Below, one piece after another: positions 1 through 64,000 of a stretch of DNA of 64,000 nt. The position numbers and the translations under genes are program-made. This stretch comes from Branchiostoma floridae (Eukaryota; Chordata; Leptocardii; Amphioxiformes; Branchiostomatidae), in the NCBI RefSeq assembly GCF_000003815.2, contig NC_049985.1:25240494-25304493 (forward strand), in the 5' to 3' direction. Each line of letters begins with the position of its first letter. Positions within the stretch are counted from its first letter, which is position 1. The notes below the pieces were generated by a model. It searched no databases and had not been told where the DNA came from. It saw nothing but the letters and a program-made list of their open reading frames with translations.

Positions 1-277
1 GTGGCGGAGGCCAGGTGTGGGGAGCACATGGACAGGTCAAAGTTTCATTCCGAGATCTCGACGTGGATTGACATGAACAACATCTCAAGCGAAAACCTTC
101 GCAAAAGTCTGTGACATGCCACGTGGGTTAGAAGGAGTATACCATGAGGTTTAAACCAGTTGTAGTCCCTTTTTAACTTTAGCCCTTCACATATTCTTTT
201 TCAATTTTTCAAATGTAGTACAGCTGTTACGAAAGTAAGACAGCTGTTAGCATCTCCTCCACTCTATATATAGGTGG
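1..277. other. No gene recognised
   Basis: AT-rich single-copy-looking sequence left of the CACTA copy 1 target duplication. No exon with convincing splice sites was seen. Confidence 0.5.
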
Positions 278-1957
278 ATTCACTGCACGAAAACTCTAAT
301 TTCCAGGTGTTTCAAGGGACTTACACACCTGTGAAATGCTCTGTGTCCTGGCTGTGTACATGACTTTCCTGGTTCGGCGTGTAATGTCCCTGTTTTTTTC
401 TTACATACCTGGACACGCGCTTGTACAGGAATTTCTAGGACCCTTACACCAGACGTGTAGGGGGAATAGGCAGACATAGGCTTGGCGGCGCCTATTCTCA
501 AAGCCAAGCTTGGGTCGCGGGTTATTACTGTTTACCGGCAACTACTACCCCTGCAACCCAACCCAGCCTAGGCTATGCTTGGACAATTAATAAGCAAAAT
601 AAGGGGGAGTATAGGGGGTATTAAAGGGTTGGTATGTCTACCCGTGACATCGTCTGACAGAGCAAAGTGGAACAAAACACAACTAAAAAAAAGCAAACGG
701 CATCCCAATTTTTAGGAATACTATCAAGGTCAGAAAGAAACGTCTACAAAATACAAAAAAAAAAAAAAACAATCATAATTAATGAAGCTGTGATTTGTTT
801 GGCCCGATATTTCCAACTTATTTGGAAATCCTACGGTCGGCAAGTATTGAACGCCAAAGGCAGTAACTCTCAGGGGGCACAAGCGGGCCATTCATATTCA
901 TTTCTACATGTCGGAAAAAAATATGCTAGGGATAGATCTTGGTTTCTAAAAAGGAAAGTATGTCTTAAACCAAGGAGGTTTCAACTTCCTTGCTTAAACA
1001 AAGTCGTCATTTTCATTATATAAACAGCAAGTCGTTAGCCGGATGTGTATTGCATTGTCTAGCACAGACAAAGGCCACAAACGCCCAGCGTTCATTGAAT
1101 CATTCTTATTTTCTTCTTGAATTATTTTGCACTCACACTGAGATTCTGTTTCAACATACATAAATCTGAATTGCTGCAATTTAGACTTCTGGGTGTATCG
1201 CGATAATCAGTTACGTAATCAGCCCCCTTTGTATGAAGAGCTAGGAAAATAAACTAACCAAAGAAGTTTAATTTGGAAATTCGTAAACTAGTGATGTACG
1301 ATGTTTTTATAGCTGCAAATACAGAGTGCCTGTCGCGTCATAGCGAGGAAGTTGAACTAAAACGACGTTGGGCATAGGGAAAACATAGGACTGCGATCTG
1401 ATTTAGGGGCAGCTTTTTGTAAAAAGAATGGAGAGAACACGGGAAAAATACTGTCCATTTTCTTGGTTACCGTCTGTAACTTTGGCTACTGTCGACGCAC
1501 AATATACGTGAAATGATCTATGTCAAAATATAACCTCCTTGACTCGATGTACTAAATTGTTGTCCCGGATTATGTTCTTGATTGTACAAAATAAGTGAGA
1601 ACGTTGAACGTTAAATTTATACCGATGTTTCAAGCTGTTGATAATAACAGCGACATGTTCCACATCTTTCTAGGCAGGTATTGTTTTACGGTGAAATACG
1701 GGTAATCAGGCAGCTCAAACAACCTCCTTGACGTGATCGTAACAATAGACATGGCTGGTACTAGCGGTAGTTCACAGCTCTTTGAGTCCGTGCCCATGCA
1801 AATTCTTCAGAAAAAGCCAATAGAATTTCACCTCACACAATTATAGGGTCAACCCTTCGGCCAATCTACGCGACAGTCACAATTTTCAAATCCTTCAGTT
1901 GAGTTGGTATTGTGAAGTCGGCGTCTTTGCGGGTGGATGTGCGTTCTTGCTGTCTAA

Positions 1958-2260
1958 GTGTGTCTAGATACCAGGGCGCGTTGTCTGATGGTACCGAGGA
2001 ACATTGGTCATTATTTTACAGCAAGGAGTTTCTACTCAAGATCGCGGAACAGGACGTCAACTACAACTAATAATAAAAGGACCGCCGTTGGGCCAAAGTT
2101 CTCTCCCATGGCTTCATGGATCAAGGAGCTTCCGTATGCAACTGTAGCGATGATATTGCAGTCGGCATTTGACTTTGCTTTCGACGGAAATAATGTGGAA
2201 GAATATCGAAACGGCTCTCATGTTTGGGTAGTGAAACCACCCTCATCTAGGAACGACAAC
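1958..2260 (+). other. Unrecognised ORF kept open in CACTA copy 1 (partner of 51523-51906)
   Basis: Both CACTA copies keep an open frame of about 100 codons with nearly the same peptide ([19 protein letters not shown], then FSPMAS and [20 protein letters not shown]). The start differs between copies. I do not recognise the protein. Conservation may simply reflect recent common origin, because non-coding parts of the copies are similarly alike. Confidence 0.25.
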
Positions 2261-2274
2261 TGTATTACCTGGAC

Positions 2275-2712
2275 TCCCTTGCAGTCTTCGGAACAGGGCT
2301 GTTTTTTAGGGAGGGGGGGGGGGACGTTGTTCCGCGATTTTCAACGTTGACTATGTTCTTTTGTTTCGGGAAAGGGAGTTTGCCGAGGAAGGGAGTTTGA
2401 TGTGGAACTTCTGAGTTTGCCGTGATACTGATAGGCGAGTCTTTGCCCCGTCCGGAGACTGGCGCTATCACGGCAAACTCCCTTCCACACCAAACTCCCT
2501 TCCACGGCAAACTCCCTTTCCCGGCACAAGAGAACATACTCAACGGTNNNNNNNNNNNNNNNNNNNNNNNNNNNNNNNNNNNNNNNNNNNNNNNNNNNNN
2601 NNNNNNNNNNNNNNNNNNNNNNNNNNNNNNNNNNNNNNNNNNNNNNNGACCCCCCCCCCCCGCGACAAAAAAAAACCCCATCCCCGTTCCAAAAACTGCA
2701 AGGGAGTCCATG
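2275..2712. repeat. Inverted-repeat unit inside CACTA copy 1, with iterated AAACTCCCTT motifs
   Basis: The outer arms are GGACTCCCTTGCAGT on the left and its complement near ACTGCAAGGGAGTCC at 2697-2711. Inner arms include GGGAAAGGGAGTTTGCCG (2370-2387) and the complementary CGGCAAACTCCCTTTCCCGG. The motif CAAACTCCCTT is iterated. The same unit sits at 51908-52206 in copy 2. An N-gap of 100 falls inside this hairpin, as expected for a sequence that is hard to assemble. Confidence 0.6.
2548..2647. other. Assembly gap (100 N)
   Basis: Falls inside the inverted-repeat unit of CACTA copy 1. Further gaps are at 4538-4685 (148 N) and 7371-7580 (210 N). ORFs reported across them are not meaningful. 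Confidence 1.
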
Positions 2713-4685
2713 TACTACCCTGCATGCCGTCAAGAAGTGCATACTAGTAGCCTACGAAGACTAGAAGACAACAAGAGACCAGCCAGCATTCTATGACACA
2801 CAAAAGTCACTCGCGACTTCAACCTATCATACACACGAACAAACACTAACAAGCGTTCGTAGAACTCAACCTTCGTGAAATGGGCGAGGGTGTGGTGGTT
2901 GGAGGGTGTTTTTTATAGACATCTCAGGGGCTAGCCTTACAGAAAATGATACGTTCGATTGGCAAAAATTCTCGGAATTCTACAACTTTTCAAGTCACCA
3001 TGAGGGTTTTAGGTGATATTTGTAATAAAGTCTGAATTATGTTGAATAAAAGAATATCTAAGCCACAATAATTGATTTTTTAAAAATTGACTAAGAAAAT
3101 ATTTATCTTTTTGAATTCATTTGAATAGTTTTGAAACATTTTGAAAGTAACTGTACAAAGTATTTTTTTAGAATAATTGTGAAACCTCTGTGTCATTCTT
3201 TCACACTTACAAATATTTGTAAACTTTGCCAAATGGTAAAATTAATTAATTTCCCCCATAAAAGTAAGCTCTATTGTTGCCTCTGTATATCTTTAGATTT
3301 CACTGCTGGGCACTGGTGGGTCCTTTGTGTTGGGCCATTGTCGCATTGACACCCAACCATACTTTGCAAGGATGTGTGAATTGCTATCTTCCCAGCCCAC
3401 TGACCCATTTACAAAATGTTACAAAAAATCGTAGAAAATGGTAAATAATGGTAGAATGATGTTATCATTATTTAGAAACCATTAGAAGTATCTAATTCCA
3501 CACCATGAATATTTCCAAAGTTTTACAGGACTGGGGAAATATTTATAAAATTGAAATAATGTTAAAAATATTTCTGAAGTATCAAATGTTGATTCTAGAC
3601 ATATAATTACAAAAGTTTAAAATCAATTCTAAACAATGACAACAAACATCCGCACGATGACTTGGAATGGACTAACAAAGAGAGAAATATTAGCCTAACT
3701 GAGTTGTGTACTAGTATGTCCGATTGGTAAAAAAATCCCGGAATTGACAGCAAGTTTTCCGCGCGTACGCAATCGAATCATCCCTTTAGATGGTAATAAC
3801 AAGGGAAGGGTTGACGGATCAATATTGTCAATATTGACGACTTGATACATTGCATGGACGTTTCTACAAAGTGATATTATAAATTATAGTTTTTCTTTGT
3901 ACAGCCCCCTTTACAGATCATTATTGCCGACTTGTTGCTTGCAACGATGATGATGTAGCATTCTTTGTTTCACAATGCAGTCCACTACACTGTGCATCCT
4001 ATATGTCTAATGTACAATCCCTATAAACAATCTCATCAATGACTACAAGTTACTGTGAAAAACAAACCCTGCTTTGTTCAACAATGTATTGTACCGGTAG
4101 TAACTGTTACATGTACAACGCTTTTAAAACGTATAATATAGGCCCCTCTAAACAATATCATCATTGCCCTTATTCATTGCCCTTAATCTACAGATTATCA
4201 AATCTTATAGGAAACATTTACACCCCATCATGTATAATGTACTGTCCCTATAGTACCATTGTCTTGTAATCGTCTGGTATATATAAGTCGTGTTGTCCTC
4301 TATTGCGCAACTATGACCATTGGGGTCACTTCCTGTGGGGACGGGGCCCATGCACAACTGCAGAAACACGCTGAATGACGTAACTCCTAAATATAAACCA
4401 CTATTGCGCAATCGCCACGCTTAGCACACTACACACTATTTTTCAAGTAAAAACATCCCCTGCAAAACCGTCAGAAGCCACTAGGCAAACAAAAAACGCC
4501 TCGTACGTTAACTGAACCTTCTCAAGAGCTACCCACANNNNNNNNNNNNNNNNNNNNNNNNNNNNNNNNNNNNNNNNNNNNNNNNNNNNNNNNNNNNNNN
4601 NNNNNNNNNNNNNNNNNNNNNNNNNNNNNNNNNNNNNNNNNNNNNNNNNNNNNNNNNNNNNNNNNNNNNNNNNNNNNNNNNNNNN

Positions 4686-5045
4686 TAAGCTATCTGCATA
4701 CATACAGTCATTAACATCCATCAACCCCTTCTTGCATTATTCCTTCTCAAAACCTAAAACAAGAATTACTTTCACCGCCCCTGCGAAACCCTTAGGTGGC
4801 CAAAACTTACACACCTTACTATGCTTTTACACAGCTACCTAAGCACTTAAAAATAATCACCCAAACAAGTCCCAAACAAAAAATAGCAAAACCGGAAGTT
4901 CCGCTGCAGTACCATAACACGCCGCTAGAGCGCCCTGCCGTAACGCAATTCCTGCCATTCCTTTGTCATGTCTAATCCTACCCACATACCAAATAGCAAA
5001 ACCATCCATCCACGCGTTCCCTAGTTATCAGGTTGACAAACGACC
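4686..5045. repeat. Dispersed intron/intergenic repeat R1, inside CACTA copy 1
   Basis: Includes CATTAACATCCATCAACCCC and TTCCGCTGCAGTACCATAAC. R1 copies in this window share ordered blocks: ATTATGCAAATTAGG-type palindromes, a 'ctatctacat...atcatgac' block, TTCCGCTGCAGTACC and an end AACCTTCTTGGCGAAGGT. Confidence 0.5.
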
Positions 5046-5546
5046 CCCTCACATCAAAACAGCAGTGACTACAAATTGTCTTGTTTCAATATGAATAGAT
5101 ATATGGTGCTATTACAGAATAAAAAAATGCGAGCAAGAAACTGCCGAATAAATGGGGAGGGGGGCAAAATCTAGAAGAGGGAGGGGTGGCGTCAGTACTC
5201 TCGACGCCACTTTCCATGACAATAGGGATGCACTGGGGGAGGCAGACCGGGGAAATATAATTAGGTGATAATTGGCCGCTAATGTATGCATATGCACACA
5301 ATGCAACACAACGGCTCATGTCCTGTTGTGTAAGGTTGTTTCAAGGGGATCTGTAAGGGTATTTCAAGCCCTTTACACGTCCTGTACACAGAAATGGTTC
5401 GTTTCCGCGAGATTCTAGGACATGTAAAGGACTGTACACGTCTCGTTCGCAGGCATGAAACCTCCGGATTTTGAAGGACATGTATGATTTCCAGGAATGT
5501 ATAAGTCAGTTACCATCCTGGAAATGAGGCTTTTCATGCGGCGATT

Positions 5547-6819
5547 CGCACGTGCGTATATATTCACGTTCGTATGAGTTCCGCACGGAATTCTTAGCCA
5601 CTACCAGGCTTCACATGTCACTGGATTCTACAAATATAGACAGATAACATGCCAGATGGTCGCAAACCATAGTACTCGGCCAGCTAACTCCTACGGCATA
5701 ATATATATCTAGATTTGTCCAATTTCTACTTTTTTTTTCAGCGACCTGTGGAGTCTGGTAGAGGCTAAGACTTCCATACGGACTTGAACCCACCCTATGC
5801 AACTTAGTATAGTCCAACTGTCATATAATGTGCTCTCAAAGAACTGATACCTGAAGTAATACGACCTCTTTTCCACTGGACTCTGGAGTTGAGCACACCA
5901 TCAATGTATAAAGTACTAGCCCAGCACTGGGATATATTGTTTAGCAGCAGCATCAAGACCCTGCCTGATTTAATTCTAAGTAACCTATAAGGTGGCTAAT
6001 ACTAATTCCTTCAGTGAGGGTAGTGAGCTCACCGTCACGGGTATGGTCGGACATTTATTGGTTCATCAGACTCAACAACAGGACAACATCTGTTGAACAC
6101 ATCGGTTCATCAGTGTTGACAACTTCTGTTTACACATTATTGTTCTCTACTACCCCAAGCATGTCTTGCTACGAGGTGGCGACCGTTAACCTGGTTGCCA
6201 AATTGTTGCCATAACAATGTTGCAAAATCAACGACATTGGCGATGAATAAGTAACGCAGATACTTGAACATCAGCTAAGAGGGACAATAACTCACAATGA
6301 CGCTTACACAACAGCATGAACAACACAGCGACTTGGCTATATACATCACTAAAAAGTCAGTAGGTCTAATTTGCATAATTGTATATCAAGCTTAAATTCA
6401 TAACAGAACGTACACGAGCTCAGTATGCGCCACACAGGGGCCCAACTTTACACACACAGCTACTGAATCCCACAAGCAGTCACTCTGTGAGCACAGACAA
6501 TAGCGTAAGGGGCCGATCTCTCTCAAGATTGCATAGAGACTAGGTTAAGATACATGTGCAACTGAGCTCAAAAGCTATAGCAGAACCAGACCATACAGTA
6601 TAATTAACAACATGAGCGTCTTGAAGTCCGATAAGTGAGGGTAGGGTTGGGTGGGAAATATGACCGTACTCAGTGATGGAGAAGCCACGAATGACCTACA
6701 TGGGAGATGGGGGAAAGGTCAGAGGGTAAATGGGGTCACAGGGATAAACATCAGGGTAGGGGGACACGTGACTTGTCTGCTCAGCCGTCGGAAAACTTGA
6801 ATTCCTTCAGTGAGATACA
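5547..6819. other. No gene recognised, between two CACTA elements
   Basis: Short ORFs only, none with a recognisable motif. Several simple repeats. Followed by an R1 fragment. Confidence 0.5.
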
Positions 6820-7001
6820 AAACCCGCAAATACTGCTGCAGTACCATAGGAAACCGTCCAGTGGGCTCAAAATCTAGTCATTTCTTCAGAAAGCCCTAAG
6901 TTCAAACCAAATGTCATAGCAATCCAATCAAAGCTAAAGTTATGCTGTTAAAGTACAATTTTTGCTACACTACCAAAGACATAACCTTCTTTGCGAATCA
7001 C
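6820..7001. repeat. R1 repeat, 3' portion
   Basis: Contains TACTGCTGCAGTACCATAGG and ends ACATAACCTTCTTTGCGAA just before CACTA element 3, which therefore inserted at or next to the R1 end. Confidence 0.5.
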
Positions 7002-7831
7002 GTACACTGCCCGAAAACAAGAATTTCTGGCAATTTTTGGTTTCTTATACTACCGTGGAACTTGACATGTCCGGGTCGTATAAACGAATTTCTAGCCACG
7101 GTGTGTCCGGTGCCGAATATCCCCAATCATTGCCGGACATGGCCATGTCTGGTAGTTCGCGGTACACTCACACTGCGTGTCTTGAGAAGTGGTTCAGTGA
7201 ATGGGTAGCGTGTATTCAAGTGATAATTGCTCTCAATGTTTTTTAAAAGAGAATGGTACTGAAAACAGTATAGAAGTATCCATAGAATAAAGAAACGAAG
7301 AACTTCTTTCTCTGTATCTTATTTCCTGCATTAACAAACCTTATGATCCTGATAATTTAACATTTTAACGNNNNNNNNNNNNNNNNNNNNNNNNNNNNNN
7401 NNNNNNNNNNNNNNNNNNNNNNNNNNNNNNNNNNNNNNNNNNNNNNNNNNNNNNNNNNNNNNNNNNNNNNNNNNNNNNNNNNNNNNNNNNNNNNNNNNNN
7501 NNNNNNNNNNNNNNNNNNNNNNNNNNNNNNNNNNNNNNNNNNNNNNNNNNNNNNNNNNNNNNNNNNNNNNNNNNNNNNNNATTTGTAAAACATTGAGGAA
7601 GCTAGCTGAATTGCGAGTTAATTACAATAATTGTGGGTTATCTCCACATACATAAATTAGAACAAACATCGTGAATAAAACTAGGCTATTGAATCTCTGC
7701 ATAAATCTGCATACATGGTATTCCGACAGTTTAGTACACAAAGATATTGTTTGAAAAGAAGCTAGGCTAATACAGACGTACTAATAGTCTCTAACATTGT
7801 ACTAGTAGTCTCTAGGATACACTTTCGGACA

Positions 7832-8272
7832 CTAGTGGCCACTTGCATACAACAAATCTAATGCGCGTGGAATGAAGGATAACGCATGTCTTTTAGTCTT
7901 GCTTATCATTTTTGCACAATATGGTCTTCTGCTACGAAGACCGTAGTGAGTGTCCGCGGACCTGGTTAAGAATGCCCAGAGAGGAGAAGACTCATCCTGA
8001 AGGATATGTTCTAGAGTTCTCAGTGTAGCTCTCTCACGTCTACTAGCTAGTGTTGGGATAGAGTCAACAGGAAGTCCAATGATTCTCATACACCGCTTTT
8101 GAACAGATTCAAGAGAGTCCGAAAGATGATTTGGCAATCCTCCCCACACAGGGCTCGCGTACTCGAGGATAGGTCTAATTAACGTCAGGTAAATCTGGGT
8201 TAGGACGTCTACAGTTAGACCCGCTTTCTTAGCGTTTGACAGTTGAACATGACATTGTCTATTTCGTAACAT
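7832..8272 (-). pseudogene. LINE reverse transcriptase C-terminal fragment
   Basis: Encodes KAGLTVDVLTQIYLTLIRP, then LEYASPVWGGLPNHLSDSLE and VQKRCMRIIG, which is the typical end of non-LTR reverse transcriptases of the jockey/CR1/L2 kind. Upstream catalytic motifs are absent, so this is a 5'-truncated copy, as is usual for LINE insertions. It lies inside CACTA element 3. The reading frame of the fragment is intact for 146 codons, which suggests a moderately recent insertion. Confidence 0.85.
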
Positions 8273-9540
8273 TCTGTTCCGTTTGCTTGTTTACTGATCG
8301 TGCCGGGAAAAGTCGCGTTACTGGTTCTGAACACGCACGTTCCAATTCTGTAAATAATGTCCGATACGGAAGTAGCATCCTACAGTTAATTTGCAAGTTT
8401 GTTAAACTTTTGGGACTGAGATACCCATGGATGAAAATCTACACGCTATCGCGACACGCCTGACTTACTGGCTACAAAAATCCCGCCACCCTCCAAAAAA
8501 GAAAAATGCATACACATATATTGAAACTAAATGTATAGGTTGATGTTATGGTACCGTTCTGATTGTTTAGCTATCCGGCCAGACACAGGGTGTAGTTTAA
8601 TGATTATTCTATTTGTTTGAAGGATTTCTGCAAACACAAACAATTTCTATCAAAGCCTATGGAGCTTAGTAAAACATAAGAACTTCTTCTGTGATAGGTT
8701 ATTTATGATATATAACGATACACGACAAGCTCATGTTAGTGAACTAGAAAATAAGACATACAAATAGTATGTAATAAAGATTTTCAATATACATATAGGA
8801 GGTCAAAAGGAGCCTAAGGATGGGTCCCCTTGGTTTATATAAACAGAAAACACACACGCGTGACGCATAGGGTAGATAATTGAATGTGTTCTTTGTTAGG
8901 ATATGCAGGAAAGTAATACATGTATATATAGAAGCATTGTACGACAAACGAATGTCATTTTTTGTGGCAGGGAAGTTGATAACTATGCACGTCGGGGCCC
9001 TTGATTCGTAACGTTTTTATGCTTTGTGATAATGCTAGTTGAACCAAGGAGGTTTATATAGTTCACTATTGTTGTAGGATAGAGTAAACATTACGTTTAT
9101 TATCAAAGTGATGTCTGAAACCGTAAACAATTACAGCTGCACTTTGCCACCTAATACCGTGTGGGTATTGTTTGACTAACTGTATTGTTTGACTGTCTGC
9201 GAATTGCGACCATGTGACAATAAGTAGGGGGGGTCTTTAAATGGGTCAAAAATCGAAATTTTGAAATATGATCACGCCCACTTCAGGGGTGATTTATTGG
9301 GTCATTTGACAGACATTGTGCACAAAAATTGGGATCTAGCATGAAATAAACCCCCCACCCCACCCAAAAAACTATTTTGCATTATGTGCAATAGGGTACA
9401 GCCATATGGTGATTTAGAGGAATGCTTGCCGTCATATAACTGCCGAACGACGTGTGCTAGGACTACCAAACTTGTTAACTTTTGCTAAAATTTACTTGGC
9501 AACAAGTTTAAGAGAATAAATTAGATTTATGATATTTTTT

Positions 9541-9554
9541 GTTGCCATGGCAAC
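9541..9554. promoter_or_regulatory. Perfect palindromic RFX X-box in the left transposon arm
   Basis: The 14-base palindrome GTTGCCATGGCAAC fits the RFX-factor X-box consensus (GTTGCC, two bases, GGCAAC). Whether any RFX factor uses it here is unknown; it is part of the foldback arm and is repeated at 12065-12078. Confidence 0.45.
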
Positions 9555-12064
9555 CGGTTGATGACAGGCATATTTTACGAAATTCTCTACTTTCCGCTTG
9601 AACGTTGCGGTTTAATAATTTTCTTGGTAAACACTTTTGTTTCCTATAGCATTAACATCTTATATAACATAATGTAGCATTCATGATTAAATATTCATAA
9701 TTTATGCTAATTTGATGACGTAACTGGTCAAAATCCAAGATGGCAGCCCATGTCATAAGCGAAAATGGTAAAATAGGTTATTATCACTCGAATTTTGCCA
9801 CTACTTTGTAGTTTTTACCAAATACATTCCAATGGTAATTTGTAGTCCGTTCTTATTGTATTTTTGGGTTACATGTCGAAAATAATGTATTTTAAAACAT
9901 TTAAGTTTGACGATCCAAGATGAGGGTTCTCAAAGGATAGTTAAAATAGATTTGACTTCATTTTCTGACAAGGCATTAATATCAATTCGGATGCCATTGA
10001 CAACAAAAGTCTTACCTACCTTAGCAGACGTATAAGTTAGACACCCATATTTGCTAACTTTTTGTTTGATACCTTTAGGATACCATAATATAATGGGAAG
10101 TACCGGTTTAGATGGTTATCGCCCATAACACCATCTTAATGGCGTCATAATTACCCCATATTACTTCATAGAAGTAGAGACAGACGGTGTTGTCAAGACA
10201 CCAGAATTAAAGAAGTGATTAAGACTTATAAATACATAATCCCTGCAAATTTGGTGATCGTAGACCAAGCCGTTCGGATTTAGTGAGGGGAGGGTGCAAA
10301 ATGTGTGTTTTGTTGTCTTTTCAGTAACACTTTTACATTCTGTATGATATACCCAGTATGAAATCGATTGAAACAAATCCGTTAGGACGCAGTGAGAGCT
10401 CAGCGCAATCGCCGTCTAGTGGAAAGGGGGCTTATTAGCAAAGTTAATTTTTTTCTCCCTGAAAAATAACAACGGGGCACTAGGGCATTAGCTACATTAC
10501 CATTGCAGCAGATTGATAACATACATTTTAAATGAATAGGGAGAGTGACAGTGGTAGAGAAATCAAAGAGTGTACGTAATAATTACTTTCAATTACAACA
10601 TAGAAGTAAATCTGAATCACAACTAATGACAAAAAGATCTAACTCTAAATTGTTTGATGTCGGTAAGGTATTTCCTCCATCTAAATACTTCCAACTACCT
10701 ACAAAACTGCAGACAGTATATATATAGGTTGTGATATCAATGATCTAGTACCATTTGAGGCTGAGGTAGTGGGCCTTGGGAAAGTGACCACTGACATGGA
10801 TGTACGAGAGGCGTCACAGCAGATGTACCTTTTATGCCAAGTATTACCATGATACAGTATCTAAATCTCTGAGCACAATCAATAGAGGGTAGAAGACGTT
10901 CCTGAGGAAATGGTTTACTGAAAGCAGAAAGAGGCATGGACAGACAGAGAAGGAAAACCCAAAGACAGAATACAATGAGTTGTTTTAAAAAGAAAAGTGA
11001 ACTCGTATATACGCAGAGGACCCAGAGTAAAGGCAAACCCTGGAGAAACGAACAGAAGGTGGGGGTGACTAGGATATAAGACAAAGTAGAGACCCTGGAC
11101 TATACATGACAAATTCCAACAAAGCTTGGGCAAGCTGGGCTCTATTACTTTCCTTTCAAATTGGAAATGTACAAACATTTTCCAAGTAAGACCTTTCATC
11201 CACTGTTACTAGTACACAACAAGAGTTAGGGCACACAAATGACAGTGAGAGTAGCATAAAAGGCAGTACAGTAACGGCAGGGATGTAATTTATATAATAT
11301 ATTTACATAATTAACTATCTTACTAGCAATTTTACTGCGGATTTAATTGTTCAAAGTAAAAAAAAAAAATTTTGATGCAACTAACATGTACACCTTTCCA
11401 GGAAAAGTTATATTCAGATTTTGGCTCAATGTGAAATTTGGGTGCAAAAGTGTCGTTTGAGGCTGTTTTGAAAGCAGAAAAAGTAAATTATACACATGTA
11501 TTGGAAACATAACATTTTACATGGCAACTAGATCTATTGTATACTACCAGGAAAAGGTGTAGGCAATGGCAAAGACTTCTAGATTTAAAAAAAAAATGAC
11601 CACATGTAATGTGCCATATTTCACAAATGTGCATAGTACAGGCACTACTAGTGTCAAATTTGAAATCTATCTTCAAGTTAGCTATTCTTTGAGAAACCTC
11701 ATCTTGGATCGTCAAACTTAAATGCTTTAAATTGCATTATTTTTGACATATAACCACAAAATGCAATAAGATCGGACTACAAATATCCCTAGGAATGTAT
11801 ATAGTAAAAACTACAATATAATGGCAAAATTCGAGTGATAATAACCTATTTTACGATTTCGCTTATGACATGGGCTGCCATCTTGGATTTTTTACGTCAT
11901 CAAATTAGCATAAATTATCAATATTTAATCGTGAATGCTAAATGATATTTTATAAGATGTTGATGCTATATATATGAAACAAGAGTGTTTACCAAGAAAA
12001 CCATAAAACCGCAATGTTTAAGCCGAAATTAGAGAATTTTGTAAACTATGCCTGTCATCAACCC

Positions 12065-12078
12065 GTTGCCATGGCAAC
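12065..12078. promoter_or_regulatory. Perfect palindromic RFX X-box in the right transposon arm
   Basis: Mirror copy of the site at 9541-9554, conserved although neighbouring positions of the two arms have diverged. Confidence 0.45.
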
Positions 12079-12419
12079 AAAAATATCACAAACTTATTTT
12101 ATTCTCTTAAACTTGTTGCCAAGTAAATTTTAGGAGAATTCAACAAGTTTGGAGGTCCTCGCACACGTCGTTAAGCAGTTACATGACGGCAAGCATTCCT
12201 CTAAATCACCATATGGCTGTTCCCTATTGCATATAATGCAAATTAGTTTTTCGGGTGAGGTGGGGGGTTTATTTTGAGATACGACTTTACTTTTTGTATC
12301 CAAAGTCTTGTATTGATGGTGTTAACCATTTCCCAAGTGGGTGTCCAAAAATTTTGACTTTGCCATTTATCGACCCCCCCTACAATAAGCTGAATTCTGA
12401 GCTTACTTTGTCCGTCTTT

Positions 12420-13060
12420 ATGCAAATACGCATAAATCGCAGCCAATTGTATTCCACATTGCAGTTGGGTAGACCAATCAGCAAACGTGTTACGATTTTC
12501 AAATCTTTCAATCCCATCTTTCAGTTGGCATTCAGAGATGACCTTGTTTCCGTAAAGTAGTGCTTTCACCCAGCTCCTATCCCGATAGCAAAATGTTTGT
12601 ATGCACGCCAGACGGCCCCACGGCCAGTGAATAATGAGAGCTTGGAAATACTCTACGTCAAGATCGGACACCATCTTGCTGTGGAATTGCATCCAACTAC
12701 CAACACCATGGGACCTAGTTCTGTTTAGAAGGGTGACAACCGGTGCACCGAAGAGCCCAGCTGTTGTTTTGTGTGGTTTGAGTTTCAGCAAGAAAGGTCT
12801 TTGTCACTACGTCGAACGCGAGAAGGGCTAGCTGCTGCCGTTTCACGATGGACTGAATACTACTGTTATGCGAACTTTACACGCCTGGACAACAAAATTT
12901 GTGAGAGCAGGAATGCAGAAATCAAGAGATCTACAGGAGTTTATGTTATCAAATTGGAAGCGGCTATACAGTTAGTTGGGAGACTGCTTATGAAATTAGT
13001 GAAGACCCGGATGCTAGTGACCTATGGCAGCAGACCGACATATATTTGAAAGCGAAAAGA
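12420..13060. other. Overlapping unrecognised ORFs, possible decayed transposon coding sequence
   Basis: A minus-strand frame (about 12243-12791) contains DLDVEYFQALIIHWPWGRL and FENRNTFADWSTQLQCGIQL; a plus-strand frame (12771-13049) contains WTEYYCYANFTRLDNKICE. I recognise neither. They lie inside CACTA element 3, outside the foldback element, and might be remains of its genes. Confidence 0.2.
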
Positions 13061-13438
13061 GCGACGAAGCCCACCAGGAGCAGTCCAAAATAGTTAAGAA
13101 TAAAACAAACAAGTGCTTTAAAAAAGCTGGCATTTTGCCAAGGTTTGCGTGTGTACACGGTTTTTTCTAGTTATTGGAATGTGCTGAAACTATTGTTTAT
13201 ATTAAATGGATGTAAAAGGAAACAAGAACAATTGAAAATCACTCTCCCCTGGACTCGATCCCGGACCGTAGCTCTGCAAATCAGGCTGACGTCAGAGGTA
13301 TTTGTGTAGTGACCCCTGAACCCGGAAGTCACTTCCCCGGTGCATCATAGCGCACTTTTCAGAAAATGATATCTCAGCAATCGTTTACCCCTGCTTTAAC
13401 ATTTTTACATTGTCACGGTCTCCATAGTACATACTACA

Positions 13439-13984
13439 AATCTGGTAAGTTAGAAGGTCCAATTCTTTTTCGATAATACAGGGCGATCAATGAAAAATCG
13501 TGGCAATTTCCATTTTCGCACTGGAAATCCTACTAATGAATATTAACTAAGTCGCAAAGGAATCTGGGATAGGCTATATGTAACTGTTATATATATATAT
13601 AAACGATTTATTTGGAAAACATTTCATCTTTATGAATTGGTAATACAACATTAAAATGTAAGAGCAATAATTTGATTATATGCTGCATCAATCTTAGGAA
13701 TATCATACTTCATTCATTTAATCTAATCAAATATCAGGCCCCATTACGGACCACAGACAATGACTCACGACAGAGCTTTTAAATTGTATACAAATGCATT
13801 GCAGATTTTGAACAGGTCCGTTCATCTCAACATCACTCCATCACCCCATCACAACGGCGACTACACTGGCCGGAAGGCATTTTCGAAAATGGAAATTGCC
13901 AGTGCGAAAATGGAAATTGCCACGATTTTTCATTGATCGCCCTGTATTATCGAAAAAGAACTGGACCTTCTAACTTACCAGATT
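13439..13984. mobile_element. MITE with ~90-bp terminal inverted repeats
   Basis: The left arm starts AATCTGGTAAGTTAGAAGGT and includes TTTTTCGATAATACAGGGCG; the right end is its near-exact complement. Arms are about 90 bp and close to identical. The right arm contains an extra short duplication of the AAATGGAAATTGCC segment. No clear target duplication was seen. No coding capacity. Confidence 0.65.
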
Positions 13985-14449
13985 CACTGCAAGTGGCAAA
14001 ATGCAAAAACAAAGTTAATTCACATTTTGAAAGAATAAAGGAAACTTATACAAAGCTACATGTGAAGGGGGCTAACCCTAGGTCGGCAGGTGTGGTAAAA
14101 CAACACTCTTTTTAATGACAAAGGGTGTAAAGAACGCGCTCTAGTCGAGGTAGATAATTAGGTGATAATTGCTCGGTAATTTATGCAAGGAGCATCCGTG
14201 CGGTTCGGCATAAGTCTCGGGTGTCCGGGCATATAGAGAAGTCTTACGGCTAAATGCGCGGTCAAGCACGGGTCATAGACACGTACCGGACACGAAATGG
14301 TTCGTTTCCGTGCATCCTCGGGTGTGCCAATTGCCCGGACAGGCAGTGTGCCCGGTTCGATACGTACCGTGAATGTCCGAACATTTCAGGTTTCTGGGTG
14401 CATGCCCAGGAGTTTCCACCACGTAAACTCGGCTTTTCAAGCAGTGGTA

Positions 14450-16984
14450 GTAGCCAAGCTTCTGCTTATAGCCTGTGTCTTTGCTTGGCATGTATCACTG
14501 TAAGTTGGAGGGTATACCTGTTAACTTCCTCATTATTGACTAGATATTGTATTTGGTTACTCAGGGCTTTTATGTTAAATTCAGGGCAGGAGGTGGATGT
14601 GTTATGGAGCTTTTTCTCAGGTTTTTGGACCAGGTAGAGCAATAAGTCAAACCTGTCTATTGCGGCCACTCAAGAGACTGGGGGGATGTGGTCACTATAG
14701 ACAAGTGGCCACTATAGAGAAAATGTTGATCAATTGACCACGAGCAATAAGTTACACATGATTGGAGCTTCAACTAATCTGTCTCACGAAGAAACCTTAT
14801 CTCGATCGTCTCAAAATTCAACTGACCCTGCCAAGGTCAAGATCAGTCAAATCTACCGAAAATGATTGATATTGCCAGGCGCAATGTTGGTAAATTCGCT
14901 TTATCCTTGGTGGGTGCTTGTGCGGATCAGGTTGATATTTACGGCTTTATTCCCAGCTCAAAATAAGAGAATTGATCTTTATAGTACTCAAGTTTTATTT
15001 ATCAACCCTTTTTTAATCAAAATTGTCCGAAGCTATTTTGTGTAATCATTTTTAACTATGGTGCATTTCCAACCAAAAATTGAAAAAAATTCTCGTTTCC
15101 GATGTTTTTGGCCCCCCAAAGCAATGTTATCGTAATTTGAAACAAAATAGACTCGGACAAAAATGATAAGTATTAGGTAGGCTATCATCATTTAAAATAT
15201 TAAGATGGGAGGTTTTGTTTCCACCTGGGGATAGACCAATGAAATAAACACCACTTTTTTCACCAAAATGTGTATTTCTAACCCAAAATCCAGCATGTAA
15301 AAAACACAATCACAAGTATTCAATGTGTGTCAGGTAGTACTAAAACTGTGTGAAGTTTCATCGTAGTGCGACCGAGCAGTCAAAATTTACATTTATATGT
15401 ATAGAATATTACTTTACTACAAGCCCGGGCCGCCTTAAGCCAACCGAGTACAATAACTATAGTACATGTGCTGACAAATGGGTGATACAAATAATTGGCT
15501 TTTGGTGGATTAGATGAAATTAGCTTCCTGAAGGTGACGGCGTGTGAACATGAGGCTGGAAAGGTTTAACAATGCAACAATAAAACATTTATTATAGTAA
15601 GTGAAAATGGTCTCGAACCAGTTTAGCTCGAGCTATTCTTCTACTGGTCGTGACAGAGAAGGCAGACATGTACACTACATGTATATACAGTACTTACAGG
15701 ATCATTGGCTCAGGAATCCCCTTGCTCTATTTTACAACGAACAGTGGACCACGGCTTAACGTCCCGTCCTAAGGACTAGTAGCTGCAACTAGTACTAGAG
15801 GTGGGTACCGGTACAGAAAATCCAGGTACAGGTCCGATTCGGGTTCAGGTCCGGACCTGAACCTAATTATCAGCGAAAATTAATGAATGGGCGATACTCA
15901 AAACAATGTTCCATTTCGCTACAAAGGATTCTATATGGAAACATGGTGTACAATAAAATGTTGACAGGAATAAAATACATGTACATTACGCTATTTGTCA
16001 CAATGCAATCCATGCTTCAATTTCTTTTACAGGCTGCAACAATATTGTCACAACAATATAAAACTTTTTCACACACCACTCACATATTCGTCATCATTCC
16101 CTTGATAGTATGCAAAGAAATGTAGCCACTAATGTGATACTGATATACTGTAAAAGGGGAGTTTGTTCCCGGGAATTTAATATCGCCCTGGGAGGGAATG
16201 GTGGTTTAAGTTTGTGGTTGCAACTACCATACATAGTTTTACTCAAGGAGGCTAAAATAGGATCATATTTTAACCTCCTTGGTTTTACTGTAAATTGTGA
16301 AACGTTCGCGGTGGTTTTAAGGTAGCAGTGAAGAGGTCAACGTGGTAAAACTTTCATAAGATTTCCTCAATAATTAAGTCATATTTAATTAGGATTTCCT
16401 ATAATTCCAGTGGTTTCCATAACATTAGACCTCAACAAATATAACATGTAAATTAGGGCAGTTGCAACATAACTGTCATTAGACCTCAACATAACTGACA
16501 CTCATTATGCAAATCGGGTCCTCATTTGCCTAATTCACTGGCTTTTGTGGTGTTTGGAGTAAAGATTTGGAATATGTTTCGCCGACATCTCGGACATAGA
16601 GCCAGTGCTCGGCTGTGAGAGTCAAGCGTTCCGACTTTGTATTATCGCCGGTGTGACTTCAAATAATTGAAAGTTCCAAACGAAAAAATGGTCATAGACG
16701 CACTGCAATGTTATCGATCAGACAAACAGGCAAGTTGAACCGCAAACACCACATAAGCCGTTACAAGCCATAGTTACTTTGGGATAAACGATGGGATTAC
16801 ATACTTAACTTAATACATGCGTAAATTGAGCTAAACCTGAATGCCCCTACATATGGATTATGTAAAGGTAAAAATCTAATTTGCATAAGCTTTTAAAAAA
16901 ATCTAGATATTTCATCAGACTGCGTTCAGGTGGAGTGTCGCTTGATGAAATCATATTTTAGCGCATTTTCGTACAGTATTTCAG
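14450..16984. other. Gene-poor region downstream of the polycystin gene
   Basis: Presumably contains the 3' UTR (just below 16985). Visible repeats: a GTGGTCACTATAGACAAGTG / GTGGCCACTATAGAG pair near 14690-14720, a GTACCGGTAC-type motif with related CAGGTACAGGTCCG and CAGGTCCGG near 15805-15865, the 16244-16281 hairpin and a TATGCAAATCGGGTCCTCAT R1 fragment near 16506. No coding exon was supported. Confidence 0.5.
16244..16281. repeat. Short hairpin with CAAGGAGG...CCTCCTTG ends
   Basis: CAAGGAGGCTAAAAT on the left pairs with ATTTTAACCTCCTTG on the right, about 38 bases in all. It shares its ends with the palindromic insertion in D2 exon B and with motifs in the CACTA copies. Confidence 0.5.
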
Positions 16985-17163
16985 TTATGTCGAGCTTGTG
17001 CCCGCTTGAGGTGCATCAAGCCTTTGAACTTGAACTTGAATCAGTTGACGCTTCTTGCACTCAAAGGTGTACATCTGGTCGGTCACCCTGTCCACTTCCT
17101 GCAGTACCATTTCCGTCCGCTGGAGGGTCTCATCCATATAGTGGTCCGGAAGTGGTGCTTCAT
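16985..17163 (-). CDS. Last coding exon, coiled-coil-like tail and stop
   Basis: A 179-nt exon, phase 1, ending in TAA at 16985-16987. Reads [20 protein letters not shown], then [16 protein letters not shown]. The spacing of hydrophobic residues suggests a short coiled coil, which in polycystin-1 mediates pairing with polycystin-2-type subunits. It joins in phase to the exon at 17510-17657. I did not find a clear AATAAA close downstream. Confidence 0.85.
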
Positions 17164-20100
17164 CTTCAGAAACGGAAAAAAAAGATGTAAGGAGTTTTTA
17201 GTTTATCATTTCCTTATGTGCTGCAAAACACTCCATTTGGGTAGCAGGATAGGTAGGGTAAAGTCCTTTTCTCTATTATAGGGATATTTGAAGCAATCGA
17301 AGCGACATTTGAAAGCAATTGTGATGATATTTGATAGCAATTATGGGGATAGTTAAGCTTCATAGCTATAAACCTACTCGTACCACAAACTGAGTACCTG
17401 CGATCTCTACATGCAGTAAACCACTGTCATTGGAAATTTCTTCTCAGTTGAAAAAATATGAACTGCCGGGAGCTAAAATAATGTCCGACAATGGTAACTC
17501 TGATATTACCGTCAGAGTCTTGGGGCTCGTGACGCATGCCCAAAAGACTCCTGAAGGAGTTCCAGAAGTAATCTCCCATCGTCGTGTCCACGCCGATGTC
17601 TTCAGCCGTCTTACAGTAGCTCAGCCAGTTACACAGCATCCCGACTGCCAGGTTCAGCTATAGGAGAACATAGAAATTAGGCTACATAGTGTTGTTGCAG
17701 AGAAGTTGTTGAAGCTGTAACGTATTAGATGCAAATTTGGGATGGATAGATGGTGATGATGTGTAATACAAGAAAGGCAACACTTTCCAGAAAATGCAGG
17801 ATGTAAAATTCCCTCCCAGTAATTTGCCCTTTGTCAAGCTACTCGCACACCGTTATAAACAATTAGGTTTGCCCCTAAGGCGTCGCGAAAATAAAGAAAA
17901 AATTGTCACATTCACACCCCAAAATGAGTTTTTAACGAAGACACATTTGTATAAGGTGTGAAAACTGTTATCAAAGAAACAAAAGTGTGCTACGAAAGCA
18001 GTTAGAATTCCCCAGTCCACCAGCGCCTACTATAAGCAATGAAAGGAACTGCATGACGGAAGAAGAAGAAGAAGAATAAATAAAAAAGAAAAAAGAAGAA
18101 CACACCAACAAAAACAATATTTTACCTGTCGGAAAACATATCTATATTTGTTTTTAAAATTCTGATTCAAATAAAGTGATTTTTGTCTGACCAGGTAAAA
18201 GACGAAGACCATGACGAACGTAGAATAATACAGAGGTCCCATGACACGATCCACTGCCTTCATATCTTCCGCAAAGACTCCGACGAACGGCCTCCCCAAG
18301 CCCATCTCAAATAGCACGTACGACGTTTTCTTAAGCGGAGAAAGTCTCCATGTTTTTGCCGAAGATTAAGATCCCACTGAAGCCGTAGGCCACTATGATA
18401 ACCAGCATGTACACCGCAAACCCAAAGGCTTCGCTGTATAGCAGCTAGAAGTGTATAAAAAAACACCAACTGCTTATTGTTGGTTTCAATGTTTTGGCTA
18501 AACAGAATGAACAAACTGCCAGGGTGCCCAAACATACACCACTTCTTCATTACATCACATGCTCTCTGCCACAAAAAAAAATCCATAGCACGTTCAGACC
18601 AAAAGATAAAAAAGAAATTGATGTTTTCTGCAGTACCAATACAGGGTCACATCGCAGGGGTCCTAAAATCGACCTCGACCTTTGTCTTCCCAACACTTAC
18701 CCACATACTTAATGTCATTATAATTCATCAAGAGGTACTTGAGTTATAATGACTACAAAAAACGGAACACGAACATACAAACAGACCAAAAACTATATCT
18801 CAACTTTTCATGGAGATAATTAAAATGTTGATATCTTGGAGCGAAATGTACAAGAAGTTCTACGTACGCGAGGCAAAGCGTAGACGGTAGCCACGCCCCT
18901 GGAGAAGTTGAGAACCCGCAGGATGCTGAAGGTACTGATGAAGATGGAGAAGGACATGACCTCCTTGAAGGTAGCGTCCCATTGGCCAGCGGTACTGATG
19001 TCTACAAACTCATTGATACCGAACAGCCCTGTGAACATTCCATATGTGAAAAAGTTACTGTACATATTTCTGGGCACTTCGACAAGCTCTAGACGTCACC
19101 AATAAACAGCTTATGATACCTTTCACATATGCAAAAACGGTTTCTGATTTCCCCCAAATGACAGCATGTAGGTAGGAAGTTTGTCAGCATATACCTTTTG
19201 CTTGTTGTATGTCACGCAGTGCAGCAGCTGCCTGGATGTACCGAAGTGCGAATGTCACAATGACGGCTGTCGACAAGCCAATGTTGCTCAGGATCAAGAT
19301 GTTCCAGAAATTGACGAAGTACGCACGACCACTCTTCCGTATGTTCCAAATCTCACCAAGGACGCTGTAGATGTAGAAAAGGACGAACAAGATGTGGAAA
19401 ATCATCTGGACATAGTCGTCTGCTGTCTGGTACTGGAACAGTCGGAAGGTCTGGATACTGGGCTGGAGTTCAGCAGCGCCCCCTGGGAGGTACTGCAGCC
19501 TGAACACCACGCTGCTGAAAAGCTTCACGTCAGGGTGGTAGAAGTTGGCCCGGAGAATGAGAGTGTCTGAAACCATCAGGATCCAGTCGGTCTGCTTTAG
19601 GAAGTCTATCACTGCAGCAGCCTGATCAGCATCCCGTGCCAGGTCCACCGTGGTCAAGCACGCCGAAGTGCCATTTCTGAAAAAGAAGAAAGAGTTCATT
19701 CAAATACTTGATGATCAAATAAAAGTTGGACTACAAATTTTCATGAATCCAGATCATAGAAAAAAAGATGATATGAATGACGAACAGATCTTCCCTGGAC
19801 AGAGAAACAAGCCACCTATAAACAAAACCATAAGCCATGGAATCATCACTACACGAAAAGTGTGATTTACCAATGATGATAAATACCGGGTAAACGTGGT
19901 AATGGTTGCTTTGGGCAGCGCAAAAAGTCAGTATAGATTTTCTGGATGTATTTGTCGATATTGGTAAATTTTTGTGGAGTGAGCCCTCCATATCTAACTC
20001 CAGTTGCCATTTAAGCTATAACGACATTATTTGCCAGGTAAATGATATAGGTACGTCTGGGATTGGTTGCCCAAACAATAGCGATAAATCCTACATAAGT

Positions 20101-23100
20101 CTCATAATCTTAGTCTCAAGCACCAAATGCCAAAAGCAACCATTACCAAGCATTTATTGTTATTGGTAAATCCCGCTTTTCGTGCAGTGCATTAACATCA
20201 AACAATGCAAACATGTTTTATATACCTGACTTCGTCGACAATACTTGCAGTCCCGTTGTAAGAACAGCTTTCTTCACTCTGTCGGCGAAGAGCTCTTTTG
20301 ATTAGAGTCATCATCAGCGCAGGATAAAGCCTTTGGTCACTGGTTTCGAGGTCTATGTCTATTGGGTCATCTGGAATTGAATGGACAGCCCGATAAGTCT
20401 TCATGTTAGTGCAACAGCCTATGGAACGAGTCTACACATTAAACTGGAAACAGAAAAAAGCTATGGGATCTGCGATAATTTCTCACCTGGATACTCGGTG
20501 GTTCTCTCCAGGCGAACAGAACCGATCCGGAATGCGTTTGTTCCAGCAGGAAACTGTTTGTCCAGCCACCTCAGCTTCTGCCCGCTGTACCCACGCTCTG
20601 GGTGGAGGGACGGCATCAGTTCCGACGACAGCCACTTCCAAGCATCGTCTGCTGTGGCGACCTGAAGGTGGGAAATTAATTCTTGTATCTTACTTAGACC
20701 TACGTCACATTTCCTAGCCGGGGTCCGGCCGGGCGGAACACGAAAAATTAAATTTTACGCCAATAAATATGCACAAGGCAAGCTGTTGAATTATTTTCGG
20801 AACTTTCTGTTTTCTTGTTGTCTTTTATATCATACTTTGTGGTGGATCAAACAATACTGGTTGTACTAGTTATACAATACTGATGTGTTCTGCGAACCAA
20901 CCAACCAACCAATCAACCAACCAACCAACCAACCAACCAACCAACCAACCAAGATAGAGTAAAAAGAACGACATAGGGCGGTGATTTTTTAAAGCATGTG
21001 TACAACATGCTTATAGACGGATTGCTGTTTGAATAGTCAGGTCGAGAAAGGCAGTTTTTCAAACAGTACCTCCTCATATCCAGATAGTAGCGTGTTCTCC
21101 AGTGAGGTCCTGACATGGTAGGCGTGTCTATCGAAGCCCAGAATCCCGATGTAAAAGGCATTTCCAGTGAAGACGAGGAGAAACATCAGGAGCACCAGGA
21201 TGCTTCTGCCTTTTGTCATCTTCTCGACCCAGTTCGGGTCATGGTCGGTTTTCTTCGGGGCTGGCGGCAAAACTCTCCGAGCGGGAACTGAATCAGAAGT
21301 ACAGACCATCAATGACGTTAGCTTAATATGCAAAGACATCTCAATTTACAGCCTTGCTCAAAGCAACAGTGTTCATGATGGTATTGTAGCTAATTGTTAA
21401 TACCACCAGCAAACAATTTTTTCGTTTTGGGTTGTAAGAAATGATGTAATAATCCATGCTTACTTTGTGAATTGAAACAAAGCAGAGACATTTACTGACT
21501 GGCCACTACGGTCGGGACAGTCTGTCGTAGCCTTGCATATCAAATTTCTAGAGACGTACCTTCATAATCCCTGCTTCTCTTCTGAATAACACCAATTGGA
21601 GGTCGCCCTGTGCCAGAAAGGTTCGTCCCCAAAAGTCCCCGAACACAAGCGGTCACAGACCAGACTATAGGTCCGATGATGACTGCCTTTGTGTAAGCGA
21701 TCAGAAAAATCTGCAAAATGCGTACAGGAGTTAAGTCACAAGCGTTTTCGTAGATTGCCTGAACACGAGATTGCTAAAGCTGATCTTCCAAACGTTATCC
21801 AACGCACTTCTTGTAGTAACTTGTATTTATACAGTCCTGCTGACCCCGTGTATATGTCACAGTGGAGATTACGATCCAGTAGAATCGCCGATTCTCCTAG
21901 GAGAAACTCCGATCCTATCTCAAATGATGCTAAGATGTAGGAAACAGTTGTAATTTTTTATAATAATTTAAGAATTAATGCAAACCTACTAACTATTACC
22001 AACTACCACACTTGAGCCACTTCTGCAACTTAACTCAATGTACACTATAGTACATAGCATCACCATCATTCATGGTAAATTTCATGTACGTTTTCTGATA
22101 AAGTAATTTCTGAATAGGTAATGGCAAAAATCTTATAATTTGTGAAAGACACCAAAAGGTGATCAAACAATGTGTCAGTGATCAAATTTCACGGCTTTGG
22201 AAGAACAACAACTGTAAAGTCGTCAAACAGATGTCAAAAGATCAAGCAGAGTTTCAAGATATTAATCACAATTTCACACCTATTCAGTACATTTCACTAG
22301 TCAGACTTGTACTGAATCATTTCACAGACGAACAATAAGCATTGTTAAGTGATCAACAGGTTTTTAAGATACAGTTGCAGAAGTGAGTCTAGTGTGGTAG
22401 TCTTCGGTGAAGTTAACATTGTAGAAGTGACACACGTAGGCTTGAGTGTAGTTGGTAATGAGTTAGTAGGTTTGCATTAATACTAAATAAAATCATTGTT
22501 AAAAAAATATTTGAGTTTGGATCGGAGTTTTTTCCTAGGAGATATCCCGATCGCAATCTGTCCTAGTAGATCGCCGATTGTCCTAGGACAGATCCCAATT
22601 GCAGTCTGTTTCCTACATCTTAGCATCATTTGAGTTTGGATCGGAGTTTCTCCTAGGAGAGATCCCGATCATGATCTGTACTAGTAGAATCGCCGATTGT
22701 GCTAGTACAGATTGCGATCGAGATCTCTCCTAGGAGAAACTCCAATCGCAATCTCTCCTAGGAGAATCGACGATTCTACTGGATCGTGATCTCTACTGTG
22801 ACATATATATGGGTAGCACATACATGGTGTCTGTATGTGGGTCTCGTATTATATTGGTTTGGGGTATTTCTCTCCCAAATGTGGCATACCACGTGTGCAC
22901 TGCAAAGCGCATCGAATAGGGAAGTAAATGTGCAGCACTAGCAGCAACGCAGAAGAGGTCAAATTTTACTGATCTAATGGAATACTAGTAATCAGCTCAG
23001 AGAGGTTGAATCTGCAAAACAGTGCCAGTATGACAAAGGTTGTGAGAGTTACATATCGTGAAAGTGACATCTCAGTTAACCATGCAGAATGCATGACTTA

Positions 23101-26100
23101 AACCAACCTGAACAGGCTCCAGTACAAACGTAGTGAACAGGAATGCCAGGACGAAGTCCTTCAGCCAGGCCTGGCTTCTCCCGGCTCCAAACTGCAGACT
23201 GTACACGATGACGAAGAAGCTGCTGCAGACAGACGTCAGGATGGCGAGGATCCACGCAACCGTCTTGTACGGAAACCGGCGGATGGATGGAGATGTCGGC
23301 GTTTTTATCGGTCCTGGCGGAATATGATCCTCCAGCGGAGGCTGCTTGCGAAACATCGGCACGAGGATTGCGTAAACTGGCAGGAACACTGTGAATGATG
23401 TTGCTGCAGTACCAATCAGTTCTGATAGACGGAGAGTGATGACTCCTGCGTCGAACAGAATGACATCGTGTGCCCCCAGTCTGACCCCGTACCACATAGC
23501 GCTGCCCACCATCCACAGTGTGGTCTGCGTCAGGCAACAGACCAGGCGCTGTGCCCGGCTGAAGTGTCTCACACCGGAGTTGCACACTGCTGACAAGAGC
23601 AGATGGTCGTCGTACAGAAGGTACGAAAACGTCGGCAGGGTGTATTCGGACATCCTAAGGTAAACATAACAACATTTCTCAAAGGAAAACAAATTTCAAG
23701 ATAGAGTGAATAATTGCTTCTATGAATAAATACTATATTGTCTGGTACATTATTTCAATCTCCTTCTTATACATTGACTGCCGCTTTCAAAGTGAATCGC
23801 AAGTTCAGATGATTTAATCACGACCGTTTTAAGGTAAAGGGAAACCCTGCCGGACTTACTGCATTTCTCCATGAGCTGCCTTCAATGTCCTTATTGTCCT
23901 ACCGTCTCCTTTGCTAGAGGACAGCCAGGTGTAACATGGGAAACAGAATCTGTGCAAAAAAGGCAATAAAAAACTTATCTTTTATTTTACATTTGCTCAT
24001 GATCTCAAATGACCAATGGACGCTCAGCCTGAATGCACATCCTCCTTCCAACCGGTTTCATCCACTATTTAGAAACAGAAACGATGGGAATTTTTTTCTG
24101 TCAAATCAGCAATAGATATTTATTGGCAGCGTTTGTTGATATGAACACTTATCTATTTTTTGATATTTCTTTACAAAAAAAACATTCCAGTGAAAAGTGA
24201 CAGAGGAATACACACAGCCTCTATATGTTGTATAGTGCATTCTAACTGGAGCCACAGCCTCAAACTAGAGAAATCAAACAGCCAAAAATTGATCCTGTTG
24301 TAGAGCTTTACCCACCCTTGTGATGTCTGCATGTCCCAGACCTTAATGCTGTCTATGAAGAGTGACTCCATGGCGCCCTTCCCGGAGCTGTCGTGCCAGA
24401 CCTGTACAGACTGGAGCTCGCCAACAGAGGCTGGTGTCGTCATTATGTGGTACGTGTCACCACCTCGGGCTAGGATCTAGATACAAGCATCGAATTTACA
24501 AACATTTGGATTTGTGATTACTTTTCTCCCAATTGTGTTTATTGCTTTTCTCCATTGAAATTTCTCCATCACTTTTGTCATATCTTGTTACAAATCCAGC
24601 ACATCAAACTATGAAATTGACCCACTAAAGAATTTGTCATTTATAGATCACCATATCTTTCTTTTGCGGGTTTAGAGACGCTGAAATATAATTGTTATGT
24701 TAATTAGGATATCAAGTCATATTTCATACACCTATTTTTACTTTGTGTAATAGTCGTTGCCATACATTATACCATGTGCAAATTTCGTGCAATAAAGTTT
24801 AGTTATAAACCAACACTTCTCACCAGGCCTGCCGGGTTGAGAGTGACCATGGCTGTCCTGCCCTCTGACCCTGTGATCATCAGCCCGACCACAGACGCCG
24901 TGCCGGCATCAGGCTGGGTTCCCGTACGGACAGACACGACGTAGACGTAGTCCGCACCGGGAACATCCGATGGGATTGTGGAGACTCTGGGAACAGCCGC
25001 TATGCTGGGCTTCACTTTGGCGAGCTTTGCTGCTTGTCCAAGAGCAATGCTGTCGGCCACTGCGGTGCGTGAAGCGATGTGGCTCTGTAGAGGCACGGAT
25101 GGCAAAATTTGGATTTCTATAACAATGGATGGCTCAAACAGTTTGTGCTCCCATTGCACCGAATAATGATGTCATTGGTCGGAAAACTTTTAGATAAGAA
25201 CGTTCAACGTACTAGCTATCGTAAAAATTAATGCTAATCTTCTAAGAATATCATGCAGAATTTTGAAAACAAAATCGCATAAGCATTGGCTCTGACATAC
25301 CCTGATGTTTGACTGTAATATTAATAGTTGGGACATCAAAAATATCATCCACAGTGTTACGATTGTTCCATACACGGTCGAATTTGTGGACAACTTGTCA
25401 GTATTGCTGCCAAACTTGTCGAAGTTCACGAAGTGTGGAAGCGCAAAGAAAGACGCTGCCAGAATCACGCTGGAGCTTTTCCCATCACTTTGTCGTGTCA
25501 TGTCACACGTGCACATAGTGGTGGTCTCGTTCGTTTCTGTCCCAACCTACCGGGTGCAGATAGTACAACATGTTAGTTTATCAGTTGCCAGGACAGCAAC
25601 AGTTCTTTAATCGTAAATACAAAATCCAGTGCTAGTGAATGATGATGATGAATGATGAAAGCAGGAGAGGGACCACATTAGCCTGAATATTGACTTATTT
25701 CTTAAATATTTTTCCCTGGCAATTTCGATAATAAAGGTCGAGTTTTCTGCTAGAGAGAACTGAAGCATGTGTGTTTTTAAAATCTGGCGAAAACCCATGA
25801 CCTTTGGCATGCTTTGACCTGTAGTTGACCCCCATATTTCAGCTGACAGGCCGGACCGGTCCGTTATGACAGGGTGTAAATTCCTGGTATCATGACAATC
25901 TTCGGCTGTAACTCGTTAACAAAAACAAACCTGACAAATCCATCTTTGCACTGGGGGCAACGACTTGAGTTTTGAAATGTAGGCAAATGTGTTCTAAGTG
26001 ATTGTTCTGCGTGGCTTAAGCATATATTGTATAATGAATTACATTTGCTCGTCCCTCCCAAGCAAAATGAAAATTTGTCAATCAGCATCAACTCTGTCAT

Positions 26101-29100
26101 CTTGGGGAAAATACATTTCATTTAAAAATGTTCTATGAATCACTTCATCAGTCACATACAATTGACATCAATATCAGCATTTTATTGGGCCGAAACTTTG
26201 ACAGCTTAAGGATTAACCAGTTAAACTCATTAGTAAGATACTATCAGATCAGTAAGTCAGTAAAACCTGGCAGCGACGGTTGTCCCACGTCTGGTTCTCG
26301 TTTTCCCGCATCAGACAGGAGACTGCAGCCGTCTGCAGTGTGACTCCTGCAGGGATGACGTCACGACTTGGAGGGGGTGGGGTCTGAGGGACTGCTGACG
26401 TCAGGAGCCGCCTCACACCACCATGGGGTTGGTCTCCTGATCCACAAAGTAACATTGGGAAACATTGGTGCTCATTTGTAAGGAATGTATACCTTCCTTC
26501 GCTGTCTCAGAAAAAGAAGTCGAACGAACTAAGTTGGAATTTAGAGCTAGCTTTTGAACTAGAGTAAACACATGATATACTTCACTGCATTATTTTCTGT
26601 CCATTTCACGTTAACTGCAATTAGCCCTCGGGTACAAATTTCCAATAAACGTATTATCAATTTCTTGATACTGACTAAGCAAAGCTTCTCACAATAGCTA
26701 AAACATAATATTTTTTGCTCATTTTTAACATCTGAAACGATAGATAAGCAGCGTTGAGCCCCTTTTAAGAAACTAATAATAGTGTACAGATCATGTCTAC
26801 CTTTTGTCTTCACACCAACCATGAGCCACCCGCGTTCCATCCGGAACTCCGGAACAACTAAAACGTTGAAATTGGAGTAGACGAGGCCAAATGGCATGTC
26901 GAAACCGTTATAATCAGTGACTTCGGGAGGTTTGACAACTGTTGTGTAGTCGTATTCTTCCTCAGTTGGGAAGTCGTGAAACCGGAAGTAAACCTGCAGT
27001 TCCGTGTCGACGTCATCGACAGAAAATCTAAGTAGGGGCACCTGGCCTGCATTGGCGATGTACATGGCGTGATGCTTCATGTTGGTGTTACGACTAGGAA
27101 CCTTGGTGACAGGGAAGGATCTACCCGCATCATCAAGGTTCTGCCTGTATGATGTCGGCAGGGTGTCATGATACTGTTCTTCTGTGTCACCCGTGGTCCC
27201 AAACTGCACTCTCTGCTTGACGACGATGGTGATGTATGGCTGGAGGTTTGACGCGTCAGTTAGATCCCTCTCTTTGGTGATTGTTACCATGACTACTGAT
27301 GAGGTCACTTCAGCTTTCTCCACACTCCACACAAATGGATCATCCACAAACGCCACAACCTGTGGAAGCAACGGGTTAAAGGTTGTTCCATCTTGTTGAC
27401 CACAAAAGCAATGAGCACTTGACACATCGATCGGTTAACACCGTGTAATACTAATAGGGTACATAATAGCTATTGTGACGTATCAGCAAGGCTGAATGCG
27501 GACCGATATCTGATGGTATCCAACGGCCCATTTTTGGGAATATTTTCTTACCTTCATGGTGGAATCCTCAGGAAGGTTGTCCTCCTTTGTGAACACGATG
27601 GGGCCGACATCCTGACTGATAGGAACGGTGCCGACATCAGGGATGCTCTTCTTCACGGCCGTGAGCACACCGTCAGACCGGATGTACGTACCCTCAACTT
27701 CCGGTGGTGTCTCTTCCAACAGTTTGTCTGCTGCCGCATCCATCAGCTGCAGCATCTCTCTCGTTTCACTCATCACCTGTATTGTGGGGAAAATTTTCTC
27801 AGCCAAATGCCTTTTTGAAAAATTTCTGATTTGGTGAGATCGTGTCTGTTTTACAGTTGGTAGTCAATGTCATACTGAACTCTTACTTAATATCTTCTGC
27901 TTCTGCAGCTGGCAATGATTCCGATCAACAGGGCACCTACCCGAGATTTCAGACGTTCTTTTCCACTTTTCTTCAGTATCAGCTGCTCCATCGGTGACTG
28001 GTCTGAAGACCTGACGTCTATCAGGTCCTTTAACTCGTCTGTGACGCCGGAGGAAAGGTCAACGGTCGTCTCCATAGCAACGGCCTTCCTGCTACTGCTC
28101 TGAGCTCGTAGCACCGACGATGTTGAGTCAGTCACTTCTGTATGTTTGGTATGGAACACGCAGTTACATACAAGTGTAGATGTAGTGAATGGTGGCAAAC
28201 AATAGACTATTGATGATAACTTGAAGGTTGAAGAGGGTAAAACCATTAACCGTCGTATCCCCTATAGGGAGATGTAACGACAAGCATGGTGTCTTTGCCG
28301 CCTTTGTTTTGTTTCTGTTTTCTTAACACTTGGCATAAGACAAGTAAATCAGTAAGTCAACACTTGATACATTAGTTGCAGGTGCAGGCTGCTTATACAC
28401 TACAAAAAAATGCCTTTTCTTATTTTTCTTGATTTTTCTTGTGGTCAGAAACTATTGAGGTTCCTGTATCAGGATTATACCTTTCTGTACCAAAGAATGA
28501 ATCTATTACATCTAGAATGACTCTCTTGCACTATGAATACATTATGTGTCAGGAAATGCACTGGCGGTAACTATATCTAACTACAAAGTCCCATTAAACA
28601 TATCTTCATTAAAAACGTTTCAAAGTTTGTTGTCAGCCCTTATGACCTTCACTTGCTTCATAACAAGATTCACAATATTGTAAACGGAAAAGCGAACCTC
28701 TGAGAAGTTCCTTGCGGTCGTCCAGGGAACCGCTGAAGCGGCTCACTTTCTCGTTAAGAGTCTTGATAACAACAGGTATCTCCTCCTGCAGTTTAAGAAA
28801 CCAGATCTTACATCACCATAGGAAATATCGCCAGTATTATTTAGTTGTAGTATGCAGAAGCAGCTACTGAAGATAAAACAACTGTTAACAAATATAGCAT
28901 CAATTCAGGATCTGTACTATTTATTACCTCTATCAGAAATGGCGCCGGGGTTGACGATTCTTGAGTGGTGGTGAAAACAGGAGGCGGAGGCGTCGGCTCG
29001 GTTGTTCTGGGCGGCAGTGTGGGGAGTGTGGTCATGGGAGACATGCTGGAAACTTCATCATCCATATAATCAGATGGTTCCCCATCAATATCTGAGGTAA

Positions 29101-32100
29101 AATGAATAAACCAGTTGACTGAAAAAATGCTGATATCGGAATATTGTCAAGACAAGAGTTCCACGAACACATCCCTTCGCCAAATAATCATGGCTTTATT
29201 CAAGACGTCTTTAAAGTATTTTAAGGTCTTACTCATGTATTACTAAAGAGTACCTACCACAATGGCAAACGACTGCATGAATGTGTGTTCCCCACAAACG
29301 CTACCAAAAACATAACCTTCTTGGCGAAGGTGACTTTATGTACATTGTTGTGATACTTTCCAGCGCAACTTTCAGAGTGCTTTGCCAAAATCATGTAGTC
29401 TCTCACCAGACTCCGACCTGGCCGAATAGTAAATGATGATAGGGGCTTTGGCCAAGTGTCTATTGACATTTCTCTCTTTCTCAATTACATATGTGACAAG
29501 TTTGAAAGTCCTACCATGCACTGCAGTGGATTTATAAACTTTTCTCATTCATTATGCAAATGAGGTCCTCATTTGCGTAAATAATATGTATTGACATTTC
29601 TCTCTTTCTCAGTGACCTACATATAGGGCACACAACCTGAGGCCTTAACCGAAAATATAATCTTCTTGGCGAAGGTAATAAAACGTTTTCTACTTTTCTT
29701 GGCTAGGAAGGTATAATCCATTGCCATATCATCAAATAAATGATACATAGACAAAACATGTTTCTTTTCTACATCCCATAGATCATTGTACCCGGTAAAC
29801 ATGTTGGAGTTTTGTTTACCTCCGAAGACGAAGCGCGTTGTCGTTTTGGCAGTTGTTGTAGAGCTTGTAGGCATCACGTCTGTAGTGGACATGGTGGAAG
29901 TGTCCATCAGAGCTGTGCTGGTCTGTTGTGCGGTCTGGAACCTACTGCTTGATGCAACAGGGGATGTAGTAGGCACTGTAGTTTGCTGTGTTGTAGTTGA
30001 TTTTGTTGTTGAAAGTTCTGTGAGAAGGACGAGCATGTAGGTGCACTAGCGTTAGACGTTTGAGTCCCATGGGCTTTACATTTTACTTTTTTAGTTCTAG
30101 ATTCTCTGTTCTACCACCTTTTAATGCGGGATTCGAGGTTAATCACTCAAAGTTAGACACCTTTCAACTGATAAGTACAAAAAAGTTGGAAGTATGAACT
30201 CAATAAAATCCATCGCAGACGTGTATCAACCAAACTCGGTATGTCGGTAGACTTATGTCGGTTACTGATAAGTGATTCCGCATCACACAAAAGCGTCCGA
30301 TAGAAAAACTACTAAGACGGTACAAAAGATGACTTACCGATGCAGCCATGTCCATCCCAGCCCATTACGAACCCTTCACTACAGGAACAAATGTAACTTC
30401 CTACAGTGTTGGTACAGAACTGACTACAGCCGCCATTTTTAGTAAAACACTCATCAACATCTGCAGAATAAAAAAAAAAACAAATTGAAACATATAAGAA
30501 TCGACTCACCCATTCTTTGAATTGTTTTAAAACCTCATATATGTTTGCTGCATAAAAACTGTCCAACCAGATACCCTGATTAGATTTCCAACAAACAAAC
30601 CATGTTGATGGGTTCGAAATAAAATAACAAAATGAAGAAACTTCAAGATAACAGATGCCCTACCGTTGCAGTTATGTAAGAAACCGTCTAGGCTGAATCC
30701 TTCCCAACACGAACAGCTGTAATATCCTACAGCGTTGTTACAGATCTGGCCACAACCTCCATTTCTAATGAGGCACTCATCAAAGTCTGTGGACCAGAAA
30801 ACAAATAAGCTTTAGAAAAATAAGAAACGTATTAAAAGGTTCTTGTTTAATCCCACAGTTCCATATGATCCAAAATCATACCCAGTAGCGAATTAGCAAC
30901 TGTTAGTTGGCAATTCCATGTTTCATTTCATTTAGTATCATGCCACTTATTTGGGTTAATAGCATCATCACGGAGGGCAGCACAGTCCTACCCACCATGC
31001 ACGTTATTTGCTTGTCCTGGGCGACATCGGCTTTAATTGTGGATCTGATTAAAGTCAAAGTTGCCCTATGAAGTTCTATCCTCCCAAACAAAGTCTCCTT
31101 AATTTCCTAATCAATTCAAAGTCTACTTTATCGTTCGCTAGTCCGCGTCACCATCGCACCTTTACACAAAGCTATCAAAAATTTTTGTGTACTGTATCAT
31201 TTCTGTCGGATGTTCAGTCAAGTTTCAATGCTGGCATGGTAAAATTGAAAATAAAGTCAGATGATCTACCAGCACAGGTATGTCCGTCTCCGTCAAGTAC
31301 AAACCCTTCACTACAGGAACAGTTGTAAGTTCCCCCAGTGTTGGTGCAGGTCTGGCTGCAGCCGCCGTTCAGAGTGAGGCACTCATCCATATCTGTAGAC
31401 CAAAACAAAACATAGAATGGAGACGACGAATGGCCCCTATAGGGGGTATCTGGCATTGATTAAAAGAGGATCACATCTTTCTGTGATGACTACGGCTTAT
31501 GGCATTAGGAAGTCCAAATAATCACACGGAGGTTTTTTTAAAATTTCATTTCATTTCATACCTTGGCAGAACATATCCGGTTCTGTCCACGATCCATCTG
31601 TTCTGCATGTTCTCTTTATGCTGGCGTCACCGGAAATGGCGTGATACCCCGGAGAGCATGGGTAAATGCAGTTCTCCCCCAGCAGATAAGGGCAGTCGCA
31701 CACGGGCCCGGTAGTGTTGGCTTGGGTCGGGGGGTCAAAACACACACCTGGAAATCCATCTGAAGAGAAATTGCGTCATGACTTTCAAATAGCATTTGGT
31801 TTCTTATAGTCCAAAATTGTGGGACCGCGTGGCACGATCGGGAGCGCGTTGACTTAGGCCCGAGAGGTCCCGGGTTCAAATCCGCTTGCCGTGTCACCGA
31901 TCTTGTGCCCTTGGGAAAGGCACTTTACACGACTTTCCTCACCTAACTGAGGTGTAAATGAGTACATAGCTTCGGCTAGTGGCAGTGACAGGCCTTTGTT
32001 GTGGTGACAGGCCATAGGGGCATGTTCGGGCATGACGCACCCGACATGACACACGAGTCAGGGGTAGGAGGAACCCCTTACATCCTTGGTCGGAAGTCCT

Positions 32101-35100
32101 CCTAGGAGACGGAAACTCCAAATAACAAACCTGCATCTGCTGGGGCCGGCTTACACGTTGCAAACAATTGCCCCTGTAGGACTTAGTGCGCCAGTGGACG
32201 AGAGGGTGGTGGAGAAGGAAGTGCACACCCCTCCTTCACCTTAAAAAGTGCAGGCCAGGCAGACGGGTCGCCTTAAACCCACCCTGTCTGCCTACCATTG
32301 TCTTCCGAGACAGACGGATGCCAAAACAGTCCAAAATTGGCACATCCCAAATCCATGAATAGGATTTCATTAATGAACACTTAGAAGACAAACGTGGACA
32401 ACATTCAGTGAAACAAATAAAATCCGGTACGTCAAATCAAAATCGATGTTCAGAGCGCAGATTCGTATAGACCAATGTCAAAACAGCAAAACTAAAATTA
32501 GAAGTGGTATCAAAAAGTTTTTAACCTTGAGTACAGTTGAGCATGAATTCTCCAGATATAGCCGAAGTCCCGTACCCCACTTTGCCGATGTCAGTAACGA
32601 GTTGAGGATTTGTCCAGTTCATAAAGGGTTCCGCCTCTCCAGCCCTGCCCACACCAACACTTCCGCCTTTCGACCAGCAGATCCAGAACCTTCGGAACTT
32701 TTCAGCTGACGTCATGTCTACACATTCAGAAATATCATTTTGAAAATGCAGAAACATTCTAGAGTTCCACGACCTGATACTTTCACCAAATTATGTTAAC
32801 CTTTTCGAGTAATATATTATGTTTTTAAAACAATTCTATTCTAATGCAAATATTATCATCACCAGCATAAATTAACATTTGATCATCTTTTCTACTAGTA
32901 TTATCTTAGCAAGAAAGCTATTATAGCATTCCTTCACAAATTATGTAAATAAGACCCTGATTTGTATGATTTAGGTCCGATAATGTTTACCTTTACTTAG
33001 GTTCCACATTCCGCAAGAATGGAATTACCATTATTAAGCACTATGGTATTAGAGTATTTTCTCACAAATTATGCAAATTAGGTATATATTTGCATAACAT
33101 TTGCATAATCAATGTCTATTGATATTTCTTTATCAGTTACATATGCCACATGTTTGAGAGTCCTATTATGAAATGCAGCTGATTTATAAACTTTCCCTAT
33201 CATGCAAATTGTCTAATTATTTGCATGATTAGCATATAATTATGTAACGCATCGCCGTAGCTATCTACATGCTAAATATCATGACAATCCGTCGACCCCT
33301 TTTAGAGTTATTCATGTCCAAATCTCAAAACGAAAATGTTCCCTTCAGTTCCAAACAAGCCACTAGGGGGCCCAAACTTACGCTTTTTACCCGCTGTCCC
33401 AAGACCTATCCACTAGTAAAAGAAATCACGAACCTGACACCTCCAAATTTGAGGTTCCGCTGCAGAACTCACCGCTAGGACGTCGTAATTTATCGAACTT
33501 GTCTCCCATTTGCGCAAACCTATGCATCCACCAAATATCATGCATAATTATCTGTGGCCTTTCGAGTTATGGTGTCCGCAAACACACGCACAAACATACA
33601 CAGCCCGATGCAGTACCGACGGAAAATGCCAGGTGAATTATTTTAGATCTTGACCTTTGTTCCCGCAACCGCTGCTCGAAAACCAAATATCACTAAGATC
33701 CATCCACAGCTTCTACAGTTATGCTGTTGACCTACATACAGACCCACATCACAGCCAGAGATATAAAACACAGGTAACGTATGAATTACTATAATTAAAA
33801 AGCTTTAGCAAACCACGTTACCTGTTGAATGATAACTCGCAACGGTATATCTGCCTCCGTCCTTTGTAGTTCTCACTATCAGGGACTGTCCAGATGTGAG
33901 CTCAACGCGAAACCCTTCCTGGTTCTCCGTTGTGTCGTCATCCCACGGGTAGAGGAAGATGAGGACGGACCCACTGCCGCTGCTGTTGACCTTGACCTCA
34001 AAGATGAAGGGTGAGGAGGTGATCTTGGGAAGGTCCCAGTTCAGAGCTCCATTCTCTACGTGCTTTGTGGTCAGACAAAATGCTGGGGAGAGATACCGAG
34101 TAAAAGAACGTATGATAACCATAAAGATAAATTTCAAGCATAAGGGAGTCGGCGATTATTTCAGTACTGTTACTTCAACCATTAGACAAAGTAGGTGTTG
34201 GGTGAATTGCATGAAATTATATTAGTTCATATTAACCACATTTTTCTACAATTTTTTCTCTTTTTCTGTATTAGTCAGGCGACATAATTAACAATGTATG
34301 TACATACGTATAAGTCACATGGCTGGTTTACTTTATAGAAATACTTGTCCGCTTTTATAGTTGCACATCTAAATCTGGGCTTTGTTCCACCAACACGGTA
34401 GATTCCCGATCCCACAATGCAATGATATGGACACGAAAACTGATATTTAAGCAGCGCTTAAACCTAACGTAAAGGATACTTATATGCACAAGAGTGCATA
34501 TAAGTGCTTAAATATCAGTATTGGCAAAATAAAGTGTCTGGTGACGGCACGTAAACAATACGTACTGATCTGCCCCGATTCTTACGTGATGAACGGTTTA
34601 TCTTTAAACGTTTTGCACTGTGTGTTTTTATATGGAAAAAATAGATTAAAGATTCAGGTAGTTAGAAAAGTTAAGGCACATATCATCCGGATTGAAACCT
34701 ACTTGTGTTACAGCCCACAATCTCAACCCTCATGGCGATGTGACCATGCCAGGTCTGAGGCACGAAACGTACGTAGCGGGCATCAACTGGGTTGTTCAGT
34801 AAGTTCGTGACTGGAAGGCTCCTGTCGGCGTTGCCTGGAAAGACCTGAAAGGTAAACGAATGAATGATATTAAGGCAATTTACTACTCTTCTGTATAGTA
34901 TATTTAGCTATAAATCTTCATCACTATCAATAACATTTTCCATGCATTTTCCAAGACAAAATCAACACGTAAAAAGCTTTGTCATATAAACTGTTCAGAA
35001 AAATATGCTTAATGTCACTTTCTGTTGAGTTGTTTATCATTAGAAATGACACGCGGGTATGTTAGTTTTTCAGATACCATGTCTGAGCCATTGTTGCTGG

Positions 35101-38100
35101 CAAATGTCACCCAAATGGTCCCATAGGTACTGTACTGGAGTTTGTATGACGTCACCCATTGGTTTTCGCTGTGGCGACCCTGTATGACGGTGCCCATGAT
35201 CGGCTTCTTTTCCCCTAAATTCACCTGAAAGACAAGTTGTTTCTGTTACAGAATGTAAAATAAAAAGGAAGAAGGGCAGATCTATTGATGACATACTCCA
35301 TGTGCATGAATTATAACACGAATACTGATTAGCAGGAAAGTTTTTCTGAGTCGGAAAAAATAGTTCAGCAACCGGGACGAAGGGCGATACCAACTCGCAC
35401 CAAACTTCCACTCATTGCTGACGTCACACTTAAATAAAAGTCCTATATCCAGAGCGATTGGGTGAGACAGCTTAGTAATACTCAGTGAATCAGGCAAACG
35501 TTCCGGTGAGTGCAAGGTTTGAGTTTGAAAACAGCTCAATTCTTCAAAATAACGAATATTGGTGTTGCAGTGAGATATTCTCAATGCAGAAAATACACTA
35601 AATCCCTAGTCAAAGCATCACAACCTCCAAAGAATTTGCCTAGACATCGTTTGAAACAGCAGAACATTATTGAGGCATGGAGTAGTACAGTTATTTAGAT
35701 CAAGACGAAAGAAGTTGACGAGTTACCAAAACGTCGACCAGGTAAACGTTTTCAAGATGGGCCAACAGCACTTACAGAAAATAGTATTTTTTCCACTTAA
35801 AGCTTATATATGAAACAGGGTTGTTTGGTTTATGAATATGTGTGCCCACCTGTAACCATTCCCCGATGGTGTCGTGTCTTGCTACCCAAGCACCTTCACC
35901 ATCGATTCCGTTTAATCGCCCGTTGTAAGGCTCGTAACCAGCACTGTGGAACGAGGATGCAGTGATGCTGCCATCCGGTATGGCACCAGATTCCATCCCA
36001 AGTAGATGTGGACAGGATGGGAAGGGGGCTGCAACTGATGTGATGGATCAAGAAGGTGAAACTATTGGCAAATTTGAAATATTTCTAACTATACTTGTCT
36101 ATTGTAACAATAGGTCTTTATATATTCTTAGTACGTCAAGTGATATGACCACCCTTGCACATTACGGTCCCAGTCATTAAGCTGAGTAGATATAGGAATG
36201 CATAGAAATATTTTTTTTGACCTTTTATAGCAGCGCTTATAACTCTGGGCTTCCTTTGCAAAACTCGATGGATTCTAAAGATAAGATTATTCTTGGGGAA
36301 AAGACGTGATATTTTATCAAAGACCACTTTTGTTCTAATTCTTATGAGATCAAAAGTTAGTCTACATTGAGTACGGAAAATTAAGTACGAAATTCTCTTT
36401 AAAGATGTTAAAACATTCAGACACATTTCAGGATTTAAACCTACTAGTGTTACAGCCCACAATCTCCACCCTCATTGCGATGTGATTATGCCAGGCCTGA
36501 ACCACGAAACGCACAGAACGGGCATCAACTGGGTTGTCCAGGAGGTTTGTGACAGGGTAGGTTCTGTCGAAGTTACCTGGAAAGACCTGGAGGGTAAACG
36601 GATAATTTAGATGAGAGTATTTTCTGATCTCCTTTATATTTAAGTATGTTCATCTCTAGATCTCCATCACTACCAATACCCTAACAGTCTCAGTATAAAA
36701 TCTGTCCGTGACGATTTAAAAACGCAGATAAGAAACAACGGGTCAAAATGCGACTGCTGTACACAATGTTCAGGACAAATCTAATTCATATGTCGTATCA
36801 GTTCGTTGATGACCGGAGGGTATTACTAACCTCCGGGTGATGTATGACAGACCTTTAGTTTTGTCAGTGTAACGCGCGTTCGCGGCTGTATCTGTATGTT
36901 CCCGTTGTCGCATTCGTATGTGGTTTGGCAGGTCCTCTGCACTTAATTGACCATTGATGCACTTTATTTCGGCAGCTGTTTTTATTGTGGATGTAATAAT
37001 TTCAGAATTCCCCCCTACGCCCTCCGGTATAGTGGCGCAGGTCTTCGTTTTGATGGCGTGTTAAGCCTTGTGGTAATTGGATCTCGCCAAGAAGATGTAG
37101 TCCTCGTCGGAATATGACAACAGCTGTGCTATCTCATAACCGTTTTTTTTTGCCCCCTCTTCAGGTAATTAGCAGGGACAGGAGGAGTATGGCTCATGAA
37201 GGGGGACTATATTTAGCAGCAAGATCGAAGGGGAATTTTCATGAAGGGGGATTATATTTTTTGGCGTATAAAATAGAAATATGCCAGTTTCGGTGTGAAG
37301 CTCAAACTGTAACAAATAGTACATTTTCTATTTTTGGACTCGGAGGAGTGTGAGCGGTGTATACGACATAGGTTGTGTAGTGTTTTGGTTGGTTCGTGAT
37401 CGCTACTCGTCTGGTTTACAGAAGGTAACAGGGAAACAGCAGGGACAGAATTGATATTTTCATGAATGTGGATTATACCTTTGCCATACACACAGAGACT
37501 CACTAGTTCAGCTGCTGTAGTGTTTTGTGATCGCTACTTGGCTGGCTCACCAAAAGTAAGGGGGTATGATCAGGGACAGAAGGAGAATTTTCATCAAGGG
37601 GGATTATGTTTTTACCATACACACAGAAACTTCTGTCTGTTCCCATTCGGTGTCGTTCACGTATGACACTGATAATGCTGTTTACGTCTACAGTACTGTG
37701 CTTCACACGTGGCAGACATATGTAAGACATCTTTAACTAGCTTCATAGGTTTAATACCATGTAACGTAATCATTATATGATTTAAACACAACGTCACGCA
37801 CCACAGAAAGCAAAATACCCAACATATTCCATAATTACGTCACAGACTATAATGTTACCTACGGTCACTTGTTTGCTTTGGAGATTAAAAAAAGTTTTAT
37901 TTCTTTATTTTCAAGATACCATTTCTGAGCCATCGATGTCAGCATATGTTGTCCAACTAATCCGATCTGTGCTGTACTGGAGTTTGTACGACGTCACCCA
38001 ATGAGGGCAATTGTTAAGAAGACCCTGAGTGATGGTTCCCATGACGTGCTTCATGTCCCATAAATCCACCTGGAATGCGATGCAAATTGAGAAGCAAGAA

Positions 38101-41100
38101 AACAGGTCTAACTATCTCTTGAAGACACAGTCTATACGCTGACACTAGGCCACATTTGACGTCTGCTGACTTTGAAGTTGGATATATTCTCCATGCAGCA
38201 ATACATAAGATACTACGTCAAAACATCAGAACCTTAAAAAATGTGGCTATAAAAACTGTTGCCATGGCAACGGTTTTTTGTTTATAAGTATTAATGATTG
38301 CTGTTGTAGGTGTGTTGTATCTGTGTTTGATTGATGCTTTAAGGCCAATGCTGTTAACAAGAAAGACCGTCTCTTGTGACGAGTTACCTATTATAAATGT
38401 TTCTCATTGATTATACTAATGAGGTCCTCATTTTCATAAAATATATCAGTTGGTCATTTCCTCTATTTAAATAACAATGTGTTCAAAGTATGAAAGTCTT
38501 CGCAAAGAAAGCGATTGTAGCATTTTCTCATTATTTATGTAAATAAGACCCTGATTTGTATTACTTACGTCTGCATTTTGAACTTAACGAACATGTTGTT
38601 GCCAAATGTCGTAAGAGTGGAATCTTCGTCATTTAACGCTATGATAACAATGTTTCATTAATTATGTTAATTAGGTAACAATTTGTATAATTGATGTCTA
38701 TCGATATTTCTCTCTTTTCTAGTTACATGTCATGTTTAAGTGTCCTAGTATTATGAAATACTGTGGCTCAATAAACTGCTCATTAATGATGCAAATTAGC
38801 TCCTGGTTTGCATTAATAGTCCATATTCATGAAAAGCATCTCCGAAGTTATCTACATATCAAAAATCACGATGACCGTCAACCCATTCATGAGTTATTCC
38901 CTTCCAGAAGGATGGTGCAATTGCGCACGCGCGGACGAATTGCTGCGGAATTTCGGAAATTTTTGTCAATTGGATATATACTTAATAGCAAGCATAATAC
39001 TTCCCTCTCTTTGAGTTACATATGGTATATTTTCTAGTATTCTAACATGAAATGCGGTGTATTTATAAACTGCCCCACTAATTATGCAAATTAGCCTCTG
39101 ATTTGCCAGATTAGCATTTAATCATGTAAGGTATCTGTTAAGCTATTTACATTCAAAATATCATGAAGATTCGTTGACCCATTCCCGAGTTATTCCCCTC
39201 TAAAGGGATGCTGCAACTAAAAATTCCACACATGCCTACGAAATTTTGGGAACTCCTGTCAAACGGACGCACACTATTAGGTTCTCCCTATGAGGCGTCG
39301 CCAAAAATAATTCCCGGCCAACATTTAAAGTGATATTCCCGCAAGGAGAGGTCCAATCAGGCTGTTTTGATGATTGAAAACGGATCGAGGAGTTGCCGAA
39401 ACGTCGGCTAAGTTGGTGCCCTAAGAACTGCTCAATGATTTGCCACCCAGCTGAAGAGATCTACAACAAAAGGGTACTTTTCCAACAGGGAGCTTCTGTA
39501 CAGAACATGATTTTTAAATTTACGTACCTGCAACCACTGCCCGACGGTGGTGTACTTGGCTAACCAGGCGCCTCCGCCAGCCACTCCGTTTAACCGCCCG
39601 TAGTAAGACTTGAAAATATCACCAAGTGTGGAGGATGCAGTGATGCTGCCATCAGGTATGGTACCAGATTCCATACCAAGTAGACGAGGACAGGCTGGGA
39701 GAACTGCATCTAAAGGGAACAAATAACATAGACACAGAGAGTGCTATTCTTGATTTACAATACGCGTTTACGGTTTTTAATCTAATTCTGAATAAGTCAA
39801 GTATACTGTAAACACTCGTTCACATCAGTGTCGCAGTCACACGGCTGGTTATATTCCATAAATGTTAAATTCAATACACAATTTGATATTTAGTGGGAGA
39901 TGCAAATGTTTCATGAAAGAGCCTGTGTCTTTTCTTTTACATCCTTGAAATGTTTCTCTTTGAATGTATACATTCTACGTTGATTATGGGAAATAATAAA
40001 TTTTAAGAATTGAAGAATAAAAGGTGTCATATAGAATGTCTAAGCACATCCGGGTTAAAACCTACTGGTGTAATAGCCAAAAACCTCCGCCCTCATGGCG
40101 ATGTGGTTATGCCAGGACTGAGGCAAGAAACGCAAATAACGGGCATTTACTGCGTTGTCCAGTTGTGACGGGGTGGCTCCTGTTGACGTTACCTGGAAAT
40201 ACCTGAAAGGTAAAATGATAATTTAGATGGGGGCGTTTTCTAAAATTTTCTACAGTATAGTTAAGTCAGCTCTACATCTTCATCAGTAGGGTACAATCCC
40301 TGTGGGGTACAATATAAATCTTTTAAAGACGAGGGTTAACAAACATCTGTCTTCAGAATCCAGTACTGTAACCCAAAACGCATGAGTGGCTCCATGAGCC
40401 TTGTTTTGTGGTGGACTTCAAGTAGATAAGAAAAAGTAGCAATGACCCACCAGTCTCCGTACATTCCGTCAGGGACTAACAATGGCAATAGCGCAGACTA
40501 AGGTAACGAAACAATATATCTAGTTCCACTATCCAAAATGTAAAGAATGCCTGCAGGAGGGGCTTGACATCTCCTGATATTGACACACTGGAATAACCTT
40601 GCAAATCAGTGGCCGGTGCAGTGAGTGTGCAGATTCATTCTGCTCAAATAGCTGAAATCAGGAGAAGCTAGACGGATGCACAGCGCAGATAAAAAGATTC
40701 GGAAGAAAGAAATTCGCAACAGAACTGAATCACCTTACACATATGCCGTATATGTATCTATCTGGCATAAAATATATATAAATGGAATCATTACATGTAT
40801 ATACCATTTCCGAGCCTTTGCTGTCGGCATATGTCGTCCAAATAATCCGATCTGTGCTGTACTCAAGTTTGTATGATGTCACCCACTGATCGGCAGTAGG
40901 CCGACCCTGAATGATGGTGCACGTGACCAGCTTCATTTCCCCTAAATCCACCTGAATGGTAGTAATTGTGAAATAAAAAGCAAGTGCAAAGTTACCTGTA
41001 TTCTTATATCCGTTACAGATATTAGCTGAAAATATGCCTCGTCAATGGCTACTGATTTTACATTTAGATATTCCCAAAGAAGCAAATGCATTTACTTATT

Positions 41101-44100
41101 TATTGGTTTGGCTGTGCAAATGAATGACATCCCTAGTCCAAACGTCGCAACCGCGAAAGTAATTTCCTTGCCGACATTAAGGGCCTCAGTGTGGCGTTGT
41201 GAAAATCTGCAGTCCAATCAGGTTCCCCTGATGATGGAAACTTAGGAATTACCGAAAGCGTCGGACAGAAAAAATATTTTCTGATTGTCTTCAATTAAAG
41301 ACCCTCTATGACTATTTTTTGCCAATTCGCACACCAATCATACTATTATTTACGAACCTGATGAGGATATTGACGGGAACTAGTCACTTTTTCGACGGGA
41401 GATGATATATAGAGAACACTATTGTTGAGTTTGTTTGTTTGTTTGAATTGCATGCCCGCTAAACCTCCTTTTTGCTAAACACACCAAGTTTGTACTCAGC
41501 AGTACAAGCTGCATTTCCCGACAGATTTATTTGATCCACTCACACCGGGAAGGACCCCTTCTCTTTTCGATGAGTGCGTGGATCTCCTCAAACACGGGAC
41601 CTCCATCTAACGTCTTATCTGAGGGAAGGCCCTAACCGAAGCTAGGTATGCGTACTCATTTTCACCTGAGTGAAGTGAGACAAGTCAAAGGCATAAGATT
41701 GGTAGCACATCAACGGATTCGAACCCAGAACCTCTGGGTTATGAACCGAATACCCTGCCGATTGCGCCACACAACCACAAGTTTATGTATGAAGGCGAAT
41801 GCCTTGCTACCTGCAGCCACTGTCCGGTGACGGGGTACTTGGCTACCCAGGCGCCTTCACCGGCAACTCCGTCTAACCGACCGCGGTATGGCTCGTAACC
41901 AGCACGCAAAAACGACGATGCGGTGATGCTGCCATCGGGTATGGCACCAGATTCCATCCCAAGAGGATCGCCACAGGCTGGAAAGTCAGGACAAAGAAAA
42001 ATACGTGAAAAGTCACGAGCTAAAAGGCAAACCCCAAAGAAAGGAACATGTCGATGAATTCTCAGAAGAAGATTAATCTTGGGGAAATGAATATAAGGCC
42101 ACACCGACTTAATTTTATGGATGACATCCTCTGGAGACCCCAAAACGAATGCGCGCGGGCGAAAAAATGAGTAAAATCCAGCAAAATAAAAAGTGCTGCT
42201 TAACCACAGGACTAAACATCCAGGCCGTTCTTTCCCAGGCTTGGTTTTTCTTATGTTCACCTCCAGTAAGACTGTAATAGACAACCGTCGCCATTTCAAT
42301 CATGTTTGTATTGCCATTGTTGTTTAATTATGGAATAATGGCGCAGTGGTCCCATGCCCTGATCACATGTCCCCTTACCCCGGAGAGCAGCATAAAATTC
42401 TGATTGATATGGGGTGATATGTGGACTTTTTTTTTTTGAGAACAGGCGAAAATCAATGCGCGCGCGGATGTCATCCATAAAATTAAGTCAGTGTGGCCTA
42501 AGTTAAATTCTACGTCGTTCTAAGTTATTGTTATCCGGTACGAATGTTTAGGCACAGCGTTCATGCAATAAAGAGATTTGTCATTTCATGCACTAACAGT
42601 AACCGTTATAATTGCTGCAATACTTCTTCTCAAGCCTCGATGGAGTAAAGATATTTACGAACAAAACTTTAATTTTCTTTGTTATCAATTCATTGACATT
42701 ATACAGCTTTACTTCTTTTACAAGAAAAGTTGAGTTCAGATTTCATCTTATTTTGACATATTATTATACTGCTTTTATTACGGACAAATACACAACAGCG
42801 AAATGGCCCTTACCATCACAAGGCTATATCTTATATATTTTATTACGTGCTTTATTACATAAACATCAAGTACATCTTCGCACAGTTTTTCTCTAGTGCG
42901 CAGTAGTTTTTATGTCGGATATGGCATATACTATAGCTACTAGACAAAATCATGAGCTAAAATCATGCTTAGAAAAATATCTATTTCGTATAGCAGCTCC
43001 TAAATTTGTTCTTATTTTGTTTCTATTTCATACATTCGCAGAAAACATCCGGCTCTGTCCATGACCCATCTGTTGTACATGTTATGGTTATGACGTCACC
43101 GGAAATGACGCGATATCCCGGAGAACATGGGTAGGTGCAGTTCTCCCCCGGCAGATAAGGACAGTCGCACACGGGCCCGGTAGTGTTGGCTTGGGTCGGG
43201 GGGTCGACACATACTCCGGGAAATCCCGCTAAAGAGAAACAGAAGTTTGAACAAGAAAAATTGCATGGTAACTCATACAATACAGGATTGTTTTTTTTTT
43301 CATATTCACCGTAGCCACGACTAGTATCTTTCTTTCAATAACGATCAATTGATTAAACATTCATAGCTAGTTCATGCCGAAAAAGACACATGATTTGGTC
43401 AATCGCAACTGTGAAACTACATGTACAAAATAAATATCAACAAATATCTATATTGCCATCTTGGTACAGAAAAGTAGAATAAAATGCTTCATAAAAGACT
43501 ACGTGGAGCTCACCGTTTTTTAGTATTGAGAATTGAAGTTTTCCATTCTACATTGAATATGAAAAATCGTACATTAAGAATTTCAGTATATTTAGAGACA
43601 TCGCATTCGTGGTGACACCTACTTGTGTCACAACCCGCAATCTCCACCCTCAAAGCGATGTAATGATTCCAGGACTGAGGCAGGAAACGCACATAACGAG
43701 CATCAACTGGGTTGTCCAGTAGGTTCGTGACAGGGAGGCTCCTGTCGACGTTACCTGGAAAGATCTGAACGACAAACGGGTATCTTATACAAGGGTATTT
43801 TCTACTTTTCTAGAGTAGCTTGTCAATCTAGCTCTAGATCTTCATCGCCATCAATTACAAAACATTTCCCTTACACTCCGTCTGAGACCAAGACCATATC
43901 GCAGATCAAAATTGATCATTAAAAATTCTGTTTTAGTCTTACGTAAATGGTATTTTGGTTTTGGTAAATGGTAATCAATGTAGAAATCAAAGGGTCTTCC
44001 AACAGCAGGCCCAAATGTTACCCTGGCCGTAATCGAGTATACAACACCTGTGTACATACCAGATGTCGCTAAAATCCATCTAGAGGTTTTAGATATATTG

Positions 44101-47100
44101 CGGTGGATACGCACGCACACAAACACAAAGTTTTTTCATAGAGGTAATAAAAACATATGCTGCCACAAACTAAACCAACCCACGTCCAGCACGAAATGTA
44201 CAAAAACCACAATGGCTTCTCTAGTAACATAGAAAGCCGCTTTAGAGCCCCGAATTGCTATTCACCTTCATGACTAACCTATTACAAAATCTCACAGCTA
44301 TTATGAGTTCATTAACCTCTAGGAGTTGAAATCAGAAAAGGGCAGGTGTTCTGAAAAGGCAACTAATACTGTACCTGGAGACGTGACCTGTAATGCTGCA
44401 GTACCATAAAACGTCCACGCAAATCCAAAGCAATCTGCAAATGATCCAATACCTATACCAAGTTTGCCTTACATGAATACCTAGCTTATAACAGAAAACG
44501 GCACTGCTGTAGTCTGTGTAACACAAACTCTGCTGTCCGGGGCTGTAACTGACCCCTCATTCTAGGAGGCCGGCGGATGTTGGGCGGGCTGCTATAAGCG
44601 AGATTTAATCAGGCTAGCACTGCTGCAGTATCAAGTTTAACAAACATGAGGTCCAACATCAATACCAACCATTGTGTTTGCAACACCTATTCACATTCTC
44701 GAAGTATAGCACCGGAAACACACAATAACCGGTTAACCAAATGCCTGGGCTCAAACCAATGCCTCCACGTTACGTATTTTTATACCATTTCCAAGCCATC
44801 GCAGCCGGCGTATGTTGTCCAACAAATCCCATCTGTACTGTGCTGGAGCTTGTATGACGTCACCCACTGGTCGGCAGTATGGCGACCCTGAATGATGGTG
44901 CCCATGACGCGCTTCATTTCACCTAAATCCACCTGAGAAGCATTAAATGTTTCCATCATAAAATGCAAAGTAGGAACCAAGAAGAGCATATCTAAGTGTC
45001 ATCGAAGACATACGATAAAAACAGAAATAACGCCACATTGGCGAATACTGATCTTGCATCACCATTGAGATATCCTCAATGCAGAAAAGCATGAAATGCC
45101 AAACTACAACTGCATACTGTCGAAGATATTCTCCTTGCCGACATTCGGGCCCACAGTAAAGTGTTTCGACAATGACTAAGGGACCAGTCAGGTTTGTCTG
45201 ATCAAGCAAATTTTTGTAGTTACATAAACCTCTGCCAGGTAACGTTTCTTGTTGTATGCCATTAACTCCCTATTATCATATAGCCAGGGGACGTGGACCA
45301 ATCAGAAGGCCCCATTTCATGCTGGTTATGACCACGTAACAGATGGAAAATCATCAACAGCCGTGCATTAATCGTTTCATAAATGCACACGTGCATTAAT
45401 GACTTTAGAAAGTTTGAACCAATCAGAAGGACAGGCAGACAGGGACAAGGGACATTGCAGGGGGTGGTGGCTCCTTCTATTAACACCGATAGCGCGTTTC
45501 TTTCTTCAGGGAAAAACTTTACCGTCTTTAAATAACACAAATGAATGTAAAATATATGAAAAGATAAAAATTATTTCAATTTCAATTTCAAAGTCGAACA
45601 TAAACAGAACGACCGAAAACAGAATGTTTCACACCCCGCCCCACTGTAAGTGGAACAATCCACAATGACAGCCATATTTTTCACGCTTCGCCCTCCGTCT
45701 TACAACTCCGTAGGGAAATTCTGCAGTACTTTTACGACCAAAAATCTCAGAGACAGATTTAGAGTCATTGTTCGAGTGAAGGGGATTTTTGGGAGACACA
45801 CAGGAACCAGCGGAAGTTGAATACCAGTGGAGAACCCGTGGCGGCAAAGGAAAACAGAAAGCGATCCCAACAAGGTTACCTTGAGGATACCTTTGTTATT
45901 GTATCATAGCGAATCGTCTTTGCTGCTAAGCTGCATTAGTGGTTCGTTTGTATCTAGAAATACTGTACAATTCTTTAACTTGTTGAATTATTGTTTTAGT
46001 TTTGTAAAACCTTGCGACAGAAATACTGTTGAGATATGTACATACACAGTTCAAATTCACTCGTTCGACAAATGAAGTATTCCGTTATTATAAATCAAAA
46101 TTAACACAGACGTCAGAGTTTGTCTTTGATCTGAGAAGTCAAGTTGTTACCTACAATTCTCATGGACCTGTACGACATAGTATGGAACATGTTTGACATA
46201 TTATTGAATAAAGGACGTTTGTGTTATAACAAGGAATTTTTCTCTTTTGTATGGGTCAGTTTGGATGGACCAGGATGGGCTATATGATAATAGCGTTAAT
46301 GACCCGCCTGTTCCTCGGTGTATATGGTGTCATAACGCCTGGTTCTTTGCTATAACCACCGAATAAAACCACCGAGTGAGCTTTACTCGGTGGTTTCATT
46401 CGGAGGTTATAGCAAAGGACCAGGTGTTATGACACCATATACATTTCGGGGCGGGTCATTAACCCTTAATTATTCACTTCTCCAAACTGGTGAAGGTATT
46501 GATATCAATAGCCCCTTTTTCAAACAGGGAGATAATGCATAGAACACGATGTTTAACTTTCTGAATATGTATCTCCACCTGCAACCACTCTCCGATAGTG
46601 CGGTGCATGGCTATCCAGGCACCAGCACCTCCAGCAACTCCGTTTAGCCGCCCACGGTAGGGCTCGACACCAGCGCTTTGGTACGAGGATGCAGTGATGC
46701 TGCCATCAGGTATGGCACCAGATTCCATCCCGAGAGGGTCGCGACAGGCTGGGAAGACGAAAGTTTAAGTTACTTTAGATTCCCTTGAAAAGTCACCAAA
46801 ATGTGTTCTAGTATTTTATTTTTGTCACCTTTTTTAGTTTAAGTTTCTGTGTTAGGTTCGCTGTGGTCTGACTCGTAGGATTATAATCTGGTATCTAATC
46901 ATTTTAGTCAGCAAGTGTTTACACGACTTTAATGAGCAAGCAGCTTTCAAGTGAGCGTTCCTTGAATACTTTAAGCAGCATAGCAAGTACATACTGGTAT
47001 TCTTGTAGGATTTCGCATGACTATACCATGAATATGAGGGACAAGTTATTATAATACTATTATATTAGCTGTATCGATTAGCAGCTCCCAATTTTTGTTC

Positions 47101-50100
47101 CTAGGCTGGTTTATTCCATACCTTGGCAGAAAAGTTCGGGTTCTGTCCAAGACCCATTTAACGTGCACGTTCTCTTGATGGCGTCACCGGAAATGACGTA
47201 ATATCCCGGGGAACACGGGTAGGTGCAGTTCTCCCCCGGCAGATAAGGACAGTCGCACACGGGCCCGGTAGTGTTGGCTTGGGTCGGTGGGTCAACACAC
47301 ACGCCTGGAAATCCAACATTTAAATGTTGACGTGACCTACATTGGCCATTTGTTTGCACAACCGTATGACCAATCCAGCTTGTGTCCCCCAATATTTGCA
47401 GCCGTTATAGAAGTTGTAATTATATCAAATAGAGAGTGATTTACATAATTTGCATCCCATTATGTTCATTATCACCCAAAGCAACTACCTACTAAAACAA
47501 AGAATATCCAACAAATCCCCACTGAAGTAACAAAAGTTACAAACTATAAGCTTAAGACCCACTGCAGGTCCAAACAAGCTGCTAGGTGGCCCAAACCTAC
47601 ACCATTTACTCCCTGTCCCAACAGCTATCCACCACTTAAAAATGATAAACCTGGCACTTCAAGAAAATTTCGGCGAAAACTTTGATGCACTTGCAGTACC
47701 AAAACCAGTCGCCAGTCGGCTTATGTTTAAACTTGACCTACCTTTTCGTGACCTATCCACCAAATATCATTAACATCCATCAAGGACATCTCGAGTTATC
47801 TTGTATACAGACAAACGCACTCACATACAAAGCCATCTAAACCATAGGTAAAAGCTAGCTAAACCATTCTCGTACTTGACAATCCTCTTCACAACCACTA
47901 CACACAAACTCAATATCATGAAAATCCCCCAGCTGCTTTTCGACTTATGCTGCCCAAAACAAACCGCACAAAATACAGCTCGCTGCTGTACCGTAGGAAA
48001 AAGCCAGGTAAACCGTTTTCCAAATAGGCATGCCTTTCTACAACCGCTACACACCTAGCTACCAAAAGTCAAAAAGATCCATTCACAATTTCTCGGCATA
48101 TATGCTGTTGACCTACATACAAAAACATAATCTTCTTGGCGATCAGAATTTAGAGGACGACGACGCGCGCGGTGATGTTGCCATTCCAACTGGATGTGCA
48201 CAGGATATGAGCAGGACTTTAAGACTCACCCGATGGACCCCAACGTTAAAACCATTGGCTGAGAGAGACATTTCCATAACTATAACTGTCTATAGTTTTA
48301 TTTCTGCATTAGACAACCAAAATAACCACCCTTACACACTGTTTTCCCAGTCAAACAGCTGCTTACATTTAGGCTTATTCTGTTTACTTGACAGCTTTAT
48401 AGCTGCACATCTCATGACTTTGCTTTAGCTATTCTATCTGTTCTCACAAGGCAATGAAAAGAGGAAAAGGTGCATCGTGATATGTGATAAAAGATGACGT
48501 GCCGTTCTGGTATCATCATTACGGCTGTCTTTAATTTTTTCCAATGATTATGGAAAAGACTAAATAAAAAATTCACTTAAAGATATTAGAATTGTTTAGC
48601 AACATCTGGTCTAGGTTGAAACCTACTTGTGTTACAGCCCAGAATCTCCACCCTCATGGCGATGTGATTATGCCAGGACTGGACCACGAAACGCACAGAA
48701 CGAGCATCAACTGGGTTGTCCAGGACGTTTGTGACAGGGTAGATTGCGTCGAAGTTACCTAGAAAAACCTGAAAGGTAGACAAATAACTTAGATGGTGTA
48801 TTTTTGCTTTCCTGTGTAGTATGGTTTTATTCATGAGCCCTAGATCTTCGTCACTACAATGATCGGTTCAAAATCGACGTTTATAATGTAACTCCGCAGT
48901 ATTTCATTGAATTCAAGAATAAAAAGATATATTGATATCTAACATACTACTTCTGAGTCAGTGTTGTCGGTGTATGTTGTCCAACTAATCAAATCTGTGC
49001 TGTACTGGAGTTTGTATGACGTCACCCAATGGCTGACATAATTAAACCGACCCTGAATGATGGTGCCCATGACGTGGATTATTTCCCGTAAATCCACCTG
49101 AAAGGCAATATTTGTTCCCCATAAATAATGTGGTATGTGAAGCAAAACAAGAACGACAGGATTTAACCATCTTGCATTTGACAGAAGGTATCACTCAGGA
49201 TGTTGTAATTAGGCCATATTGATTGAATAAATAGAATAAAACGTAGAACGTTATATGAAAGACATGAATGTTTAGTCTATTAACATTTATGCTAGCCGCG
49301 TGGGCCCGTTGAGTTACCATCGCCGAGGCCGTGTCAGGTATTTTACCGTGACTGTGTCAGAGTCGTGTAAGACATCACGAAATCCCCGGAAAGCCCAGAC
49401 TACCACGCGTACCCAAGAGATGCCGTGTAAGATATTATTATTAGTATGCCTACCTGCAGCCATTCTCCGATGACGTTGACCCCGGCTGCCCAACCGCCTC
49501 CAACAGTATATCCGTTTAACCGACCGAGGTAAGGCGCAAAACCAGGGCCAGCGGCCGAGGATGCAGTAATGCTGTAATCAGGTATGGAGCCAGATGCCAT
49601 TCCAAGTGGTTGGGGACAGGCAGAGAGGCTGACTGCAGCTGAAGGATCTAGAAGATAAAAACATTGATGTTACATGTAAGACGCCGGCAAATGTAGCTAG
49701 CCACACGTGCCCGTTGCGACTTACCTTCGCCGAGGCCGCGTCAGGCATTTTACCGTGACCGTTTCGGGGTCGTGTGAGATATCGCGAAATTGCCGGCGAG
49801 CCCAGCCAGCGACGAGGACCCAAGCCAAATTCACAGATGCCATGCCGGACGCCATAACTACACACTGCTCCAACTTTCGGTGTCTTCACTGCACCAAAAC
49901 TCTAATTTCCAAGTGTTTCAAGGGACTTACACACCTGTGAAATGTTCTGTGTCCTGGCTGTGTACATGACTTTCCTGGTTCGGCGTGTAATGTCCATGTT
50001 TTTTTCTTACATACCTGGACACGCGCTTGTACAGGAATTTCAAGGACCCTTACACCAGTCGTGTAGGGGAAATGGGCAGACAAAGGCTTGGCGGCGCCTA

Positions 50101-53100
50101 TTCTCAAAGCCAAGCTTGGGTCGCGGGTTATTACTGTTTACAGGCAGCTACTACCCCTGCAACCCTGCTTGGACAATCAATAAGCAATGAGCTTTATATT
50201 TTAAACACAAAATAATGGGGAGTGTAGGGTGTATTGAATGATTGGTATGTCTACCCGTAACATTGTCTGACAGAACAAAGTGGAACAAAATACATATAAA
50301 AAAAGAAACGGCATCCCCATTTTAGGAATGCCATCAAGGTCAGAAAGAAAGTTCTAAAAAATACAACAAAAAAAACAATCATAGTTAATGAAGCTGTGTT
50401 TGTTTGCCCCGCTATTTCCAACTTATTTGGAAATCCTACGGTCGGCAAGTATTGAACGCCAAAGGCAGTATTTATAACTCTGGGATCCCAAGAGGGCCAT
50501 TCATATTCATTTCTACATGTCGGAAAAAAATATGCTAGGGATAGATTTGGTTTCTAAATAGGAAAGTATGTCTTAAACCAAGGAGGTTTCAACTTCCTTG
50601 CTTAAACAAACTCGTCATTTTCATTACATAAACAGCAGTTCATTAGCCGGATGTGTATTGCATTGTCTAGCACAGACAAAGGCCACAAACGCCCAGCGTT
50701 CATTGAATCATTCTTATTTTCTTCTTTAATTATTTTGCACTGACACTTAGATTCTGTTTCAACATACATAAATCTGAATTGATGCAATAGACTTCTGCGT
50801 GTATTGCGATAATCAGTTACGTGATCAGCCCCCTTTGTATGAAGAGCTAGGAAAATAAACTAACCAAAGAAATTTAATTTGGAAATTCGTAAACTACGAT
50901 GTTTTTACAGCTGCAAATGCAGAGTGTCTGTCGCGTCATAGCGAGGAAGTTGAACTGAAACGACGTTGGGCATAGGGAAAACATAGGACTGCGTTCTGAT
51001 GTATGGGCAGCTTTTTGTCAAAAGAATGGAGAGAACATGGGACAAAATACTGTCCATTTTCTTTGTTACCGTCTGTAACTTTGGCTACTGTCGACGCACA
51101 ATATACGTGAAATGATCTATGTCAAGATATAACCTCCTTGACTCGATGTACTAAATTTTTGTCCCGGATTATGTTCTTGATTGTACAAAATAAGTGAGAA
51201 CGTTGAACCAAGGACCTCCTTGGTTGAACGTTAAATTTATACCGATGTTTCAAGCTGTTGATAATAACAGCGGCATGTTTCACATCTTTCTAGGCAGGTA
51301 TTGTTTTACTGTGAAATACGGGTAATCAGACAGCCCAAACAACCTCCTTGACGTGATTGTAACAATAGACTTGGCTAGTACTAGCGGTAGTTCACAGCTC
51401 TTTGTGTCCGTGACCATGCAAATTCTTCAGAAAAAGCCAATAGAATTTCTCCTCACACAATTATAGGGTCAACCAACCCTTCGGCCAATCAACGCGACAG
51501 TCACAATTTTCAAATTCTTCAGTTGAGTTGGTATTGTGAAGTCCGCGTCTTAGCGGGTGGATGTGTACGGATGTGCGTTCTTGCTGTCCGAGTGTGTCTA
51601 GATACCAGGGTGCGTTATCTGATGGTACCGAGGAACATTGGTCATTATTTTACAGCAAGGAGTTTCTACTCAAGATCGCGAAACAGGACGTCAGCTGCAA
51701 CTAATAATAACAGGACCACCGTCGGGCCAAAGTTCTCTCCCATGGCTTCAAGGATCAAGGAGCTTGCGTATGCAACTGTAGCGATGATATTGCAGTCGGC
51801 ATTTGACTTTGCTTTCGACGGAAATAATGTGGAGGAATATCGAAACGGCTTTCATGTTTGGATAGTGATACCACCCTCATCTAGGAACGACAACTGTATT
51901 ACTTAGACTCCCTTGCAGTCTTCGGAACGGGGCTGTTTTGTTAGGGAGGGGGGCGTTGTTCGGCGATTTTCAACGTTGACTATGTTCTTTTGTTTCGGGA
52001 AAGGAAGTTTGCCGAGGAAGGGAGTTTGATGTGGAACTTCTGAGTTTGACATGACACTGATAGGCGAGTCTTTGCCCCGTCCGAAGACGCACTATCACGG
52101 CAAACTCCCTTCCACAGCAAACCCCCTTCCACGGCAAACTCCCTTTCCCGGCACAAGAGAACATAGTCAAAACCCAGCCTCGTTCCAAAAACTGCAAGGG
52201 AGTCCATGTACTACCCTGCATGCCGTCAAGAAGGGCATTCTAGTAGCCTGCGAAGACTAGAAGACAACAAGAGACCAGCCAGCATTCTATAACATACAAA
52301 AGTCGCTAGCGACTTCAACGTATCATACACTAATAAAATACGAACAAACACTCACGGTGGTCAAATACGGGCTCAAAACCTCCCATGTCTAGCCGAATTC
52401 GAACCTTCTTCCATGATGTTCCATCTGACGTATTTCGAACCGAACCCGTGTTCTATTTAGGTCATCTGCGGTCATTGCAGGTAAAACCGTGCTTTCTGGC
52501 ATTTCCCCCCCAACTAACTTGAATCAGGCAAAAAATATAGTTTTTAACCAATATAAACAATTTTCTGGACAGTACATTTATGCTTTCACTTTGTTTTGGA
52601 CCTGTAATATGTAACGAAGCTACTGGCGTTTTTGTTGGTGACCTTGAATATCATAAGTGTTGTTTACACCGGTATCAATTACACCCTCCCGCTCTCCGTG
52701 CGGCATGACATGCGTGTAAACCTCGTTTAAGATCTCCACCAAGAAGAGTCCAACATAACTCATTGACGGCTCAAAATGACCGCAACGATTTCTGTTTTGG
52801 GGATTTTTAAAAAATGCCTTATATTTTGAATTATTGGTAATTAAGTGCGAAAAAATGTCATTTTTACGCATATTTTTGACTGTAACTTTGCTTAAAATTA
52901 AAAATTGAAAAATCCCAAAAACAGAAAGTTTTATTTGCCTCTCAGATGACGAAAAATATAAAAATGGAGAATTTGCCATGGCACTTGCGGCCCATCTTAT
53001 CAAGAATATGGTCAAATTGAAGGCCTTCCTTGAAACAGAAAATAATCGTCTTTGGAAGCAAAATGGAAACAAAACAACTATCTCCATTCAAACGGGAAGA

Positions 53101-56100
53101 TTGAAACTATCTAAAATTGCGAATTTAATCTTATTTTGAATACATTTTCCTTGTCATAACATCTTGTTTATTTTGAAATATTTTATGGTTAGCAAATAGT
53201 AGGCCTCTTGTAACCCGATACTCTGTCGAACTCGCATAGCAACGGGAAAGAATACCCTAGCAACCGACCGCCGTGACTAATAAAAATTGCCTTGTTTCAA
53301 TATGAATAAATATATGGTGTACAGAATAAAAAATGCGAGCAAGAACCTGCCGAATAAATGGGGAGGGGGGCAAAATCCAGAAGGGGGGGGGGTGGCGTCA
53401 GTACTCTCGACGCCACTTTCGACGACAAAAGGGATGCACTGGGTGAGGCAGACCGGGGAAATATAATTAGGTGATAATTGGCCGCTAATGTATGCATATT
53501 CCGCCAACACACAATGCAACACACGGCTCATGTCCTGTTGTGTAAGGTTGTTTCAAGGGAATCTGTAAGGGTATTTCAAGCCCTTTACACGTCCTGTACA
53601 CAGAAATGGTTCGTTTCCGCGAGATTCTAGGACATGTCAAGGACTGTACACGTTTCGTTCGCAGGCATGAAACCTCCGGAATTTGAAGGACATGTATAAT
53701 TTCCAGGAATGTGTAAGTCAGTTTCCATCCTGGAAATGAGCTTTTTCATGCAGTGCTTCAGTTTGTGTAGTAAGAGTACATTGTAATGCGAGAGGAGCAA
53801 AGACAATAAACCACCCTATTTTGGGCTGTAACATGCATGTGTTGTCCGCGTATTCCTACTATACACAGTACTACAATCTTAGCTGTAGCAAGGGAACAAG
53901 AAAATGGACCACCCTATTTTGAGCTGAAGTAAGTAATGTTCGCGTATTCATACTACACATTGCAAGAATCTTTTTGTGGATAAAACACCATTCTTACGCA
54001 GTTTGAATGGACCAATTGGGACGCCATTTTCCCCTAATGTCGCAAAATCGCCAAACGCCTCATTTGCGGCTATATTTCTTTAACATAGGCTGTGTCCCTG
54101 TGCATCATGAGCTTGTGTAACTTATCTCTTATATCTCTCAACGTTCGAGGACTCCTCGAGAAAAACAAAAGAGGTTCAATACTTTCATATATAAAAAGGC
54201 AAAAAGCTGACGTAATATTTCTCCAGGAAACACATTTCACCAATGACACCAGGTATGTCCTAACTAAAGAATGGCAAGGTCCATGCTTTCAGAGCTTCGG
54301 ATCGAATTGTAGCAGAGGCCTCGCCATACTGAATACACCTACACTTGATTTTGTCCTACACGATTGTAATTCCGTTGATTGTGATGGCAGAACACTTGTC
54401 TTAAACTGTATTATTGAGGGTGTAGAGCTTTGTCTCATGAACATATATGCCCCAAACAGAACCAAGGAAAGAAATGATTTCTTTGAAAAGGTATCCAACT
54501 GGTTTAAATTGTCATGACCCAATTAATCTACTCTGCGGAGGAGATATGAATTGTGTACAAAATCCCCTGGTGGACAAAAAAGGTGGTAGAGCTGACACAG
54601 CACTAAGATCAGTTACAGCTATGAAAAACTTATGCTCTAACGGTTAGATATATGTGATGCCTGGAGGTCAGTGAATCCTGACACCCGACAATATACATGG
54701 AGGAACTTGGCCCAAAATGTGGCATGTCGACTTGATTATTGGCTCATCCATAAAAGACTAGTAGAAAATATAGAAAAGGTGACATTAGACCCGCTATTCT
54801 TACTGATCACCAGGCAGTCTTTCTAAAGCTCAGGTTCAATAGAAGCTCTAGAGGGCCTGGGCTCTTTAAACTAAATGTGACCCTTTAAGAAGATGAAGAG
54901 TATGTCTCAGAAGTCTTCGATATAATAGAAGAACAGAAAAACAGTAGTATCAAATCAAGCAGAGATAAACTAGACATGTGCCTTATAAGAATATCAGAGT
55001 TCTCCAGACAATACGGGCAAAGAAAGCTAGACTAAACAGGGAACATATGGAAGATCTTGAGAGACAATTATGTCATCTCACAACCGTAATTGATGGAAAT
55101 CCAACAAGAGAAGACATCATGACCTATAAGCAAGTAAAATTTAATCTGGAAAATCTTTACAAGAAAAAGCCCCATGGTGACTATATCAGATCTCGAGCCA
55201 AATGGAGAGAAGAAGGGGAAAAACCGTCTAAATATTTCTTGAATCTGGAGAAAAAATGAGGCATAGAAAAGGAAATCGACTGTTTATATATCGAGGACAA
55301 GGAAGTGACAGAGACCACAGAAATCCTTAACGAATGTACCAATTATTATCGTAAACTTTACCAGGAAGACAATGTATACAATGCTAAAATCGATGAATAT
55401 CTACAAAACATACATCTCACCAATATGCTAGACCAATCTGATAAGGACGTTTATGAAGGTTAGACATCCAGGTAAGCAATATTCAAATACAATTCAATCT
55501 CTACAACTGGATAAAAACGGATATTTATTTCCGGACGTTTCGAGTGACATCCATCACTCTTCTTCAGCTTTGAAAGAATGAACTAGTCAGAACAATTCAA
55601 TACCAGTACAGCTAACTAGAAAAACTGGTTTAGCCACTAAATCGTTAGGATCGTATGCAAAAGGTTACACAAATGCAAATCAAGTTAGCATACTTCCTAT
55701 GGTCAGACAACACCATAGGAAAAACTATTGTCCTGTATCTGCACTTCTTTTTATCTTAGCAGTAGAAGTTATGGCTGTGGATACTAGGAATGCACATGAT
55801 ATAGCTGGAATAAAAGTTAAAGACAATTCTAATGACTCTGTTGAAGTTAAAATATCTCAAGTAGCCGATGACACCACCTTATTTGTATCCGACATTGCAT
55901 CCATGGAAAATGCCTTCAGACATATTCAAGATTTTTGTACTGTTTCAAGCCTCACTTTAAATGTTAAGAAATCTGAAGGTTTATGGATTGGAACTTATGT
56001 TGACAGACAAGACACTCCCCTAGGTATATAGTGGCCTAAAACCCCAATAAAACCATTAGGAATATGCTTCTACAACTCTTCCCTACACCACGAATGTGAA

Positions 56101-59100
56101 CTGCTAAACTGGGAGAAGAAGATAGAAAGATTGAAAAATACACTACAAGTATGGAGATGCAGAAATCTAACCCTCTATGGAAAAATCACTATCGTCCTTA
56201 GCACTGTCTCAGATAACACATAGCATGGCAATGATTGTTACACCACCCTGGGTTATTACAGCTGTGAAAAAGGAAATCTTCAACTTTTTATGGAAAGATA
56301 AAAAAGACAGAATCAAAAGAGATGTGATAAGCCAGCCCATTGAATTGGGAGGACTAAGTATGTTAAACCTAGATTACCAGAAAAATGCACTTCTATCACG
56401 TTGGATCTATAGGCTAACATCAGAAGACAATTGTAGATGGAAAGCATTACCCCTTCTGTACCTCAGTTCTTTTGGCCCTAATAACCTTATATTAGGCATG
56501 AACTTTAAAACTGAAAGTGATGGCCCAAACCTAAACAATATTCCCACTTTTTATAAACAAGTCATACTATCCTATCACAAAGCTGATAAAGTAGATGACA
56601 TGAAACCCCTTAACCTTAGAGACCAGATAATATGGTGCGATGAAAATTCGAGATCCCAGGGTAAAACTCTCTTCTTTCCCCAGTGGATTAAAGAAGGAAT
56701 CATCTATGTGAAAGACTTATTCACTGACGGATTCCTCTCGACAGATAACCATCCAACGCTTTGTCATAGACCCAGTACTTTAATTGAACGCATTAGTCTG
56801 TATCAAGCTATACCCAGCACCTGGAAAGATTCTATTAAATGTGCTATAGACTCAGTTAACCGCCCAATACATCTTGTTATCCCAACCCCACATCTGCTTG
56901 AACAAAGAACAAAAATGAAAATCAAGACAAAATCCTGCAAATCACTTTATACTTCTCTCGTTCAGAAACATGCAGTAGTTCCAAGCTGCCAACAGAAATG
57001 GCAGACACTTTTTGATTTAGACTGTCTTAATTGGAAGAAGATTTGGAAAATGCTAGGTACAACTTCATGTAAAGAAACACAAATAGCAGAACTTAATTAC
57101 AAACTACTTCATCAAATTTTACCATGTAGTGAGAAACTAAACAAATGGAAAATACAAGATGAAGTTGGTCAAGTAATTAATCCTATATGTATATTATGTG
57201 ACAGTGGACATGTTGTCAATTATAAACATATGTTTCTGGAATGTAAAAGGCTAACTGACCTGTGGAACTTAGTACATACTAATGTACCCTATAGCCCTAG
57301 TAACCCTTATATTGATTTTGAAGAGATTATACTAGGAAAGGTAAACCAGCCAATAAATGAAAATAATCTGAAGAGAAGAATACAAATAATATCTATAGCA
57401 AAGTGGATTATCTTTAAAACATGAATCTTTTCTATGAAGCTACCACAGCCCATTTCAGGTCATAACTTATCTAACATTTTCAACTTGGAAATCAAAAACA
57501 AACTGCATGATCCGTAATGTGTTTTTAGCTCTTAAAATGCTCTTACTCTTAAAAAACTGTTTAGCCCATAGTAGATATAAGATAGGTCAAGTCCAGTCTA
57601 CTATGTTATAACATAATGTGAACCACCCTATACTCTACATGGAAATCATGTAGAGTATAGTAGTAATGCATAATAGTCCGTATATGTACATGAGAGAAAG
57701 GCTTGTATGTGCGAAGATTTTTTCCCTGTGCAATACCTATTGTACTTTTTACCACCACCTGTGCAATAGCTGTACTTGGTAGATATACTTGTTTCAACTT
57801 CCCTGTGCTGACCAAATGTACTCTTACCCATGTGATAGGAGACACATGTATCACAACCTAGTCGGTTGATCGGGTTTACTGATCGATGCTATGCTACACT
57901 CAATTGTGTAACAGCAAATGCAAATGTAACAGTACTGTGGTGGACTACCCTGTACTCTCTGCATAATTGCTGTGTATCAATATGTGTTGTTGCCATGGGT
58001 ACGGATATCTACTTTATTACATATGTATACTTAGTATTAGCCACTTATGTTCAAAACAAGCGGCCAGGGGGCCCAAACTTACACTGCTTACTCCCTGCCC
58101 AAAGACCTATCCACTAGCCAAAAATCCTGAACCTACCACTTCAGGATAACTTGAACGCCAACTTCGTCGCTACGCTGCAGTACCGCAACTTGTCGCCAGG
58201 ATGTCCATAATCAAACTTGACCTTCGTTTTCCAAACCCCTAAATAACTACCAAATATCATGCAAATCAATCCAAAGCGTCAAAAGTTATCTTGTCCGCAA
58301 ATACACACACGCACACATTCAAGTCGCTGCACTCACGACAGAAAGTGCCAGGAGTACCGTTTTCGTAGAAAACCTTGGTATACGCAACCCTACTCAAATA
58401 CCAAATATCGCGACATGCCATCCATAGCTGCTCGAGTTATACGAGGTTGACCTACATATTGGGACACAAGAACATTTTCTAACCAAAATATAACCTTCTT
58501 GGCGAAGGTAAAAAGGCTAAATAAAAAATTCACTTAAGGATATTAGAAACGTTTACCAACATTTGGTCTAGCTTAAAACCTACTTGTGTTACAGCCCAGA
58601 ATCTCCACCCTCATGGCGATGTGACCATGCCAGGACTGGACCACGAAACGCACATAACGAGCATCAACTGGGTTGTCCAGTTGGTTCTTAACAAGGCTGG
58701 TGCTGTCAACGTTACCTGGAAAAACCTGAAAGGTAGACAAATGACTTAGATGATGGTATTTTTGCTTTCCTGTGTAGTATGGATTTATTCATGAGCCCTA
58801 GATCTTCGTCACTACAATGATCAAATAAACTCTGTATATCTCTCCGAGGCCAACAATTTTGAAAGGGTCGATCAAACCAATGGATGAAGACTACTCCAAA
58901 ATAAAGGTTCAAGATAGATGTTTATAATGTAACTCCGCAGTGTTTCATTGAATTAAAGAATAACAAGAGTATGAAAACTCAAACCTGCATGAAACATTTT
59001 GTTTTGTGATGGTGCGTATTGGGTGTTGTTGGGTTGATATGGTTTGACGTTTGGCAAAATTATTCCATCATTGTTCTTATATATCTTCCTAGGAGAAATG

Positions 59101-62100
59101 GTGAGATCCAAAACTACACCATTTAGTCATCTCATAAATTTCATTTTTATTTCCTATTGTTACACCTGCACCTGGCACATATCCCAACGTGTATATAATG
59201 GTTCATTCCCAACAGAGGTGACAGGGATGGTCACAGTTGCTCTTTCTGCTAGTTGTGGATCTGTGCAGCCATCGGGTTCACCTTTTACATTTTCTGCTGG
59301 AACATATCGCTAAAGTGTATATAGTGATTCACCCCGCACACCGTTGTGACAGGGGTGGCGCGAGCTAATTGACCTCAGCTGGCTTGCTCTAGTATTCAGT
59401 TACCAGATTAATCAGGACTACTCCTGTCAAAAAGGGGTGAAAATATCTGAACGAACCACAAAACTGCAGCAAAACTACAAATGCGCGCTTAAGCACAATG
59501 GCCACAACATCTACCTCCATAGCAAACGTGATCGTAATCCATCCAGAGGTTCTAAAGATATCGGTCGGGAAACACAAACTCCAAAACATTATTCTTACCA
59601 AAAACAGTGCATTTTTTTCATGCATTTAAAAGGATATCTTGATATTTAACATACTACTTCTGAGTTAGTGTTGTCGTTGTATGTTGTCCAACTAATCAAA
59701 TCATCCGTGCTGTACTGGAGTTTGTATGACGTCACCCACTGGTTGGTATAACCAAGGAGGTTATAATTAAGCCGACCCTGAATGACGGTACCCATGACGT
59801 GGATTATTTCCCGTAAATCCACCTGAAAATCAATATTTGTTCCCTTTAAATAATGTGGTATATGAAACAAAACTAGAACGACAGGATTTAACCATCTCGA
59901 TTTAAGATAAGCGGTATGCTGAAATTAGAAATATAAATAGATAATGGTGTACAGAAAATGAAATAAAAATATTTTCAACAAGGTCGTCATATGAAAGACA
60001 CGATTGTTTAGTCTATTAACATTTATGCTAGCCGCGTGGGCCCGTCGCGTTACCTTCGCCGAGGCCGTGTCAGGCATTTTAGCGTGACCGTGTCGGGGTC
60101 GTTTAAGACATCACGAAATCACCTGCGAGATATCATTATTAGTATGCTTACCTGCAACCACTGGCCGATTGTGTTGACCTTGGCTGCCCAGCCGCCTCCA
60201 CTAGTAATCCCGTTTAACCGGCCGAGGAAAGGCGCGAGACCAGGTTCAAAGGCCGAGGATGCAGTAATGCTGTAATCAGGTATGGCGCCAGATGCCATCC
60301 CAAGTGGTTGGGGACAGGCAGGGAGGTTGACTGCAGCTGAAGGAACAAGAAGATGAAAACATTGACAACTAGAGTTCCACGACCTCATACCTTCGACAAG
60401 TGGTTTTAATCTTTTCGAGTGAAGTATTTGTAAATCTTTCCATACGATTATGCAAATAAGGTCCTGATTTGCATTTATGTTTTTTGATCATCCTTTCTAT
60501 CAAAGAGGCACAAGTTTAAAGTATTAAACTCCTATTGTAGCAGGGAAGGCCTTTTGAGTGTCTCCTTATGACTTATGTAAATATGAAAATAATTTACATG
60601 ACTTATGTCTAATAATATACACCTTCACTAAGCTCCATCATGTTGTAAGTATGAAATTCTTATCATTTACCTCTATGGTATTCTAGTATTTCCTAATCAC
60701 TTATGCAAATGAGGTCGTAATTTGGATAATCGACATCTATCTACATTTCTCCTTTTCTCAGTTACTTGTGTGACAGATTTTAAAAGTCCTATTGTGGAAT
60801 GCTATACATTCATAAACTCTCATTATCAATTATGCAAGTTAGCTGTTAATTTGTATGGATAGCTTGTTATTATGTAAGTCATCACTTAGGCTATCTACAT
60901 ACCAAAAATCATGACGACCCGTCAACACGTTCTCGAGTTATTCTCGTCCAAAGTTTGAAAGGAAATCAGCGCCTGCAGTTCTAGGGGTCGCAAAATTACA
61001 TCACTTACTCCCCTCCAAAGAGCTATCTACCGCTCAAATATCACGACCACAGCATCTCAAGAACTAGATATTTAAAAACAGCAAGTGCCGCTGCAGAACC
61101 ATAACAAATTGCTAGGGGACCGAAAATCTAATCGTTTTCAGGTCTCATCAAGGCCTTTCCACATACCAAATATCGATACAATCCATTCAAGCGTTCTCGA
61201 GTTTTGCTGGTCGCAAGTGTCTGGAGCGAGCTGCTATTCGGCGCTACTCAGGTGACCTCAATGAGACTGTCGCAACTGTCTGGAGCGAGCTGTCATTCGG
61301 CACCACTAATGTGACCTCAATACGACAGTAATTGCCCCAGGTGCGGCCATTGGACACCGGGAAGGACCCCTACTCCTTTCGATAAGCATGGTGGGATTTT
61401 TGACGTGCTCGAGGATTGGCTCTCTTAAAACACGGGGCCTCCATTAAACGTCTTATCCGAGGGACGGCCCTAACCGAAGCTAGGTACAAAACCGAAGCTA
61501 GCTATAGGTGTAACCATCAAACGAAGGTGAGGGTTTATCAAGAAAACAAAACTATTGGCAGAAACAGCAATGTCCCCATTTACAATACTCGTAACTACAC
61601 TCGCAGGTTGGCAAGGATTATGACTCAGATTAAGAGCACGACGATGCGGTGATGCTGCCATTCCAAATGAATGTGCACAGGATAGAAGTAGGACTTTAAA
61701 ACTCACCCGATGGACCCCAACGTTAAAACCATTGGCTGAGAGAGACTTTTCCATAACTATAACTGTCTATAGTTTTTCTTCTGCATTAGACAAGCAAAAT
61801 TTAATAATAACCACCCTTACACACTGTTTTCTCAGTCAAACGGCTGCGAACATTTAGGCTTATTCTATTTACTTGACATCTTTTATAGCTGCGCATCTAA
61901 TGACTTTCCTTGAGCTATTCTATCTGTTCTTACAAGGCAACGAAAAGAGGAAAAGGTGCATCGTGATATGTGATAAAAGATGACGTGCCGTTCTGGTATC
62001 ATCATTACGGCTGTCTTTAATTTTTTCCAATGATTATGGAAAAGACTAAATTAAAAATTCACTTTAAGATATTAGAAATGTTTACCAACATCTGGTCTAG

Positions 62101-63291
62101 GTTGAAACTTACTTGTGTTACAGCCCAGAATCTCCACCCTCATGGCGATGTGATCATACCATGACTGGACCACGAAACGCACATAACGAGCATCAACTGG
62201 GTTGTCCAGTTGGTTCTTAACAAGGCTGGTGCTGTCAACGTTACCTGGAAAAACCTGAAAGGTAGACAAATGACTTAGATGAGGGTATTTTTGCTTCCCT
62301 GTGTAGTATGGATTTATTCATGAGCCCTAGAGCTTCGTCACTACAATGATCGGATAAACTCCGTATATCTCTCCGAGACCAACAATTTTTATAGCGTCGA
62401 TCAAAACCAATGCATCAAGACTACTCCGAACTAAACGTTCAGAATCGATGTTTTTAATGTGTCTCCACATTATTTCATTGAATTCTGGAATAAAAAAAGA
62501 TATCTTGATATCTAACATACTACTTCTGAGTCAGTGTTGTTGGTGAAGGTTGTCCAACTAATCAAATCCGTGCTGTACTGGAGTTTGTATGACGTCACCC
62601 ACTCTTTGGAAGAACCAAACCGACCCTGAATGATGGTACCCATGACAGGCATTATTTTCCCTAAGTCCACCTGAAAGGCAATATTTGTTCCTCTTTAATA
62701 ATGTAGCATATATATGGAGCAAAACGAGAACGACAAGATTGAACCATCTCGACAGAAGTTAACCAGTATGCTGAAATTAGGACATATTGATAGATAATGT
62801 TGAACAGAAAATGAAATAAAAATGTTTTCAACAAGGACTTAATATGAAAGACACGATTGTTAAGTCGATTAATATTTATGCTAGCCGCGTGGGCCCGTCC
62901 CGTTACCTTCGCCGAAGCCGTGTCAGGCATTTTACCGTGACCGTGTCGGGGTCGTTTAAGACATCACGAATTCACCTGCGAGGTCTGCAAGGCACACGGA
63001 CCCAAGTCAAATTCACAGATACCGTGCTATATATCATTATCATTATGCCCACCTGCAACCACTGTCCCATTGTTTGTATCCATGCTGCCCAGCCGCCTCC
63101 ACCAGTATTCCCGTTTAACCGGCCGAAGTAAGGCGCGAGACCGGGGTCATGGACCGAGGATGCAGTAATGCTGTAATCAGGAATGGCGCCAGATTCCATC
63201 CCAAGTGGTTGTAAACAGTCTACAGTGTTGTTGTCATCAGGTGTGGGACCAGATTCCATCCCAAGTGGACAGTCTAGGGTGACTGGGTCAG
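16985..63291 (-). CDS. Polycystin-1-like protein with seven discoidin domains (5' partial, 50 exons, two frame breaks)
   Basis: Polycystin-1 proteins are large receptor-like membrane proteins that usually act with polycystin-2-type channels, often at cilia. The class is shown by a GPS followed by one TM, a PLAT domain, and then the polycystin block with its extracellular TOP domain. Exons were chosen by homology and by matching splice phase. From N to C: D1, D2, D3, CCP1, D4, CCP2, D5, D6, D7, Methyltransf_FA-like, CCP3, three cbEGF, mucin-like linker, GAIN-like, GPS, PLAT, 11 predicted TMs, tail. The first visible exon begins in phase 1, so a signal-peptide exon should lie beyond base 64000. 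Frame is broken in the D5 C exon (40066-40202) and in the TM10/11 exon (18192-18444). The gene is therefore either a recently damaged copy or has assembly errors; the rest is well preserved. Family assignment is firm; orthology to a named PKD1L gene is not. Confidence 0.9.
17510..17657 (-). CDS. End of TM11 and cytosolic tail
   Basis: A 148-nt exon, phase 0-1, reading [20 protein letters not shown] and [17 protein letters not shown]. Joining it to the previous exon at CTG|GTCAGA gives [13 protein letters not shown], a continuous final helix. Acceptor CTCCTATAG, donor G|GTAATA. Confidence 0.88.
18192..18444 (-). pseudogene. TM10-TM11 exon with a +1 frame break before the pore region
   Basis: The exon opens [20 protein letters not shown] (TM10) and continues [14 protein letters not shown], where a TAA stop follows at about 18332-18334. 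One base further, another frame continues the family sequence: [18 protein letters not shown], then [18 protein letters not shown] (TM11). The exon is 253 nt; an intact copy should be a multiple of three to suit both neighbours, so one base is extra or two are missing. No plausible micro-intron explains it. If real, the protein loses its last helix and tail. Confidence 0.85.
18868..19028 (-). CDS. TM9 exon
   Basis: A 161-nt exon, phase 1-0. Reads [20 protein letters not shown], then [19 protein letters not shown]. The FVDIS..W motif and the LRVLNFSR helix end match the fourth helix of the polycystin core. Donor CGC|GTACGT is strong. Confidence 0.9.
19195..19676 (-). CDS. Polycystin TOP domain end, TM7 and TM8
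   Basis: A 482-nt exon, phase 2-1. It contains [40 protein letters not shown] and [13 protein letters not shown], the canonical order of TOP domain motifs (W-I, the L-x-x-x-F-x-x-Y-N/H-P-x-V-x-L-F strand). TM7 follows ([19 protein letters not shown]) and TM8 ([19 protein letters not shown]). Confidence 0.93.
19847..20189. mobile_element. CACTA-like MITE (343 bp) in a polycystin intron
   Basis: Left end CACTACACGAAAAGTGTGAT; right end in reverse complement CACTGCACGAAAAGCGGGAT. The inverted repeats continue for about 65 bases (both contain GATTTACCAAT and GGTAATGGTTGC). Target duplication CAT at 19844-19846 and 20190-20192. It has the same ends as the three large elements and so is probably mobilised by the same transposase. 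It lies in the intron between exons 20226-20370 and 19195-19676. Confidence 0.8.
20226..20661 (-). CDS. Polycystin (TOP) extracellular domain, first two exons
   Basis: Exons 20661-20487 ([37 protein letters not shown]) and 20370-20226 ([35 protein letters not shown]). Phases 0-1 and 1-2 connect exactly. The FxxxxWL..L.P and the 'IGSVRLR' type motifs belong to the polycystin TOP domain between the first and second helices of the channel-like core. Confidence 0.88.
20893..20951. repeat. (CCAA)n microsatellite
   Basis: About 14 repeats of CCAA, one with a T for C, in the intron between exons 21070-21287 and 20487-20661. Confidence 0.95.
21070..21287 (-). CDS. TM6 exon
   Basis: A 218-nt exon, phase 1-0. 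Reads [17 protein letters not shown], then the hydrophobic [20 protein letters not shown], then [19 protein letters not shown]. The TM followed by an amphipathic start of the extracellular loop matches the first membrane helix of the TRP-like core shared by polycystin-1 and -2. Confidence 0.88.
21560..21710 (-). CDS. End of TM5 and following cytosolic loop
   Basis: A 151-nt exon, phase 0-1, reading [19 protein letters not shown], then [15 protein letters not shown]. It completes the hydrophobic segment started in the previous exon and continues as a basic loop. Donor G|GTACGT is strong. Confidence 0.88.
21851..22808. mobile_element. Foldback element in a polycystin intron, rich in TCTCCTAGGAGA palindromes
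   Basis: The ends are TATATGTCACAGTGGAGAT and, in reverse complement, TATATGTCACAGTAGAGAT. The arms extend inwards over most of the element: GATGCTAAGATGTAGGAAAC on the left pairs with a complement near 22607-22626, and GCAAACCTACTAACTATTAC pairs with a complement near 22455-22475. The right arm repeats a unit with CTCCTAGGAG and ATCGCCGATT several times. It fills most of the intron between exons 23108-23654 and 21560-21710. Confidence 0.65.
23108..23654 (-). CDS. Transmembrane segments 2-5 of the polycystin
   Basis: A 547-nt exon, phase 2-0. It starts with the loop containing [17 protein letters not shown], a close match to the polycystin-1 R-x-Q-R-L-x-C-C-L signature at TM2. Further hydrophobic segments: [38 protein letters not shown] and [20 protein letters not shown]. 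The segment before TM4 is proline-rich. The last one continues into the next exon. Confidence 0.92.
23860..25084 (-). CDS. PLAT domain, three exons
   Basis: Exons 25084-24824, 24476-24316 and 23949-23860. The PLAT (LH2) fold sits in the first cytosolic loop of polycystin-1 and binds lipids or partner proteins. Visible motifs: [46 protein letters not shown], then [16 protein letters not shown]. For the second exon only the donor at 24315 (GTGGGT) gives the right phase for the next exon. The better-looking GTAAAG three bases further on would break the frame. Confidence 0.88.
25301..25546 (-). CDS. GPS second half and transmembrane segment 1
   Basis: A 246-nt exon, phase 0-0. It reads [18 protein letters not shown], then [14 protein letters not shown] and the hydrophobic [19 protein letters not shown]. 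The CxC of the GPS is present and a Thr follows, but the usual His-Leu before the cleavage site is replaced by Asp-Met with one residue fewer. Cleavage may be weak or absent. The hydrophobic stretch is TM1, as expected between GPS and PLAT in polycystin-1. Confidence 0.85.
26267..26436 (-). CDS. GPS, first half
   Basis: A 170-nt exon, phase 1-0. It ends [18 protein letters not shown], giving the first two GPS cysteines and the conserved tryptophan. The upstream part is proline-rich ([12 protein letters not shown]). The donor is CAG|GTTTTA, not a strong site. The second half of the GPS is in the next exon. Confidence 0.85.
26801..27359 (-). CDS. GAIN-like beta region before the GPS
   Basis: A 559-nt exon, phase 0-1. 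It starts [20 protein letters not shown] and contains [42 protein letters not shown] and [10 protein letters not shown]. These match the order of motifs ahead of the GPS in polycystin-1-like proteins (a NPF-type start, the PTE..YD motif and a final W-x-V-G-V-K). The domain supports self-cleavage at the GPS in this family. Confidence 0.85.
27552..28785 (-). CDS. GAIN-like N-terminal region, three exons
   Basis: Exons 28785-28698 ([20 protein letters not shown]), 28137-27941 ([17 protein letters not shown], ending GKERLKSR) and 27776-27552 ([20 protein letters not shown], then [11 protein letters not shown]). Phases 0-1, 1-0, 0-0 connect correctly to both sides. The sequence is predicted helical and lies where polycystins and adhesion GPCRs have the helical half of the GAIN domain. 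Donor of the first exon (G|GTTCGC) is weak. Confidence 0.75.
28928..30017 (-). CDS. Mucin-like Ser/Thr/Pro linker, two exons
   Basis: Exons 30017-29820 (phase 1-1) and 29091-28928 (phase 1-0). The first is rich in Thr and Ser ([20 protein letters not shown], later TTAKTTTRF). The second starts with an acidic stretch (SDYMDDEV) and continues [17 protein letters not shown]. Low-complexity Ser/Thr/Pro segments like this are usually heavily O-glycosylated stalks. It separates the adhesive modules from the GAIN-like region. Confidence 0.85.
29235..29685. repeat. R1 repeat copies in the linker intron
   Basis: Two ends ATAACCTTCTTGGCGAAGGT (29316) and ATAATCTTCTTGGCGAAGGT (29656), with CATTATGCAAATGAGGTCCT between them. 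Located between the two mucin-like linker exons. Confidence 0.55.
30338..30460 (-). CDS. Calcium-binding EGF domain 3
   Basis: Phase 1-1 exon of 123 nt. Starts [18 protein letters not shown] and ends [16 protein letters not shown], with six cysteines. Donor G|GTAAGT is consensus. Directly precedes the mucin-like linker. Confidence 0.92.
30664..30786 (-). CDS. Calcium-binding EGF domain 2
   Basis: Phase 1-1 exon of 123 nt with six cysteines. Reads [20 protein letters not shown], then [15 protein letters not shown] and ends HNC. It has no ATG, so it is easily missed by ORF searches. Splice sites: acceptor GGTCCACAG, donor G|GTAGGG. Confidence 0.9.
31270..31392 (-). CDS. Calcium-binding EGF domain 1
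   Basis: Phase 1-1 exon of 123 nt. It starts DMDEC and has six cysteines: [20 protein letters not shown], then [16 protein letters not shown]. The D-x-D-E-C start plus an aromatic residue before the fourth cysteine region is the calcium-binding EGF signature. First of three tandem EGF exons of equal length. Confidence 0.92.
31562..31759 (-). CDS. Sushi/CCP domain 3
   Basis: Phase 1-1 exon of 198 nt with acceptor CTCTTCAG. Reads [38 protein letters not shown] and [13 protein letters not shown]. It links the Methyltransf_FA-type domain to the EGF repeats. Near-identical motifs in CCP1 and CCP2 point to copying of the same exon to different places in the ectodomain. Confidence 0.88.
31820..32327 (+). 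mobile_element. tRNA-derived SINE with 12-bp target duplication
   Basis: The head has RNA polymerase III box motifs: A box TGGCACGATCGGGAG and B box GGTTCAAATCC, with a loop CTTAGGC that would place a TAG (Leu) anticodon. The body follows with TGCCCTTGGGAAAGGCACTT, a type of motif common in animal SINE bodies. It is bracketed by the direct repeat AGTCCAAAATTG (31808-31819 and 32328-32339). The insertion is in the intron between the second Methyltransf_FA-like exon and CCP3, antisense to the gene. Confidence 0.85.
32526..34082 (-). CDS. Methyltransf_FA-type (farnesoic acid O-methyltransferase-like) domain, two exons
   Basis: Exons 34082-33822 and 32717-32526, both phase 1-1. The first reads [20 protein letters not shown], then [10 protein letters not shown] and [11 protein letters not shown]; the second reads [16 protein letters not shown], then [20 protein letters not shown]. 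This pattern matches the Methyltransf_FA family, a non-enzymatic-looking beta-sandwich found in many invertebrate extracellular proteins despite its name. I recognise the family from the W-I-x-W-x-x-G and GxVGYGT features; no catalytic function is implied. Confidence in the coding call is higher than in the family name. Confidence 0.75.
32760..33775. repeat. R1 repeat, long copy
   Basis: From GAGTTCCACGACCTGATAC through TATGCAAATTAGG, CTATCTACATGC, CCACTAGGGGGCCCAAACTT and TTCCGCTGCAGAAC to GCTGTTGACCTACATACAGA. It fills the intron between the two Methyltransf_FA-like exons. Confidence 0.6.
34440..34518. repeat. Nested inverted repeat (cruciform-like) in the D7-Methyltransf_FA intron
   Basis: Outer arms CTGATATTTAAGC and GCTTAAATATCAG; inner arms CTTATATGCAC and GTGCATATAAG around AAGA. 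Size suits a tiny MITE remnant. Confidence 0.5.
34703..36034 (-). CDS. Discoidin module D7 (exons A, B, C)
   Basis: Last F5/8 type C domain, next to the Methyltransf_FA-type domain. Exon A 36034-35850 ([24 protein letters not shown]), exon B 35224-35078 ([33 protein letters not shown]), exon C 34844-34703 ([25 protein letters not shown]). Lengths 185, 147 and 142 nt. Confidence 0.87.
36445..39709 (-). CDS. Discoidin module D6 (exons A, B, C)
   Basis: Sixth F5/8 type C domain. Exon A 39709-39528 ([24 protein letters not shown]), exon B 38069-37920 ([34 protein letters not shown]), exon C 36586-36445 ([25 protein letters not shown]). All splice phases are canonical for the module. The A-B intron carries a perfect RFX X-box palindrome, and the B-C intron a diverged tandem repeat at 37165-37635. 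Confidence 0.87.
37165..37635. repeat. Four diverged tandem units in the D6 B-C intron
   Basis: Units share CAGGGACAG, TTTTCATGAAGGGGGATTAT and, in two of them, CCATACACACAGA. They start near 37172, 37225, 37440 and 37568. No coding signal. Confidence 0.5.
38258..38271. promoter_or_regulatory. Perfect palindromic RFX X-box in the D6 A-B intron
   Basis: GTTGCCATGGCAAC again, between exon A (39528-39709) and exon B (37920-38069) of D6. RFX factors drive ciliary genes and polycystins commonly act in cilia, so an enhancer role is conceivable. The site may equally be a leftover of a repeat like the foldback element. Confidence 0.4.
38400..39300. repeat. R1 repeat, long copy
   Basis: Several ATTATGCAAATTAG-type motifs (38792, 39082) with the associated ATCTACATATC and GTTGACCCATTC blocks. 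In the D6 A-B intron. Confidence 0.55.
40066..41977 (-). pseudogene. Discoidin module D5 (exons A, B, C), C exon frameshifted
   Basis: Exon A 41977-41811 ([25 protein letters not shown]) and exon B 40951-40805 ([32 protein letters not shown]) are open and in phase. Exon C, 40202-40066, is 137 nt; all six sister C exons are 142 nt. The missing 5 nt lie just after the VT codons, where sisters read GTCACGAACCTACTGGAC or close to it. Downstream the correct residues ([17 protein letters not shown]) continue in another frame, and a stop follows soon in the splice-phased frame. The final conserved Cys is also lost: sisters read GC, here GYYT. I infer that this domain no longer folds; skipping the whole module would restore frame because it is phase 1-1. 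Confidence 0.85.
41540..41777 (-). mobile_element. tRNA-derived SINE copy (Met-like head)
   Basis: On the minus strand the head starts GGTTGTGTGGCGCAATCGGC and has an anticodon-like loop TTCATAA (CAT) and a B box GGTTCGAATCC. The T stem pairs poorly, so it is not a working tRNA. The body continues with GTACGCATACCTAGCTTCGG and GACGTTAGATGGAGGTCCCG, seen again at 61345-61490. Sits in the D5 A-B intron, ending 34 bases from exon A. Confidence 0.7.
43034..43228 (-). CDS. Sushi/CCP domain 2
   Basis: Phase 1-1 exon of 195 nt. It reads [20 protein letters not shown], then [19 protein letters not shown] and [12 protein letters not shown]. The acceptor follows CTCTTTAG. The donor context is AAT|GTATGA, whereas the other CCP exons end AAG|GTATG. 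Very similar to CCP1 and CCP3, so the three are recent copies of one another. Confidence 0.88.
43623..46748 (-). CDS. Discoidin module D4 (exons A, B, C)
   Basis: Fourth F5/8 type C domain. Exon A 46748-46579 ([26 protein letters not shown]), exon B 44932-44786 ([33 protein letters not shown]), exon C 43764-43623 ([22 protein letters not shown]). D4-D7 form a second subfamily with PDGSITASS in exon A. The A-B intron contains the 46300-46458 foldback element and a decayed retroelement relic. Confidence 0.87.
46300..46458. mobile_element. Near-perfect foldback MITE flanked by TTAA
   Basis: Two arms of about 77 bp pair almost completely around a loop of a few bases near GAGCTT. Ends are TGACCCGCC on the left and its complement on the right, with TTAA on both sides (296-299 and 459-462 of the 46-kb block). 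TTAA targets suggest the piggyBac type, but the family is not proven. Lies in the D4 A-B intron. Confidence 0.7.
47122..47304 (-). CDS. Sushi/CCP domain 1
   Basis: Single phase 1-1 exon for a sushi (complement control protein) module, an extracellular adhesion or recognition fold. It reads [30 protein letters not shown], then [11 protein letters not shown], giving the CCP cysteines, G-W-x-x-P-x-x-C end, and two extra cysteines shared with CCP2 and CCP3. The acceptor used by CCP2 and CCP3, just before the GFPG residues, has lost its AG here. The next AG, 9 nt inside at 47305-47306, keeps the same phase and would remove those residues. Confidence 0.85.
47440..48145. repeat. R1 repeat copy
   Basis: Contains GCTGCTAGGTGGCCCAAACC, TTGCAGTACCAAAACC and TGCTGTTGACCTACATACAA, ending ACATAATCTTCTTGGCGAT. 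Lies in the CCP1-D3 intron and abuts the A-exon relic. Confidence 0.6.
48150..48215 (-). pseudogene. Relic of a discoidin A exon after D3
   Basis: On the plus strand, GCGGTGATGTTGCCATTCCA continues ACTGGATGTGCACAGGAT. Working A exons read in the same orientation GCAGTGATGCTGCCATC, then the MESGAIP codons, then GATGTGGACAGGAT. The middle, including MESGAIPD, is deleted. The following ~400 bases match 61690-62060. Confidence 0.6.
48627..49638 (-). CDS. Discoidin module D3 (exons A, B, C)
   Basis: Third F5/8 type C domain. Exon A 49638-49454 ([23 protein letters not shown]), exon B 49097-48948 ([29 protein letters not shown]), exon C 48768-48627 ([24 protein letters not shown]). Lengths 185, 150 and 142 nt, all in the consensus phases. 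It is separated from D2 by a 9-kb intron enlarged by two transposons, and is followed in the transcript by CCP1. Confidence 0.88.
49288..49390. repeat. GC-rich intron element, D3 A-B intron
   Basis: Copy of the 62880-63020 element, with GCTAGCCGCGTGGGCCCGTT and CCGAGGCCGTGTCAGG. Slightly more diverged. Confidence 0.7.
49685..49850. repeat. GC-rich intron element, second copy near D3
   Basis: Reads AGCTAGCCACACGTGCCCGT and CCGAGGCCGCGTCAGGCAT, and ends GACCCAAGCCAAATTCACAG like the D1 copy. Lies upstream of the D3 A exon in the transcript, 37 bases from CACTA copy 2. Confidence 0.65.
51523..51906 (+). other. Unrecognised ORF kept open in CACTA copy 2 (partner of 1958-2260)
   Basis: A 127-codon frame with the same peptide as its partner over about 100 codons, here ending at TAG shortly after SSRNDNCIT. 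In copy 1 the stop is absent and the frame runs into an inverted repeat. The N-terminal 20 or so residues are Cys- and Val-rich. No known domain was recognised. Confidence 0.25.
51908..52206. repeat. Inverted-repeat unit inside CACTA copy 2
   Basis: Counterpart of 2275-2712, without a gap. Arms pair CTCCCTTGCAGTCTTCGGAAC with GTTCCAAAAACTGCAAGGGAG, and an inner arm TTGACTATGTTCTTTTGTTT pairs imperfectly with its complement near 52155-52170. It may be a nested MITE or a subterminal hairpin of the CACTA element itself. Confidence 0.6.
54092..54517 (+). pseudogene. LINE endonuclease domain fragment
   Basis: Reads [31 protein letters not shown] and LMNIYAPN, matching the AP-endonuclease family start (N-V-R/N-G-L), the catalytic Glu of the Q-E-T motif and the Y-A-P-N strand. 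The frame is lost just after VSNWFKLS. The GDMNCV.NP..DKKGG segment of the same domain continues in another frame at about 54535-54590. Confidence 0.85.
54978..55259 (+). pseudogene. LINE connector between endonuclease and reverse transcriptase
   Basis: Lysine- and glutamate-rich; ends [20 protein letters not shown], the conserved W-x-x-x-G-E-K-x-x-K-Y-F-L-x-L-E motif before the RT of L1/Tx1 elements. A stop follows, with the frame recovering as [11 protein letters not shown] further on. Confidence 0.8.
55455..55695 (-). mobile_element. Small insertion with hammerhead-like core inside the LINE
   Basis: This stretch replaces the RT fingers of the LINE. On the minus strand it reads CTGAAGA, an extra A, a perfect 6-bp stem (GAGTGA/TCACTC) and then GAAACGTCC at 55530-55568. 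CTGANGA, stem II and GAAA are the conserved parts of hammerhead ribozymes, which are known in Penelope-like retroelements. One unpaired extra base and no obvious stem I make self-cleavage doubtful. Confidence 0.4.
55699..57424 (+). pseudogene. LINE reverse transcriptase palm fragment and C-terminal region
   Basis: First piece, 55699-56031: [16 protein letters not shown], then [13 protein letters not shown] with the catalytic ADD box. Second piece, 56177-57424 (415 codons, open): [17 protein letters not shown], and near the end [19 protein letters not shown], a Cys/His motif typical of L1-type LINE C-termini. A stop and a frameshift separate the two pieces. Confidence 0.85.
57628..57660. repeat. 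Perfect 14-bp hairpin at the 3' side of the LINE
   Basis: CTATACTCTACATG pairs perfectly with its complement across a GAAAT loop. It lies just past the last coding piece of the LINE, close to a further copy of the AACCACCCTA motif. Confidence 0.6.
58020..58510. repeat. R1 repeat copy
   Basis: Contains CGGCCAGGGGGCCCAAACTT, GCTACGCTGCAGTACCGC and GGTTGACCTACATATTG, ending ATATAACCTTCTTGGCGAAGG next to the D2 C exon. Confidence 0.6.
58584..60336 (-). CDS. Discoidin module D2 (exons A, B, C)
   Basis: Second F5/8 type C domain. Exon A 60336-60152 ([19 protein letters not shown]), exon B 59822-59655 ([28 protein letters not shown]), exon C 58725-58584 ([24 protein letters not shown]). Exon B is 168 nt rather than 147-150 because of in-frame additions, mainly a 15-nt palindromic insertion that adds residues around NLLGY in a loop after the QGR motif. 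Closest sisters are D1 and D3, which share PDYSITASS in exon A and a B-C intron start reading GTATGT. Confidence 0.87.
59747..59765. repeat. Palindromic insertion inside D2 exon B
   Basis: TATAACCAAGGAGGTTATA is a palindrome around AAGGA. Compared with D3 exon B, TAACCAAGGAGGTTA (15 nt) is inserted between two TA dinucleotides, adding five codons without breaking frame. Confidence 0.6.
60028..60122. repeat. GC-rich intron element, D2 A-B intron
   Basis: Copy of the element described at 62880-63020; contains CTAGCCGCGTGGGCCCGT and CCGAGGCCGTGTCAGGCAT. CpG-rich against an AT-rich intron background. Confidence 0.7.
60365..61220. repeat. R1 repeat, long copy
   Basis: Begins AGAGTTCCACGACCTCATAC, as at 32760, then repeated TTATGCAAAT motifs, GGCTATCTACATACC and GTGCCGCTGCAGAACCATA. 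In the D2-D1 intron. Confidence 0.6.
61345..61490 (-). mobile_element. SINE body fragment, same family as 41540-41777
   Basis: Shares GGGAAGGACCCC, CACGGGGCCTCCATTAAACG and CCCTAACCGAAGCTAGGTA (plus-strand reading) with the 41.6-kb copy, but lacks the tRNA-like head. Lies in the D2-D1 intron. Confidence 0.6.
61640..61695 (-). pseudogene. Relic of a discoidin A exon after D1
   Basis: Plus-strand reading ACGACGATGCGGTGATGCTG, CCATTCCAAATGAATGTGCA, CAGGATAG. It shows the same internal deletion as the relic at 48150-48215. The homologous flank up to 62060 and the adjoining D1 C exon show that both relics descend from one duplicated segment. Confidence 0.6.
62113..63291 (-). CDS. Discoidin module D1 (exons A, B, C)
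   Basis: F5/8 type C domain, a beta-sandwich that typically binds carbohydrate or phospholipid at the cell surface. Exon A 63291-63053, exon B 62670-62521, exon C 62254-62113. A reads [13 protein letters not shown] and ends GQWLQ; B reads VMGTIIQGR then [13 protein letters not shown] reads [15 protein letters not shown] and ends ILGCNT. Phases are 1-0, 0-0 and 0-1. Exon A is 239 nt where its sisters are 167-185 nt, because an 18-codon stretch carrying Cys and PLGMESG is repeated in tandem. The acceptor at 63292 has a weak pyrimidine tract, so its start is less certain than the rest. Confidence 0.85.
62880..63020. repeat. GC-rich intron element, D1 A-B intron
   Basis: Contains CTAGCCGCGTGGGCCCGT, TTCGCCGAAGCCGTGTCAGG and GTGTCGGGGTCGTTTAAGAC. 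Very similar copies sit in the A-B introns of D2 (60028-60122) and D3 (49288-49390), plus one before the D3 A exon (49685-49850). Confidence 0.7.
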
Positions 63292-63704
63292 CTTCGGTAA
63301 GATCAACAAAAAGAGTGCAGTTTGCCTGTTTTGTTTACCATACTTGTCTATTTTCTCTTTAGGCCTAAGAATAATGTTGTGTTTCCAGTCATCCGACCGA
63401 CCCTAGCATAAACCTGCCACCTGTAGGCTTTTTTGTTGGCCACAGGAAATGGCCATAAAAGTTTCGATCTGCCATCTGTGTGACGAAATGTAAAGCAGAT
63501 TTCCTGTATTTCACATTCTACCAACAGATTACGCCTTTTAATAGTTCAAATAAGAATGTGTAGGAAACATTGCCCTTCCTTCAGTCTATTGAAACACTTG
63601 TGATTGCACAATGTATATCTGTACAATTGCAGTATGATACTTAGTTTTACATAGCTAAACTGTATTTGATAGGTCACTTCGACCGAAATCTTTAAAAAAA
63701 ACAA

Positions 63705-64000
63705 GAGTGCGGAGACCTCATACCTCCATGAAATATTCTGATTATGCAAATTACTTGCTCATCTGCATAACCTATGCCTGGTTATGCACAACTTTAACTA
63801 ACTTATACAGGTCACAATGTTTACCATCAAATCAATTACTACTTGTGCTGACACTTTCACAGTAATTATGCAAATTAGGACGTAATTTGCATTATTGATA
63901 TCTGCTAATCTTCCACCTGCCACAAACTACATATGTTACATGTATTTAAGTCTTATAATGGAAAACACTGTAAATTTAGATTTCCACATTAATTATTCAA
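63705..64000. repeat. R1 repeat, runs off the right edge
   Basis: Contains GAGTGCGGAGACCTCATACC, GATTATGCAAATTAC and AATTATGCAAATTAGGACGT. Orientation is the same as the other R1 copies. Confidence 0.5.

Follow-up and report, generated by a model that had tools for sequence, protein, structure and literature searches.

A divergent polycystin-1-type gene with a predicted discoidin-rich ectodomain in Branchiostoma floridae

Introduction

Polycystin-1 proteins sense something extracellular, and their ligands are poorly known. PKD1L3 (mouse/human) is described as having 11 putative transmembrane (TM) segments, a GPS and a PLAT domain, with the REJ domain absent (PMC1934368). In its reported 1:3 assembly with PKD2L1, the filter is asymmetric and carries Lys2069 of PKD1L3 (PMC8357825). 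The outer parts named for the PKD1 family in the former account are CTLD, SUEL, WSC, REJ and PKD modules (PMC1934368). The GPS is not universal in the family, being reported for zebrafish Pkd1l1, unlike its mammalian counterparts (PMC5318412). A pkd1l2 gene has been named in B. floridae (PMC10199209). Among the matches listed for the open-licence literature, no title or abstract dealt with a polycystin carrying discoidin modules or with an expansion of polycystins in lancelets.

Here, we analyse a gene in a stretch of 64 000 nucleotides of B. floridae DNA, referred to as the window. With a probability of about 0.62, we propose that this is one gene for a receptor of ~3200 residues, in which a shuffled ectodomain would be carried by a polycystin-1-type core that joins PKD2-type partners.

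Materials and methods

The genome searched comprised 513 Mb in 431 contigs, with the window at C7:25240494-25304493. Gene modelling started from codon statistics of the clear module exons and from splice-site weights; the splice-site matrices held vertebrate-like values. The first automatic model was dropped: it scattered tiny exons as far as 120 kb and failed to include several of the membrane exons. A second automatic model with a conservation bonus still missed exons and was also dropped. The membrane exons of the final model were placed by conservation in three paralogues. Pfam families were scored on the spliced translation. Because the frame of the window copy is broken in the channel region, PKD_channel and Polycystin_dom were scored on a protein carrying the matched part of the neighbouring paralogue at that place. 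Counts of F5/8C start exons in the genome are lower bounds, with 150 of 292 candidates scored and 149 rows used.

Results and discussion

Gene model and outer modules

The minus-strand model has 50 exons within the window (63273-16985), bordered by AG and GT throughout, and its reading frame stays open for 3019 residues before breaking in exon 48 (Table 1). A preliminary description of this DNA had reported seven F5/8C modules, three CCP modules, a Methyltransf_FA-type (FA) domain, three cbEGF modules and a mucin-like linker, joined in phase. All of these are present on the minus strand in the spliced model, the open frame and the phase-1 module ends agree with the joining, and the Pfam scan of the spliced protein recovers the outer modules plus PLAT above their cut-offs. 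F5_F8_type_C gave 672 bits in seven stretches, the best of which spans 127 of 127 profile positions. Sushi matched in 2 + 1 stretches (three in all), Methyltransf_FA at 43.9 bits (cut-off 24.2) and EGF_CA in three stretches. When the stop-free exon peptides were used in tblastn, none of the 185 matches in the window fell outside the modelled exons, and the number of discoidin modules was therefore set at seven. No RNA family reached its gathering score.

Each discoidin module is built from three exons with outer phase 1. Phase 1 also marks both ends of every sushi, FA and EGF module, as well as of the first linker exon; phase-1 borders at both module ends are a classic signature of exon shuffling. 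Discoidin module 7 lies nearest, among solved structures, to the neuropilins, factors V/VIII and lactadherin (E = 1.6e-43 for neuropilin-1, summed over its two domains). It is thus an ordinary F5/8C domain of the kind found in neuropilin-1/2, the factor V/VIII C domains and lactadherin, proteins which differ from the lancelet gene product in that their F5/8C domains are not joined to a channel. Neither PKD repeats nor a REJ domain gave a Pfam match at E = 1 or better in the spliced protein, and the stalk matched no Pfam family at that level.

Two further features were noted in this part of the window. A partial second discoidin start (PLGMESG) lies immediately ahead of module 1 at 63273-63180, and a similar stretch is present in the neighbouring paralogue. 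Non-LTR retrotransposon-like remains (54089-57421, plus strand; Exo_endo_phos 30.1 bits, RVT_1 28.3 bits against a cut-off of 29.6) sit antisense to the gene in the long intron that separates discoidin module 2 from module 3.

Table 1 Exons and predicted features of the gene in window coordinates, in protein order
Feature	Span	Exons	Strand	Basis
F5/8C module 1	62113..63273	63273-63053, 62670-62524, 62254-62113	-	Spliced model, Pfam; signal-peptide exon splices onto first exon
F5/8C module 2	58584..60336	60336-60152, 59822-59658, 58725-58584	-	Spliced model, Pfam
F5/8C module 3	48627..49638	49638-49454, 49097-48951, 48768-48627	-	Spliced model, Pfam
CCP/sushi module 1	47122..47304 (5' border +/- ~12 bases)		-	Spliced model, Pfam Sushi
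F5/8C module 4	43623..46748	46748-46579, 44932-44786, 43764-43623	-	Spliced model, Pfam
CCP/sushi module 2	43034..43228		-	Spliced model, Pfam
F5/8C module 5	40066..41977	41977-41811, 40951-40805, 40192-40066	-	Spliced model, Pfam
F5/8C module 6	36445..39703	39703-39528, 38069-37920, 36586-36445	-	Spliced model, Pfam
F5/8C module 7	34703..36028	36028-35850, 35224-35078, 34844-34703	-	Spliced model, Pfam
Methyltransf_FA-type domain, two exons	32526..34082	34082-33822, 32717-32526	-	Pfam 43.9 bits; AG/GT borders kept in neighbour
CCP/sushi module 3	31562..31759		-	Sushi 23.7 bits (cut-off 20.7); spliced model
Three cbEGF-type modules, one exon each	30338..31392	31392-31270, 30786-30664, 30460-30338	-	EGF_CA, spliced model
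Thr/Ser/Pro-rich mucin-like linker, two exons	28928..30017	30017-29820, 29091-28928	-	Borders kept in neighbour and C8 copy
Stalk in GAIN position, four exons	26801..28785	28785-28698, 28137-27941, 27776-27552, 27359-26801	-	Spliced model
Degenerate GPS-like motif and TM1	25301..26436	26436-26267, start of 25546-25301	-	GPS 12.8 bits; TM1 by paralogue hydropathy
PLAT/LH2	23860..25084	25084-24824, 24476-24316, 23949-23860	-	Pfam 54 bits; paralogue profile versus polycystin-1
TM2-TM5	21560..23654	23654-23108, 21710-21560	-	TM2 and TM3 aligned to polycystin-1; TM3-TM5 by paralogue hydropathy
S1, TOP/polycystin domain, S2-S3	19195..21287	21287-21070, 20661-20487, 20370-20226, 19676-19195	-	Polycystin_dom, polycystin alignments
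S4, S5, pore loop	18192..19028	19028-18868, 18444-18192	-	PKD_channel, scored on neighbouring paralogue's letters
S6 end and cytoplasmic tail to stop	16985..17657	17657-17510, 17163-16985	-	Out of frame in window copy

The membrane core

The membrane part had been described as a complete GPS-TM-PLAT-TOP unit. PLAT/LH2 is found after TM1 at 54 bits (cut-off 23), and this part of the description stands; the GPS lies below its cut-off, only the last third of TOP is matched and the frame is lost before the pore. The GPS scored 12.8 bits, below its cut-off of 22.5 (E = 0.18). It retains part of the Cys/Trp pattern and lacks the His of the cleavage motif, which we take to be His followed by Thr. In the copy on contig C8, the Thr after the missing His is replaced by Ala.

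On the neighbouring paralogue's letters, PKD_channel scored 105.8 bits (cut-off 22.4) and Polycystin_dom 34.4 bits (cut-off 23.6), the latter match being confined to positions 129-198 of 199. When the two intact paralogues were combined into a profile, it matched polycystin-1 across PLAT-TM3 (E = 3.4e-22) and polycystin-2 across TOP-S6 (E = 2e-24). Searched as a single sequence, the window letters matched polycystin-1 in four segments that are colinear, although one is negligible. Hydropathy windows of the paralogue were grouped into ten of the 11 expected TM segments. One extra window before TM1 was left uncounted, and TM2 was not flagged and was placed by the polycystin-1 alignment. A total of 11 TM segments is likely. 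With regard to a C-terminal coiled coil, a heptad-like run was noted by eye in the last exon.

Judged by the three features given for PKD1L3 (PMC1934368), PLAT is found, 11 TM segments are likely and the GPS scores below its cut-off; we therefore class the gene as a variant of PKD1 type that diverges from the standard members. The earlier reading as a polycystin-1-family receptor with a discoidin-rich ectodomain is upheld, most likely as one gene; the completeness of the GPS and of the membrane part is not.

Comparison with described polycystins

Like PKD1L3 as published, the gene is of PKD1 type, without REJ, with PLAT, a conventional pore loop and a basic filter residue (PMC1934368, PMC8357825). 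The likeness is to the published description, as the PKD1L3 chain was absent among the polycystin chain matches. The ectodomains differ: that of PKD1L3 has a C-type lectin domain, whereas the lancelet gene has F5/8C, sushi, FA and EGF modules.

Alignment to polycystin-1 (PKD1) runs in order through PLAT-TM2-TM3 and on into later TM segments. Unlike PKD1, the lancelet protein has no Pfam match to PKD repeats, REJ or LRR, and its GPS is below the cut-off. PKD1 is also described as lacking the PH1-filter-PH2 segment (PMC8357825), whereas the lancelet pore loop aligns through with polycystin-2.

The ten sea urchin SpREJ genes likewise represent a PKD1-type set in an invertebrate deuterostome (PMC1934368). 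They differ in being grouped by REJ, GPS and PLAT, some with CTLD, PKD, WSC or SUEL. In the text of that paper, the words 'discoidin' and 'kringle' do not occur (PMC1934368).

A family of close paralogues

The gene had been presented as a single oddity; it instead belongs to a set of at least 17 close paralogues with a varying outer part. The genome-wide search with the TOP exon gave 97 matches, of which 17 have 71-100% identity and the next at most 38%. The gap in identity is sharp. The matches represent a large polycystin expansion.

The neighbouring paralogue lies tail-to-tail with the window gene on the plus strand, at window coordinates of about -81700 to -6929, and the longer colinear DNA blocks are 82-98% identical. 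AG/GT borders are kept in 27 of its 27 exons from FA to stop, and its frame is open to the stop. The C8 copy is intact in 21 of 21 exons from linker to stop, and in the 20 kb read upstream the order of the window gene recurs, with five F5/8C modules, FA, a single sushi module and three EGF modules. The copy on contig C3 at 13.54 Mb (C3:13536001-13550000), an 80% paralogue, has frame breaks in two of 21 exons, both of them membrane exons; 20 of its 21 mapped 5' borders are AG, one exon being without AG.

F5/8C start exons were found upstream of at least ten of the 17 TOP copies, the nearest at 12.7-21.4 kb. Among the 149 rows, they precede all nine TOP copies at 88% identity or more and at least one of the eight at 71-80%; 83 of these rows were assigned to a TOP copy, and many such exons lie elsewhere. 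Upstream of the TOP copy at C3:12.35 Mb, the stretch C3:12364001-12384000 contains sushi-EGF units and four FA domains with no F5/8C match. Similarly, C6:13115001-13125000, upstream of the copy at C6:13.13 Mb, contains sushi-EGF units and one FA domain with no F5/8C match.

Ectodomain turnover and selection

Seven discoidin modules in the window gene compare with eight start exons or nine cassettes in the neighbour, the nine being taken from an automatic model in which some cassettes are only partly recognised. Sushi modules number three in the window gene and two in the neighbour (automatic model). Cassette pairs inside the window gene have dN/dS values of 0.29-1.01. The module counts and cassette pairs reveal tandem turnover. 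The outer modules would gain copies through exon shuffling in phase 1 and through tandem duplication, which would leave the paralogues alike in the core and different outside.

For linker plus core, with the S5-pore exon excluded, dN/dS is 0.397 for the window/neighbour pair (1502 codons) and 0.327 for neighbour/C8 (1489 codons). These values place the core of the paralogue family under purifying selection. Regional window/neighbour values range from 0.10 to 1.04 and are based on few changes; the stalk plus first GPS exon gives 0.26 for neighbour/C8. Discoidin pairs between window gene and neighbour have a dN/dS of 0.52 over 788 codons, with single values of 0.28-0.87. Neither the window/neighbour pairs nor the window-gene cassettes show diversifying selection on the discoidin modules, a trace that a recognition role might leave, and this speaks against the receptor proposed here.

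Close paralogues that combine one core with very different outer parts constitute a natural experiment, in which the needs of the core are kept and the target of the sensor part varies. The subfamily also bears on the need for GPS self-cleavage in polycystins, its core being under selection and its GPS decayed.

State of the window copy

The S5-pore exon of the window copy has a 2-bp deletion near 18337 relative to all three paralogues aligned (neighbour, C8 and C3). It breaks the frame before the pore, so that the window model runs into a stop once 3019 residues have been read, and no rescue was found for this break. The third exon of discoidin module 5 carries a 5-bp deletion relative to the neighbour and is in frame only through a downstream cryptic acceptor. 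The window copy is probably truncated before the pore, as a pseudogene, a null allele or an assembly error.

That the window copy is a pseudogene, with only the neighbour and the other paralogues functional, has a little less than an even chance and is compatible with the receptor proposed here. Both deletions favour it, as does the tail exon, with a window/neighbour dN/dS of 1.04 over 55 codons only. It is opposed by the frame, which stays open in all other exons before the S5-pore break, and by the linker-plus-core value for the same pair, which reflects few changes and is partly ancestral. The 2-bp deletion lies within a short C/T run and may be an assembly error, or it could be a null allele of one animal. 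Three runs of N (2548-2647, 4538-4685 and 7371-7580; 458 bases) are present in the window, all downstream of the gene.

Proposed working mode

The predicted protein would begin with a signal peptide, followed by seven F5/8C modules with two sushi modules interspersed, an FA-sushi-EGFx3 unit and a mucin-like spacer. After the spacer would come a stalk with a relic GPS and the polycystin-1-type core (TM1, PLAT, TM2-5, S1, TOP and S2-S6). We infer a receptor without self-cleavage at the GPS. Candidate ligands of its outer modules are lipid head groups, glycans or proteins carried by another cell, the matrix or a microbe. The core would join PKD2-type partners, as PKD1L3 joins PKD2L1 in a 1:3 ratio, and ligand binding or a pull on the outer part would gate the PKD2-type partner channel. 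With its basic residue at the pore filter, the protein is most likely a PKD1L3-like accessory subunit that would couple an adhesive ectodomain to a PKD2-type channel.

Alternatively, the protein could itself be a cation channel rather than a modulatory subunit. The alignment of the paralogue with polycystin-2 runs through S5, the pore loop and S6, and the paralogue's S6, inspected by eye, has no basic residue before its end, as might suit such a channel. However, the LGD filter motif of polycystin-2 is aligned with LGR in the paralogue, an arginine taking the place of the filter aspartate, and PKD1L3, with a lysine at the filter, is described in a 1:3 complex with PKD2L1 (PMC8357825). We consider a channel of its own improbable.

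A broader reading takes in the whole set of at least 17 loci. Duplication of one polycystin core, combined with shuffled outer cassettes such as F5/8C arrays and FA-sushi-EGF repeats, may have given the lancelet a repertoire of channel-coupled recognition receptors sensing gametes, microbes or matrix, a suggestion that we regard as tentative.

One gene or two

The FA exon gave 75 matches in the genome, 31 of them at 70 bits or more. Every one of these 31 lies within 100 kb upstream of a close TOP copy on the same strand, compared with two of the 44 weaker matches. At least one strong FA exon accompanies 16 of the 17 TOP copies, the exception being C3:3927463. Four of the 31 lie 58-87 kb from the TOP copy and may belong to other genes. 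Since all strong FA matches accompany TOP copies, at least ten of which have discoidin exons upstream, the discoidin and membrane exons probably belong to one gene. The TOP copy without a strong FA exon and the seven without a listed F5/8C exon speak against this reading. The shared module order is weaker than independent evidence because the paralogues arose by duplication, and two adjacent genes always duplicated together would give a like picture.

Such a pair, in which a secreted discoidin-FA-sushi-EGF protein and an independent polycystin would always be inherited side by side, is nevertheless very unlikely. In its favour, the kringle exons described below show that module-rich neighbours occur. 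Against a pair, exon phases agree across the junction from EGF3 through linker to stalk, and the AG/GT borders of the junction are kept in the neighbour and the C8 copy (5' AG in 20 of 21 exons of the C3 copy). Moreover, the introns from EGF3 to stalk measure at most 0.73 kb, which leaves little space for a promoter and a first exon, and the co-location of strong FA matches with TOP copies has no exception (31/31).

Gene start

The preliminary description had placed the gene at 16985..63291. The 50 exons do lie there; the first exon lies outside the window. The first exon of discoidin module 1 requires a phase-1 donor upstream, and a signal-peptide exon was found 3.2 kb beyond the window at 67188-67116 (minus strand); its ATG lies at 67188, and the donor at 67116 is in phase 1 and scores 6.8. 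Spliced to discoidin module 1, this exon reads through in frame, and a 400-base stretch around it has 94% identity to the neighbouring paralogue. Counterparts lie upstream of discoidin exons in all three further loci (C8 plus, C3 plus and C8 minus strand), with 64, 72 and 68% identity over 25 residues, respectively. Within each of the two C8 stretches the counterpart is followed by a discoidin start exon; at the C3 locus the first listed discoidin start is about 8.7 kb past the counterpart, outside the stretch read. Upstream of the signal-peptide exon, zinc-finger-like frames at window coordinates 69265-68400 were noted by eye and are kept in the paralogue.

Four kringle exons lie further upstream on the minus strand (window coordinates 78786-74677), and four precede the neighbouring paralogue at -99932 to -93085 (plus strand). 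The single kringle exon scanned scored 79.8 bits with Pfam Kringle. Because the signal-peptide exon intervenes, is kept in the neighbour and has counterparts in three of three loci, the kringle exons are most likely part of a separate neighbour gene. An ectodomain beginning with these kringles would suit their strand, their equivalent place in the neighbouring paralogue and their Pfam score, but it is very unlikely, given the conserved signal-peptide exon with its phase-1 donor between them and the first discoidin exon, and given that none of the 150 kringle matches scored, out of 456 candidates, lies at C8:19.6 Mb or C3:3.5-3.9 Mb. Discoidin and kringle matches also occur together at C11:19.585-19.644 Mb (minus strand) with no close TOP copy, perhaps as a channel-free kringle-discoidin gene.
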